Positions 1 to 44,624 of a stretch of 44,624 nt of DNA are shown in pieces. Source of the DNA: Gammaproteobacteria bacterium (lineage in GTDB: Bacteria; Pseudomonadota; Gammaproteobacteria; Xanthomonadales; Wenzhouxiangellaceae); assembly GCA_009908385.1 (NCBI GenBank), contig JAAAPE010000013.1, positions 1-44,624 of the forward strand, in the 5' to 3' direction. Positions within the stretch are counted from its first letter, which is position 1. Each line of letters opens with the position of its first letter. Made by a program: the position numbers and the translations under genes. The notes beneath the pieces were generated by a model. It ran no database searches. It saw nothing but the letters and a program-made list of their open reading frames with translations, and was not told the origin of the DNA.

Positions 1-88
1 GAACCGGTCTGTGCGAAAGCCAGAAAGGGTTTCTAAGTCCCTCCGCCCCCGGCAACTTTATCCTCTCAAAATCCACGATCTGGAACAT

Positions 89-269
89 ACAAGGGTTCAG
101 GTTTCAGGCGGCAGCCGCAACGGATTGGTGGGCGGCTTCGCCGCGGTTCCCCAAAGCTATCTGAAACTTGGGTTCCCTTCGGGCTTGGCACTGTGCGGCG
201 CGGCGAAGCCGCCCCGCATGGACCTCGGATGCCGACCTGAACCCTGAAACCTGAAACCTGAACCCTTGT
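89..269. repeat. Nested inverted-repeat (MITE/REP-like) intergenic element
   Basis: A perfect 20-bp inverted repeat (89-108 with 250-269, core GGGTTCAGGTTTCAGG on the left arm) encloses a second perfect 16-bp inverted repeat (130-145 with 199-214, core GGCGGCTTCGCCGCG). The whole segment could fold into a long interrupted hairpin. It starts only 5 nt beyond the nadK stop, so it could also act as a 3' structure for that operon. No protein-coding gene is recognisable in positions 1-274. The form (terminal inverted repeats, no ORF, about 180 bp) is that of a small non-autonomous mobile or REP-type element, but whether it recurs elsewhere cannot be seen here. Confidence 0.55.
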
Positions 270-274
270 TTTCT

Positions 275-1033
275 TTACTGAAAAAACTGCTCCGACAGGA
301 TCCTTTCTTCGAGCGAATGCTCGGGATCGAACAGCAGTCGGTGCGTGGTATCTCGCTGCAGGCGCACGTCGACGCGGGTCACGTTCCGGAATTCGTCGTA
401 GTCGGCGGTGGCGCTGACCGGGCGGCGTTCTGGCTGGCGGACCTCGAAACGGACCTCGGCCGAGGCCGGCAGGATGGCGCCCTGCCAGCGGCGGGGCCGG
501 AAGGGGCTGATCGGCGTCAGAACGACGGCCTCGGTGCCCAGGGGCAGGATCGGGCCGTGCGCGGAAAGGTTGTAGGCGGTCGAACCGGCCGCGGTGGCCA
601 GCAGGACGCCGTCGGCGACGAGCTGCTCCACCCGCTCGCGACCGTTGACCAGGATCCGGATGTGCGCGGCCTGGTTCGTCTGGCGCAGCAGCGCGACTTC
701 GTTGATGGCCACCGCGCGGTGCGATTCGCCCTGCTGGTCGACCGCGAGCATCTGCAGCGGGTTGAGCACGACCTCCCGCGCCGCGGCGATGCGCTCGGGC
801 AGTTCATCCTCGGCAAAGCGGTTCATCAGGAAGCCCACCTCGCCCAGGCGCATCCCGAAAACCGGGAGGTTGCGGTCGACGTGCTCGTGCAGCGTATGGA
901 GCATGAACCCGTCGCCGCCGAGCACGACCAGCACCTCGGCCTCATCCAGCCCGACCCCGCCGTATCGCTCGCGCAGTGTACCGGCCGCCTCTCGCGATCC
1001 GGGGTGGGCGCTTGCGAGGAATGCCATTTTCAC
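275..1033 (-). CDS. nadK: NAD kinase
   Basis: ATP-dependent NAD kinase, which phosphorylates NAD+ to NADP+ in the cytoplasm. The 252-aa protein carries the family's GGDG motif at residues 39-42 (GGDGFML), the INE motif near 110-112, and a conserved block with AAGSTAYNLSAHGPILP. Its short length matches the Xanthomonas/alphaproteobacterial subtype rather than the roughly 290-aa enterobacterial one. The chosen start is GTG, 4 nt after the glutamate dehydrogenase stop, with a GGA-type ribosome site 8 nt upstream; an in-frame ATG two codons later (at 1027) is the alternative. It is the last gene of an acyl-CoA dehydrogenase - glutamate dehydrogenase - NAD kinase operon, so NADP supply is co-expressed with an NAD-dependent catabolic enzyme. 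Confidence 0.93.
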   Translation of the reverse strand: MKMAFLASAHPGSREAAGTLRERYGGVGLDEAEVLVVLGGDGFMLHTLHEHVDRNLPVFGMRLGEVGFLMNRFAEDELPERIAAAREVVLNPLQMLAVDQQGESHRAVAINEVALLRQTNQAAHIRILVNGRERVEQLVADGVLLATAAGSTAYNLSAHGPILPLGTEAVVLTPISPFRPRRWQGAILPASAEVRFEVRQPERRPVSATADYDEFRNVTRVDVRLQRDTTHRLLFDPEHSLEERILSEQFFQ

Positions 1034-1037
1034 GGGA

Positions 1038-4000
1038 TCATTCCGATGTCGCGTGCAGCAGCTGCCCCAGGCCGTTGACCGCCACCTGGAGCACCGCGTA
1101 GTCGCGTGATGCCGTGTTGCGCATTTCCTCGAGCATCAGGCTGATGCGATCGACCGCCTCGCGGTGGCGGCGCATCCAGGCCTTGACCGGCTCCGATTCC
1201 TTCCCCGCCTCGGTCATGATGCGGCGCGTGAGTTCGCGATGGTAGCGGTAGAGGTCGTCGCGCAGATGACCTCGGGCATGGGCGTGCCACTGACGCTCGA
1301 CCGGCAGTTCCTCGATCTGGGTTCGCAGCCACTTCAGGCACAGGTGGTCGAACAGGCGGAAGTATATCCGCGCCACGTCCTCGACCTCGAGATCCTGCAT
1401 GCGCGCCTCGTCGACGATATCCAGCGCCGAGAACACGAAGCGAAGCCCGGCGACGTCGCGGGCGACATCTTCGGTGAAGCCGGCATCCACCAGTTCCTTC
1501 TGCCGCGAGAACAGGGCCTGCTTCAATTCCCCGTGCAGCATGTCGGGCAGGACCTTCCGATAGCGCTCGATGCCGGGCGCGAATCGTTCGACCTTGCTGG
1601 AAATGTCGATGGCGTAGCCGCCGGGCAAGGTGATCAGGCGGCGCGTGACCTGGCGCAGCAGATTCCACATCTCGAGCTGCGCGTCGAGCTGGACCCGGGC
1701 GGGCACCTTGTTGTCCAGCGATTCGATCTTCTGCCAGAAATCGCGCGCCGCGAAGATCTCGCGCGCCACCGTATAGGCCTTGGCCACCAGGGCCGAACTG
1801 GCGCCCGTGTCCTCGCGAATGCGCATGACGAACGGCGCGCCCATGCGGTTGACGATACTGTTCGTCACGCGCGTGGCGATGATCTCGCGCCACAGTCGGT
1901 GCTCGGGCATCAACTCGCTGAATCGTTCGCGCAGCGGCGTCGGAAAGTAGTCCTTCAGCTCGGCCGAGAGGTAGGGATCCTCGGGCACGTCGGATGCCAG
2001 CAGATCCTGGTAGACGGTGATCTTGCTGTAGGACAGCAGCAGCGACAGCTCGGGCCGGGTCAGGCCCTGGCCGCGTGCCACGCGCTCGCGCAATTCCTCG
2101 TCGTCGGGCAGCTGCTCGAGATCGCGATCGATGACCCCCTGGTGTTCGAGGACGGCAATGAAATGGGCCTCCGCACCGAGGCGATCGCTGGTGATCGACT
2201 CCATCATGCTCAATGCCTGGTTCTGCAGGTAGTTGGAACGCAGCACCAGGTCGCTGACTTCGCCGGTCATCCGGGCCAGCAGCTCGTTGCGCTCGTCGAG
2301 CCTGATCATGTCGCGCTCGACCGCCTCGTTGAGCAGGATCTTGATGTTGACCTCGTGGTCGGAGCAGTCGACGCCGGCGGAGTTGTCGATGAAATCGGTA
2401 TTGAGGCGGCCGCCCTGCATGGCGTACTCGATGCGCCCGCGCTGCGTCAGGCCGAGATTGCCGCCCTCGCCCACGACCCGGGCGCCCAGTTCCCGCCCGT
2501 TGACTCGAACCAGGTTGTTCGCCAGATCCCCGACCTCGGCGTGAGCCTCGTTCTCGCCCTTTACATAGGTTCCGATACCGCCGTTCCAGAGCAGGTCGAC
2601 CGGCGCCTTGATCAGGGCCTTGATCAGCTCGTGAGGGGCGAGCGACTTCTCCTCGACATGCAGCCAGTCGCGAACCTCTTCGCTCAGCTCGATAGTCTTG
2701 GCCTGGCGCGAAAACACGCCCCCGCCCTTCGAGATCAGGTCCTCCTGGTAGTCGGCCCAGGTCGTGCCCGGCGTATCGAACAGGCGCTTGCGTTCCTCGA
2801 AGCTCGCGGCGGCGTCCGGTTCGGGGTCGAGAAAGATATGCATGTGGTTGAAGGCGGCCTTGAGGCGAATGTGCCCGGAGAGCAGCATGCCGTTGCCGAA
2901 CACGTCACCGCCCATGTCGCCGATGCCCACGACGGTGAAGTCCTCGTTCTGGGTATCCAGGCCCAGTTCGCGAAAATGACGCTTGACCGACTCCCAGGCG
3001 CCCTTGGCCGTGATTCCCATCTTCTTGTGGTCGTAGCCGTTCGAACCGCCCGAAGCGAAGGCATCGCCCAGCCAGAAGCCGTGCTCGGCGGAAATCGCGT
3101 TGGCGATGTCCGAAAACGTCGCCGTTCCCTTATCGGCCGCGACGACGAGGTAAGGGTCGTCGTCGTCGTGGCGCACGACGTCGCGAGGCGGCACGAGGTC
3201 GTCGCCCTCGAGGTTGTCGGTGATGTCGAGCATGCCGTTGATGAAGCTCCGGTAGCAATAGACCACCTCGGCCATCATCGATTCGCGGTCGTCACCGTCG
3301 GGCAGCTGCTTGGCCACGAAGCCGCCCTTGGCACCGACCGGCACGATCATGGTGTTCTTGACGTTCTGCGCGCGCATCAGGCCCAGCACTTCGGTCCGGA
3401 AGTCTTCGCGCCGGTCGGACCAGCGCAGTCCGCCGCGCGCCACCTGGCCGCCGCGAAGATGGACCCCCTCGACGCGCGGCGAGTACACCCAGATCTCCCG
3501 GTAGGGTCGCGGCTGCGGCAGATCCGGCACGCGCGATGAATCGAGCTTGATGCTGAGATAGTCGTGGTACTCGCCTCTGGGGTCACGCTGGAAGGCATTG
3601 GTGCGCAAGATCGCGCGAATCAGGTCGCAGAAGCCGCGCAGGATGCGGTCCTGATCGGCCGAGCTGACCGAATCGAGCGCGCGCAGAATGGTCTTGCGAA
3701 GCATGAATTCCGACGACTCGGACGGCTCGGCCTCACGCGACTGGCAGACCTCATCGAGGTACTCGCAGAGCACGTCGTCGTTGAAGGTCTGGCGCAACTC
3801 GCTGCACTGGCCTTCGAGGATCTTGCGGGCGCTGCTGCGCTGCTGGCGACCCTCGCCCCGGCGCGCGGGATCGAAGCGCATTTCGAAGTACTCCACCAGC
3901 AGGCGGGCGACAAGCGGCCAGGCCGCCAGGGTCTGCTCCATGTAATTCTGGGAGAACGGCATGCCGGTCTGCAGCAGGTACTTGCAGCAGGCGCGCAGCA

Positions 4001-5990
4001 GATTGACCTGGCGCCAGTCCAGCCCGGCCAGCATGACCAGGCGGTTGAAGCCGTCGTTCTCGCAGCGCTTGCGCCACACTTGCTCGAAGGTGTCCTGGAA
4101 CTTGGCGCGCACGCGGTCGAGGTTGACGTCGCCATCGTTGGGCGGACGCATGTCGAAGTCCTGGATCCAGACGCGGTGACCATCCGAGACGGTCAGTTCG
4201 TAGGGGCGCTCGGACACGATGCGCATCCCCAGGTTCTCGAGCATGGGCAGGACGTCGGACAGCGGCATGGGGTCACTGTGCTTGAAGATCTTGAAGCGCA
4301 ACAGGCCGCTGCCGCGCTTGCGGGGCTTGTACAGGCTCATGCGCAGGTCGTCGAGGTCGCGCAGCTTCGAGACGTTGACCACGTCGTAGCTGGCCACGTG
4401 CGGCGAGACGTCGTCGGCATAGGACACCGGGAAGGCGCGACCGAAGCGGCGCGCCAGTTCCAGTCCGTGCTCCTCGCCGTGCTCCCGCACGAGAATCTCG
4501 GTCAGTTCGTCGTCCCAGGAGCGGATGGCCTGCTTGATCCGGCCCTCGATGGCCTCGATGTCGAAGTCCGCCGTCGAGTCGCCCCGTGGCCGGACCACCA
4601 GGTGAACACGCGCGAGCTTCGACTCGCCCACCTGGACGGCGAAGTCCAGCCGTTCGCCCTTGAGCGCCCGCTTGAGGATGTTCTGGATCTTCTCGCGGTT
4701 TTCGGTGTTGAAACGATCACGCGGGATGAACACCAGGCAAGAAAAGAAGCGGCCGAAACGTTCCCTTCGAACGAACAGCCGGGTCTGGCTGCGCTCCTGC
4801 AGGTCGAGGATGCCCATGGCCATTTCCAGCAGCTCCTCGCTGGAGGCCTGGAACAGCTCGTCTCTGGGCAGGGTCTCGAGAATGTGCATCAGGGCCTTGC
4901 CGGCGTGGCTGCCGGCCTGCAGGCCCGACATCCTGACCACCTCGTCGACCTTGCGCCGCACCAGCGGGGTGTCCTGGCAGCGCCGGATGTAGGCGCCGGA
5001 GGTGAACAGGCCGATCAACCGCTTTTCGCCCGTGACCCGGCCGTCGTCGTCGAAATAAAGGACCGAAATGTAATCCATGTAGCCACCGCGGTGAACGCTG
5101 GAGGTGGCATTGGTCTTGGTGATGATGATCGGATCGTCCGAGGAGGGCCGATCGCTGCCCCGCCCCAGTTCGGTCAGCGGGCGCACCGGCGCTTCCCGGT
5201 GTTCCGAGTGCATGATGCCGAGACCGCTGTCGGCCACGGCGCGCAGCACCCGGCCTTCGTCGCCCGATTCGATCACGTACTCGCGGTAACCGAGAAGCGT
5301 GAAATGGTCGTTCGCCAGCCATTCGAAGAAATCGTGCGCTTCCTGGCGCGCTTCCTTCGACAGGGCCTTGTGCGTCTCCGGTAGTTCACTGGCGATTTCA
5401 TGGACCCGGTCGAGCATCGGACGCCAGTCGGCCACCGCCCGCCGCACGTCGGTCAGGCCGGCCAGGATGCGCTTCTCGATCCTGGCGAGCATTTCGGGGT
5501 AGTTCTGGCGATCGACCTGCAGATGCATCATCGACTCGGCTCGTCCGGCCTCGCCCTGTTTCTCGCCATCCTCGGCCAGCTGCATCAGGTGCCCGCCCTG
5601 ATCGCGGACCACCCGCATCACCGGGTGGATGATCAGGTGCGCCGAAATGCCCAGTTCCGAGAGCGCCAGCACCACCGAGTCGACCAGGAAGGGCATGTCG
5701 TCGTTGACGATCTCGATGATCGTGTGGCTCGATTCCCAGCCGTGACGATCCGAATGCGGGTTGTAGACGCGAAACCGGATTTCGCTGCCGACCCGCTGTC
5801 GCGCGAAATCGAGGAACCCGGTCGCCATGGCGGCCAGGTCGTCGACCGAGCGGCCCTCCAGCTCGGAGACCGGGACGCGACGGAAGAACCGCCGGACGAA
5901 GCCGGCGCCCAGCTCGCGTCCCTCGCCCCGGGCGACGATGCCGGTGACCTGCTCCTGGATGTGCTCTTTCTTTTCGGTGTTGTGGCTCAT
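1038..5990 (-). CDS. gdhB: NAD-specific glutamate dehydrogenase, large (180-kDa) class
   Basis: Catalyses oxidative deamination of glutamate to 2-oxoglutarate with NAD+. The 1650-aa length fits the large bacterial GDH class, which has a long N-terminal regulatory region before the catalytic core. The core shows VGAKGGFVAKQLP (substrate lysine near residue 888), then ADKGTATFSDIANAIS and GGSNGYDHKKMGIT. The dinucleotide-binding segment VVGIGDMGGDVFGNGML lies near residue 1020, followed by VVGEGGNLGLTQRGRIEYA. The start was set at the ATG at 5990, preceded by GGGGAG. A longer open frame runs on to 6236, but that part is antisense-frame sequence over the neighbouring acyl-CoA dehydrogenase and has no GDH character. 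The gene lies 40 nt downstream of the acyl-CoA dehydrogenase and 4 nt upstream of nadK, so it is very probably co-transcribed with both. Confidence 0.95.
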   Translation of the reverse strand: MSHNTEKKEHIQEQVTGIVARGEGRELGAGFVRRFFRRVPVSELEGRSVDDLAAMATGFLDFARQRVGSEIRFRVYNPHSDRHGWESSHTIIEIVNDDMPFLVDSVVLALSELGISAHLIIHPVMRVVRDQGGHLMQLAEDGEKQGEAGRAESMMHLQVDRQNYPEMLARIEKRILAGLTDVRRAVADWRPMLDRVHEIASELPETHKALSKEARQEAHDFFEWLANDHFTLLGYREYVIESGDEGRVLRAVADSGLGIMHSEHREAPVRPLTELGRGSDRPSSDDPIIITKTNATSSVHRGGYMDYISVLYFDDDGRVTGEKRLIGLFTSGAYIRRCQDTPLVRRKVDEVVRMSGLQAGSHAGKALMHILETLPRDELFQASSEELLEMAMGILDLQERSQTRLFVRRERFGRFFSCLVFIPRDRFNTENREKIQNILKRALKGERLDFAVQVGESKLARVHLVVRPRGDSTADFDIEAIEGRIKQAIRSWDDELTEILVREHGEEHGLELARRFGRAFPVSYADDVSPHVASYDVVNVSKLRDLDDLRMSLYKPRKRGSGLLRFKIFKHSDPMPLSDVLPMLENLGMRIVSERPYELTVSDGHRVWIQDFDMRPPNDGDVNLDRVRAKFQDTFEQVWRKRCENDGFNRLVMLAGLDWRQVNLLRACCKYLLQTGMPFSQNYMEQTLAAWPLVARLLVEYFEMRFDPARRGEGRQQRSSARKILEGQCSELRQTFNDDVLCEYLDEVCQSREAEPSESSEFMLRKTILRALDSVSSADQDRILRGFCDLIRAILRTNAFQRDPRGEYHDYLSIKLDSSRVPDLPQPRPYREIWVYSPRVEGVHLRGGQVARGGLRWSDRREDFRTEVLGLMRAQNVKNTMIVPVGAKGGFVAKQLPDGDDRESMMAEVVYCYRSFINGMLDITDNLEGDDLVPPRDVVRHDDDDPYLVVAADKGTATFSDIANAISAEHGFWLGDAFASGGSNGYDHKKMGITAKGAWESVKRHFRELGLDTQNEDFTVVGIGDMGGDVFGNGMLLSGHIRLKAAFNHMHIFLDPEPDAAASFEERKRLFDTPGTTWADYQEDLISKGGGVFSRQAKTIELSEEVRDWLHVEEKSLAPHELIKALIKAPVDLLWNGGIGTYVKGENEAHAEVGDLANNLVRVNGRELGARVVGEGGNLGLTQRGRIEYAMQGGRLNTDFIDNSAGVDCSDHEVNIKILLNEAVERDMIRLDERNELLARMTGEVSDLVLRSNYLQNQALSMMESITSDRLGAEAHFIAVLEHQGVIDRDLEQLPDDEELRERVARGQGLTRPELSLLLSYSKITVYQDLLASDVPEDPYLSAELKDYFPTPLRERFSELMPEHRLWREIIATRVTNSIVNRMGAPFVMRIREDTGASSALVAKAYTVAREIFAARDFWQKIESLDNKVPARVQLDAQLEMWNLLRQVTRRLITLPGGYAIDISSKVERFAPGIERYRKVLPDMLHGELKQALFSRQKELVDAGFTEDVARDVAGLRFVFSALDIVDEARMQDLEVEDVARIYFRLFDHLCLKWLRTQIEELPVERQWHAHARGHLRDDLYRYHRELTRRIMTEAGKESEPVKAWMRRHREAVDRISLMLEEMRNTASRDYAVLQVAVNGLGQLLHATSE

Positions 5991-6030
5991 TCCATCGCTC
6001 CCCGCCGGTGACTGTCCTCCCCCGCGTCGA

Positions 6031-7194
6031 TCAGCGCAAGCCGGTTTCTGTCCGCGCGATGACCATCCGCTGGATTTCGCTGGTGCCCTCGTAGATCTCG
6101 GTGATTTTGGCGTCGCGGAAATAGCGTTCCACGGGCATCTCCTTGCTGTAGCCCATGCCGCCGTGAATCTGCACTGCCTGGTGCGTGATCCACATTGCCG
6201 CTTCCGATGCAAACAGCTTCGCCATCGATCCGTCAAGCGTGAAACGAGAGCCCGTTTCCATCGCCTTCATCTTCGCCCAAGCCGCCTTGAGCGTCAGGAG
6301 CCGGGCGGCCTCCAGGCGGGTCTTCATGTCGGCCAGCTTCGACTGGATCATCTGGAAGGTGCCGATCTCGTGGCCGAAGGCCTTGCGTTCGCGCGCATAG
6401 TCGAGGCTGGCCTCGTAGGCCGCCTGGGCGATCCCCACGGCCTGCGCGGCGATGCCGATTCGGCCCGCGTCGAGCACGCCCATCGCGATCTTGAAGCCCT
6501 GGCCTTCCTCGCCCAGGCGGTTCTCGACCGGGCACTCGTAGTCGGTCAGCTCGATTTCGCAGGTGGCCGAGGCGCGAATGCCGAGCTTGGGCTCGAGCTT
6601 GCCGCGATGGAAGCCGTCCTTCTCGGCGTCGATGATGAACGCCGAAACACCGCGCGCACCGGCGTCCGGATCCGTCATGGCGAACAGCACGAGGTAGCGC
6701 GCCACCGGACCGGAAGTGATCCAGGACTTGCGGGCGTTGATGACGTAGTGGCTCCCATCGTCACTCAAGACGGCGCGCGATTTCATGTTCGCGGCATCCG
6801 AACCCGAAGACGGCTCGGTCAGGGCATACGCGCCGATTTCTTCTCCGGACGCGACGGCCCGCACGTACGTCTGCTTCTGCTCCTCGCTGCCGTGCTTGAG
6901 AATTCCGTTGCAGAACAGGGAGTTGTTGACCGACATGATCGTGCCGTGGGCGGCGTCCGCGGCCGAAACCTCCATCATGGCCAGCGCGTAGCCGATCGTG
7001 TCGAGCCCGGAACCACCGTAGGACTCGGGCACCTCGATGCCCATCAGGCCGAGTTCACCCATGCGCTGGATCGTCTCGAGCGGAAACTCGCCGGAGGCGT
7101 CGAATTCATGGGCGATGGGGGCAATCTCGTCACGCGCGAAATCGCGCGCGGCAGCCTGGATCATCTGCTGCTCGTCGGTCAGTTCGAAATCCAT
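6031..7194 (-). CDS. Acyl-CoA dehydrogenase
   Basis: FAD-dependent acyl-CoA dehydrogenase of 387 aa, the normal family length. It oxidises acyl-CoA to the 2-enoyl-CoA in fatty-acid or branched-chain amino-acid breakdown and passes electrons to ETF. Visible family blocks are FELTDEQQMIQ at the N-terminus, YALTEPSSGSDAANMKSRA (flavin/substrate site), WITSGPVARYLVLFA in the middle, and IYEGTSEIQRMVIART at the C-terminus, whose Glu (about residue 369) is the usual catalytic base. The ATG at 7194 was chosen because it begins the conserved MDFELTDEQ; an AGGAAA site precedes it. The open frame extends 54 codons further upstream, but that stretch is promoter DNA containing a TATAAT box. It is the first gene of the leftward operon with gdhB and nadK. 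Chain-length specificity cannot be read from sequence. Confidence 0.93.
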   Translation of the reverse strand: MDFELTDEQQMIQAAARDFARDEIAPIAHEFDASGEFPLETIQRMGELGLMGIEVPESYGGSGLDTIGYALAMMEVSAADAAHGTIMSVNNSLFCNGILKHGSEEQKQTYVRAVASGEEIGAYALTEPSSGSDAANMKSRAVLSDDGSHYVINARKSWITSGPVARYLVLFAMTDPDAGARGVSAFIIDAEKDGFHRGKLEPKLGIRASATCEIELTDYECPVENRLGEEGQGFKIAMGVLDAGRIGIAAQAVGIAQAAYEASLDYARERKAFGHEIGTFQMIQSKLADMKTRLEAARLLTLKAAWAKMKAMETGSRFTLDGSMAKLFASEAAMWITHQAVQIHGGMGYSKEMPVERYFRDAKITEIYEGTSEIQRMVIARTETGLR

Positions 7195-7231
7195 GGGAAT
7201 CGCTTTCCTGGCAAGTGAAATCAGGCTGCGG

Positions 7232-7237
7232 ATTATA
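7232..7237 (-). promoter_or_regulatory. Putative -10 box of the acyl-CoA dehydrogenase operon
   Basis: Consensus TATAAT on the minus strand, 38 nt before the acyl-CoA dehydrogenase ATG. No good -35 hexamer is seen 16-18 bp upstream (the sequence there is GC-rich), so an activator or an extended element may be needed. Call based on the -10 box and its position only. Confidence 0.45.
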
Positions 7238-7351
7238 CCCCGAAGCCCGGGGCCGGCAGGTCGACGAAGCCGCTCCAGGGCCGCCCCGACGATCCGGGCG
7301 CCGGAACTTGTCCCGAAAGGCCCGCAGGAGCCCCTCAACTGTGAGAACTGG

Positions 7352-7367
7352 TTCACGATCCCGTGAA
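7352..7367. promoter_or_regulatory. Palindrome TTCACGATCCCGTGAA, candidate operator
   Basis: Perfect inverted repeat TTCACG-N4-CGTGAA that ends 7 bp before the -35 hexamer of the adjacent rightward sRNA promoter. That is a typical place for a dimeric activator or repressor. It also lies upstream of the leftward acyl-CoA dehydrogenase promoter, so it could serve either direction. The binding protein is unknown. Confidence 0.35.
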
Positions 7368-7374
7368 ATCGTCC

Positions 7375-7402
7375 TTGACACGGCGATGCGCCCCCGTAAA
7401 AT
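7375..7402 (+). promoter_or_regulatory. Near-consensus sigma70 promoter of the small RNA
   Basis: TTGACA (7375-7380), a 16-bp spacer, then TAAAAT (7397-7402). This is by far the best sigma70-type match in the window. No coding sequence follows; the next elements are three hairpins and a terminator, so the product is read as an untranslated RNA starting near 7409. Confidence 0.8.
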
Positions 7403-7408
7403 CACAGA

Positions 7409-7521
7409 CTCCGGACCGGGGTTCCCCCCTTCCCCATCCGGATCGTGGCCCAGGTTCCCCCCTTGCCTGGGCCACACTTGACCCGGCGGCCGGAGTTCCC
7501 GCACTCCGGCCGCCTTCTTTT
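7409..7521 (+). ncRNA. Small RNA with three hairpins and C-rich loops (sX13-like)
   Basis: Predicted transcript of about 112 nt between a near-consensus promoter and an intrinsic terminator. Hairpin 1 (7411-7441) has CCGGA/TCCGG plus GGGG/CCCC stems and the loop TTCCCCCCTT. Hairpin 2 (7445-7475) has a perfect 10-bp stem GTGGCCCAGG/CCTGGGCCAC and the loop TTCCCCCCTTG. Hairpin 3 is the terminator stem, with loop TTCCCGCA. So all three loops expose pyrimidine/C-rich sequence, and the first two share TTCCCCCCTT. Such loops suit pairing with G-rich Shine-Dalgarno regions. The layout recalls the Xanthomonas sX13 RNA, known for C-rich loops, although I cannot align it here. There is no ORF with a start and ribosome site within it. 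The RNA is an inference from DNA; no expression data are available. Confidence 0.75.
7485..7521 (+). terminator. Rho-independent terminator of the small RNA
   Basis: Perfect 11-bp stem GGCGGCCGGAG (7485-7495) / CTCCGGCCGCC (7504-7514), an 8-nt loop, then TTCTTTT. Very stable, and placed directly before the tRNA-Leu promoter. Confidence 0.88.
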
Positions 7522-7537
7522 GAGCGGGGGCTAAAGC

Positions 7538-7567
7538 TTGGAAAACCAGCACGGCATCCCGTATAAT
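7538..7567 (+). promoter_or_regulatory. Promoter of tRNA-Leu(CAG)
   Basis: TTGGAA (7538-7543), an 18-bp spacer and a perfect TATAAT (7562-7567), followed by a GC-rich discriminator (GCCGCGC). That discriminator type is typical of stable-RNA promoters under stringent control. The mature tRNA starts 15 nt after the -10 box. Confidence 0.7.
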
Positions 7568-7582
7568 GCCGCGCTTCCACCG

Positions 7583-7669
7583 GCCCAGGTGGCGGAATTG
7601 GTAGACGCGCTAGCTTCAGGTGCTAGTATCCGAAAGGATGTGGGAGTTCGAGTCTCCCCCTGGGCACCA
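7583..7669 (+). tRNA. tRNA-Leu (anticodon CAG)
   Basis: Cloverleaf of a class II tRNA. The acceptor stem is GCCCAGG/CCTGGGC with encoded CCA. The D arm is GTGGCGGAATTGGTAGACGC. The anticodon stem CTAGC/GCTAG holds loop TTCAGGT with anticodon CAG. A long variable arm (TATCCGAAAGGATG) and T arm GGGAGTTCGAGTCTCCC follow. The length of 87 nt and the large variable arm are as expected for tRNA-Leu. Confidence 0.97.
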
Positions 7670-7725
7670 TCAGTTTTCTCCGCTTCAGCGAACCCCCTCG
7701 ATCTGGAACCGATTCAGATAACGAA

Positions 7726-7764
7726 GTGAGTACGGTTTCGCGCGAAGCGCGAAGAAGTGCTCAC
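7726..7764. other. Hairpin downstream of tRNA-Leu
   Basis: Nested hairpin: GTGAGTAC (7726-7733) pairs with GTGCTCAC (7757-7764, one G-T wobble), and TTCGCGC (7737-7743) pairs with GCGCGAA (7747-7753). There is no T-run after it, so it is not a standard intrinsic terminator. It could be an RNA 3' structure or a REP-type remnant. Confidence 0.35.
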
Positions 7765-7818
7765 GGAGTTCCGGCCCAGCTCGAGCGGACGACATTTCAA
7801 TCCTGATCACGCGTCAGC

Positions 7819-7925
7819 CACGCGTGTACAGACCCTCCGACCTCGACCGTCGGGGACGCGGCCCCGACCTACACGTGAACAGAACCGCCAACCTCGACTG
7901 TCGGGGATGTAACCCAGACCTACCC
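7819..7925. repeat. Two degenerate tandem copies of a ~53-bp repeat
   Basis: Copies start at about 7819 and 7872. They share the order CACG-TG-ACAGA, CC-ACCTCGAC-GTCGGGGA and ACCTAC. Copy 1 contains the hairpin GTCGGGG-ACGCGG-CCCCGAC; in copy 2 the second arm has decayed. The block sits in the gap between tRNA-Leu and the cysNC stop and holds no ORF with coding character. On the minus strand it could serve as a 3' structure for cysDNC. Confidence 0.5.
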
Positions 7926-7961
7926 CGGTCCGAACGAGACCCGAATAAAACCGACACCCCC

Positions 7962-9860
7962 TCAGTGCAGGATGCCCCGCCGCTTGAGATAGTCGAGAAT
8001 CACGTCGACGCCCTCCTCGACCGACATCTGTTCGGTGTCGACCACGATTTCGGCGTTCTGCGGCGCCTCGTAGGGGGAATCGATGCCGGTGAAATGCTTG
8101 ATGGTGCCCGCCCGCGCCTTGGCGTAGAGCCCCTTGGGGTCGCGCTTCTCGCAGGTCTCCAGGCTGGCGCTGACGTAGACCTCGACGAATTCGCCCGGCT
8201 CCATCAGCTCGCGCACCATGGCGCGATCCGAGCGGAAGGGCGAAATGAAGGCGGTCAGCACGACCAGCCCGGCATCGGCCATCAGGCGCGCCACCTCGCC
8301 GATCCGGCGGATGTTCTCCACCCGGTCTTCGTCGGTAAAGCCGAGATCGCGGTTGAGGCCGTGGCGGACGTTGTCGCCGTCGAGCAGGTAGCTGTGATGG
8401 CCGCGCTGGAACAGCGCCTGCTCGAGCGCATTGGCCACCGATGACTTGCCGGCGCCGGACAGGCCGGTGAACCACAGCACCGCCGGCCGCTGAGCTTTCT
8501 GGCCCGCACGCTGGGTCTTGCTGATCTGGTGCTCGTGCCAGACCACGTTGCGCGATCGATCGGCCAGCGTATCGGTGACCTGGCGGACGATCATGCCCGC
8601 GCCGACCGTGAGATTGCTGATCCGGTCGATGACGATGAACGCTCCGGTGTTCGCATTGTGCCGATAGCCGTCGAAGGCCGCCGATCCGCTGAGCTGCAAG
8701 CGCACCAGGCCGATCTCGTTGAGGTCGAGCTGATCGACGTGCTGGTGCTCCAGGCTATTGACGTCGATGCGGTGGTGCACCAGTTCCGGCGTCGCCGACA
8801 GCGTCCTCGGGCCCATCTTGATGTCGTACTGGCGGCCCGGCAGCAGCGGCGTGTCCGCCATCCAGACCACCCTCGCGTCCAGGGCCTCGGCGACCCGCGC
8901 CCGGGCGTCCGGATGAACGACGAGATCGCCGCGGCTGATGTCGATCTCGTCGGTGAGGGTCAGCGTGACGGCCTGGCCTGCGACGGCGCTTCCGAGGTCG
9001 CCGTCGAAGGTCACGATGCGCTCGATCCGGCTCTGTCGCCCGGACGGCATCACCATGACGGCATCGCCCACCTTCACCGATCCGCCGGCGACGGTGCCGG
9101 CGAAACCCCGGAAGTCGGAACTGTGACGATTCACGTACTGGACGGGAAAGCGGAGTTCGCCCTCCGGGCCGACGCGTCCGGCGGGCAATTCCTCGAGCAG
9201 TTCGAGCAGGGTCCGCCCCTCAAACCACCCCAGCCGGTCGCCGCGGTGAATGACGTTGTCGCCGTCCAGCGCCGCGATCGGCAGGCAATGGACGGTCTCG
9301 AAGCCCAGCTTGTCGGCGAATTCACGGTAATCGGCGGCAATCGCCTCGAAGCGCTCCCGGTCGAAATCGACCAGGTCCATCTTGTTGACGGCGACGATGA
9401 CATGCCGGATGCCCAGCAACGACACGATGAAGGAGTGACGGCGCGTCTGCGTCTGCACGCCCTTGCGGGCATCGATCAGGATGACCGCGGCCTGCGCCGT
9501 CGACGCACCCGTGGCCATGTTGCGCGTGTACTGCTCGTGCCCGGGCGTGTCGGCGATGATGAACTTGCGTTTCGCGGTCGCGAAATAGCGGTAGGCCACG
9601 TCGATCGTGATGCCCTGCTCGCGCTCGGACTGCAGGCCGTCGACCAGCAGGGCCAGGTCGGCCTGGTCGCCGGTCGTGCCCCATTTCTTCGAATCGCGCG
9701 TGACGGCCGAAAGCTGGTCCTCGTAGACCTGCTTGGAATCAAACAGCAGCCGGCCGATCATGGTCGACTTTCCGTCGTCGACCGACCCGCAGGTAATGAA
9801 GCGCAGCAGATCCTTGCCCGAGTCCTCGGCCAGGATCTTCTCGACATCGGCGACGGCCAT
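7962..9860 (-). CDS. cysNC: Bifunctional sulfate adenylyltransferase large subunit / APS kinase
   Basis: A CysN-CysC fusion of 632 aa. The N-terminal part (about 1-430) is the GTPase subunit of ATP sulfurylase, with P-loop GSVDDGKST (25-33), [17 protein letters not shown] and NKMD. The C-terminal part (about 445-632) is APS kinase, with GLSGAGKSS near residue 465 and [17 protein letters not shown]. With CysD it turns sulfate and ATP into APS and then PAPS. The start ATG overlaps the cysD stop by one base (TGATG), indicating translational coupling. The open frame continues upstream across cysD in another frame; that part is not coding. No cysH, cysI or cysJ reductase genes are present in the window, so here the pathway stops at PAPS, the donor used by sulfotransferases like those encoded at 22.7-33.8 kb. 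Confidence 0.96.
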
Positions 9861-10771
9861 CAGAAGTACCCCTGCATTTTCTTTTCTTCCATGCTCGCGC
9901 CCGAGTCCTTGTCGATGGCGCGGCCCTGGCGCTCCGAGTGCCGTACCGAAATGGTTTCGCCGATCACCTCCAGCAGGGTGGTCGCTTCGGACTCGACCGC
10001 TCCGGTGAGCGGGTAGCAGCCCAGCGTGCGAAACCGCACTTTGCGCATCTCGGGCTCTTCGCCGGCTTCGAGCGGCATGCGCTCGTCGTCGACCATGATC
10101 AGCGTGCCGTCGCGCTCGACGACGGGCCGCTCCGCCGCGAAATACAGCGGCACCATGGCAATGTCCTCGGCGTAGATGTACTGCCAGATGTCGAGCTCGG
10201 TCCAGTTGGACAGCGGGAACACCCGGATCGACTCTCCCTTGTGGATGCGTCCGTTGTAGACGTTCCAAAGTTCCGGGCGCTGATTGCGGGGATCCCAGCG
10301 ATGATTCCGGTCGCGAAAGGAAAACACCCGCTCCTTGGCGCGCGAACGTTCCTCGTCGCGGCGCGCGCCGCCGAAAGCGGCATCGAAACCGTGCTCGCCG
10401 AGCGCCTGCTTGAGCGCCTGGGTTTTCATGATGTCGGTGTGGACCTTCGAACCGTGCGTGAAGGGGTTGATGCCCTGGCGAACCCCCTCTTCGTTGGTAT
10501 GCACGATCAGTTCCATGCCGGACTCGCGCGCGATGCGATTGCGGAACTCGTACATGGCCTTGAACTTCCAGGTCGTGTCGACGTGGAGCAGCGGGAAAGG
10601 CGGCGACGACGGGTAGAAGGCCTTGCGCGCCAGGTGCAGCATGACCGAGGAATCCTTGCCGATGGAATAAAGCATCACCGGGTTGGAGAACTCCGCGGCC
10701 ACCTCGCGAATGATGTGAATGGACTCGGCCTCGAGGGCGTCGAGGTGAGTGTTGTCCCGTTTGTCAGTCAT
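9860..10771 (-). CDS. cysD: Sulfate adenylyltransferase small subunit
   Basis: ATP sulfurylase catalytic subunit (303 aa, normal length), which forms APS from sulfate and ATP together with the CysN GTPase. It has the PP-loop type motif [18 protein letters not shown] (residues 35-52), HVDTTWKF, and the conserved [18 protein letters not shown] block. The ATG at 10771 starts the familiar MTDKR...[12 protein letters not shown]-terminus and follows AGGCAGG. The stop overlaps the cysNC start. The gene is divergent from the lipoprotein gene at 10946, and the 174-bp gap must hold its promoter. Confidence 0.96.
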
Positions 10772-10945
10772 CGACCTGCCTGGAGTGGTGCCGACATCGA
10801 TTGGAATGCCCGCGTGAGTGCGGCCGCGGAGTATGCCACATTTCCCGTGCCAGCTGAACCGGCTGCCTGCTGTCACAGACGGGCCACGTTTCCCGTTGAG
10901 TCGGCTAGCATTGGCAAAACCGGATCCAACACGAGCGGAAAGAAC
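10772..10945. promoter_or_regulatory. Divergent promoter region with a direct repeat
   Basis: Gap between leftward cysD and the rightward lipoprotein gene. It holds two copies of a 14-mer, GCCACATTTCCCGT (10835-10848) and GCCACGTTTCCCGT (10883-10896), 48 bp apart, and a possible minus-strand -10 CATACT at about 10831-10836. A binding-site pair for a regulator of cysDNC or of the lipoprotein is possible. A similar 13/14 match also occurs inside the lipoprotein coding sequence (11394), which weakens the case. Confidence 0.3.
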
Positions 10946-12520
10946 ATGTCTTCCAAAAGAACCAGACCGTTCCACCCTTTCAGCACCGCGGCGATCGCGC
11001 TGACCGCGGCCCTGCTCCTCGGCGCCTGCGGCGGGGGCGGCGAGCCCTCCGGTGAGGCTTCGCCCGCCTGGCCGGGCGACCTGGTTCCGCCCATTCAGGG
11101 GGCCACGTTCAGCATGTTCCCGGCGCAGCTCCCGGATTCGAACCTGGCCGGCACCGCGGCCGACAGCCAGGGATTCTCATTCATCAACGGCTCGGCCGGT
11201 CGGCCGCTCCAGGCGGAAGATCCGGTGGTGGCCGTCGCCGCCGGGAAAGTCCTGCGCATCGACGCCGAGCACGCCGAACTCGACGACGCCACGCGCCAGC
11301 ACCTGGCCGCACTGGCCGACCAACCCGGGTTTCTGGGGACCTACGCCAGAGATCGACTGCTGGGCCGCCAGGTCTGGATCCGTCACGAGAGCGGCCACGT
11401 TTCCCGCTACGCCCACCTGTCGGCCGTCCACCCCGAGCTCGCGGCCGGGGCCGAGGTGGAACAGGGCCAAGTCCTCGGGCTAATGGGTCGTTCGGGCCTG
11501 CCGCAGGCCGAGGACGGCCCACCCGCCCCGCGTCTCCACTTCGAACTGTGGTCCGAAGACGCCGATCGGCACCTCGGCCAGGACGGCAATCCGCTCGAAA
11601 TTCATCGTGCAATTGCCGACAGCTTCGGGCTCGATGCCCTGCCCGACCTGGCACGCGACGCGGTCGAGGCGGCGCGCGAAGGCCGCATGCCCGAGGGCTC
11701 CTACCCGCCTGAGGACATCCCGGATTACGAGTTCTCGGTCGACGCGCCCGACACGATCACGGCCGGCGCCCCCTTCGCCATCGCCATCAGCTGGGAGGGC
11801 GAGTACTTCGCGCCCGACGACTTCTACCCGGTGCTTGGCGGCCAGCCTCTGGGCGTGATCGACGCCGGAAACGGCGCCTGGATCCTCGGTGCCATGCCGC
11901 TGGAGTCGGCCGGCGAGGAGCCGGAGCTGGCCGTCGCCGCCATAACGCCGCTGGGAACCACGCTCGCCGGCAGCGCTGCCGTTCGTTCGCAAGCACCCGG
12001 ACGAACAGCCGAGCCGATGGAAGTCGATGCGGCAACCCTCGAGCGACTAGCCGGGCCGGGCCAGGAACGAGAAACTGAGTTCTTCAATCGCATTGCCTAC
12101 CACTCGATGGCGAGCTGGGAGCCCGAATGGTCGCAACCGTTCATCGCCCCGCTCGAGGAAGGCACCGTCGTGGGCTCCTTCGGCCAGCTGCGTTTTCACG
12201 GCGTCACCGTCCCGGCGCACCCGTTGCCCGGGATCACGCTCCGTGTCGATGCCGACCCGGGCGTGCGAGCCGCCAACAGCGGCCGCGTCGTCTTCGCGGA
12301 ATCCCTGCCCGTCCGCGGGCAGACGATTGCGGTCAGCCATGGCGGCGGCGTCGTATCCGTCTACGCGGGCCTGGCCCAGATCGGTGTCGAAGCCGGCGCG
12401 CTGGTCGAGCGGGATCAGGTCATCGGCCAGGCGTCAGAGTCACTGCAGTGGGAGATGCATGCCGCCGGGACGCCGTCTGATCCGCTGTTGTGGCTCGACA
12501 AGCTGATTCCGGGGAGCTAG
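10946..12520 (+). CDS. Lipoprotein with two degenerate M23-like domains
   Basis: A 524-aa exported lipoprotein: basic N-terminus, hydrophobic stretch, lipobox LGAC with Cys28, then a Gly-rich linker. Two regions resemble the LytM/M23 metallopeptidase fold. The first (about 75-210) has [12 protein letters not shown], the YAHLSAV strand, [11 protein letters not shown] and PRLHFELW. The second (about 395-520) has [41 protein letters not shown] and ERDQVIGQ. Zinc ligands of active M23 enzymes are mostly missing: there is no H-x3-D pair in the first domain, Arg replaces the first His of the HxH motif there, and the second ends in LQWEMH. It is therefore probably non-enzymatic, as in EnvC/NlpD-type amidase activators, or a binding protein. 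The start ATG follows GCGGAAAG; a long upstream open frame is antisense to cysD and was excluded. Confidence 0.75.
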
Positions 12521-12789
12521 GCACGCCCCTCGCGGCGCTGCACCGGCCCGAGCTCGCTTTCGCCGATCCCGGTCGAGGAAAATACCGAAAATCGCTGTCA
12601 TGGTCGAAAGCCGAATTACGTACTGTTAGGGTGAAGCCCGATGTGACAGGCTTCAATTAACGCTTGGCGGATTCCGCAGAGCATCGAAAGATGGTGCGCA
12701 AGTGTCTCATCTGGTTGATGAAGCGAAACGTCATCGTTGATCCGGGGGAATCATTGTCACTAAATCTCTCGAATAGCAGGAGGAAATTC
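12521..12789 (+). other. Leader/promoter region of S74 gene 1
   Basis: No gene is seen. The region holds a hairpin TGAAGCC-N10-GGCTTCA (12632-12655) and, just before the next gene, a very strong ribosome site (AGGAGG at about 12779-12784). No convincing -35/-10 pair was found. This leader is unrelated to those of S74 genes 2 and 3. Confidence 0.4.
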
Positions 12790-14355
12790 ATGAAGCGCCA
12801 TATCGATTCACTTGCACGAAATCACATCAGGCCGATTGGGCTACTGTGCGTACTCGCGCTGGTTCCTTTCGGAGCGGCGGTTGCACAGGGCTCGGATACC
12901 TGGAATGAGGCACCCGCGCCGGTGGCCAGCGTGACCGTCGGCGACGCGTTCATCGACGTCGAACCCGCCGTCGGCTTCGAGACCGCGACGCTGCGTATCG
13001 CCGGACCATCCGACTATGCGCTGACCAAGTCGATTTCGGCCGAAGACGGCGCGTTCTACCTGACCGCCGACCTCCTGATGGAGGCCGAAGCCGTTCGCGG
13101 TCCTCAGGGAGACATGACCGCCCTTGCCGGCCTGCCCGATGGCCGCTACTACTACGAAGTCCAGTTTACCGCGGCCGACGGCTCGACGAAGCGCGAAACC
13201 GGCGCTTTCCGGGTCCAGGACGGTATCGCCCTGCAGAACACCGGCGAGCCGCTGTCGCAGACTAGCGAGGAGCGGCCCGGCCTGCTCGCGCGCATCGCGG
13301 GCAGCGTCCTCGACGTGTTCGTGCCCTCGGCCCACGCGCAAAGCGGCGACTTCGACAATTTCGTGAGCATCCGCAATACGACGGACACCGGAAGCTCGCG
13401 CCTCAACCTCAATTCCTCGGACAGCATCACCGTCGATGACGATTCCTGGCGCCTGATCAATGACGACGGTGAAGGCCATCGCTTCGACGTTTCAGAGGGA
13501 TTGTCGACGCCGAGGCTCACCATCCTCCAGGGCGGCAATGCCGGCATCGGCACGACAACGCCGCAGGACCAGTTGCACGTCAACGACAGCAGCGGTTTCC
13601 AGGTTCGATTGACGTCGGGCACGACGACCGCTCGTATGGACGTCTTCGGCGGCCGATTCGCCCTCTACGGTAACAACTCCACGCAGTTCTCGGTCAACAG
13701 CGACGCACCGACCAACAGCCTGTCGATCAACGCGGACGGCGATGCGGGTTTCGGTACTGGCAGCCCCAGCGCGGCGCTTCACGTATCCCGCGCCGATAAC
13801 TCGGCCAACGTCCGCGTGGAAGACACCGGCGCCGGCTCCCCACAGGTGATGTTCCAGCTGCTCAACAACGGCTTCCCGCAGTTCAACATGCAGGACACGT
13901 CGCAGACCGACGTGAGCTGGTCCTTCCGCCTGTCGGGCACCGCCGGCAGCACCGAGCGCTTCACCATCACCAAGGTCGGCACCGGCGGCGCCGAGTTCGA
14001 GCTCTTCGCCGACGGCAGCGCCACCTTCGCCGGTCCGGTAACCGCCGACGGCGTCCTGCTGACCTCAACGCGTGAAGCCAAGACCGATTTCCGCGACATC
14101 GACGAGCGCGACGTGCTCGACAAGCTGGCCTCGCTGGAGATCAGCGAGTGGCGCTACAAGGACGAGGCCGAAGGCACCACGCACATCGGTCCGATCGCCG
14201 AGGAGTTCCACGAGGTCTTCGGCCTGAGCGACGGCAAGCGCCTGAACATGATCGACACCAACGGCATCACCTTTGCCGCGATCCAGGCCCTGCACGCGGA
14301 AAACCGGGATCTCAAGGAACGCCTGGCCGCCCTGGAACAGCGACTGGCGGAATGA
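12790..14355 (+). CDS. Secreted fibre-like protein with C-terminal S74 chaperone domain (copy 1)
   Basis: A 521-aa exported protein, first of four tandem paralogues. In order: Sec signal peptide (1-32, ...FGAAVA before Gln33); N-terminal domain 45-145 with DVEP, LRIAGPSDYAL and LPDGRYYYEVQF; internal hydrophobic segment ending VPSAHAQ (178-184); beta-repeat body with NAGIGTTTPQDQLHV and AGFGTGSPSAALHV; constant block VMFQLLNNGFPQFNMQD; S74 intramolecular chaperone from about 424 (TSTREAKTDFR, candidate cleavage Ser426 and Lys431, then IGPIAEEFHEVFGL); and C-terminal heptads ENRDLKERLAALEQRL. S74 domains assemble trimeric beta-fibres and then cut themselves off, so a trimeric surface or secreted fibre is inferred. 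The ATG at 12790 was chosen for its AGGAGG site and signal peptide. The biological role is unknown; no phage genes surround it. Confidence 0.85.
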   Translation: MKRHIDSLARNHIRPIGLLCVLALVPFGAAVAQGSDTWNEAPAPVASVTVGDAFIDVEPAVGFETATLRIAGPSDYALTKSISAEDGAFYLTADLLMEAEAVRGPQGDMTALAGLPDGRYYYEVQFTAADGSTKRETGAFRVQDGIALQNTGEPLSQTSEERPGLLARIAGSVLDVFVPSAHAQSGDFDNFVSIRNTTDTGSSRLNLNSSDSITVDDDSWRLINDDGEGHRFDVSEGLSTPRLTILQGGNAGIGTTTPQDQLHVNDSSGFQVRLTSGTTTARMDVFGGRFALYGNNSTQFSVNSDAPTNSLSINADGDAGFGTGSPSAALHVSRADNSANVRVEDTGAGSPQVMFQLLNNGFPQFNMQDTSQTDVSWSFRLSGTAGSTERFTITKVGTGGAEFELFADGSATFAGPVTADGVLLTSTREAKTDFRDIDERDVLDKLASLEISEWRYKDEAEGTTHIGPIAEEFHEVFGLSDGKRLNMIDTNGITFAAIQALHAENRDLKERLAALEQRLAE

Positions 14356-14394
14356 GCCGCTGAACCATTCCAGGCAATCGCCAGCTTCGAAAGA

Positions 14395-14420
14395 GGGCAG
14401 CCACCGGCTGCCCTTTTTTT
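14395..14420 (+). terminator. Rho-independent terminator after S74 copy 1
   Basis: GGGCAGCC-ACC-GGCTGCCC followed by seven T. The same stem, with variable loop, follows all four S74 paralogues. Confidence 0.93.
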
Positions 14421-14475
14421 GAGCCGGATCAGCCCTGGATTCTTTTTCACAATCGATTGTCCCATTCCGGACCTG

Positions 14476-14673
14476 TTTGGCGAATAAGTACGGTGAGTGC
14501 TCCTCGCAGTTTCTCCTAGATGCGAGTGGGGCGACTTGAGCGTTCAGACTAACGCGGCGCGCCGGAGGAATTCACGAGGTGCATCGCGTCACACCTGCGT
14601 CAAGTCGCCGTCAAACAACGGCAGATTCCGAGGCGCGCCATCTTGCTGAAACCCTGAATGGGAGGTATGGACG
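14476..14673 (+). promoter_or_regulatory. Conserved structured leader of S74 copy 2
   Basis: About 198 nt closely similar to the leader before copy 3 (16527-16725). It can form CTCGCA-N12-TGCGAG (14503-14526) with loop GTTTCTCCTAGA, and a 10-bp long-range stem GGCGACTTGA (14530-14539) / TCAAGTCGCC (14600-14609). In copy 3 the fifth pair of this stem changes from A-T to G-C on both sides, which supports RNA pairing. The CTCC of the loop could pair with the GGAG of the ribosome site (GGGAGG, about 14661-14666). The last 30 nt before the start codon are identical in both leaders. A promoter probably lies at the 5' end (TTTGGCG-ATA is conserved in both), but no standard pair is clear. Confidence 0.55.
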
Positions 14674-16272
14674 ATGAAGACGTTGAAATGGTTCAAGCCC
14701 GTCACGAGCCTTGTGGCCGCGGGCATTCTGGCGGTCGCGATCAGCAACTCGCTTGCCGCGACCGACGGAACACAGTCGGCAGCCGCCGTTACGATAGGCG
14801 CCCAATTCATAGACATCCAGGCGCAGACGGAATTCCAGTCCGCAGCCCTGCGGATCACCGGCCCCGATGGTTACGCGCTGTCGCGCCAAGTCACGGCCGA
14901 GGAAGGCTCGTACATCACGGCTGACCTGCTGCTAGACGCCGAACCGCAGCGCTTTGGCGGCGCCGCCGAGCTGCAGCAGCGGGACTATCTGCCGAACGGC
15001 GTTTACCGCTACGAAGTGGAGTTCCGGGCGGAAGATGGTGCGATCAAGTTTTCCAAGGGAGCCTTCCAGGTTCAAGACGGTATAGCTTACGAATTGCAGA
15101 GTGAAACCGAGGAAGTCAAATACGACGGGTCGATTTCGGGCGTCCAGCGACCCGGGATGATCGGGCGAGTCGCCGGATCGGTGATCGACTTCGTGTTTCC
15201 GTCGGCACACGCGCTTACCAACGTGGACAATATCCTTCAGATTCAGGATACGGCCGACAGCGGCCAGTCGCGGATCGCCTTTGAAAGCGGCGACGGCACG
15301 ACGCCGCCCTCGAACTGGTGGCTCTTCAACCAGGACGGCAGCATGTTCTTCCGCGAGTTCCCCAGTCCTGGATCTGGAGGTGTGGACCATGTGTCGATCC
15401 TGGCCGGCGGCAACGTCGGCATCGGCACGACGACGCCGCAGGACCAGTTGCACGTCAATGACGGCAACGGCTTTCAGATCCGGCTGACAGACGGCAGCAT
15501 GCAGACGCGGCTCGACACCTTCGCCGGTCGCTTCGCCATCTACCAGGCCAATCCCAGCCAGTTCTCGATCAACAATAATGCGCCGACAAACAGCCTGGCG
15601 ATCAACGCGAACGGCGACGCGGGTTTCGGCGCTGGCAACCCCAGCGCGGCGCTTCACGTATCCCGATCCAATAACTCGGCCAACGTCCGCGTGGAAGACA
15701 CCGGCAGCGGCTCGCCGCAGGTGATGTTCCAGCTGCTCAACAACGGCTTCCCGCAATTCAACATGCAGGACACCTCGCAGACCAACGTGAACTGGTCGTT
15801 CCGGCTGTCGGGCACCGCCGGCAGCACCGAGCGATTCACCATCACCAAGGTCGGCACCGGCCAGGCCGAGTTCGAGCTCTTCGCCAACGGCGACGCGACC
15901 TTCCGTGGCGACGTGACGGCCAACGGCGTGTTGCTGACCTCCACCCGCGAAGCCAAGACCGACTTCCGCGCGCTTGACGAGCGCGACGTCCTCGACAGGC
16001 TGGCCTCGCTGGAAATCAGCCAGTGGCGCTACAAGCACGAAGACGAAGACACCGTGCACTTCGGCCCGGTCGCCGAGGAGTTCCGCGAGGTCTTCGGCCT
16101 GAGCGACGGCAAGCGCCTGAACATGATCGACACCAACGGCATCGCCTTTGCCGCGATCAAGGCGCTCAACACCGAAAACGAGACCCTCAAGGCCGATAAC
16201 CGGGCAATCCGGGCCGAGAACCAGGCGATCAAGGACCGCCTCGCCGCCTTGGAACAGCGGTTGGCCGAATAA
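14674..16272 (+). CDS. Secreted fibre-like protein with C-terminal S74 chaperone domain (copy 2)
   Basis: A 532-aa paralogue of the preceding protein with the same order of parts. The signal peptide is about 1-27 (hydrophobic SLVAAGILAVAIS, cleavage near SLAA). The N-terminal domain has LRITGPDGYALSR and NGVYRYEVEF. The internal segment is IDFVFPSAHAL with Ala-His-Ala at 178-180. The body repeats are VGIGTTTPQDQLHV and AGFGAGNPSAALHV, followed by the constant block, S74 domain (candidate Ser423/Lys428) and a longer C-terminal coiled coil with repeated AENQAIK/ADNRAIR heptads. Between about 240 and 340 it is most like copy 1. The start codon lies 7 nt after GGGAGG; an earlier ATG (TATGGACG) is out of frame and overlaps it, and was rejected because it opens no signal peptide. 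Confidence 0.85.
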   Translation: MKTLKWFKPVTSLVAAGILAVAISNSLAATDGTQSAAAVTIGAQFIDIQAQTEFQSAALRITGPDGYALSRQVTAEEGSYITADLLLDAEPQRFGGAAELQQRDYLPNGVYRYEVEFRAEDGAIKFSKGAFQVQDGIAYELQSETEEVKYDGSISGVQRPGMIGRVAGSVIDFVFPSAHALTNVDNILQIQDTADSGQSRIAFESGDGTTPPSNWWLFNQDGSMFFREFPSPGSGGVDHVSILAGGNVGIGTTTPQDQLHVNDGNGFQIRLTDGSMQTRLDTFAGRFAIYQANPSQFSINNNAPTNSLAINANGDAGFGAGNPSAALHVSRSNNSANVRVEDTGSGSPQVMFQLLNNGFPQFNMQDTSQTNVNWSFRLSGTAGSTERFTITKVGTGQAEFELFANGDATFRGDVTANGVLLTSTREAKTDFRALDERDVLDRLASLEISQWRYKHEDEDTVHFGPVAEEFREVFGLSDGKRLNMIDTNGIAFAAIKALNTENETLKADNRAIRAENQAIKDRLAALEQRLAE

Positions 16273-16312
16273 GCGCTACAGCATTTCAGCCAATCGCGCA
16301 TTTGGTCGAGAA

Positions 16313-16340
16313 GGGCAGCCGGCGGCTGCCCTTCTTTCTT
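16313..16340 (+). terminator. Rho-independent terminator after S74 copy 2
   Basis: GGGCAGCC-GGC-GGCTGCCC followed by TTCTTTCTT; the same stem as after the other three copies. Confidence 0.9.
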
Positions 16341-16429
16341 CCACCTGATCCGGCCTGTGGCAAGCGCACTCCAGACGATCCGCAGCGCGGAGCAATCGCA
16401 GTCAACCGAACCCGAATTATCTCTTGGTC

Positions 16430-16458
16430 GCTTTTGATAGCCACTCGCTATCAAAAGC
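16430..16458. promoter_or_regulatory. Perfect 12-bp inverted repeat, 5-nt loop
   Basis: GCTTTTGATAGC (16430-16441), loop CACTC, GCTATCAAAAGC (16447-16458). It lies in the 453-bp gap between S74 copies 2 and 3, about 70 bp before the conserved leader of copy 3. There is no T-run after it, so it is not a standard terminator; an operator or a processing hairpin is possible. Copy 2 has no equivalent upstream. Confidence 0.4.
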
Positions 16459-16526
16459 CGATCCACCGTCCTGTCTCGCCCATTTTCTTGATATTCGTCA
16501 CACTCAGGTGTCGCAATCCAGATCAA

Positions 16527-16725
16527 TTTGGCGTATATATAGGTCGAGTGCTCCTCGCAGTTCCTCCTAGATGCGAGTGGGGCGGCTTGATCGTTCAAGC
16601 TACGGTCGTGCGCCGGGGGATTTTGTGAGGCGTATCGGTCCATACCTGGCGTCAAGCCTCCGCTGCCCGACGGCGGACACCGAGGCGCGCCTTCTTGCTG
16701 AAACCCTGAATGGGAGGTATGGACG
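16527..16725 (+). promoter_or_regulatory. Conserved structured leader of S74 copy 3
   Basis: Sister of the leader at 14476-14673. Hairpin CTCGCA (16554-16559) / TGCGAG (16572-16577) carries the loop GTTCCTCCTAGA, whose CCTCC is complementary to GGAGG in the ribosome site (16713-16717). The long-range stem GGCTTGA (16584-16590) / TCAAGCC (16652-16658) keeps pairing relative to copy 2 through a paired A-T to G-C change. A TATATA sequence (16534-16539) near the 5' end may be the -10 box. This suggests translation controlled by an anti-Shine-Dalgarno loop; not proven. Confidence 0.55.
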
Positions 16726-18552
16726 ATGAAGACTCGGAAATGGTTCAAGCCCGCCACGACCCTTGTGGGCGCGGGCATTCTTGCGGTGGCGCTTGCGTCC
16801 CCGATCAACGCCCAGCAAGGGCACGAAACTGTCGCGGCCGTGACGGTGGGCGCTCAGTTCCTCGACGTCGAAGCCCAGGCCGACTTCGATACCGCCATCC
16901 TGCGCGTTTCCGGCCCACAGGGCTATGCTGCGCGCATGCGGGTCAACGAGGGCGGCCGCTACCTGACCGCCGATCTGCTTTTGGACGCCGAGCCGGCCGG
17001 AAACATCAATCCGCAGCTGATCGCCATGGGCGAAGCGACGCCGCAGCAGTGGTCCAGCCTGGTCGACGGGCGCTATTACTACGAGGTCGTCTTCACTTTC
17101 CCCGGCGGCGACATTCGCAAGGTGTCGGGTGAATTCGAAGTCGTGGGCGGCGCGGCGCAGACGGTCCCCCAACGGGACATCGAACAGGACGAGAGCCTTG
17201 GTGCCTTCACCCCGGCGGCCGAAATCCACGAACCGAACTGGCTCGAACGCGGCATTGGCGCCGTGCTCGACTTCATCGTGCCTTCGGCCCATGCCCAGGT
17301 TCAGGCCCAAAACATCGAAATCCAGAACAGTACCCCGCCCTACCTGCGCTTTCTCGATACCTTCGGCGGCAATCAAGATACGTGGCGGACTCAGGGCTGG
17401 GACACCCACTACAGAATCCAGTTCGAGCCCGACGGCGGTTCCACGACGACGCCATTCCGCATCGACGCCGGCGTTCCCAGCGACGTCATTCGCATCAATG
17501 CCACGGGCAATGTCGGCATCAACACCACGACCCCCGCCGCGCGCCTGCATGTCGTGTCGTCCACCAGCCGCTTCGAATCAACAGGGGGCGATGCCTGGAA
17601 TCTCAACCCCGGCCCGATCGGCTTCTGGCTCAACGAAGTTGGCGGTCAATCCGGCATCATCAAGGCCCAGGTCGGCGCCACAGCGAATAGCTTAGTCATG
17701 ACGCCCAGCGGCGTTGGTGTGGGCACCGATGCGCCCGCATTCCCGCTGCATGTCCAGAGCACGGCGCCCGATGTCTTTCGCATTTCGACCAATACCACCA
17801 ACGTGGACTTCCAGGCTGGCCCTAATGGACTGTTCATCGCCGACACCGATGGGGACGCGATCTTCTGGGCACAGCACGCCAGAAGTCTGTCCAACAACAT
17901 CTGGCTGCAGGGCAATGGGGCCGGCTTCGGGACCAGCAGCCCACAAACCCCGATCCATGTCTTCCGCTCCGACAACACGGCCAACGTCCGCGTGGAAGAC
18001 AGCGGCGCCGGCTCCCCGCAGGTGATGTTCCAGCTGCTCAACAACGGCTTCCCGCAGTTCAACATGCAGGACACCTCGCAGACCGACGTGAGCTGGTCGT
18101 TCCGCCTGTCGGGCACCGCCGGCAGCACCGAGCGTTTCACCATCACCAAGGTCGGTACCGGCCAGGCCGAGTTCGAGCTCTTCGCCGACGGCAGCGCCAA
18201 CTTCCAGGGCGACGTGACGGCCAACGGCGTGCTGCTGACCTCCACGCGCGAAGCCAAGACCGACTTCCGCGAACTCGACGAACGCGACGTCCTCGACAAG
18301 CTGGCCTCGCTGGAAATCAGCCAGTGGCGCTACAAGCACGAAGACGAAGGCACCACCCACTTCGGCCCGGTGGCCGAGGAGTTCCACGAGGTCTTCGGCC
18401 TGAGCGACGGCAAGCGCCTGAACATGATCGACACCAACGGCATCGCCTTTGCCGCGATCAAGGCGCTCAACACCGAAAACGAGGCCCTCAAGGCCGAAAA
18501 CCGGGAAATCAAGGACCGCCTCGCGGCCCTGGAGCGCAGCCTGCTCGACTGA
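16726..18552 (+). CDS. Secreted fibre-like protein with C-terminal S74 chaperone domain (copy 3)
   Basis: A 608-aa paralogue, longer than copies 1 and 2 because its body (about 195-420) is larger and mostly unlike theirs. It has an N-terminal signal peptide (about 1-26, ending ASPINAQ). The N-terminal domain has QFLDVEAQADF, LRVSGPQGYAA and DGRYYYEVVFTF. The internal segment is LDFIVPSAHAQ (188-190 = Ala-His-Ala). Beta-repeat motifs include VGINTTTPAARLHV, VGVGTDAPAFPLHV and AGFGTSSPQTPIHV. The constant block, S74 domain (candidate Ser506/Lys511) and C-terminal heptads ENEALKAENREIKDRL follow. In a 144-nt stretch of the constant block (18019-18162 against 13843-13986 of copy 1) only four bases differ, all silent. 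Start chosen by GGGAGG 8 nt upstream and the MKTRKWFKP signal peptide shared with copy 2. Confidence 0.85.
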   Translation: MKTRKWFKPATTLVGAGILAVALASPINAQQGHETVAAVTVGAQFLDVEAQADFDTAILRVSGPQGYAARMRVNEGGRYLTADLLLDAEPAGNINPQLIAMGEATPQQWSSLVDGRYYYEVVFTFPGGDIRKVSGEFEVVGGAAQTVPQRDIEQDESLGAFTPAAEIHEPNWLERGIGAVLDFIVPSAHAQVQAQNIEIQNSTPPYLRFLDTFGGNQDTWRTQGWDTHYRIQFEPDGGSTTTPFRIDAGVPSDVIRINATGNVGINTTTPAARLHVVSSTSRFESTGGDAWNLNPGPIGFWLNEVGGQSGIIKAQVGATANSLVMTPSGVGVGTDAPAFPLHVQSTAPDVFRISTNTTNVDFQAGPNGLFIADTDGDAIFWAQHARSLSNNIWLQGNGAGFGTSSPQTPIHVFRSDNTANVRVEDSGAGSPQVMFQLLNNGFPQFNMQDTSQTDVSWSFRLSGTAGSTERFTITKVGTGQAEFELFADGSANFQGDVTANGVLLTSTREAKTDFRELDERDVLDKLASLEISQWRYKHEDEGTTHFGPVAEEFHEVFGLSDGKRLNMIDTNGIAFAAIKALNTENEALKAENREIKDRLAALERSLLD

Positions 18553-18581
18553 TTGGTCCCACTTCGTCAAGGTAACGAAAA

Positions 18582-18608
18582 GGGCAGCTTCGGCTGCCCT
18601 TTTCTTTT
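18582..18608 (+). terminator. Rho-independent terminator after S74 copy 3
   Basis: GGGCAGC-TTCG-GCTGCCC, a stem closed by a UUCG tetraloop, followed by TTTTCTTTT. Confidence 0.93.
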
Positions 18609-18929
18609 CCGCTCCAGGATGCGGCTCCTGGAGGTCAGGATCGATGGCGATGCCCAAGCTCGTCGGAAAATATCGAGGCGAAAATCACCGTAAATGACCC
18701 ATTATTTGACACAAATCACACTTTAATGTAGCGTCTGATCTGCACTAATAATGCGAGCCAGAGGCTCGCGCTTCAGCGCCCGGCACGTTTCCGGCCGCTG
18801 CCGAAAACAATCGCTATAACGACCGGCACAGGGACTCCACGAGGGGGAAGTGGGGACACATCGCCGACTGCGATACCGGAGCTCGACGATGTGATTCGTA
18901 ACTCACGTCAACATAGCGAGGGTAATCGT
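18609..18929 (+). other. Promoter/leader region of S74 copy 4
   Basis: No gene is seen. Noted elements are TTGACA at 18706-18711 (a good -35 with no convincing -10 at 16-18 bp; TAGCGT at 18729 is the nearest), AT-rich CTAATAAT at about 18745-18752, and a strong hairpin GCGAGCC-AGA-GGCTCGC (18753-18769). A ribosome site GAGGG lies 8 nt before the copy 4 ATG. The leader is unrelated to those of copies 2 and 3. Confidence 0.35.
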
Positions 18930-20750
18930 ATGAAATTCCGACAAATCCCAATCACTCTGAGCATTGCCGTGCTGGCGCTGGTTGCGGCCACCATGGCGCC
19001 GCTCCAGGGAACGGCATCACAGGATGCCCCGGCCACGCAGATCACGATGACTTCCGACGGCATCAAGGCCGATTTCAGCGTGCAAACCGACCGGCAAGCC
19101 CTGACCTTCAACGTGCGCATCGTCGGCCCCGGCGACTATCGCTTCCAGAACCGGGTGGAATCTCAGCAAAGCATCCAGTGGCTTCCGCCCGACAATCTAC
19201 GAGATGGACGCTATACCTGGGAGGCCTGGATCGTCAGCGCCGATCCGGGAGCACCCGTGCGAGAGATGACGCGGGTTCGCGAAAAGCGAACGATCGACCA
19301 CCACTACGACGGGGCCTTCAAGCGGACACATCAGGCCTCCGGCAGCTTCATCGTCCAGGCCAACGAGATCACCATCGACGAACGCGCCCAGGGCCAGATG
19401 CCGCTCACCCGTCGAGTCGCTTCGGCCTTGCTCGATCTCCTCGTTCCTTCGGCGAGCGCGCAGCTGGCGAGCTTCGCGGAAGACGACTTCTTGATCGAGA
19501 ACCCCGCGGGCAGCGATTGCACCGGGCTGCGGCTCTATAACGATCCGTCTTTGTTAGACATGTCGATCAGCAACGAGGGAGGCGACGTGAAAATCGCCGC
19601 TTCGAGCGCCGCCTGTGGCGGCAACAGCATACTTACCGTCGCTCGCGATGCTCAGATCGGTGTCAACACGGAGGCGCCGGAGGATGTTCTGCACCTGGCC
19701 ACCGGTGCCCCGGTCATCCGCTTCGACGACACCGATGACACGCAGGTCTGGCGCCAGCTAGCCGGCGGCGGCGGATTCCGCCTGGAAGACCAGACGCAGG
19801 GGAGCGTGCCCTTCCTGATCGAGAACACCGCACCCACCGATTCGTTGCGCGTGAACGCCAGCGGCGATATCGGCATGGGCCTGAATCCCCTTTCAAAGGT
19901 GCATGTCCTCCACACGGACTCCAACGGCCTGCGCCTCCAGAACACGTTCGGGGAGCAATTCCTGGTCGGTGCCGGTGTGGTTGGAACCGCGCCCTTTGCG
20001 GGCTTCTATGTCCATGACCAGGGATCCGACGACACGGCCATCAACATCAGCAGCGCTGCGCCGCCCAACAACTTCATGGTGGACACGGCGGGACGAACGG
20101 GCATGGGCACCTCCGCCCCCATCGCCCCGCTCCACGTCCAGCGCGCGGACGACACGGCCAATATCGTCGTCGAGGATCTGGGCGCCGGCTCTCCGCAGGT
20201 GATGTTCCAGCTGCTGAACAACGGGTTCCCGCAATTCAACATGCAGGACACCTCCCAGACCGACGTGAGCTGGTCGTTCCGTCTGTCGGGCACGGCCGGC
20301 AGCACCGAGCGCTTCACCATCACCAAGATCGGCACCGGAGGGGCCGAGTTCGAGCTCTTCGCCGACGGCAGCGCCACCTTCCGTGGACCGGTGACCGCCG
20401 ACGGCGTGCTGCTGACCTCCACGCGCGAGGCCAAGACCGACTTTCGCGGCATCGACGAACGCGAAGTCCTCGACAAGCTGGCATCGCTGGAAATCAGCCA
20501 GTGGCGCTACAAGGACGAGGCCGAAGGCACGACGCATATCGGTCCGATCGCCGAAGAGTTCCACGAGGTCTTCGGGCTGAGCGACGGCAAGCGCCTGAAC
20601 ATGATCGACACCAACGGCATCGCCTTTGCCGCGATCCAGGCGCTGCACCGGCAGGACGCCACCCGCGACGCCGCAATCGAAAGCCTGCGCGAAGACAATC
20701 GCGAGCTCAGGGAACGGCTGGCGGCCCTGGAGCGACAACTGCTCGATTGA
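18930..20750 (+). CDS. Secreted fibre-like protein with C-terminal S74 chaperone domain (copy 4)
   Basis: A 606-aa paralogue with the most divergent N-terminal half. It has a signal peptide of about 1-30. The N-terminal domain keeps only the pattern VRIVGPGDYRF and LRDGRYTWEAW. The internal segment is LLDLLVPSASAQ (Ala-Ser-Ala at 175-177). A body with two Cys residues (SDCTGLRLYN and SSAACGGNS) is followed by IGVNTEAPEDVLHL, IGMGLNPLSKVHVLH and TGMGTSAPIAPLHV. From VMFQLLNNGFPQF onward it rejoins the other copies almost exactly. The S74 domain has candidate Ser497/Lys502 and GPIAEEFHEVFGL, and the C-terminal coil is IESLREDNRELRERLAALE. The ATG at 18930 starts the signal peptide; a longer frame from 18891 lacks a ribosome site. 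The gene converges with the polysaccharide operon. Confidence 0.84.
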   Translation: MKFRQIPITLSIAVLALVAATMAPLQGTASQDAPATQITMTSDGIKADFSVQTDRQALTFNVRIVGPGDYRFQNRVESQQSIQWLPPDNLRDGRYTWEAWIVSADPGAPVREMTRVREKRTIDHHYDGAFKRTHQASGSFIVQANEITIDERAQGQMPLTRRVASALLDLLVPSASAQLASFAEDDFLIENPAGSDCTGLRLYNDPSLLDMSISNEGGDVKIAASSAACGGNSILTVARDAQIGVNTEAPEDVLHLATGAPVIRFDDTDDTQVWRQLAGGGGFRLEDQTQGSVPFLIENTAPTDSLRVNASGDIGMGLNPLSKVHVLHTDSNGLRLQNTFGEQFLVGAGVVGTAPFAGFYVHDQGSDDTAINISSAAPPNNFMVDTAGRTGMGTSAPIAPLHVQRADDTANIVVEDLGAGSPQVMFQLLNNGFPQFNMQDTSQTDVSWSFRLSGTAGSTERFTITKIGTGGAEFELFADGSATFRGPVTADGVLLTSTREAKTDFRGIDEREVLDKLASLEISQWRYKDEAEGTTHIGPIAEEFHEVFGLSDGKRLNMIDTNGIAFAAIQALHRQDATRDAAIESLREDNRELRERLAALERQLLD

Positions 20751-20772
20751 TGACAACAGGCAAGGGGGAACG

Positions 20773-20801
20773 AAAAAGGGCAGCCACCGGCTGCCCTTTT
20801 T
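20773..20801. terminator. Bidirectional terminator between S74 copy 4 and the polysaccharide operon
   Basis: AAAAA-GGGCAGCC-ACC-GGCTGCCC-TTTTT. With A5 on one side and T5 on the other, it can end both the rightward S74 transcript and the leftward operon, whose last stop codon is 28 nt away. Confidence 0.92.
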
Positions 20802-20828
20802 CAATGTCGAGTGGCTGCTTCGATGACT

Positions 20829-21554
20829 TCAGTCAGGAATCCTCGTCAGATAGATTTTCCGCCCGAGTGCGCCATGCCGGTTCAGGTCGGCCAGCACCAC
20901 GAAGCGATCGTTCGCCGCGAGGAACTCGTCGGTAGCCTGCGTGACGCCCGGCCAGGCCGGATGGTGGTAGTCGTCCATCACGATCGTGCCCCCGGAAAGC
21001 ACGTGTCGACTGCACAGCTCCAGATCGAACAGGGCCTGCTCGCGGGAATGACCGCCGTCGATGTGGATGAACCGGAATCGTCGCTCCGGGTCCAGCCGCA
21101 GATCGTTGCTGAAGCACTCGTGAATTTCGACGCGGTCGGCATCGAGCGCCGGCGCGACCCGCCGGATATTGCGCAGCAGCGTTTCGGGGCTGGGTCGCTC
21201 CGCATAGCTGTCTTCGGTTTCCGACTCGAACGCGTCGCAGACGACGAGGCGTTCCCCATCCTCGAGGCAGGCGGCGAGGAGCGCCGTCGAACGGCCATGA
21301 TAGCTGCCGATTTCCAGCAGGTCGCCCTCGAGCCCGAGCAGCGACTGCTGCGCCAGAAGGAGCGAGAAATGGCTGCAGTCGTCGACGTTGAACCAGCCCG
21401 GAATCGGCTTGATGGTTTCGAATATCTCGATCATCGGTCCGGGGGAACCGATGTCCCGAAAGCGCGTCGATTCGCGCAGATAGCCGGCGTGCCCGCGGCC
21501 CTTGAGCCACTTCTTGAGCCGTCTGGGCACGAGGGCCTTGATTGCCTTGCTCAT
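20829..21554 (-). CDS. Class I SAM-dependent methyltransferase (Methyltransf_24 type)
   Basis: A 241-aa protein with a Rossmann-fold methyltransferase core: motif I LLEIGSYHGRSTALLAA (SAM binding), acidic VVCDAFES, then FIHIDGGHSREQALFDLEL and GGTIVMDDYHHPAWPGV. This is the Methyltransf_24 pattern, frequent in surface-glycan loci, where such enzymes methylate sugars or sugar-linked groups. It is the last gene of the polysaccharide operon and ends 28 nt before a bidirectional terminator. The ATG at 21554 is preceded by GGGAG; an upstream frame extension overlaps the next gene and is not coding. The target hydroxyl is unknown; O-methylation of a sugar in the repeat unit is the natural inference. 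Confidence 0.82.
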   Translation of the reverse strand: MSKAIKALVPRRLKKWLKGRGHAGYLRESTRFRDIGSPGPMIEIFETIKPIPGWFNVDDCSHFSLLLAQQSLLGLEGDLLEIGSYHGRSTALLAACLEDGERLVVCDAFESETEDSYAERPSPETLLRNIRRVAPALDADRVEIHECFSNDLRLDPERRFRFIHIDGGHSREQALFDLELCSRHVLSGGTIVMDDYHHPAWPGVTQATDEFLAANDRFVVLADLNRHGALGRKIYLTRIPD

Positions 21555-21576
21555 GCGGTTGTGTTCTCCCTTGAAG

Positions 21577-22686
21577 TCATAGTTGGGCGGCGAAGCGCTC
21601 GAGCGCCCGCTCGGCGCGACCGGCCATCCCCGCCGCCAGCTGCGGCGCCAGGTCACGTACCTCGGCCCGGTAGGCGTCGTCGCTCAGCATACGCTCGATC
21701 ACTCGCGCGGCGGTTTCGACGAACTGCTCGTCTTCGGCGACGAGCAAGCCCGAGCCCTCTCCGATCATCTCGCCGATGCAGCCACGCGCATTGGCAAGAA
21801 CCGGCACGCCGGCTTCGAGCGACTCGATGAGCACCAGCGGCTGGGCCTCGTTGGCATAGCGGGTGGGAAACAGGAACAGGTCCGCGCTTGCCAGAAGCTC
21901 CGACCGCTTTTCCGCGTCGACCGGCCCCAGCCATTCGAACGTGTCGGGACACTCGCTGCTGCAGCGCCTAAGTGAATCCGCCACCGCTTCATCCATGGCG
22001 GGGCCGGCCACACGAAAAACGACCCGCTCGTTGCCCGCGAACCGGCGTGCGAGCGCCAGGATGTCCTCGATGCCCTTCTCGCGCGTGAGATTGGACAGGA
22101 AAACGAGTTCGATCGGCGAATCGCCATCCGGCCCAGCCGGCGACCCCCCGACGGGTGTCTTGCCGGCACCGAAATTGGGCAGGACCTCGAGGCGGGCAGA
22201 GGTCGGATAGAGCGCGGCGCAGGCCGAGCGCATGCGATCGCACAGCAGCAGGTGGCGGCAGCCTCGCCCGGTCAGGCGGAACAGCAGGGCAACGCGACGC
22301 CGGCGCCGGTTGAAATACGAAAAGACATGGTGATGGACGACGACAGGCGTGCCCCACAAGCGCGCCATCGCGGCGAATGCGATGTCGAACCACAGGCCCG
22401 AGCCGTGGTTCGCAACGACGTAGACATGGTCGAAGCAGCGTGACGCCCCGAAGGCCAGGCGCAGGATCCAGCCGAGCGATTTGAGCGCCTTGCCCGAACG
22501 CCCCCTGTTCGATACGGCCGCACCGCCGCTGAGGTCGACCACGGACAGGCTCGCCGAGCGCCCGAGTCGCTCGAGAAAGCGCGACGTCGCGATCGTGCGG
22601 CCGGTCACCGGGGGCGGCAGACTGACCAGGCAGAGCAGCCGGGGCGCGCGACCGCCCGAAGAAGGGTCCGGCTTGGGAGCGCTCAA
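21577..22686 (-). CDS. Glycosyltransferase family 4
   Basis: A 369-aa GT-B fold retaining glycosyltransferase. Visible features are the N-terminal LLCLVSLPPPVTGRT, the C-terminal donor domain beginning IELVFLSNLTREKGIEDIL, and the GT4 EX7E motif in NEAQPLVLIESLEAGVPVLA. It transfers an activated sugar to the lipid-linked repeat unit at the cytoplasmic face. The start is a TTG that shares bases with the stop of the preceding sulfotransferase gene (TTGA) and has GGGGAGG upstream, so it is translationally coupled. It lies directly upstream of the methyltransferase gene. Sugar specificity cannot be told from sequence. Confidence 0.85.
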   Translation of the reverse strand: MSAPKPDPSSGGRAPRLLCLVSLPPPVTGRTIATSRFLERLGRSASLSVVDLSGGAAVSNRGRSGKALKSLGWILRLAFGASRCFDHVYVVANHGSGLWFDIAFAAMARLWGTPVVVHHHVFSYFNRRRRRVALLFRLTGRGCRHLLLCDRMRSACAALYPTSARLEVLPNFGAGKTPVGGSPAGPDGDSPIELVFLSNLTREKGIEDILALARRFAGNERVVFRVAGPAMDEAVADSLRRCSSECPDTFEWLGPVDAEKRSELLASADLFLFPTRYANEAQPLVLIESLEAGVPVLANARGCIGEMIGEGSGLLVAEDEQFVETAARVIERMLSDDAYRAEVRDLAPQLAAGMAGRAERALERFAAQL

Positions 22687-23483
22687 GGGTCGCCGGCCTC
22701 CCCGACCGCGCCGTAACCGAAGCGTTCGGCCACCTCGCCGGCGCGCTCGTAGAGCCGAGCGAGCTGCGCGGCGTCGAGCAGTTCGCGCGACCAGCCGGAC
22801 CGCGCCTTGCCGACGAACTGGTAGCGCCGGTTCTTCAGGTTGGGATCCCCGCGCTCATTCTGCGCGGAGCGCATCCTGTCCTTCGACGAGCGCTGCAGAG
22901 CGATGTCGATCGCTTCCGCGTCCACTGACAGACCCAGTGCCCCGAGCGCGGAGCGCATGGCCGCGACGGGGTCTTCGAGCAGGTCCTCGTAGCGAATCAC
23001 GTGGGCGGCGCGATCGACCCAGCTCTCGTACCAATCGCGCCAGGCATCGACGCCGTAACGCCAGTGGTGCACGAAACGCGGCAGGTCCGGCAGGCGCTTG
23101 CCCGCGGCGCCCGAGAGGTGACGATGGTACGACACGAGGGTATCGGCGGGATCGCGGATCACGACCAGGGCCCGGTAGCGATCGAAGGCCGGGATATGCG
23201 GGAAGTGCGTCTTCAGGAACAGGGGAAAACCGGCCGTTTCGATGCGCCCCTCGAGCTTTCGGTTGCGGCGAATCTCGGGCACGTATCGGCCGATGCTGTG
23301 AAAATCGACGTCCAGGTCGTGATCGCCGATCGATCGCGACAGGTTGGCCAGGATGAAACGCAGCCAGGTATTGCCGGACTTGGGGTAGGAAGCGAGCAGC
23401 ACGTGAGTCGGATCATGAAAAGGCGGTACTTCCAGCCGCGATCGCGCGATCCGCTCCCCGGCGCGGAGCAGGCGGCCGATCAC
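22683..23483 (-). CDS. PAPS-dependent sulfotransferase (1 of 5)
   Basis: A 266-aa Sulfotransfer_1-type enzyme that would move sulfate from PAPS to a sugar hydroxyl. The 5'-phosphosulfate loop is SYPKSGNTWLRFIL (32-45), the 3'-phosphate site is VVIRDPADTLVSYHRHL, and the end has RYQFVGKARSGWSREL, corresponding to the conserved Gly/Lys-rich PAPS motif. The start was set at a GTG that overlaps the stop of the GT2 gene by 4 nt (GTGA). A longer frame from 23576 runs through the GT2 coding region in another frame and was discarded. It is one of five different sulfotransferases in this operon. Its loop motif is nearest to the cytosolic-type family. Confidence 0.88.
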   Translation of the reverse strand: MIGRLLRAGERIARSRLEVPPFHDPTHVLLASYPKSGNTWLRFILANLSRSIGDHDLDVDFHSIGRYVPEIRRNRKLEGRIETAGFPLFLKTHFPHIPAFDRYRALVVIRDPADTLVSYHRHLSGAAGKRLPDLPRFVHHWRYGVDAWRDWYESWVDRAAHVIRYEDLLEDPVAAMRSALGALGLSVDAEAIDIALQRSSKDRMRSAQNERGDPNLKNRRYQFVGKARSGWSRELLDAAQLARLYERAGEVAERFGYGAVGEAGDP

Positions 23484-24382
23484 CGGGCCGCTCCCCCCGA
23501 AGCCCTGCCCCGCGCGCAGGCGACCGCCAGGGCCGCAGCGGCCTTGAAGGTCGGCCGTTCTCGCAGCGAGCGCCACAGCAGCCGGCGGCTGCGGGCCGGG
23601 TCGCTGCCGAGAATCTTCCGCGCGAGGATGCAGTGAGCCCTGGCCCAGTAGTGCGGCAGATGCTGGTCGAGAAAGGGGTAGCGCGCCGCGGCGTTGCGCG
23701 CGAACCGCTGCCGGCTCGAGACGAAGGCGTCTTCGTCGATCCGGGCGGACAGTCCGGCCTCGCGAATGCGTCGGACCACCAGCGGCTGCTCGACCGCGCG
23801 CATCTCGCCGCGCTCCAGCAGCTTGAGGATGAAGTCCGAGTCCTCGCGATGGACGAGGCCTTCGTCGAAGCCTCCGACGGCGAGCGCGTCCGCGCGACGG
23901 AAGAAGAGCGTGGGCGTGATCGCGCTGATCAGGCCGAGAAAGATGCGTCGGACGACTTCCTGCCGCGATCGTCCCGGCCGGAAGCGGTTGATCCGCTTCC
24001 GTCGCCCGGACGGAAGTTCTTCGATGGTCCAGGTGGCGCAGACGGCCAGTCCGCCGCCCTCTTCCCGGAACATCCGCAGCTGGGCGTCCAGGCGTCCGGG
24101 AAGCATCAGGTCGTCGGCATCGAGCAGCGCGATGTGGTCACCCTTCGCCGCTTCGATCGCAAGGTTCCGGCAGGCCGCAGGACCGCGGTTTCTTTCCTGC
24201 GGCAGCACGATCACGCGTTCGTCGTCTGAAAAGGCAGCCAGTGCAGCAAGCGTATCGTCGGTGGAGGCATCGTCGACCACGATCACCTCGAGGGCTTCGT
24301 CGACCTGCTGGGCCAGGCAGCTTTCCACGCTCTCCACGATGAAGCCGGAGCAGTTGTAGGCCGGAACGACGACGCTGATCAC
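23480..24382 (-). CDS. Glycosyltransferase family 2
   Basis: A 300-aa GT-A fold inverting glycosyltransferase. It has the N-terminal ISVVVPAYNCSGFIVESV, VIVVDDASTDDTLAAL, and the nucleotide-sugar/metal motif ALLDADDLMLPGRL, followed by HREDSDFILKLLERG, an ED-type acceptor/catalytic region. It works at the cytoplasmic face on the growing repeat unit. The start codon is GTG, overlapping the upstream sulfotransferase stop by 4 nt (GTGA). It is flanked on both sides by sulfotransferases, which suggests stepwise glycosylation and sulfation, though the order of events is inference. Confidence 0.9.
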   Translation of the reverse strand: MISVVVPAYNCSGFIVESVESCLAQQVDEALEVIVVDDASTDDTLAALAAFSDDERVIVLPQERNRGPAACRNLAIEAAKGDHIALLDADDLMLPGRLDAQLRMFREEGGGLAVCATWTIEELPSGRRKRINRFRPGRSRQEVVRRIFLGLISAITPTLFFRRADALAVGGFDEGLVHREDSDFILKLLERGEMRAVEQPLVVRRIREAGLSARIDEDAFVSSRQRFARNAAARYPFLDQHLPHYWARAHCILARKILGSDPARSRRLLWRSLRERPTFKAAAALAVACARGRASGGAAR

Positions 24383-25431
24383 GCGCCGCGCTCCGGCCGG
24401 GGACCGCGTCCGGGACGCGAGCCGACCATCGAACGGAGTTTTCCCCAGTAGCGCTTGTCGCCCGACAGGAGACGCAACAGCAGCCTGGCGGCCCTTCTCG
24501 CCAGACGCGCGATGCGCCTGGCGCGCCAGGCGAGCAGCACCTGCCAGCGACTTACCGCCCCGGCCCGGTCGACCGGACCGTATCCCAGTTGCGCGAGCCG
24601 GTCACCGAGCACCACCTCGATCGCCCGACGCTCGCGCGGCGTGATTTCCGATCGCCAGGAGTGCGCCCGCTCGCGATCCGGATCCTCGGCGACCCGGCTG
24701 TGAAGCGCCCTCTCCTCCCGCGGCAGCTGAGTGGCCAGCGCGCCGGTCTGTGAGCGCTTGCGGTCGTGGATGCCAAGGAATTCGAGCACCCGCCCGGTAC
24801 AGTCGTCGGTCGATGCGAGCACGTCTTCGTAGCGAAGGTCGAGCCATCGATCGGGATCGGCCCGCTCCGACTCCCGCATCGCGCGATGCCACTGCTCGGC
24901 CGTGTCGAGCGGACTGGTGCTGAACGCCGAACCCGTGTAGGGATTGATCGATCGTTTCTGCGACGCGTAGACGGCGCGCGGATCGCGATGCAGGTGAATC
25001 ACCCTGAAATCCGGAAAGGCCGCCAGCAGCTCGCGACCGTCCCAGGGCATGGCGGGGCTGCCCTTGTAGAGGCAGACCGAGCTTTCGGGGGCATGCTCGC
25101 GACGATAGGCCTCCATCAGGCCGCGCACGAGCTCGCGGCCGGTCAGGCCCGGCAGCCGATCGCGCAACTGCTCGACCACGGTCTCGCAGTCCAGTCCCCA
25201 TGACGGCAGCTTGGAATACGCGGAGATTTCGCCCAGATAGTCGAGCAACTCGTCGGCGCTTTGGAAGATCGGGTTCTCGTACGCGCCGAGCCCGAACAAT
25301 TCCTTGGGGAGATTCGCTTCGACGCACACGCAGATGGCCTCGTAACGGCTCAGAAGCTCGCCCAGCATCGTCGACCCCGAGCGGCTGACGTAGGCGAGAA
25401 AACCGTACCGGATGGTCGTGGGCCCGGTCAT
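24379..25431 (-). CDS. PAPS-dependent sulfotransferase (2 of 5)
   Basis: A 350-aa sulfotransferase with the 5'-phosphosulfate loop AYVSRSGSTMLGELL near residue 13 and the 3'-phosphate motif IHLHRDPRAVYASQKRS near 145-160. The N-terminal Ser/Arg-Ser-Gly-Ser loop and the long C-terminal basic tail (rich in Arg, about 295-345) resemble the Sulfotransfer_3 group rather than the one at 22683. The ATG start is joined to the stop of the preceding gene as TGATG. The basic tail may bind membrane or the acidic product; that is inference. Confidence 0.87.
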   Translation of the reverse strand: MTGPTTIRYGFLAYVSRSGSTMLGELLSRYEAICVCVEANLPKELFGLGAYENPIFQSADELLDYLGEISAYSKLPSWGLDCETVVEQLRDRLPGLTGRELVRGLMEAYRREHAPESSVCLYKGSPAMPWDGRELLAAFPDFRVIHLHRDPRAVYASQKRSINPYTGSAFSTSPLDTAEQWHRAMRESERADPDRWLDLRYEDVLASTDDCTGRVLEFLGIHDRKRSQTGALATQLPREERALHSRVAEDPDRERAHSWRSEITPRERRAIEVVLGDRLAQLGYGPVDRAGAVSRWQVLLAWRARRIARLARRAARLLLRLLSGDKRYWGKLRSMVGSRPGRGPRPERGA

Positions 25432-26261
25432 CAGTAACCGTACCGGCGATTGAGCCAGGAAGCGCCAACGGCGAAGAGCAGTTTCTGCCAGGGGCTCAGC
25501 CGCCGCCGCCAGCTCTCATCGAGTTCAAGCCGAATCGCGCTCGACTGCGCGTATCGCCAGCCGTTTCCGCCGATGTCGTGGCAATCGTGCATGCCGTCTT
25601 CGAGCATCGCGGGGTCGAATTCCAGACCGACGAAGCCGCAGATTCTCGCGAGCTCTGATTCGGGATCCCGCACGAAGTCCTCGTATCGAACCCGCATCAG
25701 GCGATCGGGAGGCAGCCGCGCGTCCTGCCGGGAATACTCGAGGTTCGTGGCGAGCCATCGGCCGATGGCCTTCACCGCCGAAACCGGTTCCTGCACTTCG
25801 GGCCGCACCGTGCTGTGCTTCACCGGCTTGGTGCGCGAACGCAGGTAGCCGCGACCGTCACGAACCAGATGGATCACGTAGAGATCAATGTCCTCACGCC
25901 GCTTGAGGCGATCGAGGTCGGCCACGGTCTTGGAGCTGTCGACGATGACCCTGCAGCCGGTGCGGTCACGCACGGCCTCGATCACCTCCGACAATTCCTC
26001 GTCGCCAAGCCGGGTCGCGCTCTCGCCGCTCTCGCCGCTCTCTGCCCTGCGCCGGCCTGCCAGCCCGGCCGCGATGTCGCGCCAGAACTCGCAGGCGGAA
26101 ACCGGCCGGCCGCAGGTACAGGGCGCATCACGCGCGATCCACTCCGGCAGGAATTTCAGTTCCCCCACGCTGACCATTCCGGGATGGGCATTGAGAAACA
26201 CCGACAGCAGGGTCGATCCGCTACGGCCGCAGCCGCCGATGAACAGCACGCGGGTCTTCAT
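25431..26261 (-). CDS. PAPS-dependent sulfotransferase (3 of 5)
   Basis: A 276-aa sulfotransferase. The N-terminus has VLFIGGCGRSGSTLLSVFLN (PAPS loop), then GELKFLPEW and a CTCGRPVSACEFWRDI segment; this CxCG-type motif recurs in one bacterial sulfotransferase group. The 3'-phosphate motif is VIHLVRDGRGYLRSRTKP. The ATG at 26261 begins 7 nt after the galE stop; 19 codons of open frame upstream overlap galE and are not conserved. The stop overlaps the next sulfotransferase start. Two adjacent, clearly different sulfotransferases suggest two acceptor positions rather than a recent duplication. Confidence 0.87.
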   Translation of the reverse strand: MKTRVLFIGGCGRSGSTLLSVFLNAHPGMVSVGELKFLPEWIARDAPCTCGRPVSACEFWRDIAAGLAGRRRAESGESGESATRLGDEELSEVIEAVRDRTGCRVIVDSSKTVADLDRLKRREDIDLYVIHLVRDGRGYLRSRTKPVKHSTVRPEVQEPVSAVKAIGRWLATNLEYSRQDARLPPDRLMRVRYEDFVRDPESELARICGFVGLEFDPAMLEDGMHDCHDIGGNGWRYAQSSAIRLELDESWRRRLSPWQKLLFAVGASWLNRRYGY

Positions 26262-26268
26262 GATCGAC

Positions 26269-27270
26269 TCAGCCGAAAGCGCGGCCCGCGGCCAGCTTCT
26301 GCTCCCACTGCCAGGCATGGTGCAGGATGTCGTCGATCGATTCGAACTTCGGACGCCAGCCCAGCAAGTCGGACGCGATGCCGCTGCCGGCGACCAGCCT
26401 TGCGGGATCGCCCGGACGCCGCTCGGCCGACACGACGGGGATCTCCCGATCCGTGACGCGCCGGGCGGCCTCCACCAGCTCGAGCACGGACGTCCCGGAT
26501 CCGGTGCCGAGATTCAGGGTCATCGACTCGCCGCCGTCGAGAAGCCGCTCGAGCGCGAGCAGGTGGGCTTCGGCCAGGTCGTTGACGTCGATGTAGTCGC
26601 GGATGCAGGTGCCGTCGGGCGTCGGATAGTCGTTTCCGAACACGTGGATCGCCTCGCGCCGTCCGGAAGCGACCTGCAGCACCAGGGGAATCAGGTGGGT
26701 TTCGGGGTCGTGCGCCTCGCCGATGCGCGCTTCCGGGTCGGCGCCGGCGGCGTTGAAGTAACGCAGCGTTGCGTGCCTCAACCGGCCGGCGGCGGAAAAG
26801 TCCTCCAGCATGCGCTCGATCGCCAGCTTGGTGGCGCCGTAGGGATTGACCGGTTCACGCGGATGGTCCTCTTCGAGCAGCTCGGTGCGGGGCTCGCCGT
26901 AGACGGCGCAGGTGCTCGAAAAGACGATCGCGTCCAGGCCTGCGCGGACCAGGGCCTCGACGAGGGTCAGGCTGCCGACGACGTTGTTGCGGTAGTAGGC
27001 GCCCGGATCGGAGACCGACTGCGCCACCAGGCTCGACGCCGCAAAATGCATCGCCGCCGCCGGCCGGTGCCGGGCGATCACGTCGGCGAGCCTGGGCGCG
27101 TCGAGAATATCGCCCTCCTCGAGCGGCCCCCACTGGACGGCCTCGCGGTGGCCCGTGCGGAGGTTGTCGAAGGTTACCGGGACGAAGCCGCGCTCGTGGA
27201 GCGACCTGCAGACGTGGCTGCCGATGTAGCCGGCGCCGCCGGTGACGAGAATGCACGGGGTTTGGCTCAT
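26269..27270 (-). CDS. galE: UDP-glucose 4-epimerase
   Basis: A 333-aa extended SDR enzyme that interconverts UDP-glucose and UDP-galactose. It has the NAD-binding GGAGYIGSH (residues 10-18), FDNLRTGH, AASSLVAQSV, the catalytic Ser/Thr in FSSTCAVYGEP, YGATK (the YxxxK pair), RYFNAAGADPEARIGE, and DGTCIRDYIDV. Length and motif set are those of genuine GalE. The start ATG overlaps the stop of the GDP-mannose epimerase-like gene by 4 nt (ATGA). It would supply UDP-D-galactose (or UDP-GalNAc) to the locus glycosyltransferases. Confidence 0.93.
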   Translation of the reverse strand: MSQTPCILVTGGAGYIGSHVCRSLHERGFVPVTFDNLRTGHREAVQWGPLEEGDILDAPRLADVIARHRPAAAMHFAASSLVAQSVSDPGAYYRNNVVGSLTLVEALVRAGLDAIVFSSTCAVYGEPRTELLEEDHPREPVNPYGATKLAIERMLEDFSAAGRLRHATLRYFNAAGADPEARIGEAHDPETHLIPLVLQVASGRREAIHVFGNDYPTPDGTCIRDYIDVNDLAEAHLLALERLLDGGESMTLNLGTGSGTSVLELVEAARRVTDREIPVVSAERRPGDPARLVAGSGIASDLLGWRPKFESIDDILHHAWQWEQKLAAGRAFG

Positions 27271-28247
27271 GCCTTGCCGCGGGCCGCCTCGACCTGGTCG
27301 CGAATCCATTCGTAGGTGACCTGCAGGCCTTCCTTCAGCGGCCGGCTCGGCGCCCAGTCGAGCTTCTCGCGAATCAGCCGGTTGTCGGAATTGCGTCCGC
27401 GCACGCCCTCGGGGCCGGGCACGTGGCGCAGCTCCAGCTGCTTGCCCGAAATCGACATGATCATGTGGACCAGCTCGTCGATGCTGACCATTTCCTCCGA
27501 GCCGATGTTGACCGGCCCGCTCCAGTCCGAGCGCATCAGGCGCAGTGTTCCTTCCAGGCACTCGTCGACATAGAGGAAGGAACGCGTCTGCTTCCCGTCG
27601 CCCCAGATCTCGACATCACCGCCCTCCGGTGCCTCCGCCACTTTCCTGCACAGGGCGGCCGGCGCCTTCTCGCGGCCATCGTTCCAGCTGCCTTCGGGAC
27701 CGAAGATGTTGTGATAGCGGCCGATGCGGACTTCCATGCCGTGATTGCGCTGGTAGGCCAGGAAAAGGCGCTCGCTGAAGAGCTTCTCCCAGCCGTATTC
27801 ACTGTCGGGATCGGCGGGATAGGCCGAGTCCTCGGCCGTCTTGGGATTGCCGGGGTCCATCTGGTTGTACTCGGGGTACATGCAGGCCGAGGAAGAATAG
27901 AAGATCCGGCGGCAGTTTCGCCGGTGTGCGGCATCGAGCACATTGAGGTTGATGCTGGCCGAGTTGTGCATGATGTCGGCATCGTTCTCGCCGGTGAACA
28001 CGAATCCCGCACCGCCCATGTCGGCGGCGAGCTGGTAGATCTCGTCGAAGCTCCGGTCGATGATCGACCGGCAGAATCCCGCGTCCCGCAGGTCGCCGAC
28101 GACGAAATCATCGGCGTGCGTGGCCGCGTAACGGGGGAACTTGAGGTCCACGCCGCGCACCCAGAAGCCCTCGCGCTTCAGGCGCTTGACCAGGTGGCTG
28201 CCGATGAAGCCGCCGGCTCCGCAGACAAGCGCTGTTTTCTGCTGCAT
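27267..28247 (-). CDS. GDP-mannose 3,5-epimerase homologue
   Basis: A 326-aa extended SDR closely patterned on plant GDP-mannose 3,5-epimerase (GME), which makes GDP-L-galactose (and GDP-L-gulose). The sequence has GAGGFIGSHLVKRLKREG, YQLAADMGGAGFVFT, SSSACMYPEYNQ with Cys122, EYGWEKL with Tyr151/Lys155, GRYHNIFGPEGSWNDGREKA with Lys194, WGDGKQTRSFLYVDEC, and GPEGVRGRNSDNRLI. The Cys and Lys that do the epimerisation chemistry in GME, as well as the SDR Tyr/Lys, are all present. GME-like genes are unusual in bacteria. Beside galE it suggests a glycan with L-galactose as well as D-galactose. A different 3,5-epimerised GDP-sugar is possible. Confidence 0.85.
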   Translation of the reverse strand: MQQKTALVCGAGGFIGSHLVKRLKREGFWVRGVDLKFPRYAATHADDFVVGDLRDAGFCRSIIDRSFDEIYQLAADMGGAGFVFTGENDADIMHNSASINLNVLDAAHRRNCRRIFYSSSACMYPEYNQMDPGNPKTAEDSAYPADPDSEYGWEKLFSERLFLAYQRNHGMEVRIGRYHNIFGPEGSWNDGREKAPAALCRKVAEAPEGGDVEIWGDGKQTRSFLYVDECLEGTLRLMRSDWSGPVNIGSEEMVSIDELVHMIMSISGKQLELRHVPGPEGVRGRNSDNRLIREKLDWAPSRPLKEGLQVTYEWIRDQVEAARGKA

Positions 28248-28262
28248 GTCAGTGTTTCTCCT

Positions 28263-29444
28263 TCAGGAAGTGAGTTTCTGGAAGATGTCTTCGAATCGAT
28301 TCGTGATGGCCTGAATGTCGAACGCGGACTCGGCGTAACGCCGGGCGTTCTCCCCGAGTCGCGAACGCGTCCCCTCGTCGCGACCCAGCGCGAGCCCTGC
28401 TTCGACGAATGCCTTTTCGTCCTCCGGGTCCACCACGACGCCGGCCTCGGCGCCTTCGACGATCCGCCTCGAGAGATTCGCGGGCGGCACGGCCAGCAGC
28501 AGGGGGCGACGCGCGCACAGGTAGGTCAGCACCTTGGAAGGCACAGCGAACTCGGCCGCGTCCGCTTCCAGGATGGCCAGCAGCACGTCACCCGAGGCCA
28601 GCACCTCGGGCATTCTCTCGAAAGGCTGGAACGGCAACACCCTGAGGTTGTCCAGGCCCCGGCTTTCGAGATACTCGGCTCCCGGGCCCTCGGAAGTGAC
28701 GATGACCTGCCCGTCCAGCTCGCGCCCGACGGCTTCGGCCAGGGCGGCGATCAGCCGGGGGTTGTGCTTGAGACCCAGGGTCCCTGTATAGACGTAGGTG
28801 GGGGCCTCGGGAATGGCCTGTTCGCTCGACCAGGCATTGTCCCGGTCGAGAACGGGGACGTCGCCGATGGGCGCCCAGTTGTGAACCACGCTGGATGCGT
28901 GCCGGCGAATTCGCTCCGGAAGATAAGGCAGGAAGTCCTCGCTGATCACGACAACGTGATCGGAACGGCGCCACAGCGTTCGCTCCATTCGCTGAAGAAT
29001 CCGGGCCGGCAGGATGCCGGCCGGCCCCAGCCGCCGCCTGAGCGCATGACCGATGCCGACGCCGAGCACGTCCTGTACCCAGAAGACGAAGGCCGCACCG
29101 CCGCGTTGCGCCTCGCGCCGGGCAATGGCCTGCGCCCTCAGCGGCGTGTTGCCGGAGATCACCACGTCCGGACGGAATGCCTTCAGCCGGCCGGCCAGCA
29201 GCTTCCCGTATCGGCCTTCCTGGCGCCAGCGGCTGAGCAAACCGTACTTGGAGAACTCCTCACCCAGGTCGATCCCTTCCAGCGTCAGGCTCCGGGGATC
29301 GTCGTCCGCTCGGCTCAGCGCGCCGCGCGGCGTCTGCAAGCGCGCGCACCAGGCATGCATGACCTCGTGCCCGCGCCGCGCCAGCTCTCGGCTCAGCTGC
29401 ACCTGGAAGGGGTGTCCGGCGTAATCGTGTACGAGAATCCGCAT
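28263..29444 (-). CDS. Glycosyltransferase family 4 (WbuB-like)
   Basis: A 393-aa GT-B glycosyltransferase. It has the N-terminal ILVHDYAGHPFQVQLSREL, a linker with VVISEDFLPYL and VVHNWAPIG, the donor domain starting YVYTGTLGLKHNPRLIAAL, LPFQPFERMPEVLASGDVLL, and EFAVPSKVLTYLCARRPLL, where PSK plus the preceding acidic residue replaces the classic EX7E. That pattern is usual in the WbuB-type GT4 enzymes that add deoxy- or amino-sugars. The ATG at 29444 was chosen; a GTG two codons earlier (29450) would overlap the upstream stop as GTGA, the pattern seen at other junctions here. Donor sugar is not determinable; GDP-L-galactose is a tempting candidate because the gene adjoins the GME homologue. 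Confidence 0.83.
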   Translation of the reverse strand: MRILVHDYAGHPFQVQLSRELARRGHEVMHAWCARLQTPRGALSRADDDPRSLTLEGIDLGEEFSKYGLLSRWRQEGRYGKLLAGRLKAFRPDVVISGNTPLRAQAIARREAQRGGAAFVFWVQDVLGVGIGHALRRRLGPAGILPARILQRMERTLWRRSDHVVVISEDFLPYLPERIRRHASSVVHNWAPIGDVPVLDRDNAWSSEQAIPEAPTYVYTGTLGLKHNPRLIAALAEAVGRELDGQVIVTSEGPGAEYLESRGLDNLRVLPFQPFERMPEVLASGDVLLAILEADAAEFAVPSKVLTYLCARRPLLLAVPPANLSRRIVEGAEAGVVVDPEDEKAFVEAGLALGRDEGTRSRLGENARRYAESAFDIQAITNRFEDIFQKLTS

Positions 29445-29446
29445 GC

Positions 29447-30298
29447 TCACTCGGTTCCTGGATAGCCCAGATCGACGACCAGGGACTCGGCGTGCTTGAC
29501 GAAGCACGCCCGGGTTTCAGCGTCCATGATGTCGCGCCATTTGCCCGAACCGCCGCTGCGAAAGGTGTGCGATCGTTCCGGCCGGATCGCCTCCATGGCC
29601 CGCGTGACCAGGGCGTCGTGACGGTGCGGGCTGGCGTCGCGCTCGGTCCAGTGCGTGACGATATCACTCACGACGCGCCGGCAGGATTCGCCGGAAAGGT
29701 CCTCGTAGCGCACAGCGCACACGCCTTCGCTACCAAACCACGCGAGGAAGCGCCTATAACGTTCTGAAATATCAGGGTAGTCAATCCCGTTCGACGGGTC
29801 GAGGCCGGTGATCGAAAGACGGATTCTCGACTGCAGGTCGGGCATCGAGCGGAAACGCCCGTGGAGCCGGTGCCAGCGGTTCATCTCGGCGAGATAGTGC
29901 GCTTCGGAAACGACCACGTCGCGTGGATCGCGATAGATCAGGAAATGCACGGTCCCGCGATCCGCCAGCGCCCGCTCGACGGATTCGCTCCAGTAGAGAT
30001 GCGCGCCGGCCAGTTCCCGGTCCGCCATGGTCCGGATCTTCTTTGCCATCCGTTCGGGCGCCACGTTCTCGAAGCGGAAGGACGGCTGACTCGCGAGGAA
30101 CAGTCCCCACGGACGCATTCCAGGGAGCGATCCGAGCACCTGCAACAGCAGATGCGTCCCGCTCTTGGGCACCGAGTTGGCGATGACCGGCGGACGCCCC
30201 GGCGCCCTGCCCTGCAGCCGGTTGACGATTCGCCGTCGCGGCACCGCCGAGAGACGACGCAGCTTGCGCGCGACGACACCGGAGCTAAGACCGGCCAT
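29447..30298 (-). CDS. PAPS-dependent sulfotransferase (4 of 5)
   Basis: A 283-aa sulfotransferase with 5'-phosphosulfate loop VIANSVPKSGTHLLLQVL (about 38-55), the 3'-phosphate motif LIYRDPRDVVVSEAHYL, and the third PAPS contact FRSGGSGKWRDIMD near the C-terminus, all in the order of the Sulfotransfer_1 family. The ATG at 30298 has GGGAG upstream and overlaps the polymerase/ligase gene by 14 nt. A further in-frame Met five codons earlier (30313) is the alternative. The highly basic N-terminus (KLRRLSAVPRRRIVNRL) could sit at the membrane surface. Confidence 0.88.
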   Translation of the reverse strand: MAGLSSGVVARKLRRLSAVPRRRIVNRLQGRAPGRPPVIANSVPKSGTHLLLQVLGSLPGMRPWGLFLASQPSFRFENVAPERMAKKIRTMADRELAGAHLYWSESVERALADRGTVHFLIYRDPRDVVVSEAHYLAEMNRWHRLHGRFRSMPDLQSRIRLSITGLDPSNGIDYPDISERYRRFLAWFGSEGVCAVRYEDLSGESCRRVVSDIVTHWTERDASPHRHDALVTRAMEAIRPERSHTFRSGGSGKWRDIMDAETRACFVKHAESLVVDLGYPGTE

Positions 30299-31625
30299 GC
30301 CGACTCCCGGCACGGCCGCCCGCCAGCTCGGCCTGCAGCACGCCCATCAGGACACAGCCCAGCGGCCAGAGCGTACGGGTCATCGGCGCGATGTAGATCA
30401 GGCTGGCCATGGCGAAAATGAACAAGGCGATGTAGAGCGCGTCTCGCTCCCTCGGGCGGTCTCCGCCGGGCTTCCCCTGCATGAGGCGGATCGGGTAGGC
30501 CAGGATCAGTAGCGCGATCGATCCGGCGAACAACAGGCCGGCCAGCAGACCGCCCTCCAGCGCCGTGATCAGGTAGACGTTGTGCGGCGGATGGGAAAAG
30601 TCCTCCTTGCCCGGGAACACCTCGTCCACCATCGACCACAGTTCCGCGCTGCTCGAAAATCCCATGCCGGTGAGCGGAAACTCGGCCAGGGCCATGACGG
30701 CATTGCCGTACTGGTAGAACCTGAACAATGCCGAGTTGCCGATGCCCTTCATCCGGGTCTGCAGCCCCTCCAGCAGTCCGGCGTCCATGAACTGGGCGAG
30801 CAGCACGAATGCCGAAACCAGCACCGCGAGAGCGACGAGCGCCAGCAGGCCGAACCTGGCCGCGCCCCGCAGCAACGGCGCTAGCGCATTCGACCTCAGC
30901 GCGTGCAGCAGACTGAAGAGCAACGGAACGGCGGCGAGCAGGATGACGCTGCCGCGGCTGGTGCTCAGCGCCACCAGCACGAGGCACAGGAACGCCAGCG
31001 CGATGGCAACGCCCCGCAACCACGCGGCATACTGCCCCTTGCCGGCGACGACCGGCACCGCCAGGGTGACGAGCATGACCAGCAGGATGGAGAGCTGGTT
31101 GGGCAGCCCCGTGGTACCGACCGGCCGAAAGACCCGACCGCCGGCGATCGTGTGGACGTCCTCCACCACGTCTCCACCGCGGCCGAAGTACATGACCGCA
31201 TTGCCGACGTAGGTCTTGGTCGCGACCTGCAGGGCGGCGACGCTCACTTCGATGGCCAGCGCGGCCAGGGCGAAGGCCAGCACGATGCGATAGTCGATCG
31301 TCACGCCCCAGTTCTGGTTGACGTAGAGCATCAGGCCGATGCCCACCAACCAGATCGAGTAGTTGGCGAAATCCCCGTCCACGTCCAGCCAGGTGCTCAA
31401 TGCAAGCAGCAAGGCGACGCCCGCGAAAGGCAGCAGGTACCAGAATCGCCGTGCATCGAGGCAAGGATCGTAAAGAGAACGCCAGATCCAGCAGCCGTAA
31501 AGCGCGATCAGGACCACGCCGTACAGCGGCAGGCCGAAGAAACCCTCGCGGAGCGCGATCGGCACCAGGGTGCACAACAGCAAGAACAGGAACAGCCAGC
31601 GTTCCAGGCTGCGAATCTCGATCAC
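30285..31625 (-). CDS. Wzy/WaaL-type O-antigen polymerase or ligase
   Basis: A 446-aa polytopic inner-membrane protein with about 11-12 hydrophobic segments and the Wzy_C region: a periplasmic loop with FRPVGTTGLPNQLSILL, a following STSRGSVILL segment, and the second loop with TGMGFSSS and HPPHNVYLITALEGGLL, whose His-Asn pair is characteristic of this superfamily. It either polymerises flipped repeat units (Wzy) or ligates glycan to an acceptor (WaaL); sequence alone does not separate these. Since it is the only such gene in a locus with a flippase and chain-length regulator, polymerase is the better guess. The start GTG overlaps the flippase stop by 4 nt (GTGA); the longer frame to 31706 intrudes into the flippase gene. 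Confidence 0.82.
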   Translation of the reverse strand: MIEIRSLERWLFLFLLLCTLVPIALREGFFGLPLYGVVLIALYGCWIWRSLYDPCLDARRFWYLLPFAGVALLLALSTWLDVDGDFANYSIWLVGIGLMLYVNQNWGVTIDYRIVLAFALAALAIEVSVAALQVATKTYVGNAVMYFGRGGDVVEDVHTIAGGRVFRPVGTTGLPNQLSILLVMLVTLAVPVVAGKGQYAAWLRGVAIALAFLCLVLVALSTSRGSVILLAAVPLLFSLLHALRSNALAPLLRGAARFGLLALVALAVLVSAFVLLAQFMDAGLLEGLQTRMKGIGNSALFRFYQYGNAVMALAEFPLTGMGFSSSAELWSMVDEVFPGKEDFSHPPHNVYLITALEGGLLAGLLFAGSIALLILAYPIRLMQGKPGGDRPRERDALYIALFIFAMASLIYIAPMTRTLWPLGCVLMGVLQAELAGGRAGSRHGRS

Positions 31626-32944
31626 GGCTTCGCCCTCCCCAGCCACAGCAGGCCGGGTACGATACGCAGGCGCCGCCAGGCAACGACCGACAACCAGGTG
31701 TTCCACACGAGTGTCGAGAGGATCATGGCCCAGGCGGCCCCCGCTGCGCCGTATTCGGGAATCAGGATGACGGACAGCACGATGCTCAGCACGGCGGCCG
31801 CGGCCATTCCGTGACTGGCCTGCCTCTCCAGCCCGCCGACGTTCAACAGCAGGCCCACCGGGCCGAACAGGGTATTGAGCAACTGGCTCACGACCAGCAG
31901 GCGAAGCGTCAGTTCCCCACCCGCGAAGCCTTCACCGAATCGCGTCAGGACGAACTCGCTGAAGACGAACACGAGGATGGCGAAGGGCGCGATGGCCGAG
32001 AGCGAATAGACGATTCCCCGGCGCAGGTATTCCTGCACCTGGTCGGTCTGCCCCTGCGAAAGCAACCTCGAAATGATCGGCATGAGCGGCATGTTGACGG
32101 CTGCCATGAAGATCAGCAGGGCCTCGGAAATCCTCACGCCCAGGGCGAAGACGCCCGTTTCGGCCTCCGTGCTGAGCAGGCCCATGACGATGATGCCAGA
32201 CTGAGCGAGCAGGACCGTCATGCCCGCGAACAGCAGCATGTGTGTCGCGCTCCGCAGCCACTCGGCGGCATGCGACTCGCTCCGCTCCCGCCACAGACCC
32301 GTCGGTAGCGCCTTCCACAGCCACCACGTTCCGATGGCCAGCGACGCGACGCCCGCCAGGATCTGCAGCAGGATCGCTTCCATGGCGCCGGGCCGGCCGG
32401 GCAGCCACAGCAGGTAGGCGCCGAGCAGCAGCAGCAAGACTGCCGGCCGGATCACGAGTTCCGGCAACTGCGCTTTCGACACCGCCCGCATGCCGCGCAA
32501 CGCGCCGTTGCGGATCTTCGAAAAAGCCCGAAGCGGCACCATCAGCATGGCGAGGCAGAGCACGACCATCAGCTGCTGCCGTTCGGGAGAGGAATAGACG
32601 AGCCAGGCCAGGAGCGCGCCGGCCAGGGCCAGCAGCGTCGAGACGACCAGAACGGTCCGGCCCGAAAACGACAGAAGGCCGCGAATACGCGCCCGGCGAT
32701 CTCCTTCGATACCGTTCGACAACTCGCGCAGCAACAGCGTGGGAAACCCGAGGGCAGCGAGCATGGCCAGTAGGGTGACCCAGGAGATCGCGATCGAATA
32801 GGCGCCGAATCCTTCCGAGCCGAGCACGCGGGCGAAGACCAGCGTCACGGCGAGGCCCAGGAACCGCCCCATGCCGTTGATCGCCAGCGCACTGAGCGAC
32901 CCGCGCCGCATGAAGCGGCGATCCGCCGACTGGCTGTCGCTCAT
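31622..32944 (-). CDS. Wzx-type polysaccharide flippase
   Basis: A 440-aa polytopic protein (12-14 hydrophobic segments) of the MOP superfamily. It has the N-terminal RGSLSALAINGMGRFLGLAV, FARVLGSEGFGAYSIAIS (typical first loop), RELSNGIEGDRRARIRGLLS, ALRGMRAVSKAQLPELVIRP and VGLLLNVGGLERQA. It moves the undecaprenyl-linked repeat unit across the inner membrane. The ATG at 32944 overlaps the adjacent sulfotransferase stop (ATGA), and the stop overlaps the polymerase GTG start. Placement between the initiating transferase and the polymerase fits a Wzx/Wzy-dependent pathway. Confidence 0.88.
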   Translation of the reverse strand: MSDSQSADRRFMRRGSLSALAINGMGRFLGLAVTLVFARVLGSEGFGAYSIAISWVTLLAMLAALGFPTLLLRELSNGIEGDRRARIRGLLSFSGRTVLVVSTLLALAGALLAWLVYSSPERQQLMVVLCLAMLMVPLRAFSKIRNGALRGMRAVSKAQLPELVIRPAVLLLLLGAYLLWLPGRPGAMEAILLQILAGVASLAIGTWWLWKALPTGLWRERSESHAAEWLRSATHMLLFAGMTVLLAQSGIIVMGLLSTEAETGVFALGVRISEALLIFMAAVNMPLMPIISRLLSQGQTDQVQEYLRRGIVYSLSAIAPFAILVFVFSEFVLTRFGEGFAGGELTLRLLVVSQLLNTLFGPVGLLLNVGGLERQASHGMAAAAVLSIVLSVILIPEYGAAGAAWAMILSTLVWNTWLSVVAWRRLRIVPGLLWLGRAKP

Positions 32945-33813
32945 GCGCCGGCCCGCTCGCCGCAGGCACGCCTGTCCGCCGGTACATCGAACCACGGCCA
33001 CTCGGCGGTCAGGTTGCGTCCCGCGAGGTCGTCGAGGCCGGCAAGTCGCGACCGGTAATGGTCCTCGATCCAGGCGACGAGCGTCGGGTCCGGCGGCCGT
33101 TCAATCGATTTCCGCTTGTCGAGCAGCAGCCCCGCCGCCGGACGCAGGGCATTGACCAGGCGATCCAGCCTTCGATCCCGCAACCACCGGGCCAGCCTGA
33201 CCCCGCCTTTCCAGAGCCAGCGCGACCGGGGCGGCCGGCTCACGTTGACGGGCTCGGAACCCGTTTCGCGGAACGGATCACCTGAAACCTCCAGAAAGCT
33301 CGCCAGGCGTTCGAGCTCGGCCGAGCCGGGAGCGTGCATCGCTTCGTGGGAAAGCACCAGCAGCCGGCCGGATCGAATCCAGCCGCCCAGGCGTTCGAGA
33401 TGCCGGGCATAGTCACCCCAGTCGAGCGCCTCGGGGTAGGCTTCCAGGAACGCCTTGAGGTCGCCCCGGAAGCCGTCCTGGCGAACCCGCCAACGGTAGT
33501 GCGAAACGAGGCGCTCGACCGGATCCCGAAGCACGACGACCAGCTGCCTGATCGACGGCACCGACTCGATCCGGGCCGCCAGGTCCTCGACGTAGAGGTA
33601 GCCGGGCGTCACCTCACCGATACGGCGGTGACCGGCCAGCCCTTCGAAGTACGAGGCGTACCAGGCCGTACCGCGCGAGAAATTGCGATCGAAGAAGTGC
33701 AGCTCCTTGCGCCGGCGGGGAACGCCCACCTCGGGATGGGCGCTCAACGCCTCGTGCAGCCAGGTCGTTCCCGCGCGGGGCACCCCGATCACGAGAAAGT
33801 CGGGCAGCGTCAT
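32941..33813 (-). CDS. PAPS-dependent sulfotransferase (5 of 5), heparan-sulfotransferase-like
   Basis: A 290-aa sulfotransferase with 5'-phosphosulfate loop LVIGVPRAGTTWLHEALSAH (about 7-26), KELHFFDRNFSRG, GEVTPGYLYVED, and the 3'-phosphate motif VVVLRDPVERLVSHYRWRV. The K-E-x-HFFD and x-E-x-TPxYL patterns are those of the heparan-sulfate/glycosaminoglycan sulfotransferase group, distinct from the other four here. The ATG at 33813 begins that conserved N-terminus; upstream open sequence was discarded. A 102-nt gap separates it from the initiating transferase; nothing was seen in the gap. Acceptor unknown, though similarity of type suggests a polysaccharide. Confidence 0.88.
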   Translation of the reverse strand: MTLPDFLVIGVPRAGTTWLHEALSAHPEVGVPRRRKELHFFDRNFSRGTAWYASYFEGLAGHRRIGEVTPGYLYVEDLAARIESVPSIRQLVVVLRDPVERLVSHYRWRVRQDGFRGDLKAFLEAYPEALDWGDYARHLERLGGWIRSGRLLVLSHEAMHAPGSAELERLASFLEVSGDPFRETGSEPVNVSRPPRSRWLWKGGVRLARWLRDRRLDRLVNALRPAAGLLLDKRKSIERPPDPTLVAWIEDHYRSRLAGLDDLAGRNLTAEWPWFDVPADRRACGERAGA

Positions 33814-33915
33814 GGCGCCGTTTTCAGTACTCGAATCGATGGGGCATTCTCGGTAGGCCGGGGAACCACGACGGCGCACCGCGGGCGCGGCAGGCAGGCG
33901 CGGAACCGGCGGGCA

Positions 33916-35313
33916 TCAATAGGCGTTCTTCTGGATGATCCCGGGCATCATGGTCATCAGGATGATCTTCAGGTCGAACCACAAGGACCAGTTCTCGATG
34001 TAGTAGAGGTCGTACTCGATGCGCTTGACCAGGTCGGTGTTGCCGCGCCATCCGTTGACCTGCGCCCAGCCGGTGATGCCCGCCCTGACGAGGTGCTTCT
34101 GCATGTAGTCGGGAATCTCCTGCTTGAATCGCTCGACGAAGACCGGGCGCTCCGGTCGCGGACCGACGATGGACATGTCGCCCTTGAGCACGTTGAAGAA
34201 CTGGGGCAACTCGTCGAGACTCGTCCTGCGCAGGAAGGCACCGAACCGGGTCGGTCGATTGTCGTCCTGGGACGCCCACCGCGGCCCGGACTCCTGCTCG
34301 GCATCGACCGGCATGCTCCGAAACTTCAGCATTTCGAAGGATCGCCCGTTCCAGCCCACACGTTCCTGGCGGTAGAACACCGGTCCCCTGGAACTCAGCT
34401 TGACGCCGATCGCGATGAGCAGCAGCAGGGGCGAGATGAAAATCAGGATCAAGGCCGACAGGACGCGATCCTCGATGGTCTTGATCACGAAATTGACCGG
34501 AAAGGTCATGGGGGATTCGGTGATGTTGAGCATCGGGAACCCGGCAATGCTGGTGATCGAATGGTTGATCAGCCGCAGATCGGTCATGTCGGGCACGAAG
34601 CGGATGGTCACGGTGTGATCGCGCAACCGCTCCATGATGCGCTTCAACTGGTGCTGTTCCTCGAGCGGCAGGGCCACCCACACCTCCTGGCAGCCGGTCG
34701 ACTCGACGATCGATTCGAGCTCGTCGAAGCCGCCATGGGCCATATCCTCGAATTCCGATGCCAGTGATTCGGCCCCGGCACCCACGACCCCGCGGATCTG
34801 GAAACCGGTCCAGTCGTTCTCGCCGAATCGGCCCATGAGCCTGCCGCCGAGATCACCCGACCCGACGACGACGACCGGGCGCTGGGACCAGGCCCGCTGC
34901 CCCAGGAATCGCAGGAACCTGCGAAGCGCCGCGTGCGCCACGACCAGTCCGATGCTGGCGAAGATGATCCACAGACCCATCCAGACGCGGGAATAGACCG
35001 CCGTGACCTTGACCATGGCCGACAGCACGATGAGCAACCCGGCGACGACTGCCCAGGCGACGAGCACCCGCAACAGTTCGTCGAGCAATCCGAACCGACG
35101 CCAGAGCTGGTGGACGTCGAACAGCCAGAACACGACGAGCACGAGCAGGGCCGCCGCGGCGATCGCTTCGCGATAGTCGTCGTTGAGCGGCCAGCGGTCC
35201 AGGTACAACCAGTAGGACAGCAGACAGCCGCCCAGGATGACGGCCAGGTCGACCAGGAATACGACGAAGAATATGAGGGTGTTCTGTTCCCGGAACTTGC
35301 TGAACGGTTTCAT
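33916..35313 (-). CDS. Undecaprenyl-phosphate sugar-1-phosphate transferase (WcaJ/WbaP type)
   Basis: A 465-aa polyprenyl-phosphate hexose-1-phosphate transferase, the length of WcaJ. It starts repeat-unit synthesis by moving Glc-1-P or Gal-1-P from the UDP-sugar to undecaprenyl phosphate. It has four N-terminal membrane segments, a Rossmann-like region with PVVVVGSGDLGGRLMGRFG, a fifth membrane-embedded segment SALILIFISPLLLLIAIGVK, then the catalytic domain with GPVFYRQERVGWNGRSFEM, LKFRSMPVDAE, RRTSLDELPQFFNVLKGDMS, IVGPRPERPVF and GITGWAQVNGWRG. Start ATG overlaps the upstream stop (ATGA). Whether glucose or galactose is used cannot be decided; GalE in the locus makes both possible. Confidence 0.92.
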   Translation of the reverse strand: MKPFSKFREQNTLIFFVVFLVDLAVILGGCLLSYWLYLDRWPLNDDYREAIAAAALLVLVVFWLFDVHQLWRRFGLLDELLRVLVAWAVVAGLLIVLSAMVKVTAVYSRVWMGLWIIFASIGLVVAHAALRRFLRFLGQRAWSQRPVVVVGSGDLGGRLMGRFGENDWTGFQIRGVVGAGAESLASEFEDMAHGGFDELESIVESTGCQEVWVALPLEEQHQLKRIMERLRDHTVTIRFVPDMTDLRLINHSITSIAGFPMLNITESPMTFPVNFVIKTIEDRVLSALILIFISPLLLLIAIGVKLSSRGPVFYRQERVGWNGRSFEMLKFRSMPVDAEQESGPRWASQDDNRPTRFGAFLRRTSLDELPQFFNVLKGDMSIVGPRPERPVFVERFKQEIPDYMQKHLVRAGITGWAQVNGWRGNTDLVKRIEYDLYYIENWSLWFDLKIILMTMMPGIIQKNAY

Positions 35314-36755
35314 GAATCGGGTTCGTTGCGCGTTGGGCTCTCGGCCCGGCCTTTCGGCCGGAGCGTCGCGGTGACCAATGCCGGCAGGGTCATGACGGCG
35401 AGAATCGCGAGAGGGAGAAAGGCACGGTGCGTGATCTGGGTGGATTCAATGGCCGCTCCACGGCTGGTCAGAACAAAGGCCGCGAAGAGAAAGCAGGCGC
35501 CGAGCGCCGCGAGCAGCCAAGCCGCGCGAGCCCCGGCGTCCCGAATCGCGGCGGGAATGCCGATCATGTAGACGATTACGCAAGCGGGCCATAGAAAATG
35601 CCAGTTGCCGCCCTGGAGGAGTTGCCCCAGGATGACGGCGAATACCCGATTGAACTGCCAGTCGTACTGCCCGATCACCGGGAGGTCGAAGCCCGCGGTG
35701 GACAGCGCGACCCGCCCTGCCCCGGGAATGCGCAGGTCGACCCCGATCAGGAGCACGACGGCCAGCGCCACGAACGCGCCCGCCACGAGCAGGCCGGTCA
35801 CGCGCGCAGGCAGGAGGTAGGCTAACACGCCGCCCAGGACGACAAGCATCCAGGCCGCGCCGGGGACCTTGATCCAGGCACACACCACTCCGAACACGGC
35901 TGCGATCAGCACCCAGCGCAGCTGCCGCAGTGATGCAGCCAGCATAAGGCTGCCCGCCGCCGCCCCGACGTAGGCGCCCAGCCAGAGGTCGGCGTAGCCG
36001 GGCAACGCGGCGTGCACGTGCACGAAAGGCAGCGATACCAGCAGCCAGGCCGTCAGCAAGGCGGCAAGCGGACTGAAACCGGAAAATCTCGCCGTGCCGT
36101 AGGCCGCTGGCACCAGGGCTACGAATACCGCGATCCAGGGATAGCCGAAGGTCACGGGATCCCAGCGTTCAAGCGGCAGGAGCACCCAGGTCTGCACCAG
36201 CGGCACGAATTCCGGGTAGGACCAGTTCCGGATGGTGTAGGCCGACCGACTGGCGTCGTTCAGCCACCCCGAGCGCGAGACGAACTCCAGCCACTGGCCG
36301 GTCTCGATCCAGACCTTGGCCTTGGGCGACCAGTGCATCCAGCCATCCCAGGCGTACAGGGGCCGCAATCCGGCCTCCAGGCCCACCAGCAGCACTCGCG
36401 CCAGGACCCAGGCCGCGAGCGCAATCAACAGGCCGACTTGCCAGCGGCCGGCGCCTGACATCCAGGCCCGCAGTCCGCCGGCCGAATCCGTTCCAGCAGC
36501 ACGACGGCGACCCTGGAACAAGGCCGCTGCCGAGAGGGCAACGAGGATTCCGGCCACCGGAAGCCAGTGCATGCCCAGACCCAGGATCCGGAACCCGGCG
36601 ACCAGGGCGACGGTCAGGGCCATGCCCGCGAAGAATCCGTAACCGAGCTGCACGGCCAGGTGGGCGTCGCTGCGACCGGGCAACAGCAGACGGACGACCA
36701 GGGCACCGGCCAGCCATGAAAGCGCGATCGAGACGACGGGCAACAGCGCGTTCAT
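35310..36755 (-). CDS. Polytopic membrane protein, probable GT-C type glycosyltransferase
   Basis: A 481-aa integral membrane protein with roughly 10-12 hydrophobic segments. Between segments is a conserved-looking periplasmic stretch RPLYAWDGWMHWSPKAKVW with SGWLNDASRSAYTIRNWSYP, including the acidic and aromatic residues usual in the first loop of GT-C (GT39/PMT-like) enzymes. I do not recognise a specific family. Its place beside the initiating transferase, with ATGA overlaps at both ends, suggests a lipid-linked-sugar-dependent transferase that decorates the polymer on the periplasmic side. The ATG at 36755 was chosen because the next 28 upstream codons lie inside the preceding gene. An alternative is a non-enzymatic component of polymer export. 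Confidence 0.6.
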   Translation of the reverse strand: MNALLPVVSIALSWLAGALVVRLLLPGRSDAHLAVQLGYGFFAGMALTVALVAGFRILGLGMHWLPVAGILVALSAAALFQGRRRAAGTDSAGGLRAWMSGAGRWQVGLLIALAAWVLARVLLVGLEAGLRPLYAWDGWMHWSPKAKVWIETGQWLEFVSRSGWLNDASRSAYTIRNWSYPEFVPLVQTWVLLPLERWDPVTFGYPWIAVFVALVPAAYGTARFSGFSPLAALLTAWLLVSLPFVHVHAALPGYADLWLGAYVGAAAGSLMLAASLRQLRWVLIAAVFGVVCAWIKVPGAAWMLVVLGGVLAYLLPARVTGLLVAGAFVALAVVLLIGVDLRIPGAGRVALSTAGFDLPVIGQYDWQFNRVFAVILGQLLQGGNWHFLWPACVIVYMIGIPAAIRDAGARAAWLLAALGACFLFAAFVLTSRGAAIESTQITHRAFLPLAILAVMTLPALVTATLRPKGRAESPTRNEPDS

Positions 36756-37984
36756 GGATGCGGACTGCAGACCCGGTAGACCTGTGCGAAACCTTCGTCC
36801 ATCAACCGTGTCGCGCAGATCCGGCCGCGATTCGCCCACGACAGGACGCTGTTCTCCCGGTCATGGCTGACGGCGGCCGGGTTCTCGAGGACGACCACGA
36901 GATCGCCGGGCGAGGCGTGTCGCCTGAGCAGCCAGAAACGGGCCGCCAGGTTGAACGGGTTTTCCGGAAACAGGTGAAAGGTCAGCCGCTCGATGAGAAA
37001 GCGGCTGTCGGGACGATCCGAGATCAGGAAGACCGCGCGCCCATCGGCACCGTCCGCCTCCCGAATGCGCCGGGCGAGCTGGTAGATGGGACCGTAGCGT
37101 GCGTCGAGCAGCCGCTCGGCCGCAATCTTTCCGGCGTGGGTCTCCCAGGTCAATCGGGACTGGGCCGCCTGATCGAGCATCCAGCGGGCATCCAGCAGCA
37201 GCCAGGAAAGGGCCACCATCGCCACAAGCCCGGACAGCCTCGAGCGACCGGGGGCACGCCGTGAGATCAGCAGGAAGATCCCGACGGCCAGCAGGGTGGC
37301 GATGAAAACGACCACGGCCAGCGGCAAGCTGCCGTTGTGGGAGTCGAGAGAATGCGAATTGATCGACCGCAGGCTCCACGGCTCGATCGACCACCAGTCC
37401 GACCAGTGCCAGCGCAGCCGCGACCAGGCCGAATCGCCGTGCAATTCCAGCGCTTCGACCGTCATGGCCGAGTCGAGCGGCCCCTCGATCAGTACGCCCA
37501 GCTCGAAGACCGTGCCTCCCCAACCCGGGCGGTCACCGAGCCTGGCGAAGGCACCGCCCGGGCCGAAGGGAATCGACGTGGGCCTTGCAGGCTCATCCGT
37601 GCCGGCCTGCTGCCAGAAGAAGCGCAGCGACGTGTCGGTTCCCTGCCGGATGCAGTCGCAGCGCACGAAGCCATAGCCGGAAACGTCCACCTGGGTCGGC
37701 CCCAGCACAAGGAATCCGAAGCCGCTTTCGCCCAGGTACTCCTGACGGCCCGGATTGGGCTCGAGCCCGGTGATCGTCAAGGAATCGCCGTCGCGGGTGG
37801 CCCTTACCTGCTGCGCCCGGAGATCAGCCCCGGCAATGCGAAGCGGCTCTTCGGGAAAGAGCTGGCCACTGGCGAACCACGCCATTCCCGTGATCGCCAG
37901 CGCGGCCAGGACGTAACCGGCCAGCAATGCCGAAATGCCGGCAAGCACTACTGGCATCCAGCCCTGCTCGGGCAAGTCTCTCAC
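36752..37984 (-). CDS. Unknown membrane protein of the polysaccharide operon
   Basis: A 410-aa protein I cannot assign to a family. It has one N-terminal membrane segment (about 10-37), a beta-rich, probably periplasmic domain (about 45-215, rich in Gly, Trp and aspartate, e.g. YGFVRCDCIRQ and FGPGGAF), two further membrane segments (about 222-242 and 252-270), and a C-terminal soluble domain with AERLLDARYGPIYQLARRI and VFLISDRPDSRFLIERL. The start is GTG with GGAGG 8 nt upstream; the next ATG is nine codons in. The gene is 42 nt downstream of the wzz-like gene and overlaps the GT-C-like gene by 4 nt. A carbohydrate-binding role for the periplasmic domain is a guess based on composition and context. 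Confidence 0.55.
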   Translation of the reverse strand: MRDLPEQGWMPVVLAGISALLAGYVLAALAITGMAWFASGQLFPEEPLRIAGADLRAQQVRATRDGDSLTITGLEPNPGRQEYLGESGFGFLVLGPTQVDVSGYGFVRCDCIRQGTDTSLRFFWQQAGTDEPARPTSIPFGPGGAFARLGDRPGWGGTVFELGVLIEGPLDSAMTVEALELHGDSAWSRLRWHWSDWWSIEPWSLRSINSHSLDSHNGSLPLAVVVFIATLLAVGIFLLISRRAPGRSRLSGLVAMVALSWLLLDARWMLDQAAQSRLTWETHAGKIAAERLLDARYGPIYQLARRIREADGADGRAVFLISDRPDSRFLIERLTFHLFPENPFNLAARFWLLRRHASPGDLVVVLENPAAVSHDRENSVLSWANRGRICATRLMDEGFAQVYRVCSPHP

Positions 37985-38026
37985 CGGCGCGGCCTCCGAG
38001 GCCGCGCTGCCGAAGCATGCCCGATA

Positions 38027-39256
38027 TCAGCGCCCGCGCTTCTCACTCTCGTACTGTGACCTGGCGGCGCGCGCGAGACTGATCAGTCCGGCGACGAGCA
38101 GCGCGGCCACCAGCCCGACGAACGCGGCCAGCACGAGCAGGTTGCGCGAGCTGACGTCGACCGGCCGCAGCGAACGGCGCGGTTCGATCAGGGCCCGTGA
38201 CACCTGGAGGCTGTCCAGGTAGGAACGCACTTCCTGCACGCGCGGCCGTTGCCGCGCCACGGCGCGTTCCTGGTCGACGAGGAGCTTGTCCAGCTCCGCC
38301 TGGAATTCTTCGACCTGCTCCGCCTGGACCAGCTGTTCCCGCCTCGCTTCCGCCAGCTGGTTCTCGAGTCGGGCGCGCTCGTTGGGAATATTTACCGCCA
38401 GGGCCTCCTCGAGCTGGGCCTGCCTTTCGATGTCCTCCTGCAGGGAGCTGCTGATCAGCATGAGCGTCATGCCGTCAGCGCCGGAACCGGCGTCTTCGAC
38501 CGCCGAAGTCCTGCTTGCTCGAGCCTCTTCGATGTAGCGATCCAGCTCGGGCAACCGGGCCTCGATCAGGGACTGCCTGGATTCCAGGGAGGCCAGCTGT
38601 CTCTCGATCAGCCGCTCGGAATCGGCCAGTTTCTCGATCTGCGCCTGTGCCTGGCCGATCTTGTTCTCGAGGCGCTTGCGTGCCACGCGCTGCACGCGCT
38701 CATCCTCGAGTTCCTCGAGTGCGATGGCCGCAAGCTCCAGCTCCTTCTCCAGACGGGTCTTTTCGAGCTCGAACTCCTGTCGCTGGTCGTTGGCCAGCAT
38801 CCTCAGGACGCGTTCGTGAAGCCGCTTGATCGAATGTGAATTCGCGGCGGTCCCCGCGGACGAAAGCAGGACCAGGCTGGTGTCGGTGAGCGGACGGGCG
38901 ATCAGCCTGACCCCCGGCACCTCGCCGTTTTCCGCTTCCAGTTCGGCTGCCCAGCGCTCGATCGCCGTCGGGATGAAGCTGTTGTTCAGCTTCGCGATGA
39001 CGGCCTCGACGGGCTCGAGCGTCTGGGCGGTATCCTCGGACTGGTACCAGCCGAGCTCGATAGTCGTCGTGAACTCGTAGACGCGCTCGCGGCCCAGCGC
39101 ATAGGCAAGTGCCAGGGCCACCGACAGGCCGACGACGATCAGCAGGACGAATTTCTGGGACCACAGGAAAAGCGCCAGATCGACCAGGGTGAGCCCCCCG
39201 GCCTCCGTATCGCCGTCCCTCCTCCGGGACCCGGGCTCATGACGTTCTTCGGTCAT
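38027..39256 (-). CDS. Wzz-type chain-length determinant (polysaccharide co-polymerase)
   Basis: A 409-aa inner-membrane protein that would set polymer length with the Wzy polymerase. Topology is as expected: a cytoplasmic N-terminus, TM1 at about 34-54 (FVLLIVVGLSVALALAYAL), a long periplasmic part of heptad-rich helices (about 145-340), a Pro/Arg segment IEPRRSLRPVDV, and TM2 at about 370-392. No Walker motifs or tyrosine cluster follow TM2, so it is not a Wzc-type kinase fusion. It is the first gene of the leftward operon, so the operon promoter should lie in 39257-39395. That region has two AACCGGCC direct repeats (39331 and 39345) and only weak promoter matches. The ribosome site GGAGG is 13 nt from the ATG, unusually far. 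Confidence 0.85.
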   Translation of the reverse strand: MTEERHEPGSRRRDGDTEAGGLTLVDLALFLWSQKFVLLIVVGLSVALALAYALGRERVYEFTTTIELGWYQSEDTAQTLEPVEAVIAKLNNSFIPTAIERWAAELEAENGEVPGVRLIARPLTDTSLVLLSSAGTAANSHSIKRLHERVLRMLANDQRQEFELEKTRLEKELELAAIALEELEDERVQRVARKRLENKIGQAQAQIEKLADSERLIERQLASLESRQSLIEARLPELDRYIEEARASRTSAVEDAGSGADGMTLMLISSSLQEDIERQAQLEEALAVNIPNERARLENQLAEARREQLVQAEQVEEFQAELDKLLVDQERAVARQRPRVQEVRSYLDSLQVSRALIEPRRSLRPVDVSSRNLLVLAAFVGLVAALLVAGLISLARAARSQYESEKRGR

Positions 39257-39395
39257 CGTTTCTCACAATCCTCCGCCGATCCCGGCGTGTTCTTTCGCTT
39301 GGCAGACAATTCGGCCGGGCCTCGTGCGGTAACCGGCCTGCCGAAACCGGCCCGCACCCCGGGCTCCAGACACGCTACCGCCCTTGGGTTGGCTC

Positions 39396-39423
39396 CCAAA
39401 AGCCTGATTTATAGGGCTTTTGG
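39396..39423 (-). terminator. Rho-independent terminator of tRNA-Leu(UAG)
   Basis: On the minus strand: CCAAAAGCC - loop of 10 - GGCTTTTGG, with the T-run in the 3' arm of the stem. Its 5' arm begins in the CCA end of the tRNA. It separates the tRNA from the polysaccharide operon in the same direction, unless read-through feeds that operon. Confidence 0.7.
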
Positions 39424-39505
39424 TGCCGAGGAGAGGACTCGAACCTCCACGGGTTGCCCCACCTGGACCTAAACCAGGCGCGTCTACCAATTCCGCCACC
39501 TCGGC
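39421..39505 (-). tRNA. tRNA-Leu (anticodon UAG)
   Basis: Class II tRNA: acceptor GCCGAGG/CCTCGGC with encoded CCA, D arm TGGCGGAATTGGTAGACGCG, anticodon stem CCTGG/CCAGG with loop TTTAGGT (anticodon TAG), long variable arm, T arm GGAGGTTCGAGTCCTCT. Length 85 nt. Confidence 0.97.
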
Positions 39506-39515
39506 ACAGCCTGGC

Positions 39516-39521
39516 ATTGTA
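39516..39521 (-). promoter_or_regulatory. Putative -10 box of tRNA-Leu(UAG)
   Basis: TACAAT on the minus strand, 10 nt before the mature tRNA 5' end. No good -35 hexamer was found at 16-18 bp. Confidence 0.45.
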
Positions 39522-39555
39522 GCGGTTTAGCCTCGACGGATGGGTCGGCAGAACG

Positions 39556-39585
39556 CGAAACCCCGGCGCTGCGGCCGGGGTTTCG
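39556..39585. terminator. Hairpin downstream of the M3 peptidase gene
   Basis: Perfect 12-bp stem CGAAACCCCGGC / GCCGGGGTTTCG with a 6-nt loop. It lacks a long T-tract, but TTT closes the 3' arm on either strand, so it could end the leftward peptidase transcript. A second GC-rich hairpin (39618-39646, CCCCC/GGGGG around CGCGTGCGCACGCG) lies between it and the stop codon. Confidence 0.5.
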
Positions 39586-39672
39586 TCGCGATTGGATCGA
39601 TGGGGAGAAACAGCGGACCCCCACCCGCGTGCGCACGCGGCGGGGGCACGGTGAAGCGCCCGCTGATACCGC

Positions 39673-41904
39673 CTATTCCTCACCGTCGATGATCAGGCCG
39701 CGTCGCTCGAGCAGCGGCTCGATCGAGGGTTCACGGCCGGCGAAGTCCATGTAGAGCTGCATGGCCTCCTTGCTGCCGCCCTTCGAAAGGATCGTCTCGC
39801 GGAAATGCTGGCCGGTTTCGAGGTCCAGCCCGCCGTTTTCCTTGATCCAGAGCACGCTGTCGGCGTCGAGCACCTCGCTCCAGATATACGAGTAGTAGCC
39901 GGCGTCGTAGCCGCCCATCGCGTGCGAGAAATACGGCGTGCGATAGCGCGGCGGCACCGGCTCGTAGTTTAGTCCGTGGTCGGCGAGGACCTGGGCTTCG
40001 AAGTCCATCACTTCCTCGGCGGAAGGCGTTTCGCCCGGGCCGAGCTGGTGCAGCGCCTGGTCGATGATCGCCGCGGCCAGGTACTCGGTGGTGGCGAAGC
40101 CCTCGTTGAACTTCTGCGCCTCGATCACCTTGTCGAGCAGCTCCTGCGGAATCTGCTCGCCGGTCTCATAGTGCTGCGCGTAGTTGGCCAGCACTTCCGG
40201 CCAGGCCGCCCACATTTCGTACACCTGCGACGGATATTCCACGAAATCGCGCGGCACGGCCGTACCGGCGAAGCTCGGGTACTGCACGTCGGAGAACAGG
40301 CCATGAACCACGTGACCGAACTCGTGGAACATGGTCGTGGTCTCATCCCAGGTCAGCAGGGTCGGCTCGCCTTCCGGCGGCTTGGGCACGTTCAGGTGCA
40401 TACCGATGACCGGATAGCCACCGAGGAGTTCGGACTCGACCTGGTAGGAGTTCATCCAGGCCCCGCCGCGCTTGTTGCCCCGGGCGTAGAAGTCCATGAT
40501 GACGATGCCCAGTTCCGAGCCGTCCTGGTCGAAGACTTCCCAGGCCGTGGCGGTTTCGTGCTGCGTCGGCAGGTCCTCACGCTTCTCGAAGGTGATGCCG
40601 AACAGCTTCTCGGCCGAGAAGAAGACGCCATTGACCAGCACGTTGTTCATCTCGAAATAGGGCTTGATCTGCTCCTCGTCGAAAGCGTAGCGCTCCTGGC
40701 GCACCTTCTCGGCGTAGTGGAACCAGTCCCAGGAAGCCAGCTCGAAGGGCTCCTCTTCGGTTTCGTTGATCATCTCCTGGATGTCCTGGCCTTCCAGCCG
40801 GGCGTTGGCCACGGCGATCGGGGCCAGCTCGCCGAGCATGCCGTTGACGGCCTCGACGGTCTGCGCCGTGCGATCCTCGAGCACGTAGTCGGCGTGGGTG
40901 TCGTAGCCCAGCAGATTGGCGCGCTCGGCCCGCAGGCCGACGATCTCGGCGACCACGCCGGTGTTGTCGTACTCGTTGCCCCGAGAGCCGCGCGCCAGGG
41001 AGGCCTTCTTGACCTTTTCGCGCGCTTCGCGATTTTCCATGCTGGCGATCGGCGGCTGAATCGACGTATTCACCAGGGTAATCACGTAGTGACCCTCTTC
41101 CAGGCCTCGCTCGGCGGCTTCCTGAGCAGCGGCCTCGATCCGCGCCTCGCTCAGTCCCTCGAGGGCTTCGCGGCTATCGAAGACCACCGCCGAGTCATTG
41201 ACCTCTTCGAGCACGTTCTGGCTGAACTCGGTCGTCAGCTGGGCCAGGCGCGAGTTCATTTCCTTGAGCTTGTCCTTGTCGGCGTCGCTCAGCAGCGCGC
41301 CGGCGCGGACGAAGTCCTTGTAGTACTCCTCGAGCAGGCGCAGACCCTCGGCGTCCAGTTCGAGATCGTCACGCTGCTCGTACAGGGCGCGGACGCGAGC
41401 AAAGAGGTCGCCGTTGAGATAGATGGCGTCGCTGTGCGCGGAATACTTGGGCGCGATGTTGCGCTGGGTTTCCTTCAGCGTGTCGTCGATGACCGTGCTG
41501 GTCATGTTCGAGAAGACGCGGCCGACATAGTCCAGCGTCTGGCCCGAGCGCTCCATCGCGACGATCGTGTTCTCGAAGGTCGGGGCCTCTTCGTTGCCGG
41601 CGATTTCCTCGACCTCGGCAATGTGCGCTTCCATCGCCGTCTCGAGGGCCGGCATGAAGTCGGCGGACTCGATTCGGTCGAACGGCGGCATGCCGTAGGG
41701 CAGATCGCTTTCGACCAGGAGCGGGTTGTCGGCCGATTCCTCGCTGGCCGAATCAGCTTCCATTTCAGTGGATTCCGGCGCCTGGGCGTCGGCCGATGCT
41801 TCCGGGACCTCGGGGGTCTCGGGCGGCGGCGGCGCTTCTTCCGAGCAGGCCGCCAGGAGGCTGGCGGCGATGGCCAGCGTCAGCAAATTCAGGGACTTGT
41901 TCAC
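39673..41904 (-). CDS. M3 family metallopeptidase lipoprotein (peptidyl-dipeptidase Dcp-like)
   Basis: A 743-aa zinc metallopeptidase of the M3 (thimet oligopeptidase/Dcp) family. The zinc site is FHEFGHVVHGLF (His527, Glu528, His531), with downstream YPSQVYEMWA and NYEPVPPRYRTPYFSHAMGG, the substrate-binding Tyr/His region of Dcp. Unlike cytoplasmic Dcp it begins with a lipoprotein signal: LLAAC with Cys20, then a Pro/Glu/Ser-rich acidic linker (21-60). It is therefore likely anchored in the periplasm, where it would trim peptides by dipeptides from the C-terminus. The start codon is GTG with AGGA 11 nt upstream. A tetranucleotide microsatellite lies 87-146 nt upstream of the start. Confidence 0.93.
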   Translation of the reverse strand: MNKSLNLLTLAIAASLLAACSEEAPPPPETPEVPEASADAQAPESTEMEADSASEESADNPLLVESDLPYGMPPFDRIESADFMPALETAMEAHIAEVEEIAGNEEAPTFENTIVAMERSGQTLDYVGRVFSNMTSTVIDDTLKETQRNIAPKYSAHSDAIYLNGDLFARVRALYEQRDDLELDAEGLRLLEEYYKDFVRAGALLSDADKDKLKEMNSRLAQLTTEFSQNVLEEVNDSAVVFDSREALEGLSEARIEAAAQEAAERGLEEGHYVITLVNTSIQPPIASMENREAREKVKKASLARGSRGNEYDNTGVVAEIVGLRAERANLLGYDTHADYVLEDRTAQTVEAVNGMLGELAPIAVANARLEGQDIQEMINETEEEPFELASWDWFHYAEKVRQERYAFDEEQIKPYFEMNNVLVNGVFFSAEKLFGITFEKREDLPTQHETATAWEVFDQDGSELGIVIMDFYARGNKRGGAWMNSYQVESELLGGYPVIGMHLNVPKPPEGEPTLLTWDETTTMFHEFGHVVHGLFSDVQYPSFAGTAVPRDFVEYPSQVYEMWAAWPEVLANYAQHYETGEQIPQELLDKVIEAQKFNEGFATTEYLAAAIIDQALHQLGPGETPSAEEVMDFEAQVLADHGLNYEPVPPRYRTPYFSHAMGGYDAGYYSYIWSEVLDADSVLWIKENGGLDLETGQHFRETILSKGGSKEAMQLYMDFAGREPSIEPLLERRGLIIDGEE

Positions 41905-41990
41905 TTCTGATCACATCCTGGGTTTTGGACACAGCCCGAAATGGTAGCACTGTTCGCGGCCAGCGTGCCCATGCCGGGAGTCACGGGTCG

Positions 41991-42050
41991 TTCGTTGGTT
42001 CGTTCGTTCGTTCGTTCGTTGGTTCGTTCGTTGGTTCGTTGGTTCGTTGG
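41991..42050. repeat. TTCG/TTGG tetranucleotide microsatellite
   Basis: Fifteen successive 4-bp units, each TTCG or TTGG, including a run of five TTCG (41999-42018). It sits in the 202-bp gap between tadA (stop at 42107) and the M3 peptidase gene (start at 41904), where the peptidase promoter should be. Slipped-strand mispairing could alter spacing upstream of that promoter. It is not part of a gene, although it is open in several frames. Confidence 0.85.
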
Positions 42051-42106
42051 CTGGTCGGCGAGGATGATCTGGCGTGGGCCCGAGCGGAGTCCCGAGACGG
42101 TCCGGC

Positions 42107-42565
42107 TCAGCGCCGGCTGCGGAAGAAGGCCCGGAGCATTTCGGCCGATTCCCCGGCCAGTACGCCGCCAGTGACTTCGCAGCGGTGGTTCAGCTCGCGA
42201 CTGGTAAGGACCTCGAAGACGGAATGGTGGGCCCCGGCGCGCAGGTCGTCGGCAGCGTAGACCACGCGCTTCACGCGGGCGTTGACGAGGGCGCCGGCGC
42301 ACATGCTGCAGGGCTCGAGCGTCACGTACAGCGTGGTTTCGGGCAGGCGATAGTTGCCGAGTTCCTGCGCCGCCTGGCGCAGGGCGACGATTTCGGCGTG
42401 CGCGGTCGGATCGGCATCGGTGATCACCCGGTTCCAGCCCTCTCCCAGAGTTTCGCCCCCGGCGCCGACGAGCACGGCGCCGATCGGCACCTCGCCCATG
42501 GCCTGCGCCCGTTCGGCCAAGGCCAGAGCATGGCGCATCCAGCGCGTGTCGGCATCACTGGTCAT
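42107..42565 (-). CDS. tadA: tRNA-specific adenosine-34 deaminase
   Basis: A 152-aa zinc deaminase that converts A34 to inosine in tRNA-Arg(ACG). It has the catalytic HAE (56-58, in PTAHAEIVALRQA) with the proton-shuttling Glu, the zinc cysteines in PCSMC (85-89), and the family's substrate loop MGEVPIGAVLV near 23-33. Length and motifs match TadA. The ATG at 42565 gives the usual N-terminus (RWMRHALALAERA). The gene lies 81 nt downstream of the sulfatase-like gene on the same strand; no hairpin was seen in between. Confidence 0.95.
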   Translation of the reverse strand: MTSDADTRWMRHALALAERAQAMGEVPIGAVLVGAGGETLGEGWNRVITDADPTAHAEIVALRQAAQELGNYRLPETTLYVTLEPCSMCAGALVNARVKRVVYAADDLRAGAHHSVFEVLTSRELNHRCEVTGGVLAGESAEMLRAFFRSRR

Positions 42566-42646
42566 CGGTTGCCACGGCGCTGTCGGACCTGCCGGCAGGA
42601 GAGTGCGCGGGGTGCGCGCGCCACTGCTGCACGCGCCCTCGGCACG

Positions 42647-44419
42647 TCAGTACTCGAAAGGCAGGTTTGGCAGAATTTCCCATTTTCCATCCGCATGTAT
42701 CCTGAAGACGTTGAGTTCACCGGCCTCCAGGTCCTGGCCGACTTTCTGCATCTCTCCCTCCGGACCCTCCTGCCGGCGGGATCCGGCGTAGATATCGACG
42801 AATTCGCGTTCGGGAAACACGCAGTCGCCTGCGTTTCCCTCGATCACCGAGTTGACGTAACTGCGAATATCCTGCAGCTGGACCAGCGAATCTTCAACTT
42901 CCAGCTCGGACCCTTTCGTATTCTTACAGGAAGACGGCGGCTTTACCATCAGAAGGGCGCCATAACGGGCATCGAGCGTGCGACCGTCAACACCGCGGAA
43001 ATTGACGCGCCCTACCCGATCGGCCGTCTCATCGTCGATCGTGATGAAGGAGCGATCGGAGTTTCGGGGATACTTGTGCGTCCTGCCGGGTAGGGTCAAG
43101 CCGTGGTCGGACTGGATAATGATCAGGCTGCGATCGAATCGGCCGAGAGACTTCAGTCGATCGACCAGCATCTTCATCATGTTGGTCGCGAGTAGAATCT
43201 GTTCATCGTAGCTCGACTCGCCCACGAAATTTCCCGTTCGATCCAACTGCCAGGGTGCATGAGGCGGGTAGACATGAATATGTACGTACGCACCGCTCGA
43301 GGGACGCGCTTCCTCGGCTTCCAGCATGCGCCGATACTGGTGAAAGGACCGGTAGCTCCTCGTATCGCCGGTCGGCTCCTTCGTGACGCGCCCCAACGTC
43401 GAGCTGACCCACCCGCGACCTTCCCTGAAAAGCGAATGCCGAAAGGCGACGGGTGCGGCCCGGGCAAGCCAAAGATCCGCAATCAGCGGAAAGTCGTTGC
43501 CCAGGAACGCCTTCGTCAAGGCGGGCGAGCGCCGGGTATCGCGCCAGTCCACCTCGGCGAGCCCCGGGCGAATCCCCAACCCTGCAAAATAGGTCGTAAA
43601 GCCCGACCGCTTCAGATCGGTCAGGAGTGAGTCTCGGTCAGCACGATCTCGCCAGGATGAAATACTGCCCCCGGGCGTGTAGGGCAACCCGGACATGAAC
43701 GACGCGTATGAATGCACCGTCGCCCAGTAGTTGGCCCTGGCTGCCGGATAGTGCCTGAAGCCGGCGAACGTGTCGGCCTTCATGTCCAACTGTTCGATGG
43801 CCCACTGCAGCCACGGGCCATAATAGGCGTCGAACACGACCTGATAAACGTTGTAGGGCGGGGGATTGGCCTCGACGCGCGCGATCGGACGCTCTTCGGG
43901 CTCGGTGCCGACTTGGCTCATCACGGGCAGAATCGTGGAGGCCGTTATCAGCACGACCATCGCCCAGCCGATATTGCCGGCCAGGATCAGCGGCAACTGC
44001 CATATCAGCGCGGCGACGATGAGCGTGCCGATCACCTGGATCAATGACCACCACGCGGGCGCTGCAGTTGCGCTTTCTACGCCTTCCTCGAGCTCTCCGA
44101 TTCCCATCGGCAAGACGGCATCCAGCGAAAGCGATACCAGTGCGTAGGCAGCGATCATCACGGCGATGAGCTTTGCGACGCGAAACGGCAGCAACCGGAA
44201 CAGGCCGAGCAGCAGCAGGGAGAGCAGGAGCGACGCCGCCAGGAAGTAGCCCATGAACAGCAGCGGGGATGAAATCTCGCCCATGTTGCCGCCCGAGATG
44301 ATCAATGAGGCCATCAACATTACGCTGGAGAAGACGCCGGCGGCTGCCACACCGCCCAGATACATCACCCGCGCGAGGGGGCGCATGCTTTCCGATCGCT
44401 TTTCGCTCAACTCACTCAT
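42647..44419 (-). CDS. Membrane-anchored alkaline-phosphatase-superfamily (sulfatase-like) protein
   Basis: A 590-aa protein with about five N-terminal membrane segments (roughly 20-175, e.g. FMGYFLAASLLLSLLLLGLF) and a C-terminal domain of the sulfatase/phosphoglycerol-transferase fold. It has VYQVVFDAYYGPWL (first metal-site Asp), SGLPYTPGG, HIHVYPPHAPW, and IIIQSDHGLTLPGR (metal-binding DHG) with HKYPRN. The C/S-x-P-x-R sulfatase signature that is matured to formylglycine is not evident near the nucleophile region, so a Thr/Ser nucleophile, as in LtaS/EptA-like transferases, is more likely than a true sulfatase. ATG at 44419 chosen (AAGGTGG just upstream); an in-frame TTG lies seven codons earlier. 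The gene follows a YidC-like gene by about 55 nt. Substrate unknown. Confidence 0.75.
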   Translation of the reverse strand: MSELSEKRSESMRPLARVMYLGGVAAAGVFSSVMLMASLIISGGNMGEISSPLLFMGYFLAASLLLSLLLLGLFRLLPFRVAKLIAVMIAAYALVSLSLDAVLPMGIGELEEGVESATAAPAWWSLIQVIGTLIVAALIWQLPLILAGNIGWAMVVLITASTILPVMSQVGTEPEERPIARVEANPPPYNVYQVVFDAYYGPWLQWAIEQLDMKADTFAGFRHYPAARANYWATVHSYASFMSGLPYTPGGSISSWRDRADRDSLLTDLKRSGFTTYFAGLGIRPGLAEVDWRDTRRSPALTKAFLGNDFPLIADLWLARAAPVAFRHSLFREGRGWVSSTLGRVTKEPTGDTRSYRSFHQYRRMLEAEEARPSSGAYVHIHVYPPHAPWQLDRTGNFVGESSYDEQILLATNMMKMLVDRLKSLGRFDRSLIIIQSDHGLTLPGRTHKYPRNSDRSFITIDDETADRVGRVNFRGVDGRTLDARYGALLMVKPPSSCKNTKGSELEVEDSLVQLQDIRSYVNSVIEGNAGDCVFPEREFVDIYAGSRRQEGPEGEMQKVGQDLEAGELNVFRIHADGKWEILPNLPFEY

Positions 44420-44474
44420 GAACCACCTTTTCGCAAGCAAGAACCAGTCTGCTAAGCGGCAGAAGCCTTACAGA

Positions 44475-44624
44475 TCAGGACCTACGCAGGGCCGCTCCGG
44501 ACATCCGTACCTGGACGATGTGCAGCAAGTTGGCCACGCACCAGTACAGCACCATGCCGGAAGGAAACGGATAGAACAACAGGAAGAATGCAATGGCCAT
44601 CAAGCCCAGAAACAGATTCTGCCG
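44475..44624 (-). CDS. YidC/Oxa1-type membrane insertase, C-terminal end (partial)
   Basis: The last 49 residues plus stop of a gene whose 5' part lies beyond the window. The peptide contains YPFPSGMVLYWCVANLLHIV, matching the final transmembrane segment of YidC/Oxa1 insertases (FPSGLVLYW-x-NLL). It ends soon after (QVRMSGAALRRS), without the longer basic tail of many YidC proteins. The neighbours are not the rnpA-yidC-mnmE set expected of the housekeeping gene, so this may be a second, specialised copy placed with the membrane sulfatase-like gene. That is inference from a fragment. Confidence 0.7.
   Translation of the reverse strand, partial: RQNLFLGLMAIAFFLLFYPFPSGMVLYWCVANLLHIVQVRMSGAALRRS

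Follow-up and report, generated by a model that had tools for sequence, protein, structure and literature searches.

Cyanobacteria apart, few bacteria are described as making sulfated polymers (PMC8205485, PMC13390465). In Synechocystis PCC 6803, the plasmid-borne xss cluster for synechan is reported to combine Wzx, Wzy and PCP genes with eight glycosyltransferases, its own regulators and two sulfotransferases of distinct subfamilies, and the polymer carries about 2 sulfates per eight sugars (PMC8205485). The wps-1 cluster of the Gram-positive Actinoplanes missouriensis is described with Wzx, Wzy, Wzz, a methyltransferase and two sulfotransferases of different families, one of them of the heparan-sulfate type (PMC13390465). 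For the ABC-transporter capsules of Vibrio KMM 8419 and Cobetia KMM 1449 the sulfated product was chemically determined, and PAPS-synthesis genes and sulfotransferases are placed in polysaccharide regions of 70-80 genes (PMC11641403, PMC11766843); the three sulfotransferase genes of the Vibrio strain are scattered over an 80-gene region (PMC11641403). Pontiella sulfatireligans, in which sulfated EPS was measured, has a putative GAG-like cluster with glycosyltransferases, a methyltransferase and one sulfotransferase together (PMC7356697). A preliminary description of the DNA studied here had cited bacterial polymers with one sulfotransferase and was aware of no locus of exactly this make-up. 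This view of the literature was incomplete, since synechan and wps-1 are reported with two sulfotransferases apiece and Vibrio KMM 8419 with three.

The operon reported here lies in a window of 44,624 nt from an uncultured bacterium, by which we mean the whole stretch of DNA analysed. It resembles xss in its clustered Wzx/Wzy/PCP genes and sulfotransferases of distinct subfamilies, and in both cases the OPX gene is not within the cluster as described (PMC8205485). It differs from xss in having five sulfotransferases and an epimerase for an L-sugar, in its three cytosolic glycosyltransferases and in the adjoining cysDNC genes. As for wps-1, the sulfated product is predicted from the genes alone (PMC13390465). 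The operon shares the proximity of PAPS-synthesis genes with the Vibrio and Cobetia capsule regions and its mixture of glycosyltransferases, methyltransferase and sulfotransferase genes with the Pontiella cluster, which has one sulfotransferase compared to five in the operon.

A compact operon with Wzx/Wzy-type assembly genes

The ORF list and Pfam matches delimit 17 almost gapless leftward ORFs at 20829-39256, adjacent ORFs either overlapping at their maximal extents or being spaced by 15, 36 and 42 bp at three gaps (Table 1). They encode a Wzz-like protein, Wzx, Wzy_C, a WcaJ-type initiating glucose phosphotransferase, two GT4 and one GT2 glycosyltransferases, a GT-C-like membrane protein with a two-helix partner, a methyltransferase, two epimerases and five sulfotransferases. 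This agrees with the preliminary description, which had proposed a single, tightly packed 17-gene set and had named the initiating transferase, Wzx, Wzy, two GT4 and one GT2, all of which found Pfam or NCBIfam matches. Judged by these scores, the initiating transferase, Wzx and Wzy by which a Wzx/Wzy-dependent locus is recognized are all present.

Table 1. Features of the tRNA-Leu-bracketed site, in order of position.
Feature	Coordinates	Strand	Evidence
tRNA-Leu (cag), left border of variable site	7583..7669	+	ARAGORN
CysNC, sulfate adenylyltransferase subunit 1 / APS kinase	7962..10268 (maximal ORF; conserved part stops near 9860)	-	NCBIfam PRK05506 996 bits (cut-off 715)
CysD, sulfate adenylyltransferase subunit 2	9860..10975	-	NCBIfam TIGR02039 520 bits (cut-off 397)
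Methyltransferase (Methyltransf_24)	20829..21656	-	65.7 bits
GT4 glycosyltransferase	21577..22686	-	PF00534 70.5 bits
Sulfotransferase ST1, cytosolic-SULT-like, KTHFP His124	22683..23576	-	PF00685 67.8 bits; PDB SULT1C3 E 5e-9
GT2 glycosyltransferase	23480..24382	-	PF00535 114.5 bits
Sulfotransferase ST2	24379..25431	-	PF13469 79.1 bits; PDB relative not found
Sulfotransferase ST3, polyketide-synthase ST / tyrosyl-ST-like	25431..26318	-	PF13469 87.7 bits; PDB 4gox E 8.5e-16
GalE, UDP-glucose 4-epimerase	26269..27270	-	NCBIfam TIGR01179 410 bits (cut-off 262)
GDP-mannose 3,5-epimerase (GDP-L-galactose / GDP-L-gulose)	27267..28247	-	PDB GME 351 bits vs 110 next family
GT4 glycosyltransferase	28263..29507	-	PF13439 37.5 bits
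Sulfotransferase ST4, most divergent	29447..30313	-	PF00685 33.4 bits (cut-off 22); PDB relative not found
Wzy-type polymerase (Wzy_C)	30285..31706	-	PF04932 48.3 bits (cut-off 31.7); 10 TM
Wzx-type flippase	31622..33001	-	PF01943 70.7 bits; 11 TM
Sulfotransferase ST5, heparan-sulfate 3-O-sulfotransferase-like, Glu59	32941..33879	-	PF00685 56.2 bits; PDB HS3ST3A1 E 1.6e-19
Initiating undecaprenyl-phosphate glucose phosphotransferase, WcaJ type	33916..35313	-	NCBIfam TIGR03023 511 bits (cut-off 411)
Polytopic membrane protein, GT-C-like by motif alone (PWDAW, GYADLW)	35310..36839	-	10 TM; 11-sequence genus family
Two-TM partner protein, family unassigned	36752..37984	-	6-sequence alignment; adjoins GT-C-like gene in relatives
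Wzz-like chain-length protein	38027..39256	-	PF02706 19.8 bits, below cut-off 25.5
tRNA-Leu (tag), right border of variable site	39421..39505	-	ARAGORN

Two earlier labels are less well supported. The wzz-like protein itself scores below the Pfam cut-off, but its 42%-identical homologue in the related genome G024 passes PF02706 with 38.3 bits; the Pfam scan gave no further domain and no kinase match. The "probable GT-C" is a membrane protein with suggestive motifs, but searches of Pfam, NCBIfam and PDB, including a family profile against Pfam and PDB, returned no match, and the structure predicted without alignment was unusable (mean pLDDT 49.0). A scan of genome contigs with the initiating transferase gave nine loci in other groups, mostly beta-proteobacteria, and the assembly itself had no 16S match. 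An ORF at 42647-44440, considered as a PF00884 "sulfatase", was left out of the system because its score was marginal (27.3 vs 25) and it has five membrane segments.

Five divergent sulfotransferases

All five sulfotransferases exceeded the Pfam cut-offs and carry both a 5'-PSB motif (PKSGNT, SRSGST, GRSGST, PKSGTH and PRAGTT) and the 3'-PB motif R-D-x6-S; none has a predicted membrane segment. Their mutual divergence is very high, the best pair (ST2-ST3) sharing 27% identity over 89 aa (E ~3e-6). Pfam scores, both motifs and pairwise divergence thus bear out the earlier statement that these are five non-identical enzymes, each with its own PAPS-loop variant. According to their PDB sequence relatives, ST1, ST3 and ST5 fall into different subfamilies, and the PDB search found no sequence relatives of ST2 and ST4. 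ST4 is the weakest-supported member (33.4 bits and no PDB sequence relative), and its structure predicted without alignment was likewise unusable (mean pLDDT 37.8).

Eight sulfotransferase places were found in the own genome (assembly 85% complete), five of them inside the 18.4 kb of the operon; the chance of at least five of the eight falling within 18.4 kb is 5e-10. Plasmid searches with CysNC and ST3 yielded distant relatives only; for ST3 there were 80 records with matches, all under 60% identity, and Sinorhizobium accounted for 74 of these records. That five enzymes imply several sulfation positions, as previously argued, is a fair inference with three of them in different subfamilies, the positions themselves being predictions. 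From these sequences we infer that the five enzymes differ in acceptor specificity.

Epimerases and predicted sugars

The GDP-mannose 3,5-epimerase, like the PAPS-synthesis genes and the tRNA-bracketed variable site, was absent from the preliminary description. No NCBIfam model passed for this protein. It retains C122, Y151, K155, K194 and R285, with GxxGxxG at G10-G16 and YxxxK at Y151/K155. Since the catalytic residues are kept, L-galactose or L-gulose is predicted as a sugar of the polymer. The same catalytic residues occur in the bacterial GDP-mannose 3,5-epimerase MfGM35E, which, unlike the operon enzyme, is described there without a link to a sulfated polymer (PMC6678494). We also considered the epimerase as a general marker of sulfated loci and rejected this, as none of six further neighbourhoods of the epimerase, all from genomes of other genera (G059, G133, G220, G264, G272 and G283; 12-20 kb each), had a sulfotransferase HMM match. 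Within the genus, G011 has the epimerase and one sulfotransferase within one locus.

PAPS-synthesis genes and a variable site between two tRNA-Leu genes

CysD and CysNC are encoded in the same window about 10 kb from the operon, so that PAPS genes are linked to the sulfotransferases, and CysNC is the sole APS kinase match in the 85%-complete own genome. Two tRNA-Leu genes flank the 7.7-39.4 kb stretch that contains cysDNC and the operon. This site could be assessed in 15 of 23 genomes of the genus (8 could not): seven sites were empty, with the tRNA-Leu pair 131-1004 bp apart, three showed cysDNC alone, and five, including our own, had cysDNC and a locus. Locus-bearing sites contain 1-5 sulfotransferases, the four relatives having 1, 1, 3 and 4. 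The richest of these, in G024, is an analogous locus with four sulfotransferases, Wzx, a weak Wzy_C, Wzz and two GT4. Among these mutually related genomes, several of which were first chosen for having sulfotransferases, cysDNC is present at the site in 5/5 with a locus vs 3/10 without (P = 0.019). In G029 cysDNC stands alone between the tRNAs, and in G003 and G008 it occurs without visible polysaccharide genes. G017, in which cysDNC and the GT-C-like pair lie beyond the M3 gene, was classed as empty because its tRNA pair is just 131 bp apart. As expected of an integrative genomic island, the filled site adjoins tRNA genes and is empty in some relatives; none of the genes scanned with Pfam in the 7.9-39.3 kb interval matched an integrase or recombinase.

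Proposed pathway and alternative explanations

Taken as a whole, these data are best explained by a sulfated Wzx/Wzy polymer that probably receives its sulfate groups in the cytoplasm from a local supply of PAPS. This reading, already offered in the preliminary description, is strengthened by the adjoining cysD and cysNC and by loci of the same make-up in the genus; it is well supported, with sulfate, sugars and linkage as its predicted parts. The WcaJ-type enzyme would transfer glucose-1-phosphate as primer for an undecaprenyl-linked oligosaccharide, to be elongated by the three glycosyltransferases. D-galactose (GalE) and either L-galactose or L-gulose (3,5-epimerase) are probably among the sugars they add. 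The five PAPS-dependent sulfotransferases, with different predicted acceptors, would then sulfate the oligosaccharide in the cytoplasm, the methyltransferase may add a further mark, and the unit would be flipped by Wzx, polymerized by Wzy and limited in length by the Wzz-like protein, with CysD and CysNC from the same tRNA-Leu-bracketed site as the putative PAPS source.

That the sulfotransferases modify lipids or small molecules and have nothing but their location in common with the polysaccharide genes is very improbable: the nearest solved relatives of ST3 are polyketide-synthase sulfotransferases, but heparan sulfate is the substrate of ST5's nearest relatives, the sulfotransferase genes are interleaved with flippase, polymerase and glycosyltransferase genes, and a comparable mixture recurs in G024. 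It is considerably more plausible, at somewhat better than one chance in three, that fewer than five act on the polymer, the others being inactive, redundant or directed at other molecules. The weak score of ST4 and its lack of a close relative are in line with this, as is the report that one of two synechan sulfotransferase mutants had no visible change (PMC8205485); on the other side, all five ORFs are intact, carry both PAPS motifs and are set among glycan genes from which at most short gaps separate them. The number of sulfates is treated here as a prediction. The place of cysDNC may also be a historical accident, in that a general insertion point near the tRNA-Leu genes received cysDNC first by chance. 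cysDNC is the general sulfate-assimilation route, which cysteine synthesis requires anyway, and so its position may simply be historical, which would suit the genomes that have it without polysaccharide genes (G029, G003 and G008). We consider this less likely than not, given its presence at 5/5 locus sites against 0/7 empty ones and an extra APS-kinase-like ORF inside the G027 site.

The destination of the polymer is a separate question. Since an OPX exporter was not found, a sulfated O-antigen passed to lipid A-core appears likelier than a secreted capsule, and the polymer is possibly LPS-linked. A search for OPX (PF02563) found nothing in G011 (99% complete), G024 (97%) or the own genome (85%), each of which has a locus, and no kinase domain was seen in the Wzz-like protein. 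A sulfated capsule or released exopolysaccharide nevertheless has a substantial chance, below even: OPX could be missing from the incomplete assembly, or another outer-membrane route could be used. In keeping with this, the initiating enzyme also scores as a member of TIGR03025, an exopolysaccharide subfamily (498 vs 296 bits), OPX is present far from the site in two of the five locus-bearing genomes (G018 and G027), and the synechan OPX gene likewise lies outside its cluster as reported (PMC8205485). A more specific proposal, which we put forward as speculation with the odds clearly against it, is that the tRNA-Leu-bracketed site is an exchangeable "sulfation cassette" joining PAPS synthesis with a polymer locus, which here would direct a galactose/L-galactose O-antigen on LPS that bears roughly one sulfate for each sugar and is a bacterial equivalent of the sulfated galactans of algae and ascidians.

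Significance

Together with its same-site relatives, the operon points to a bacterial genus that apparently swaps sulfated-glycan loci along with sulfate-activation genes. It suggests how a bacterium could build L-galactose into a polymer, and a single pathway offers five divergent putative glycan sulfotransferases, one of them similar to heparan-sulfate 3-O-sulfotransferases.

A seventeen-gene operon with five divergent sulfotransferases

Seventeen consecutive ORFs, whose maximal extents overlap or leave gaps of 15, 36 and 42 bp, were found in an assembly of 2.94 Mb (155 contigs, 85% complete). They lie on contig C90, all 44,624 bases of which make up the window. Upward from position 20829 they encode a methyltransferase, GT4, ST1, GT2, ST2, ST3, a GalE-type epimerase, a second epimerase, GT4, ST4, Wzy_C, Wzx, ST5, the initiating transferase, two proteins without a convincing family (509 and 410 aa) and a Wzz-like protein. 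Pfam assigned 15 of the 17, Wzz weakly. NCBIfam identified the initiating enzyme as a WcaJ-type glucose phosphotransferase (511 bits, cut-off 411) and supported GalE (410 bits, cut-off 262). The tight leftward operon with five sulfotransferases claimed in the preliminary description was confirmed, and all five (ST1 to ST5) exceeded a Pfam sulfotransferase cut-off. Its proposed gene set held for Wzx, Wzy_C, the initiating transferase, two GT4 and one GT2, but Wzz scored weakly in Pfam and the presumed GT-C enzyme lacked a convincing family. Together with its two-TM neighbour, the latter forms a family unmatched in Pfam. The PWDAW and GYADLW motifs of the GT-C-like protein are conserved, and among 43 Wenzhouxiangellaceae genomes the protein turned up in 12, every one of them in the genus.

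Features of the window
Feature	Position	Strand	Remark
tRNA-Leu cag	7583-7669		left border of site
CysN-CysC	7962-10268
CysD	9860-10975
M23 peptidase	9938-12520	+	overlaps cysD on opposite strand
Four S74 proteins	12664-20750	+	tandem, secreted
Operon	20829-39256	-	17 ORFs
ST1	22683-23576	-
ST2	24379-25431	-
ST3	25431-26318	-
Second epimerase	27267-28247	-	GDP-mannose 3,5-epimerase match
ST4	29447-30313	-
ST5	32941-33879	-
GT-C-like/two-TM pair	35310-37984	-
tRNA-Leu tag	39421-39505		right border of site
Membrane protein	42647-44440	-	marginal PF00884 domain

Both PAPS-site motifs are present in all five sulfotransferases, which are very distantly related to each other (closest pair 27% over 89 aa). 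No membrane segment was predicted in any of them, and they should therefore work in the cytoplasm. The closest PDB sequence to ST5 is heparan-sulfate 3-O-sulfotransferase 3A1 (E 1.6e-19), and the glutamate that serves as catalytic base in that family is aligned. ST1 is closest to cytosolic SULTs and retains the KTH histidine, ST3 is closest to polyketide-synthase sulfotransferases, and PDB sequence comparison gave no relative of ST2 and ST4. Searches of the own genome located sulfotransferases at eight places, five of them inside the operon (chance probability 5e-10).

Sulfated capsules of the ABC type have been described (PMC11641403, PMC11766843), and so has a region in Vibrio that contains three sulfotransferases (PMC11641403). 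Sulfotransferase, glycosyltransferase and export genes have been noted in genomes from Shark Bay mats that belong to two orders of Gammaproteobacteria (PMC9723792). The Wzx/Wzy loci for synechan (PMC8205485) and of Actinoplanes wps-1 (PMC13390465) are reported with two sulfotransferases each, compared to five here. The claim that no locus of exactly this make-up is described thus holds in part: within the open-licence literature, cyanobacterial supplementary gene maps excluded, we found no Wzx/Wzy locus with five, but such loci with two were already known, and we call the present one a variant.

Predicted sugars and sulfate donor

The second epimerase matches plant GDP-mannose 3,5-epimerase with 351 bits versus 110 for the next family. 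It retains the NAD motif and YxxxK, and also the Cys, Lys and Arg that PMC6678494 lists as catalytic. No NCBIfam model passes for it. L-galactose or L-gulose should be present in the product, and D-galactose is likely, because GalE is also encoded. Few genomes have an orthologue at about 70% identity (3 of 101 relatives and 6 of 369 across the class, own genome counted in both); one, in G011, lies in a polysaccharide locus at the equivalent chromosomal site. In genome G283, three equal-score matches spaced 21,399 bp (C1:1913802, 1935201 and 1956600) reflect either a segment present in triplicate or an assembly error.

The sole APS-kinase match of the own genome falls inside the window. Between the PAPS synthesis genes cysDNC and the operon lie, on the (+) strand, the M23 peptidase gene, which probably starts near 10980, at the onset of its only hydrophobic segment, and the four S74 genes. 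The S74 products, with C-terminal Peptidase_S74 (endosialidase chaperone) domains, are pairwise about 45-64% identical over parts, and G024 has one relative in the equivalent place. Beyond the operon, the membrane protein has five predicted N-terminal helices and a PF00884 score of 27.3 against 25; by eye the usual sulfatase C/S-x-P-x-R motif is absent, so it may be a phosphotransferase.

Variation of the tRNA-Leu site

The 3' ends of both tRNA-Leu genes face the enclosed 31,751 bp. We surveyed this site, between an M3 peptidase gene and an acyl-CoA dehydrogenase/glutamate dehydrogenase pair, across the genus: M3 was located in 23 of 30 genomes and 15 were assessed, the contigs of eight being too short (G005, G010, G013, G016, G020, G022, G025, G028). 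Seven sites are empty, with the tRNAs 131-1004 bp apart (G007, G012, G014, G017, G019, G023, G026). Three carry cysDNC without visible polysaccharide genes, namely G029, complete with 3,129 bp between tRNAs, and G003 and G008, where the contig stops beyond cysNC. The remaining five combine cysDNC with sugar or sulfotransferase genes; sulfotransferases number five in the own genome, four in G024 (left tRNA outside the fetched stretch), three within 62 kb in G018, one plus one below cut-off in G027, and one in G011, where the contig ends. For G018 and G027 the family scan covered sulfotransferases and remaining genes were called from BLAST matches; nothing matching the window's Wzx was found in either. 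Presence of cysDNC at 5/5 sites with a locus versus 3/10 without (0.019) is a guide only, because the genomes are interrelated and several were first fetched for their sulfotransferases. In the other genera examined around M3 (G030, G031, G033, G034, G035, G061-G065), no cysDNC and no dehydrogenase pair adjoined it.

Besides full cysDNC, the G027 site has at its edge a 577-aa frame (L063 4531-6261; C1:1524530-1526260), part of which resembles APS kinase (39% over 250 aa to CysNC). In G017 (C31; L066/L067), the GT-C-like pair occupies 70.9-79.7 kb of the contig together with cysNC and cysD, and M3 separates this module from the empty tRNA-Leu pair; the module may be mobile or invertible.

Proposed pathway and recurrence in the genus

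In the proposed pathway, glucose-1-phosphate would be put on the lipid carrier first and the unit lengthened by three glycosyltransferases, with a GT-C enzyme perhaps acting later in the periplasm. The five sulfotransferases and one methyltransferase would decorate the unit, Wzx would flip it and Wzy then polymerise it. Synechan, with two sulfotransferases and eight glycosyltransferases, has roughly two sulfates for every eight sugars (PMC8205485); by extrapolation, the repeat unit here, of four or five sugars, might bear as many as five sulfates.

Regarding its destination, the outer-membrane exporter OPX (Poly_export) had no match in the own genome (85% complete), G011 or G024 and is absent from 8 of 13 genus genomes searched, and the Wzz-like protein gave no kinase match. 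We therefore lean tentatively towards an O-antigen, with export as an exopolysaccharide the less favoured reading. G018 and G027 each carry OPX, distant from the site.

The G024 site encodes, besides its sulfotransferases, Wzx, a weak Wzy_C, a Wzz passing its cut-off, two GT4, two methyltransferases and UDP-glucose dehydrogenase, with S74, M23 and cysDNC genes ordered as in the window. This gene content and order indicate that the combination of many sulfotransferases, polysaccharide genes and nearby PAPS genes occurs more than once in the genus, with differing predicted sugars.
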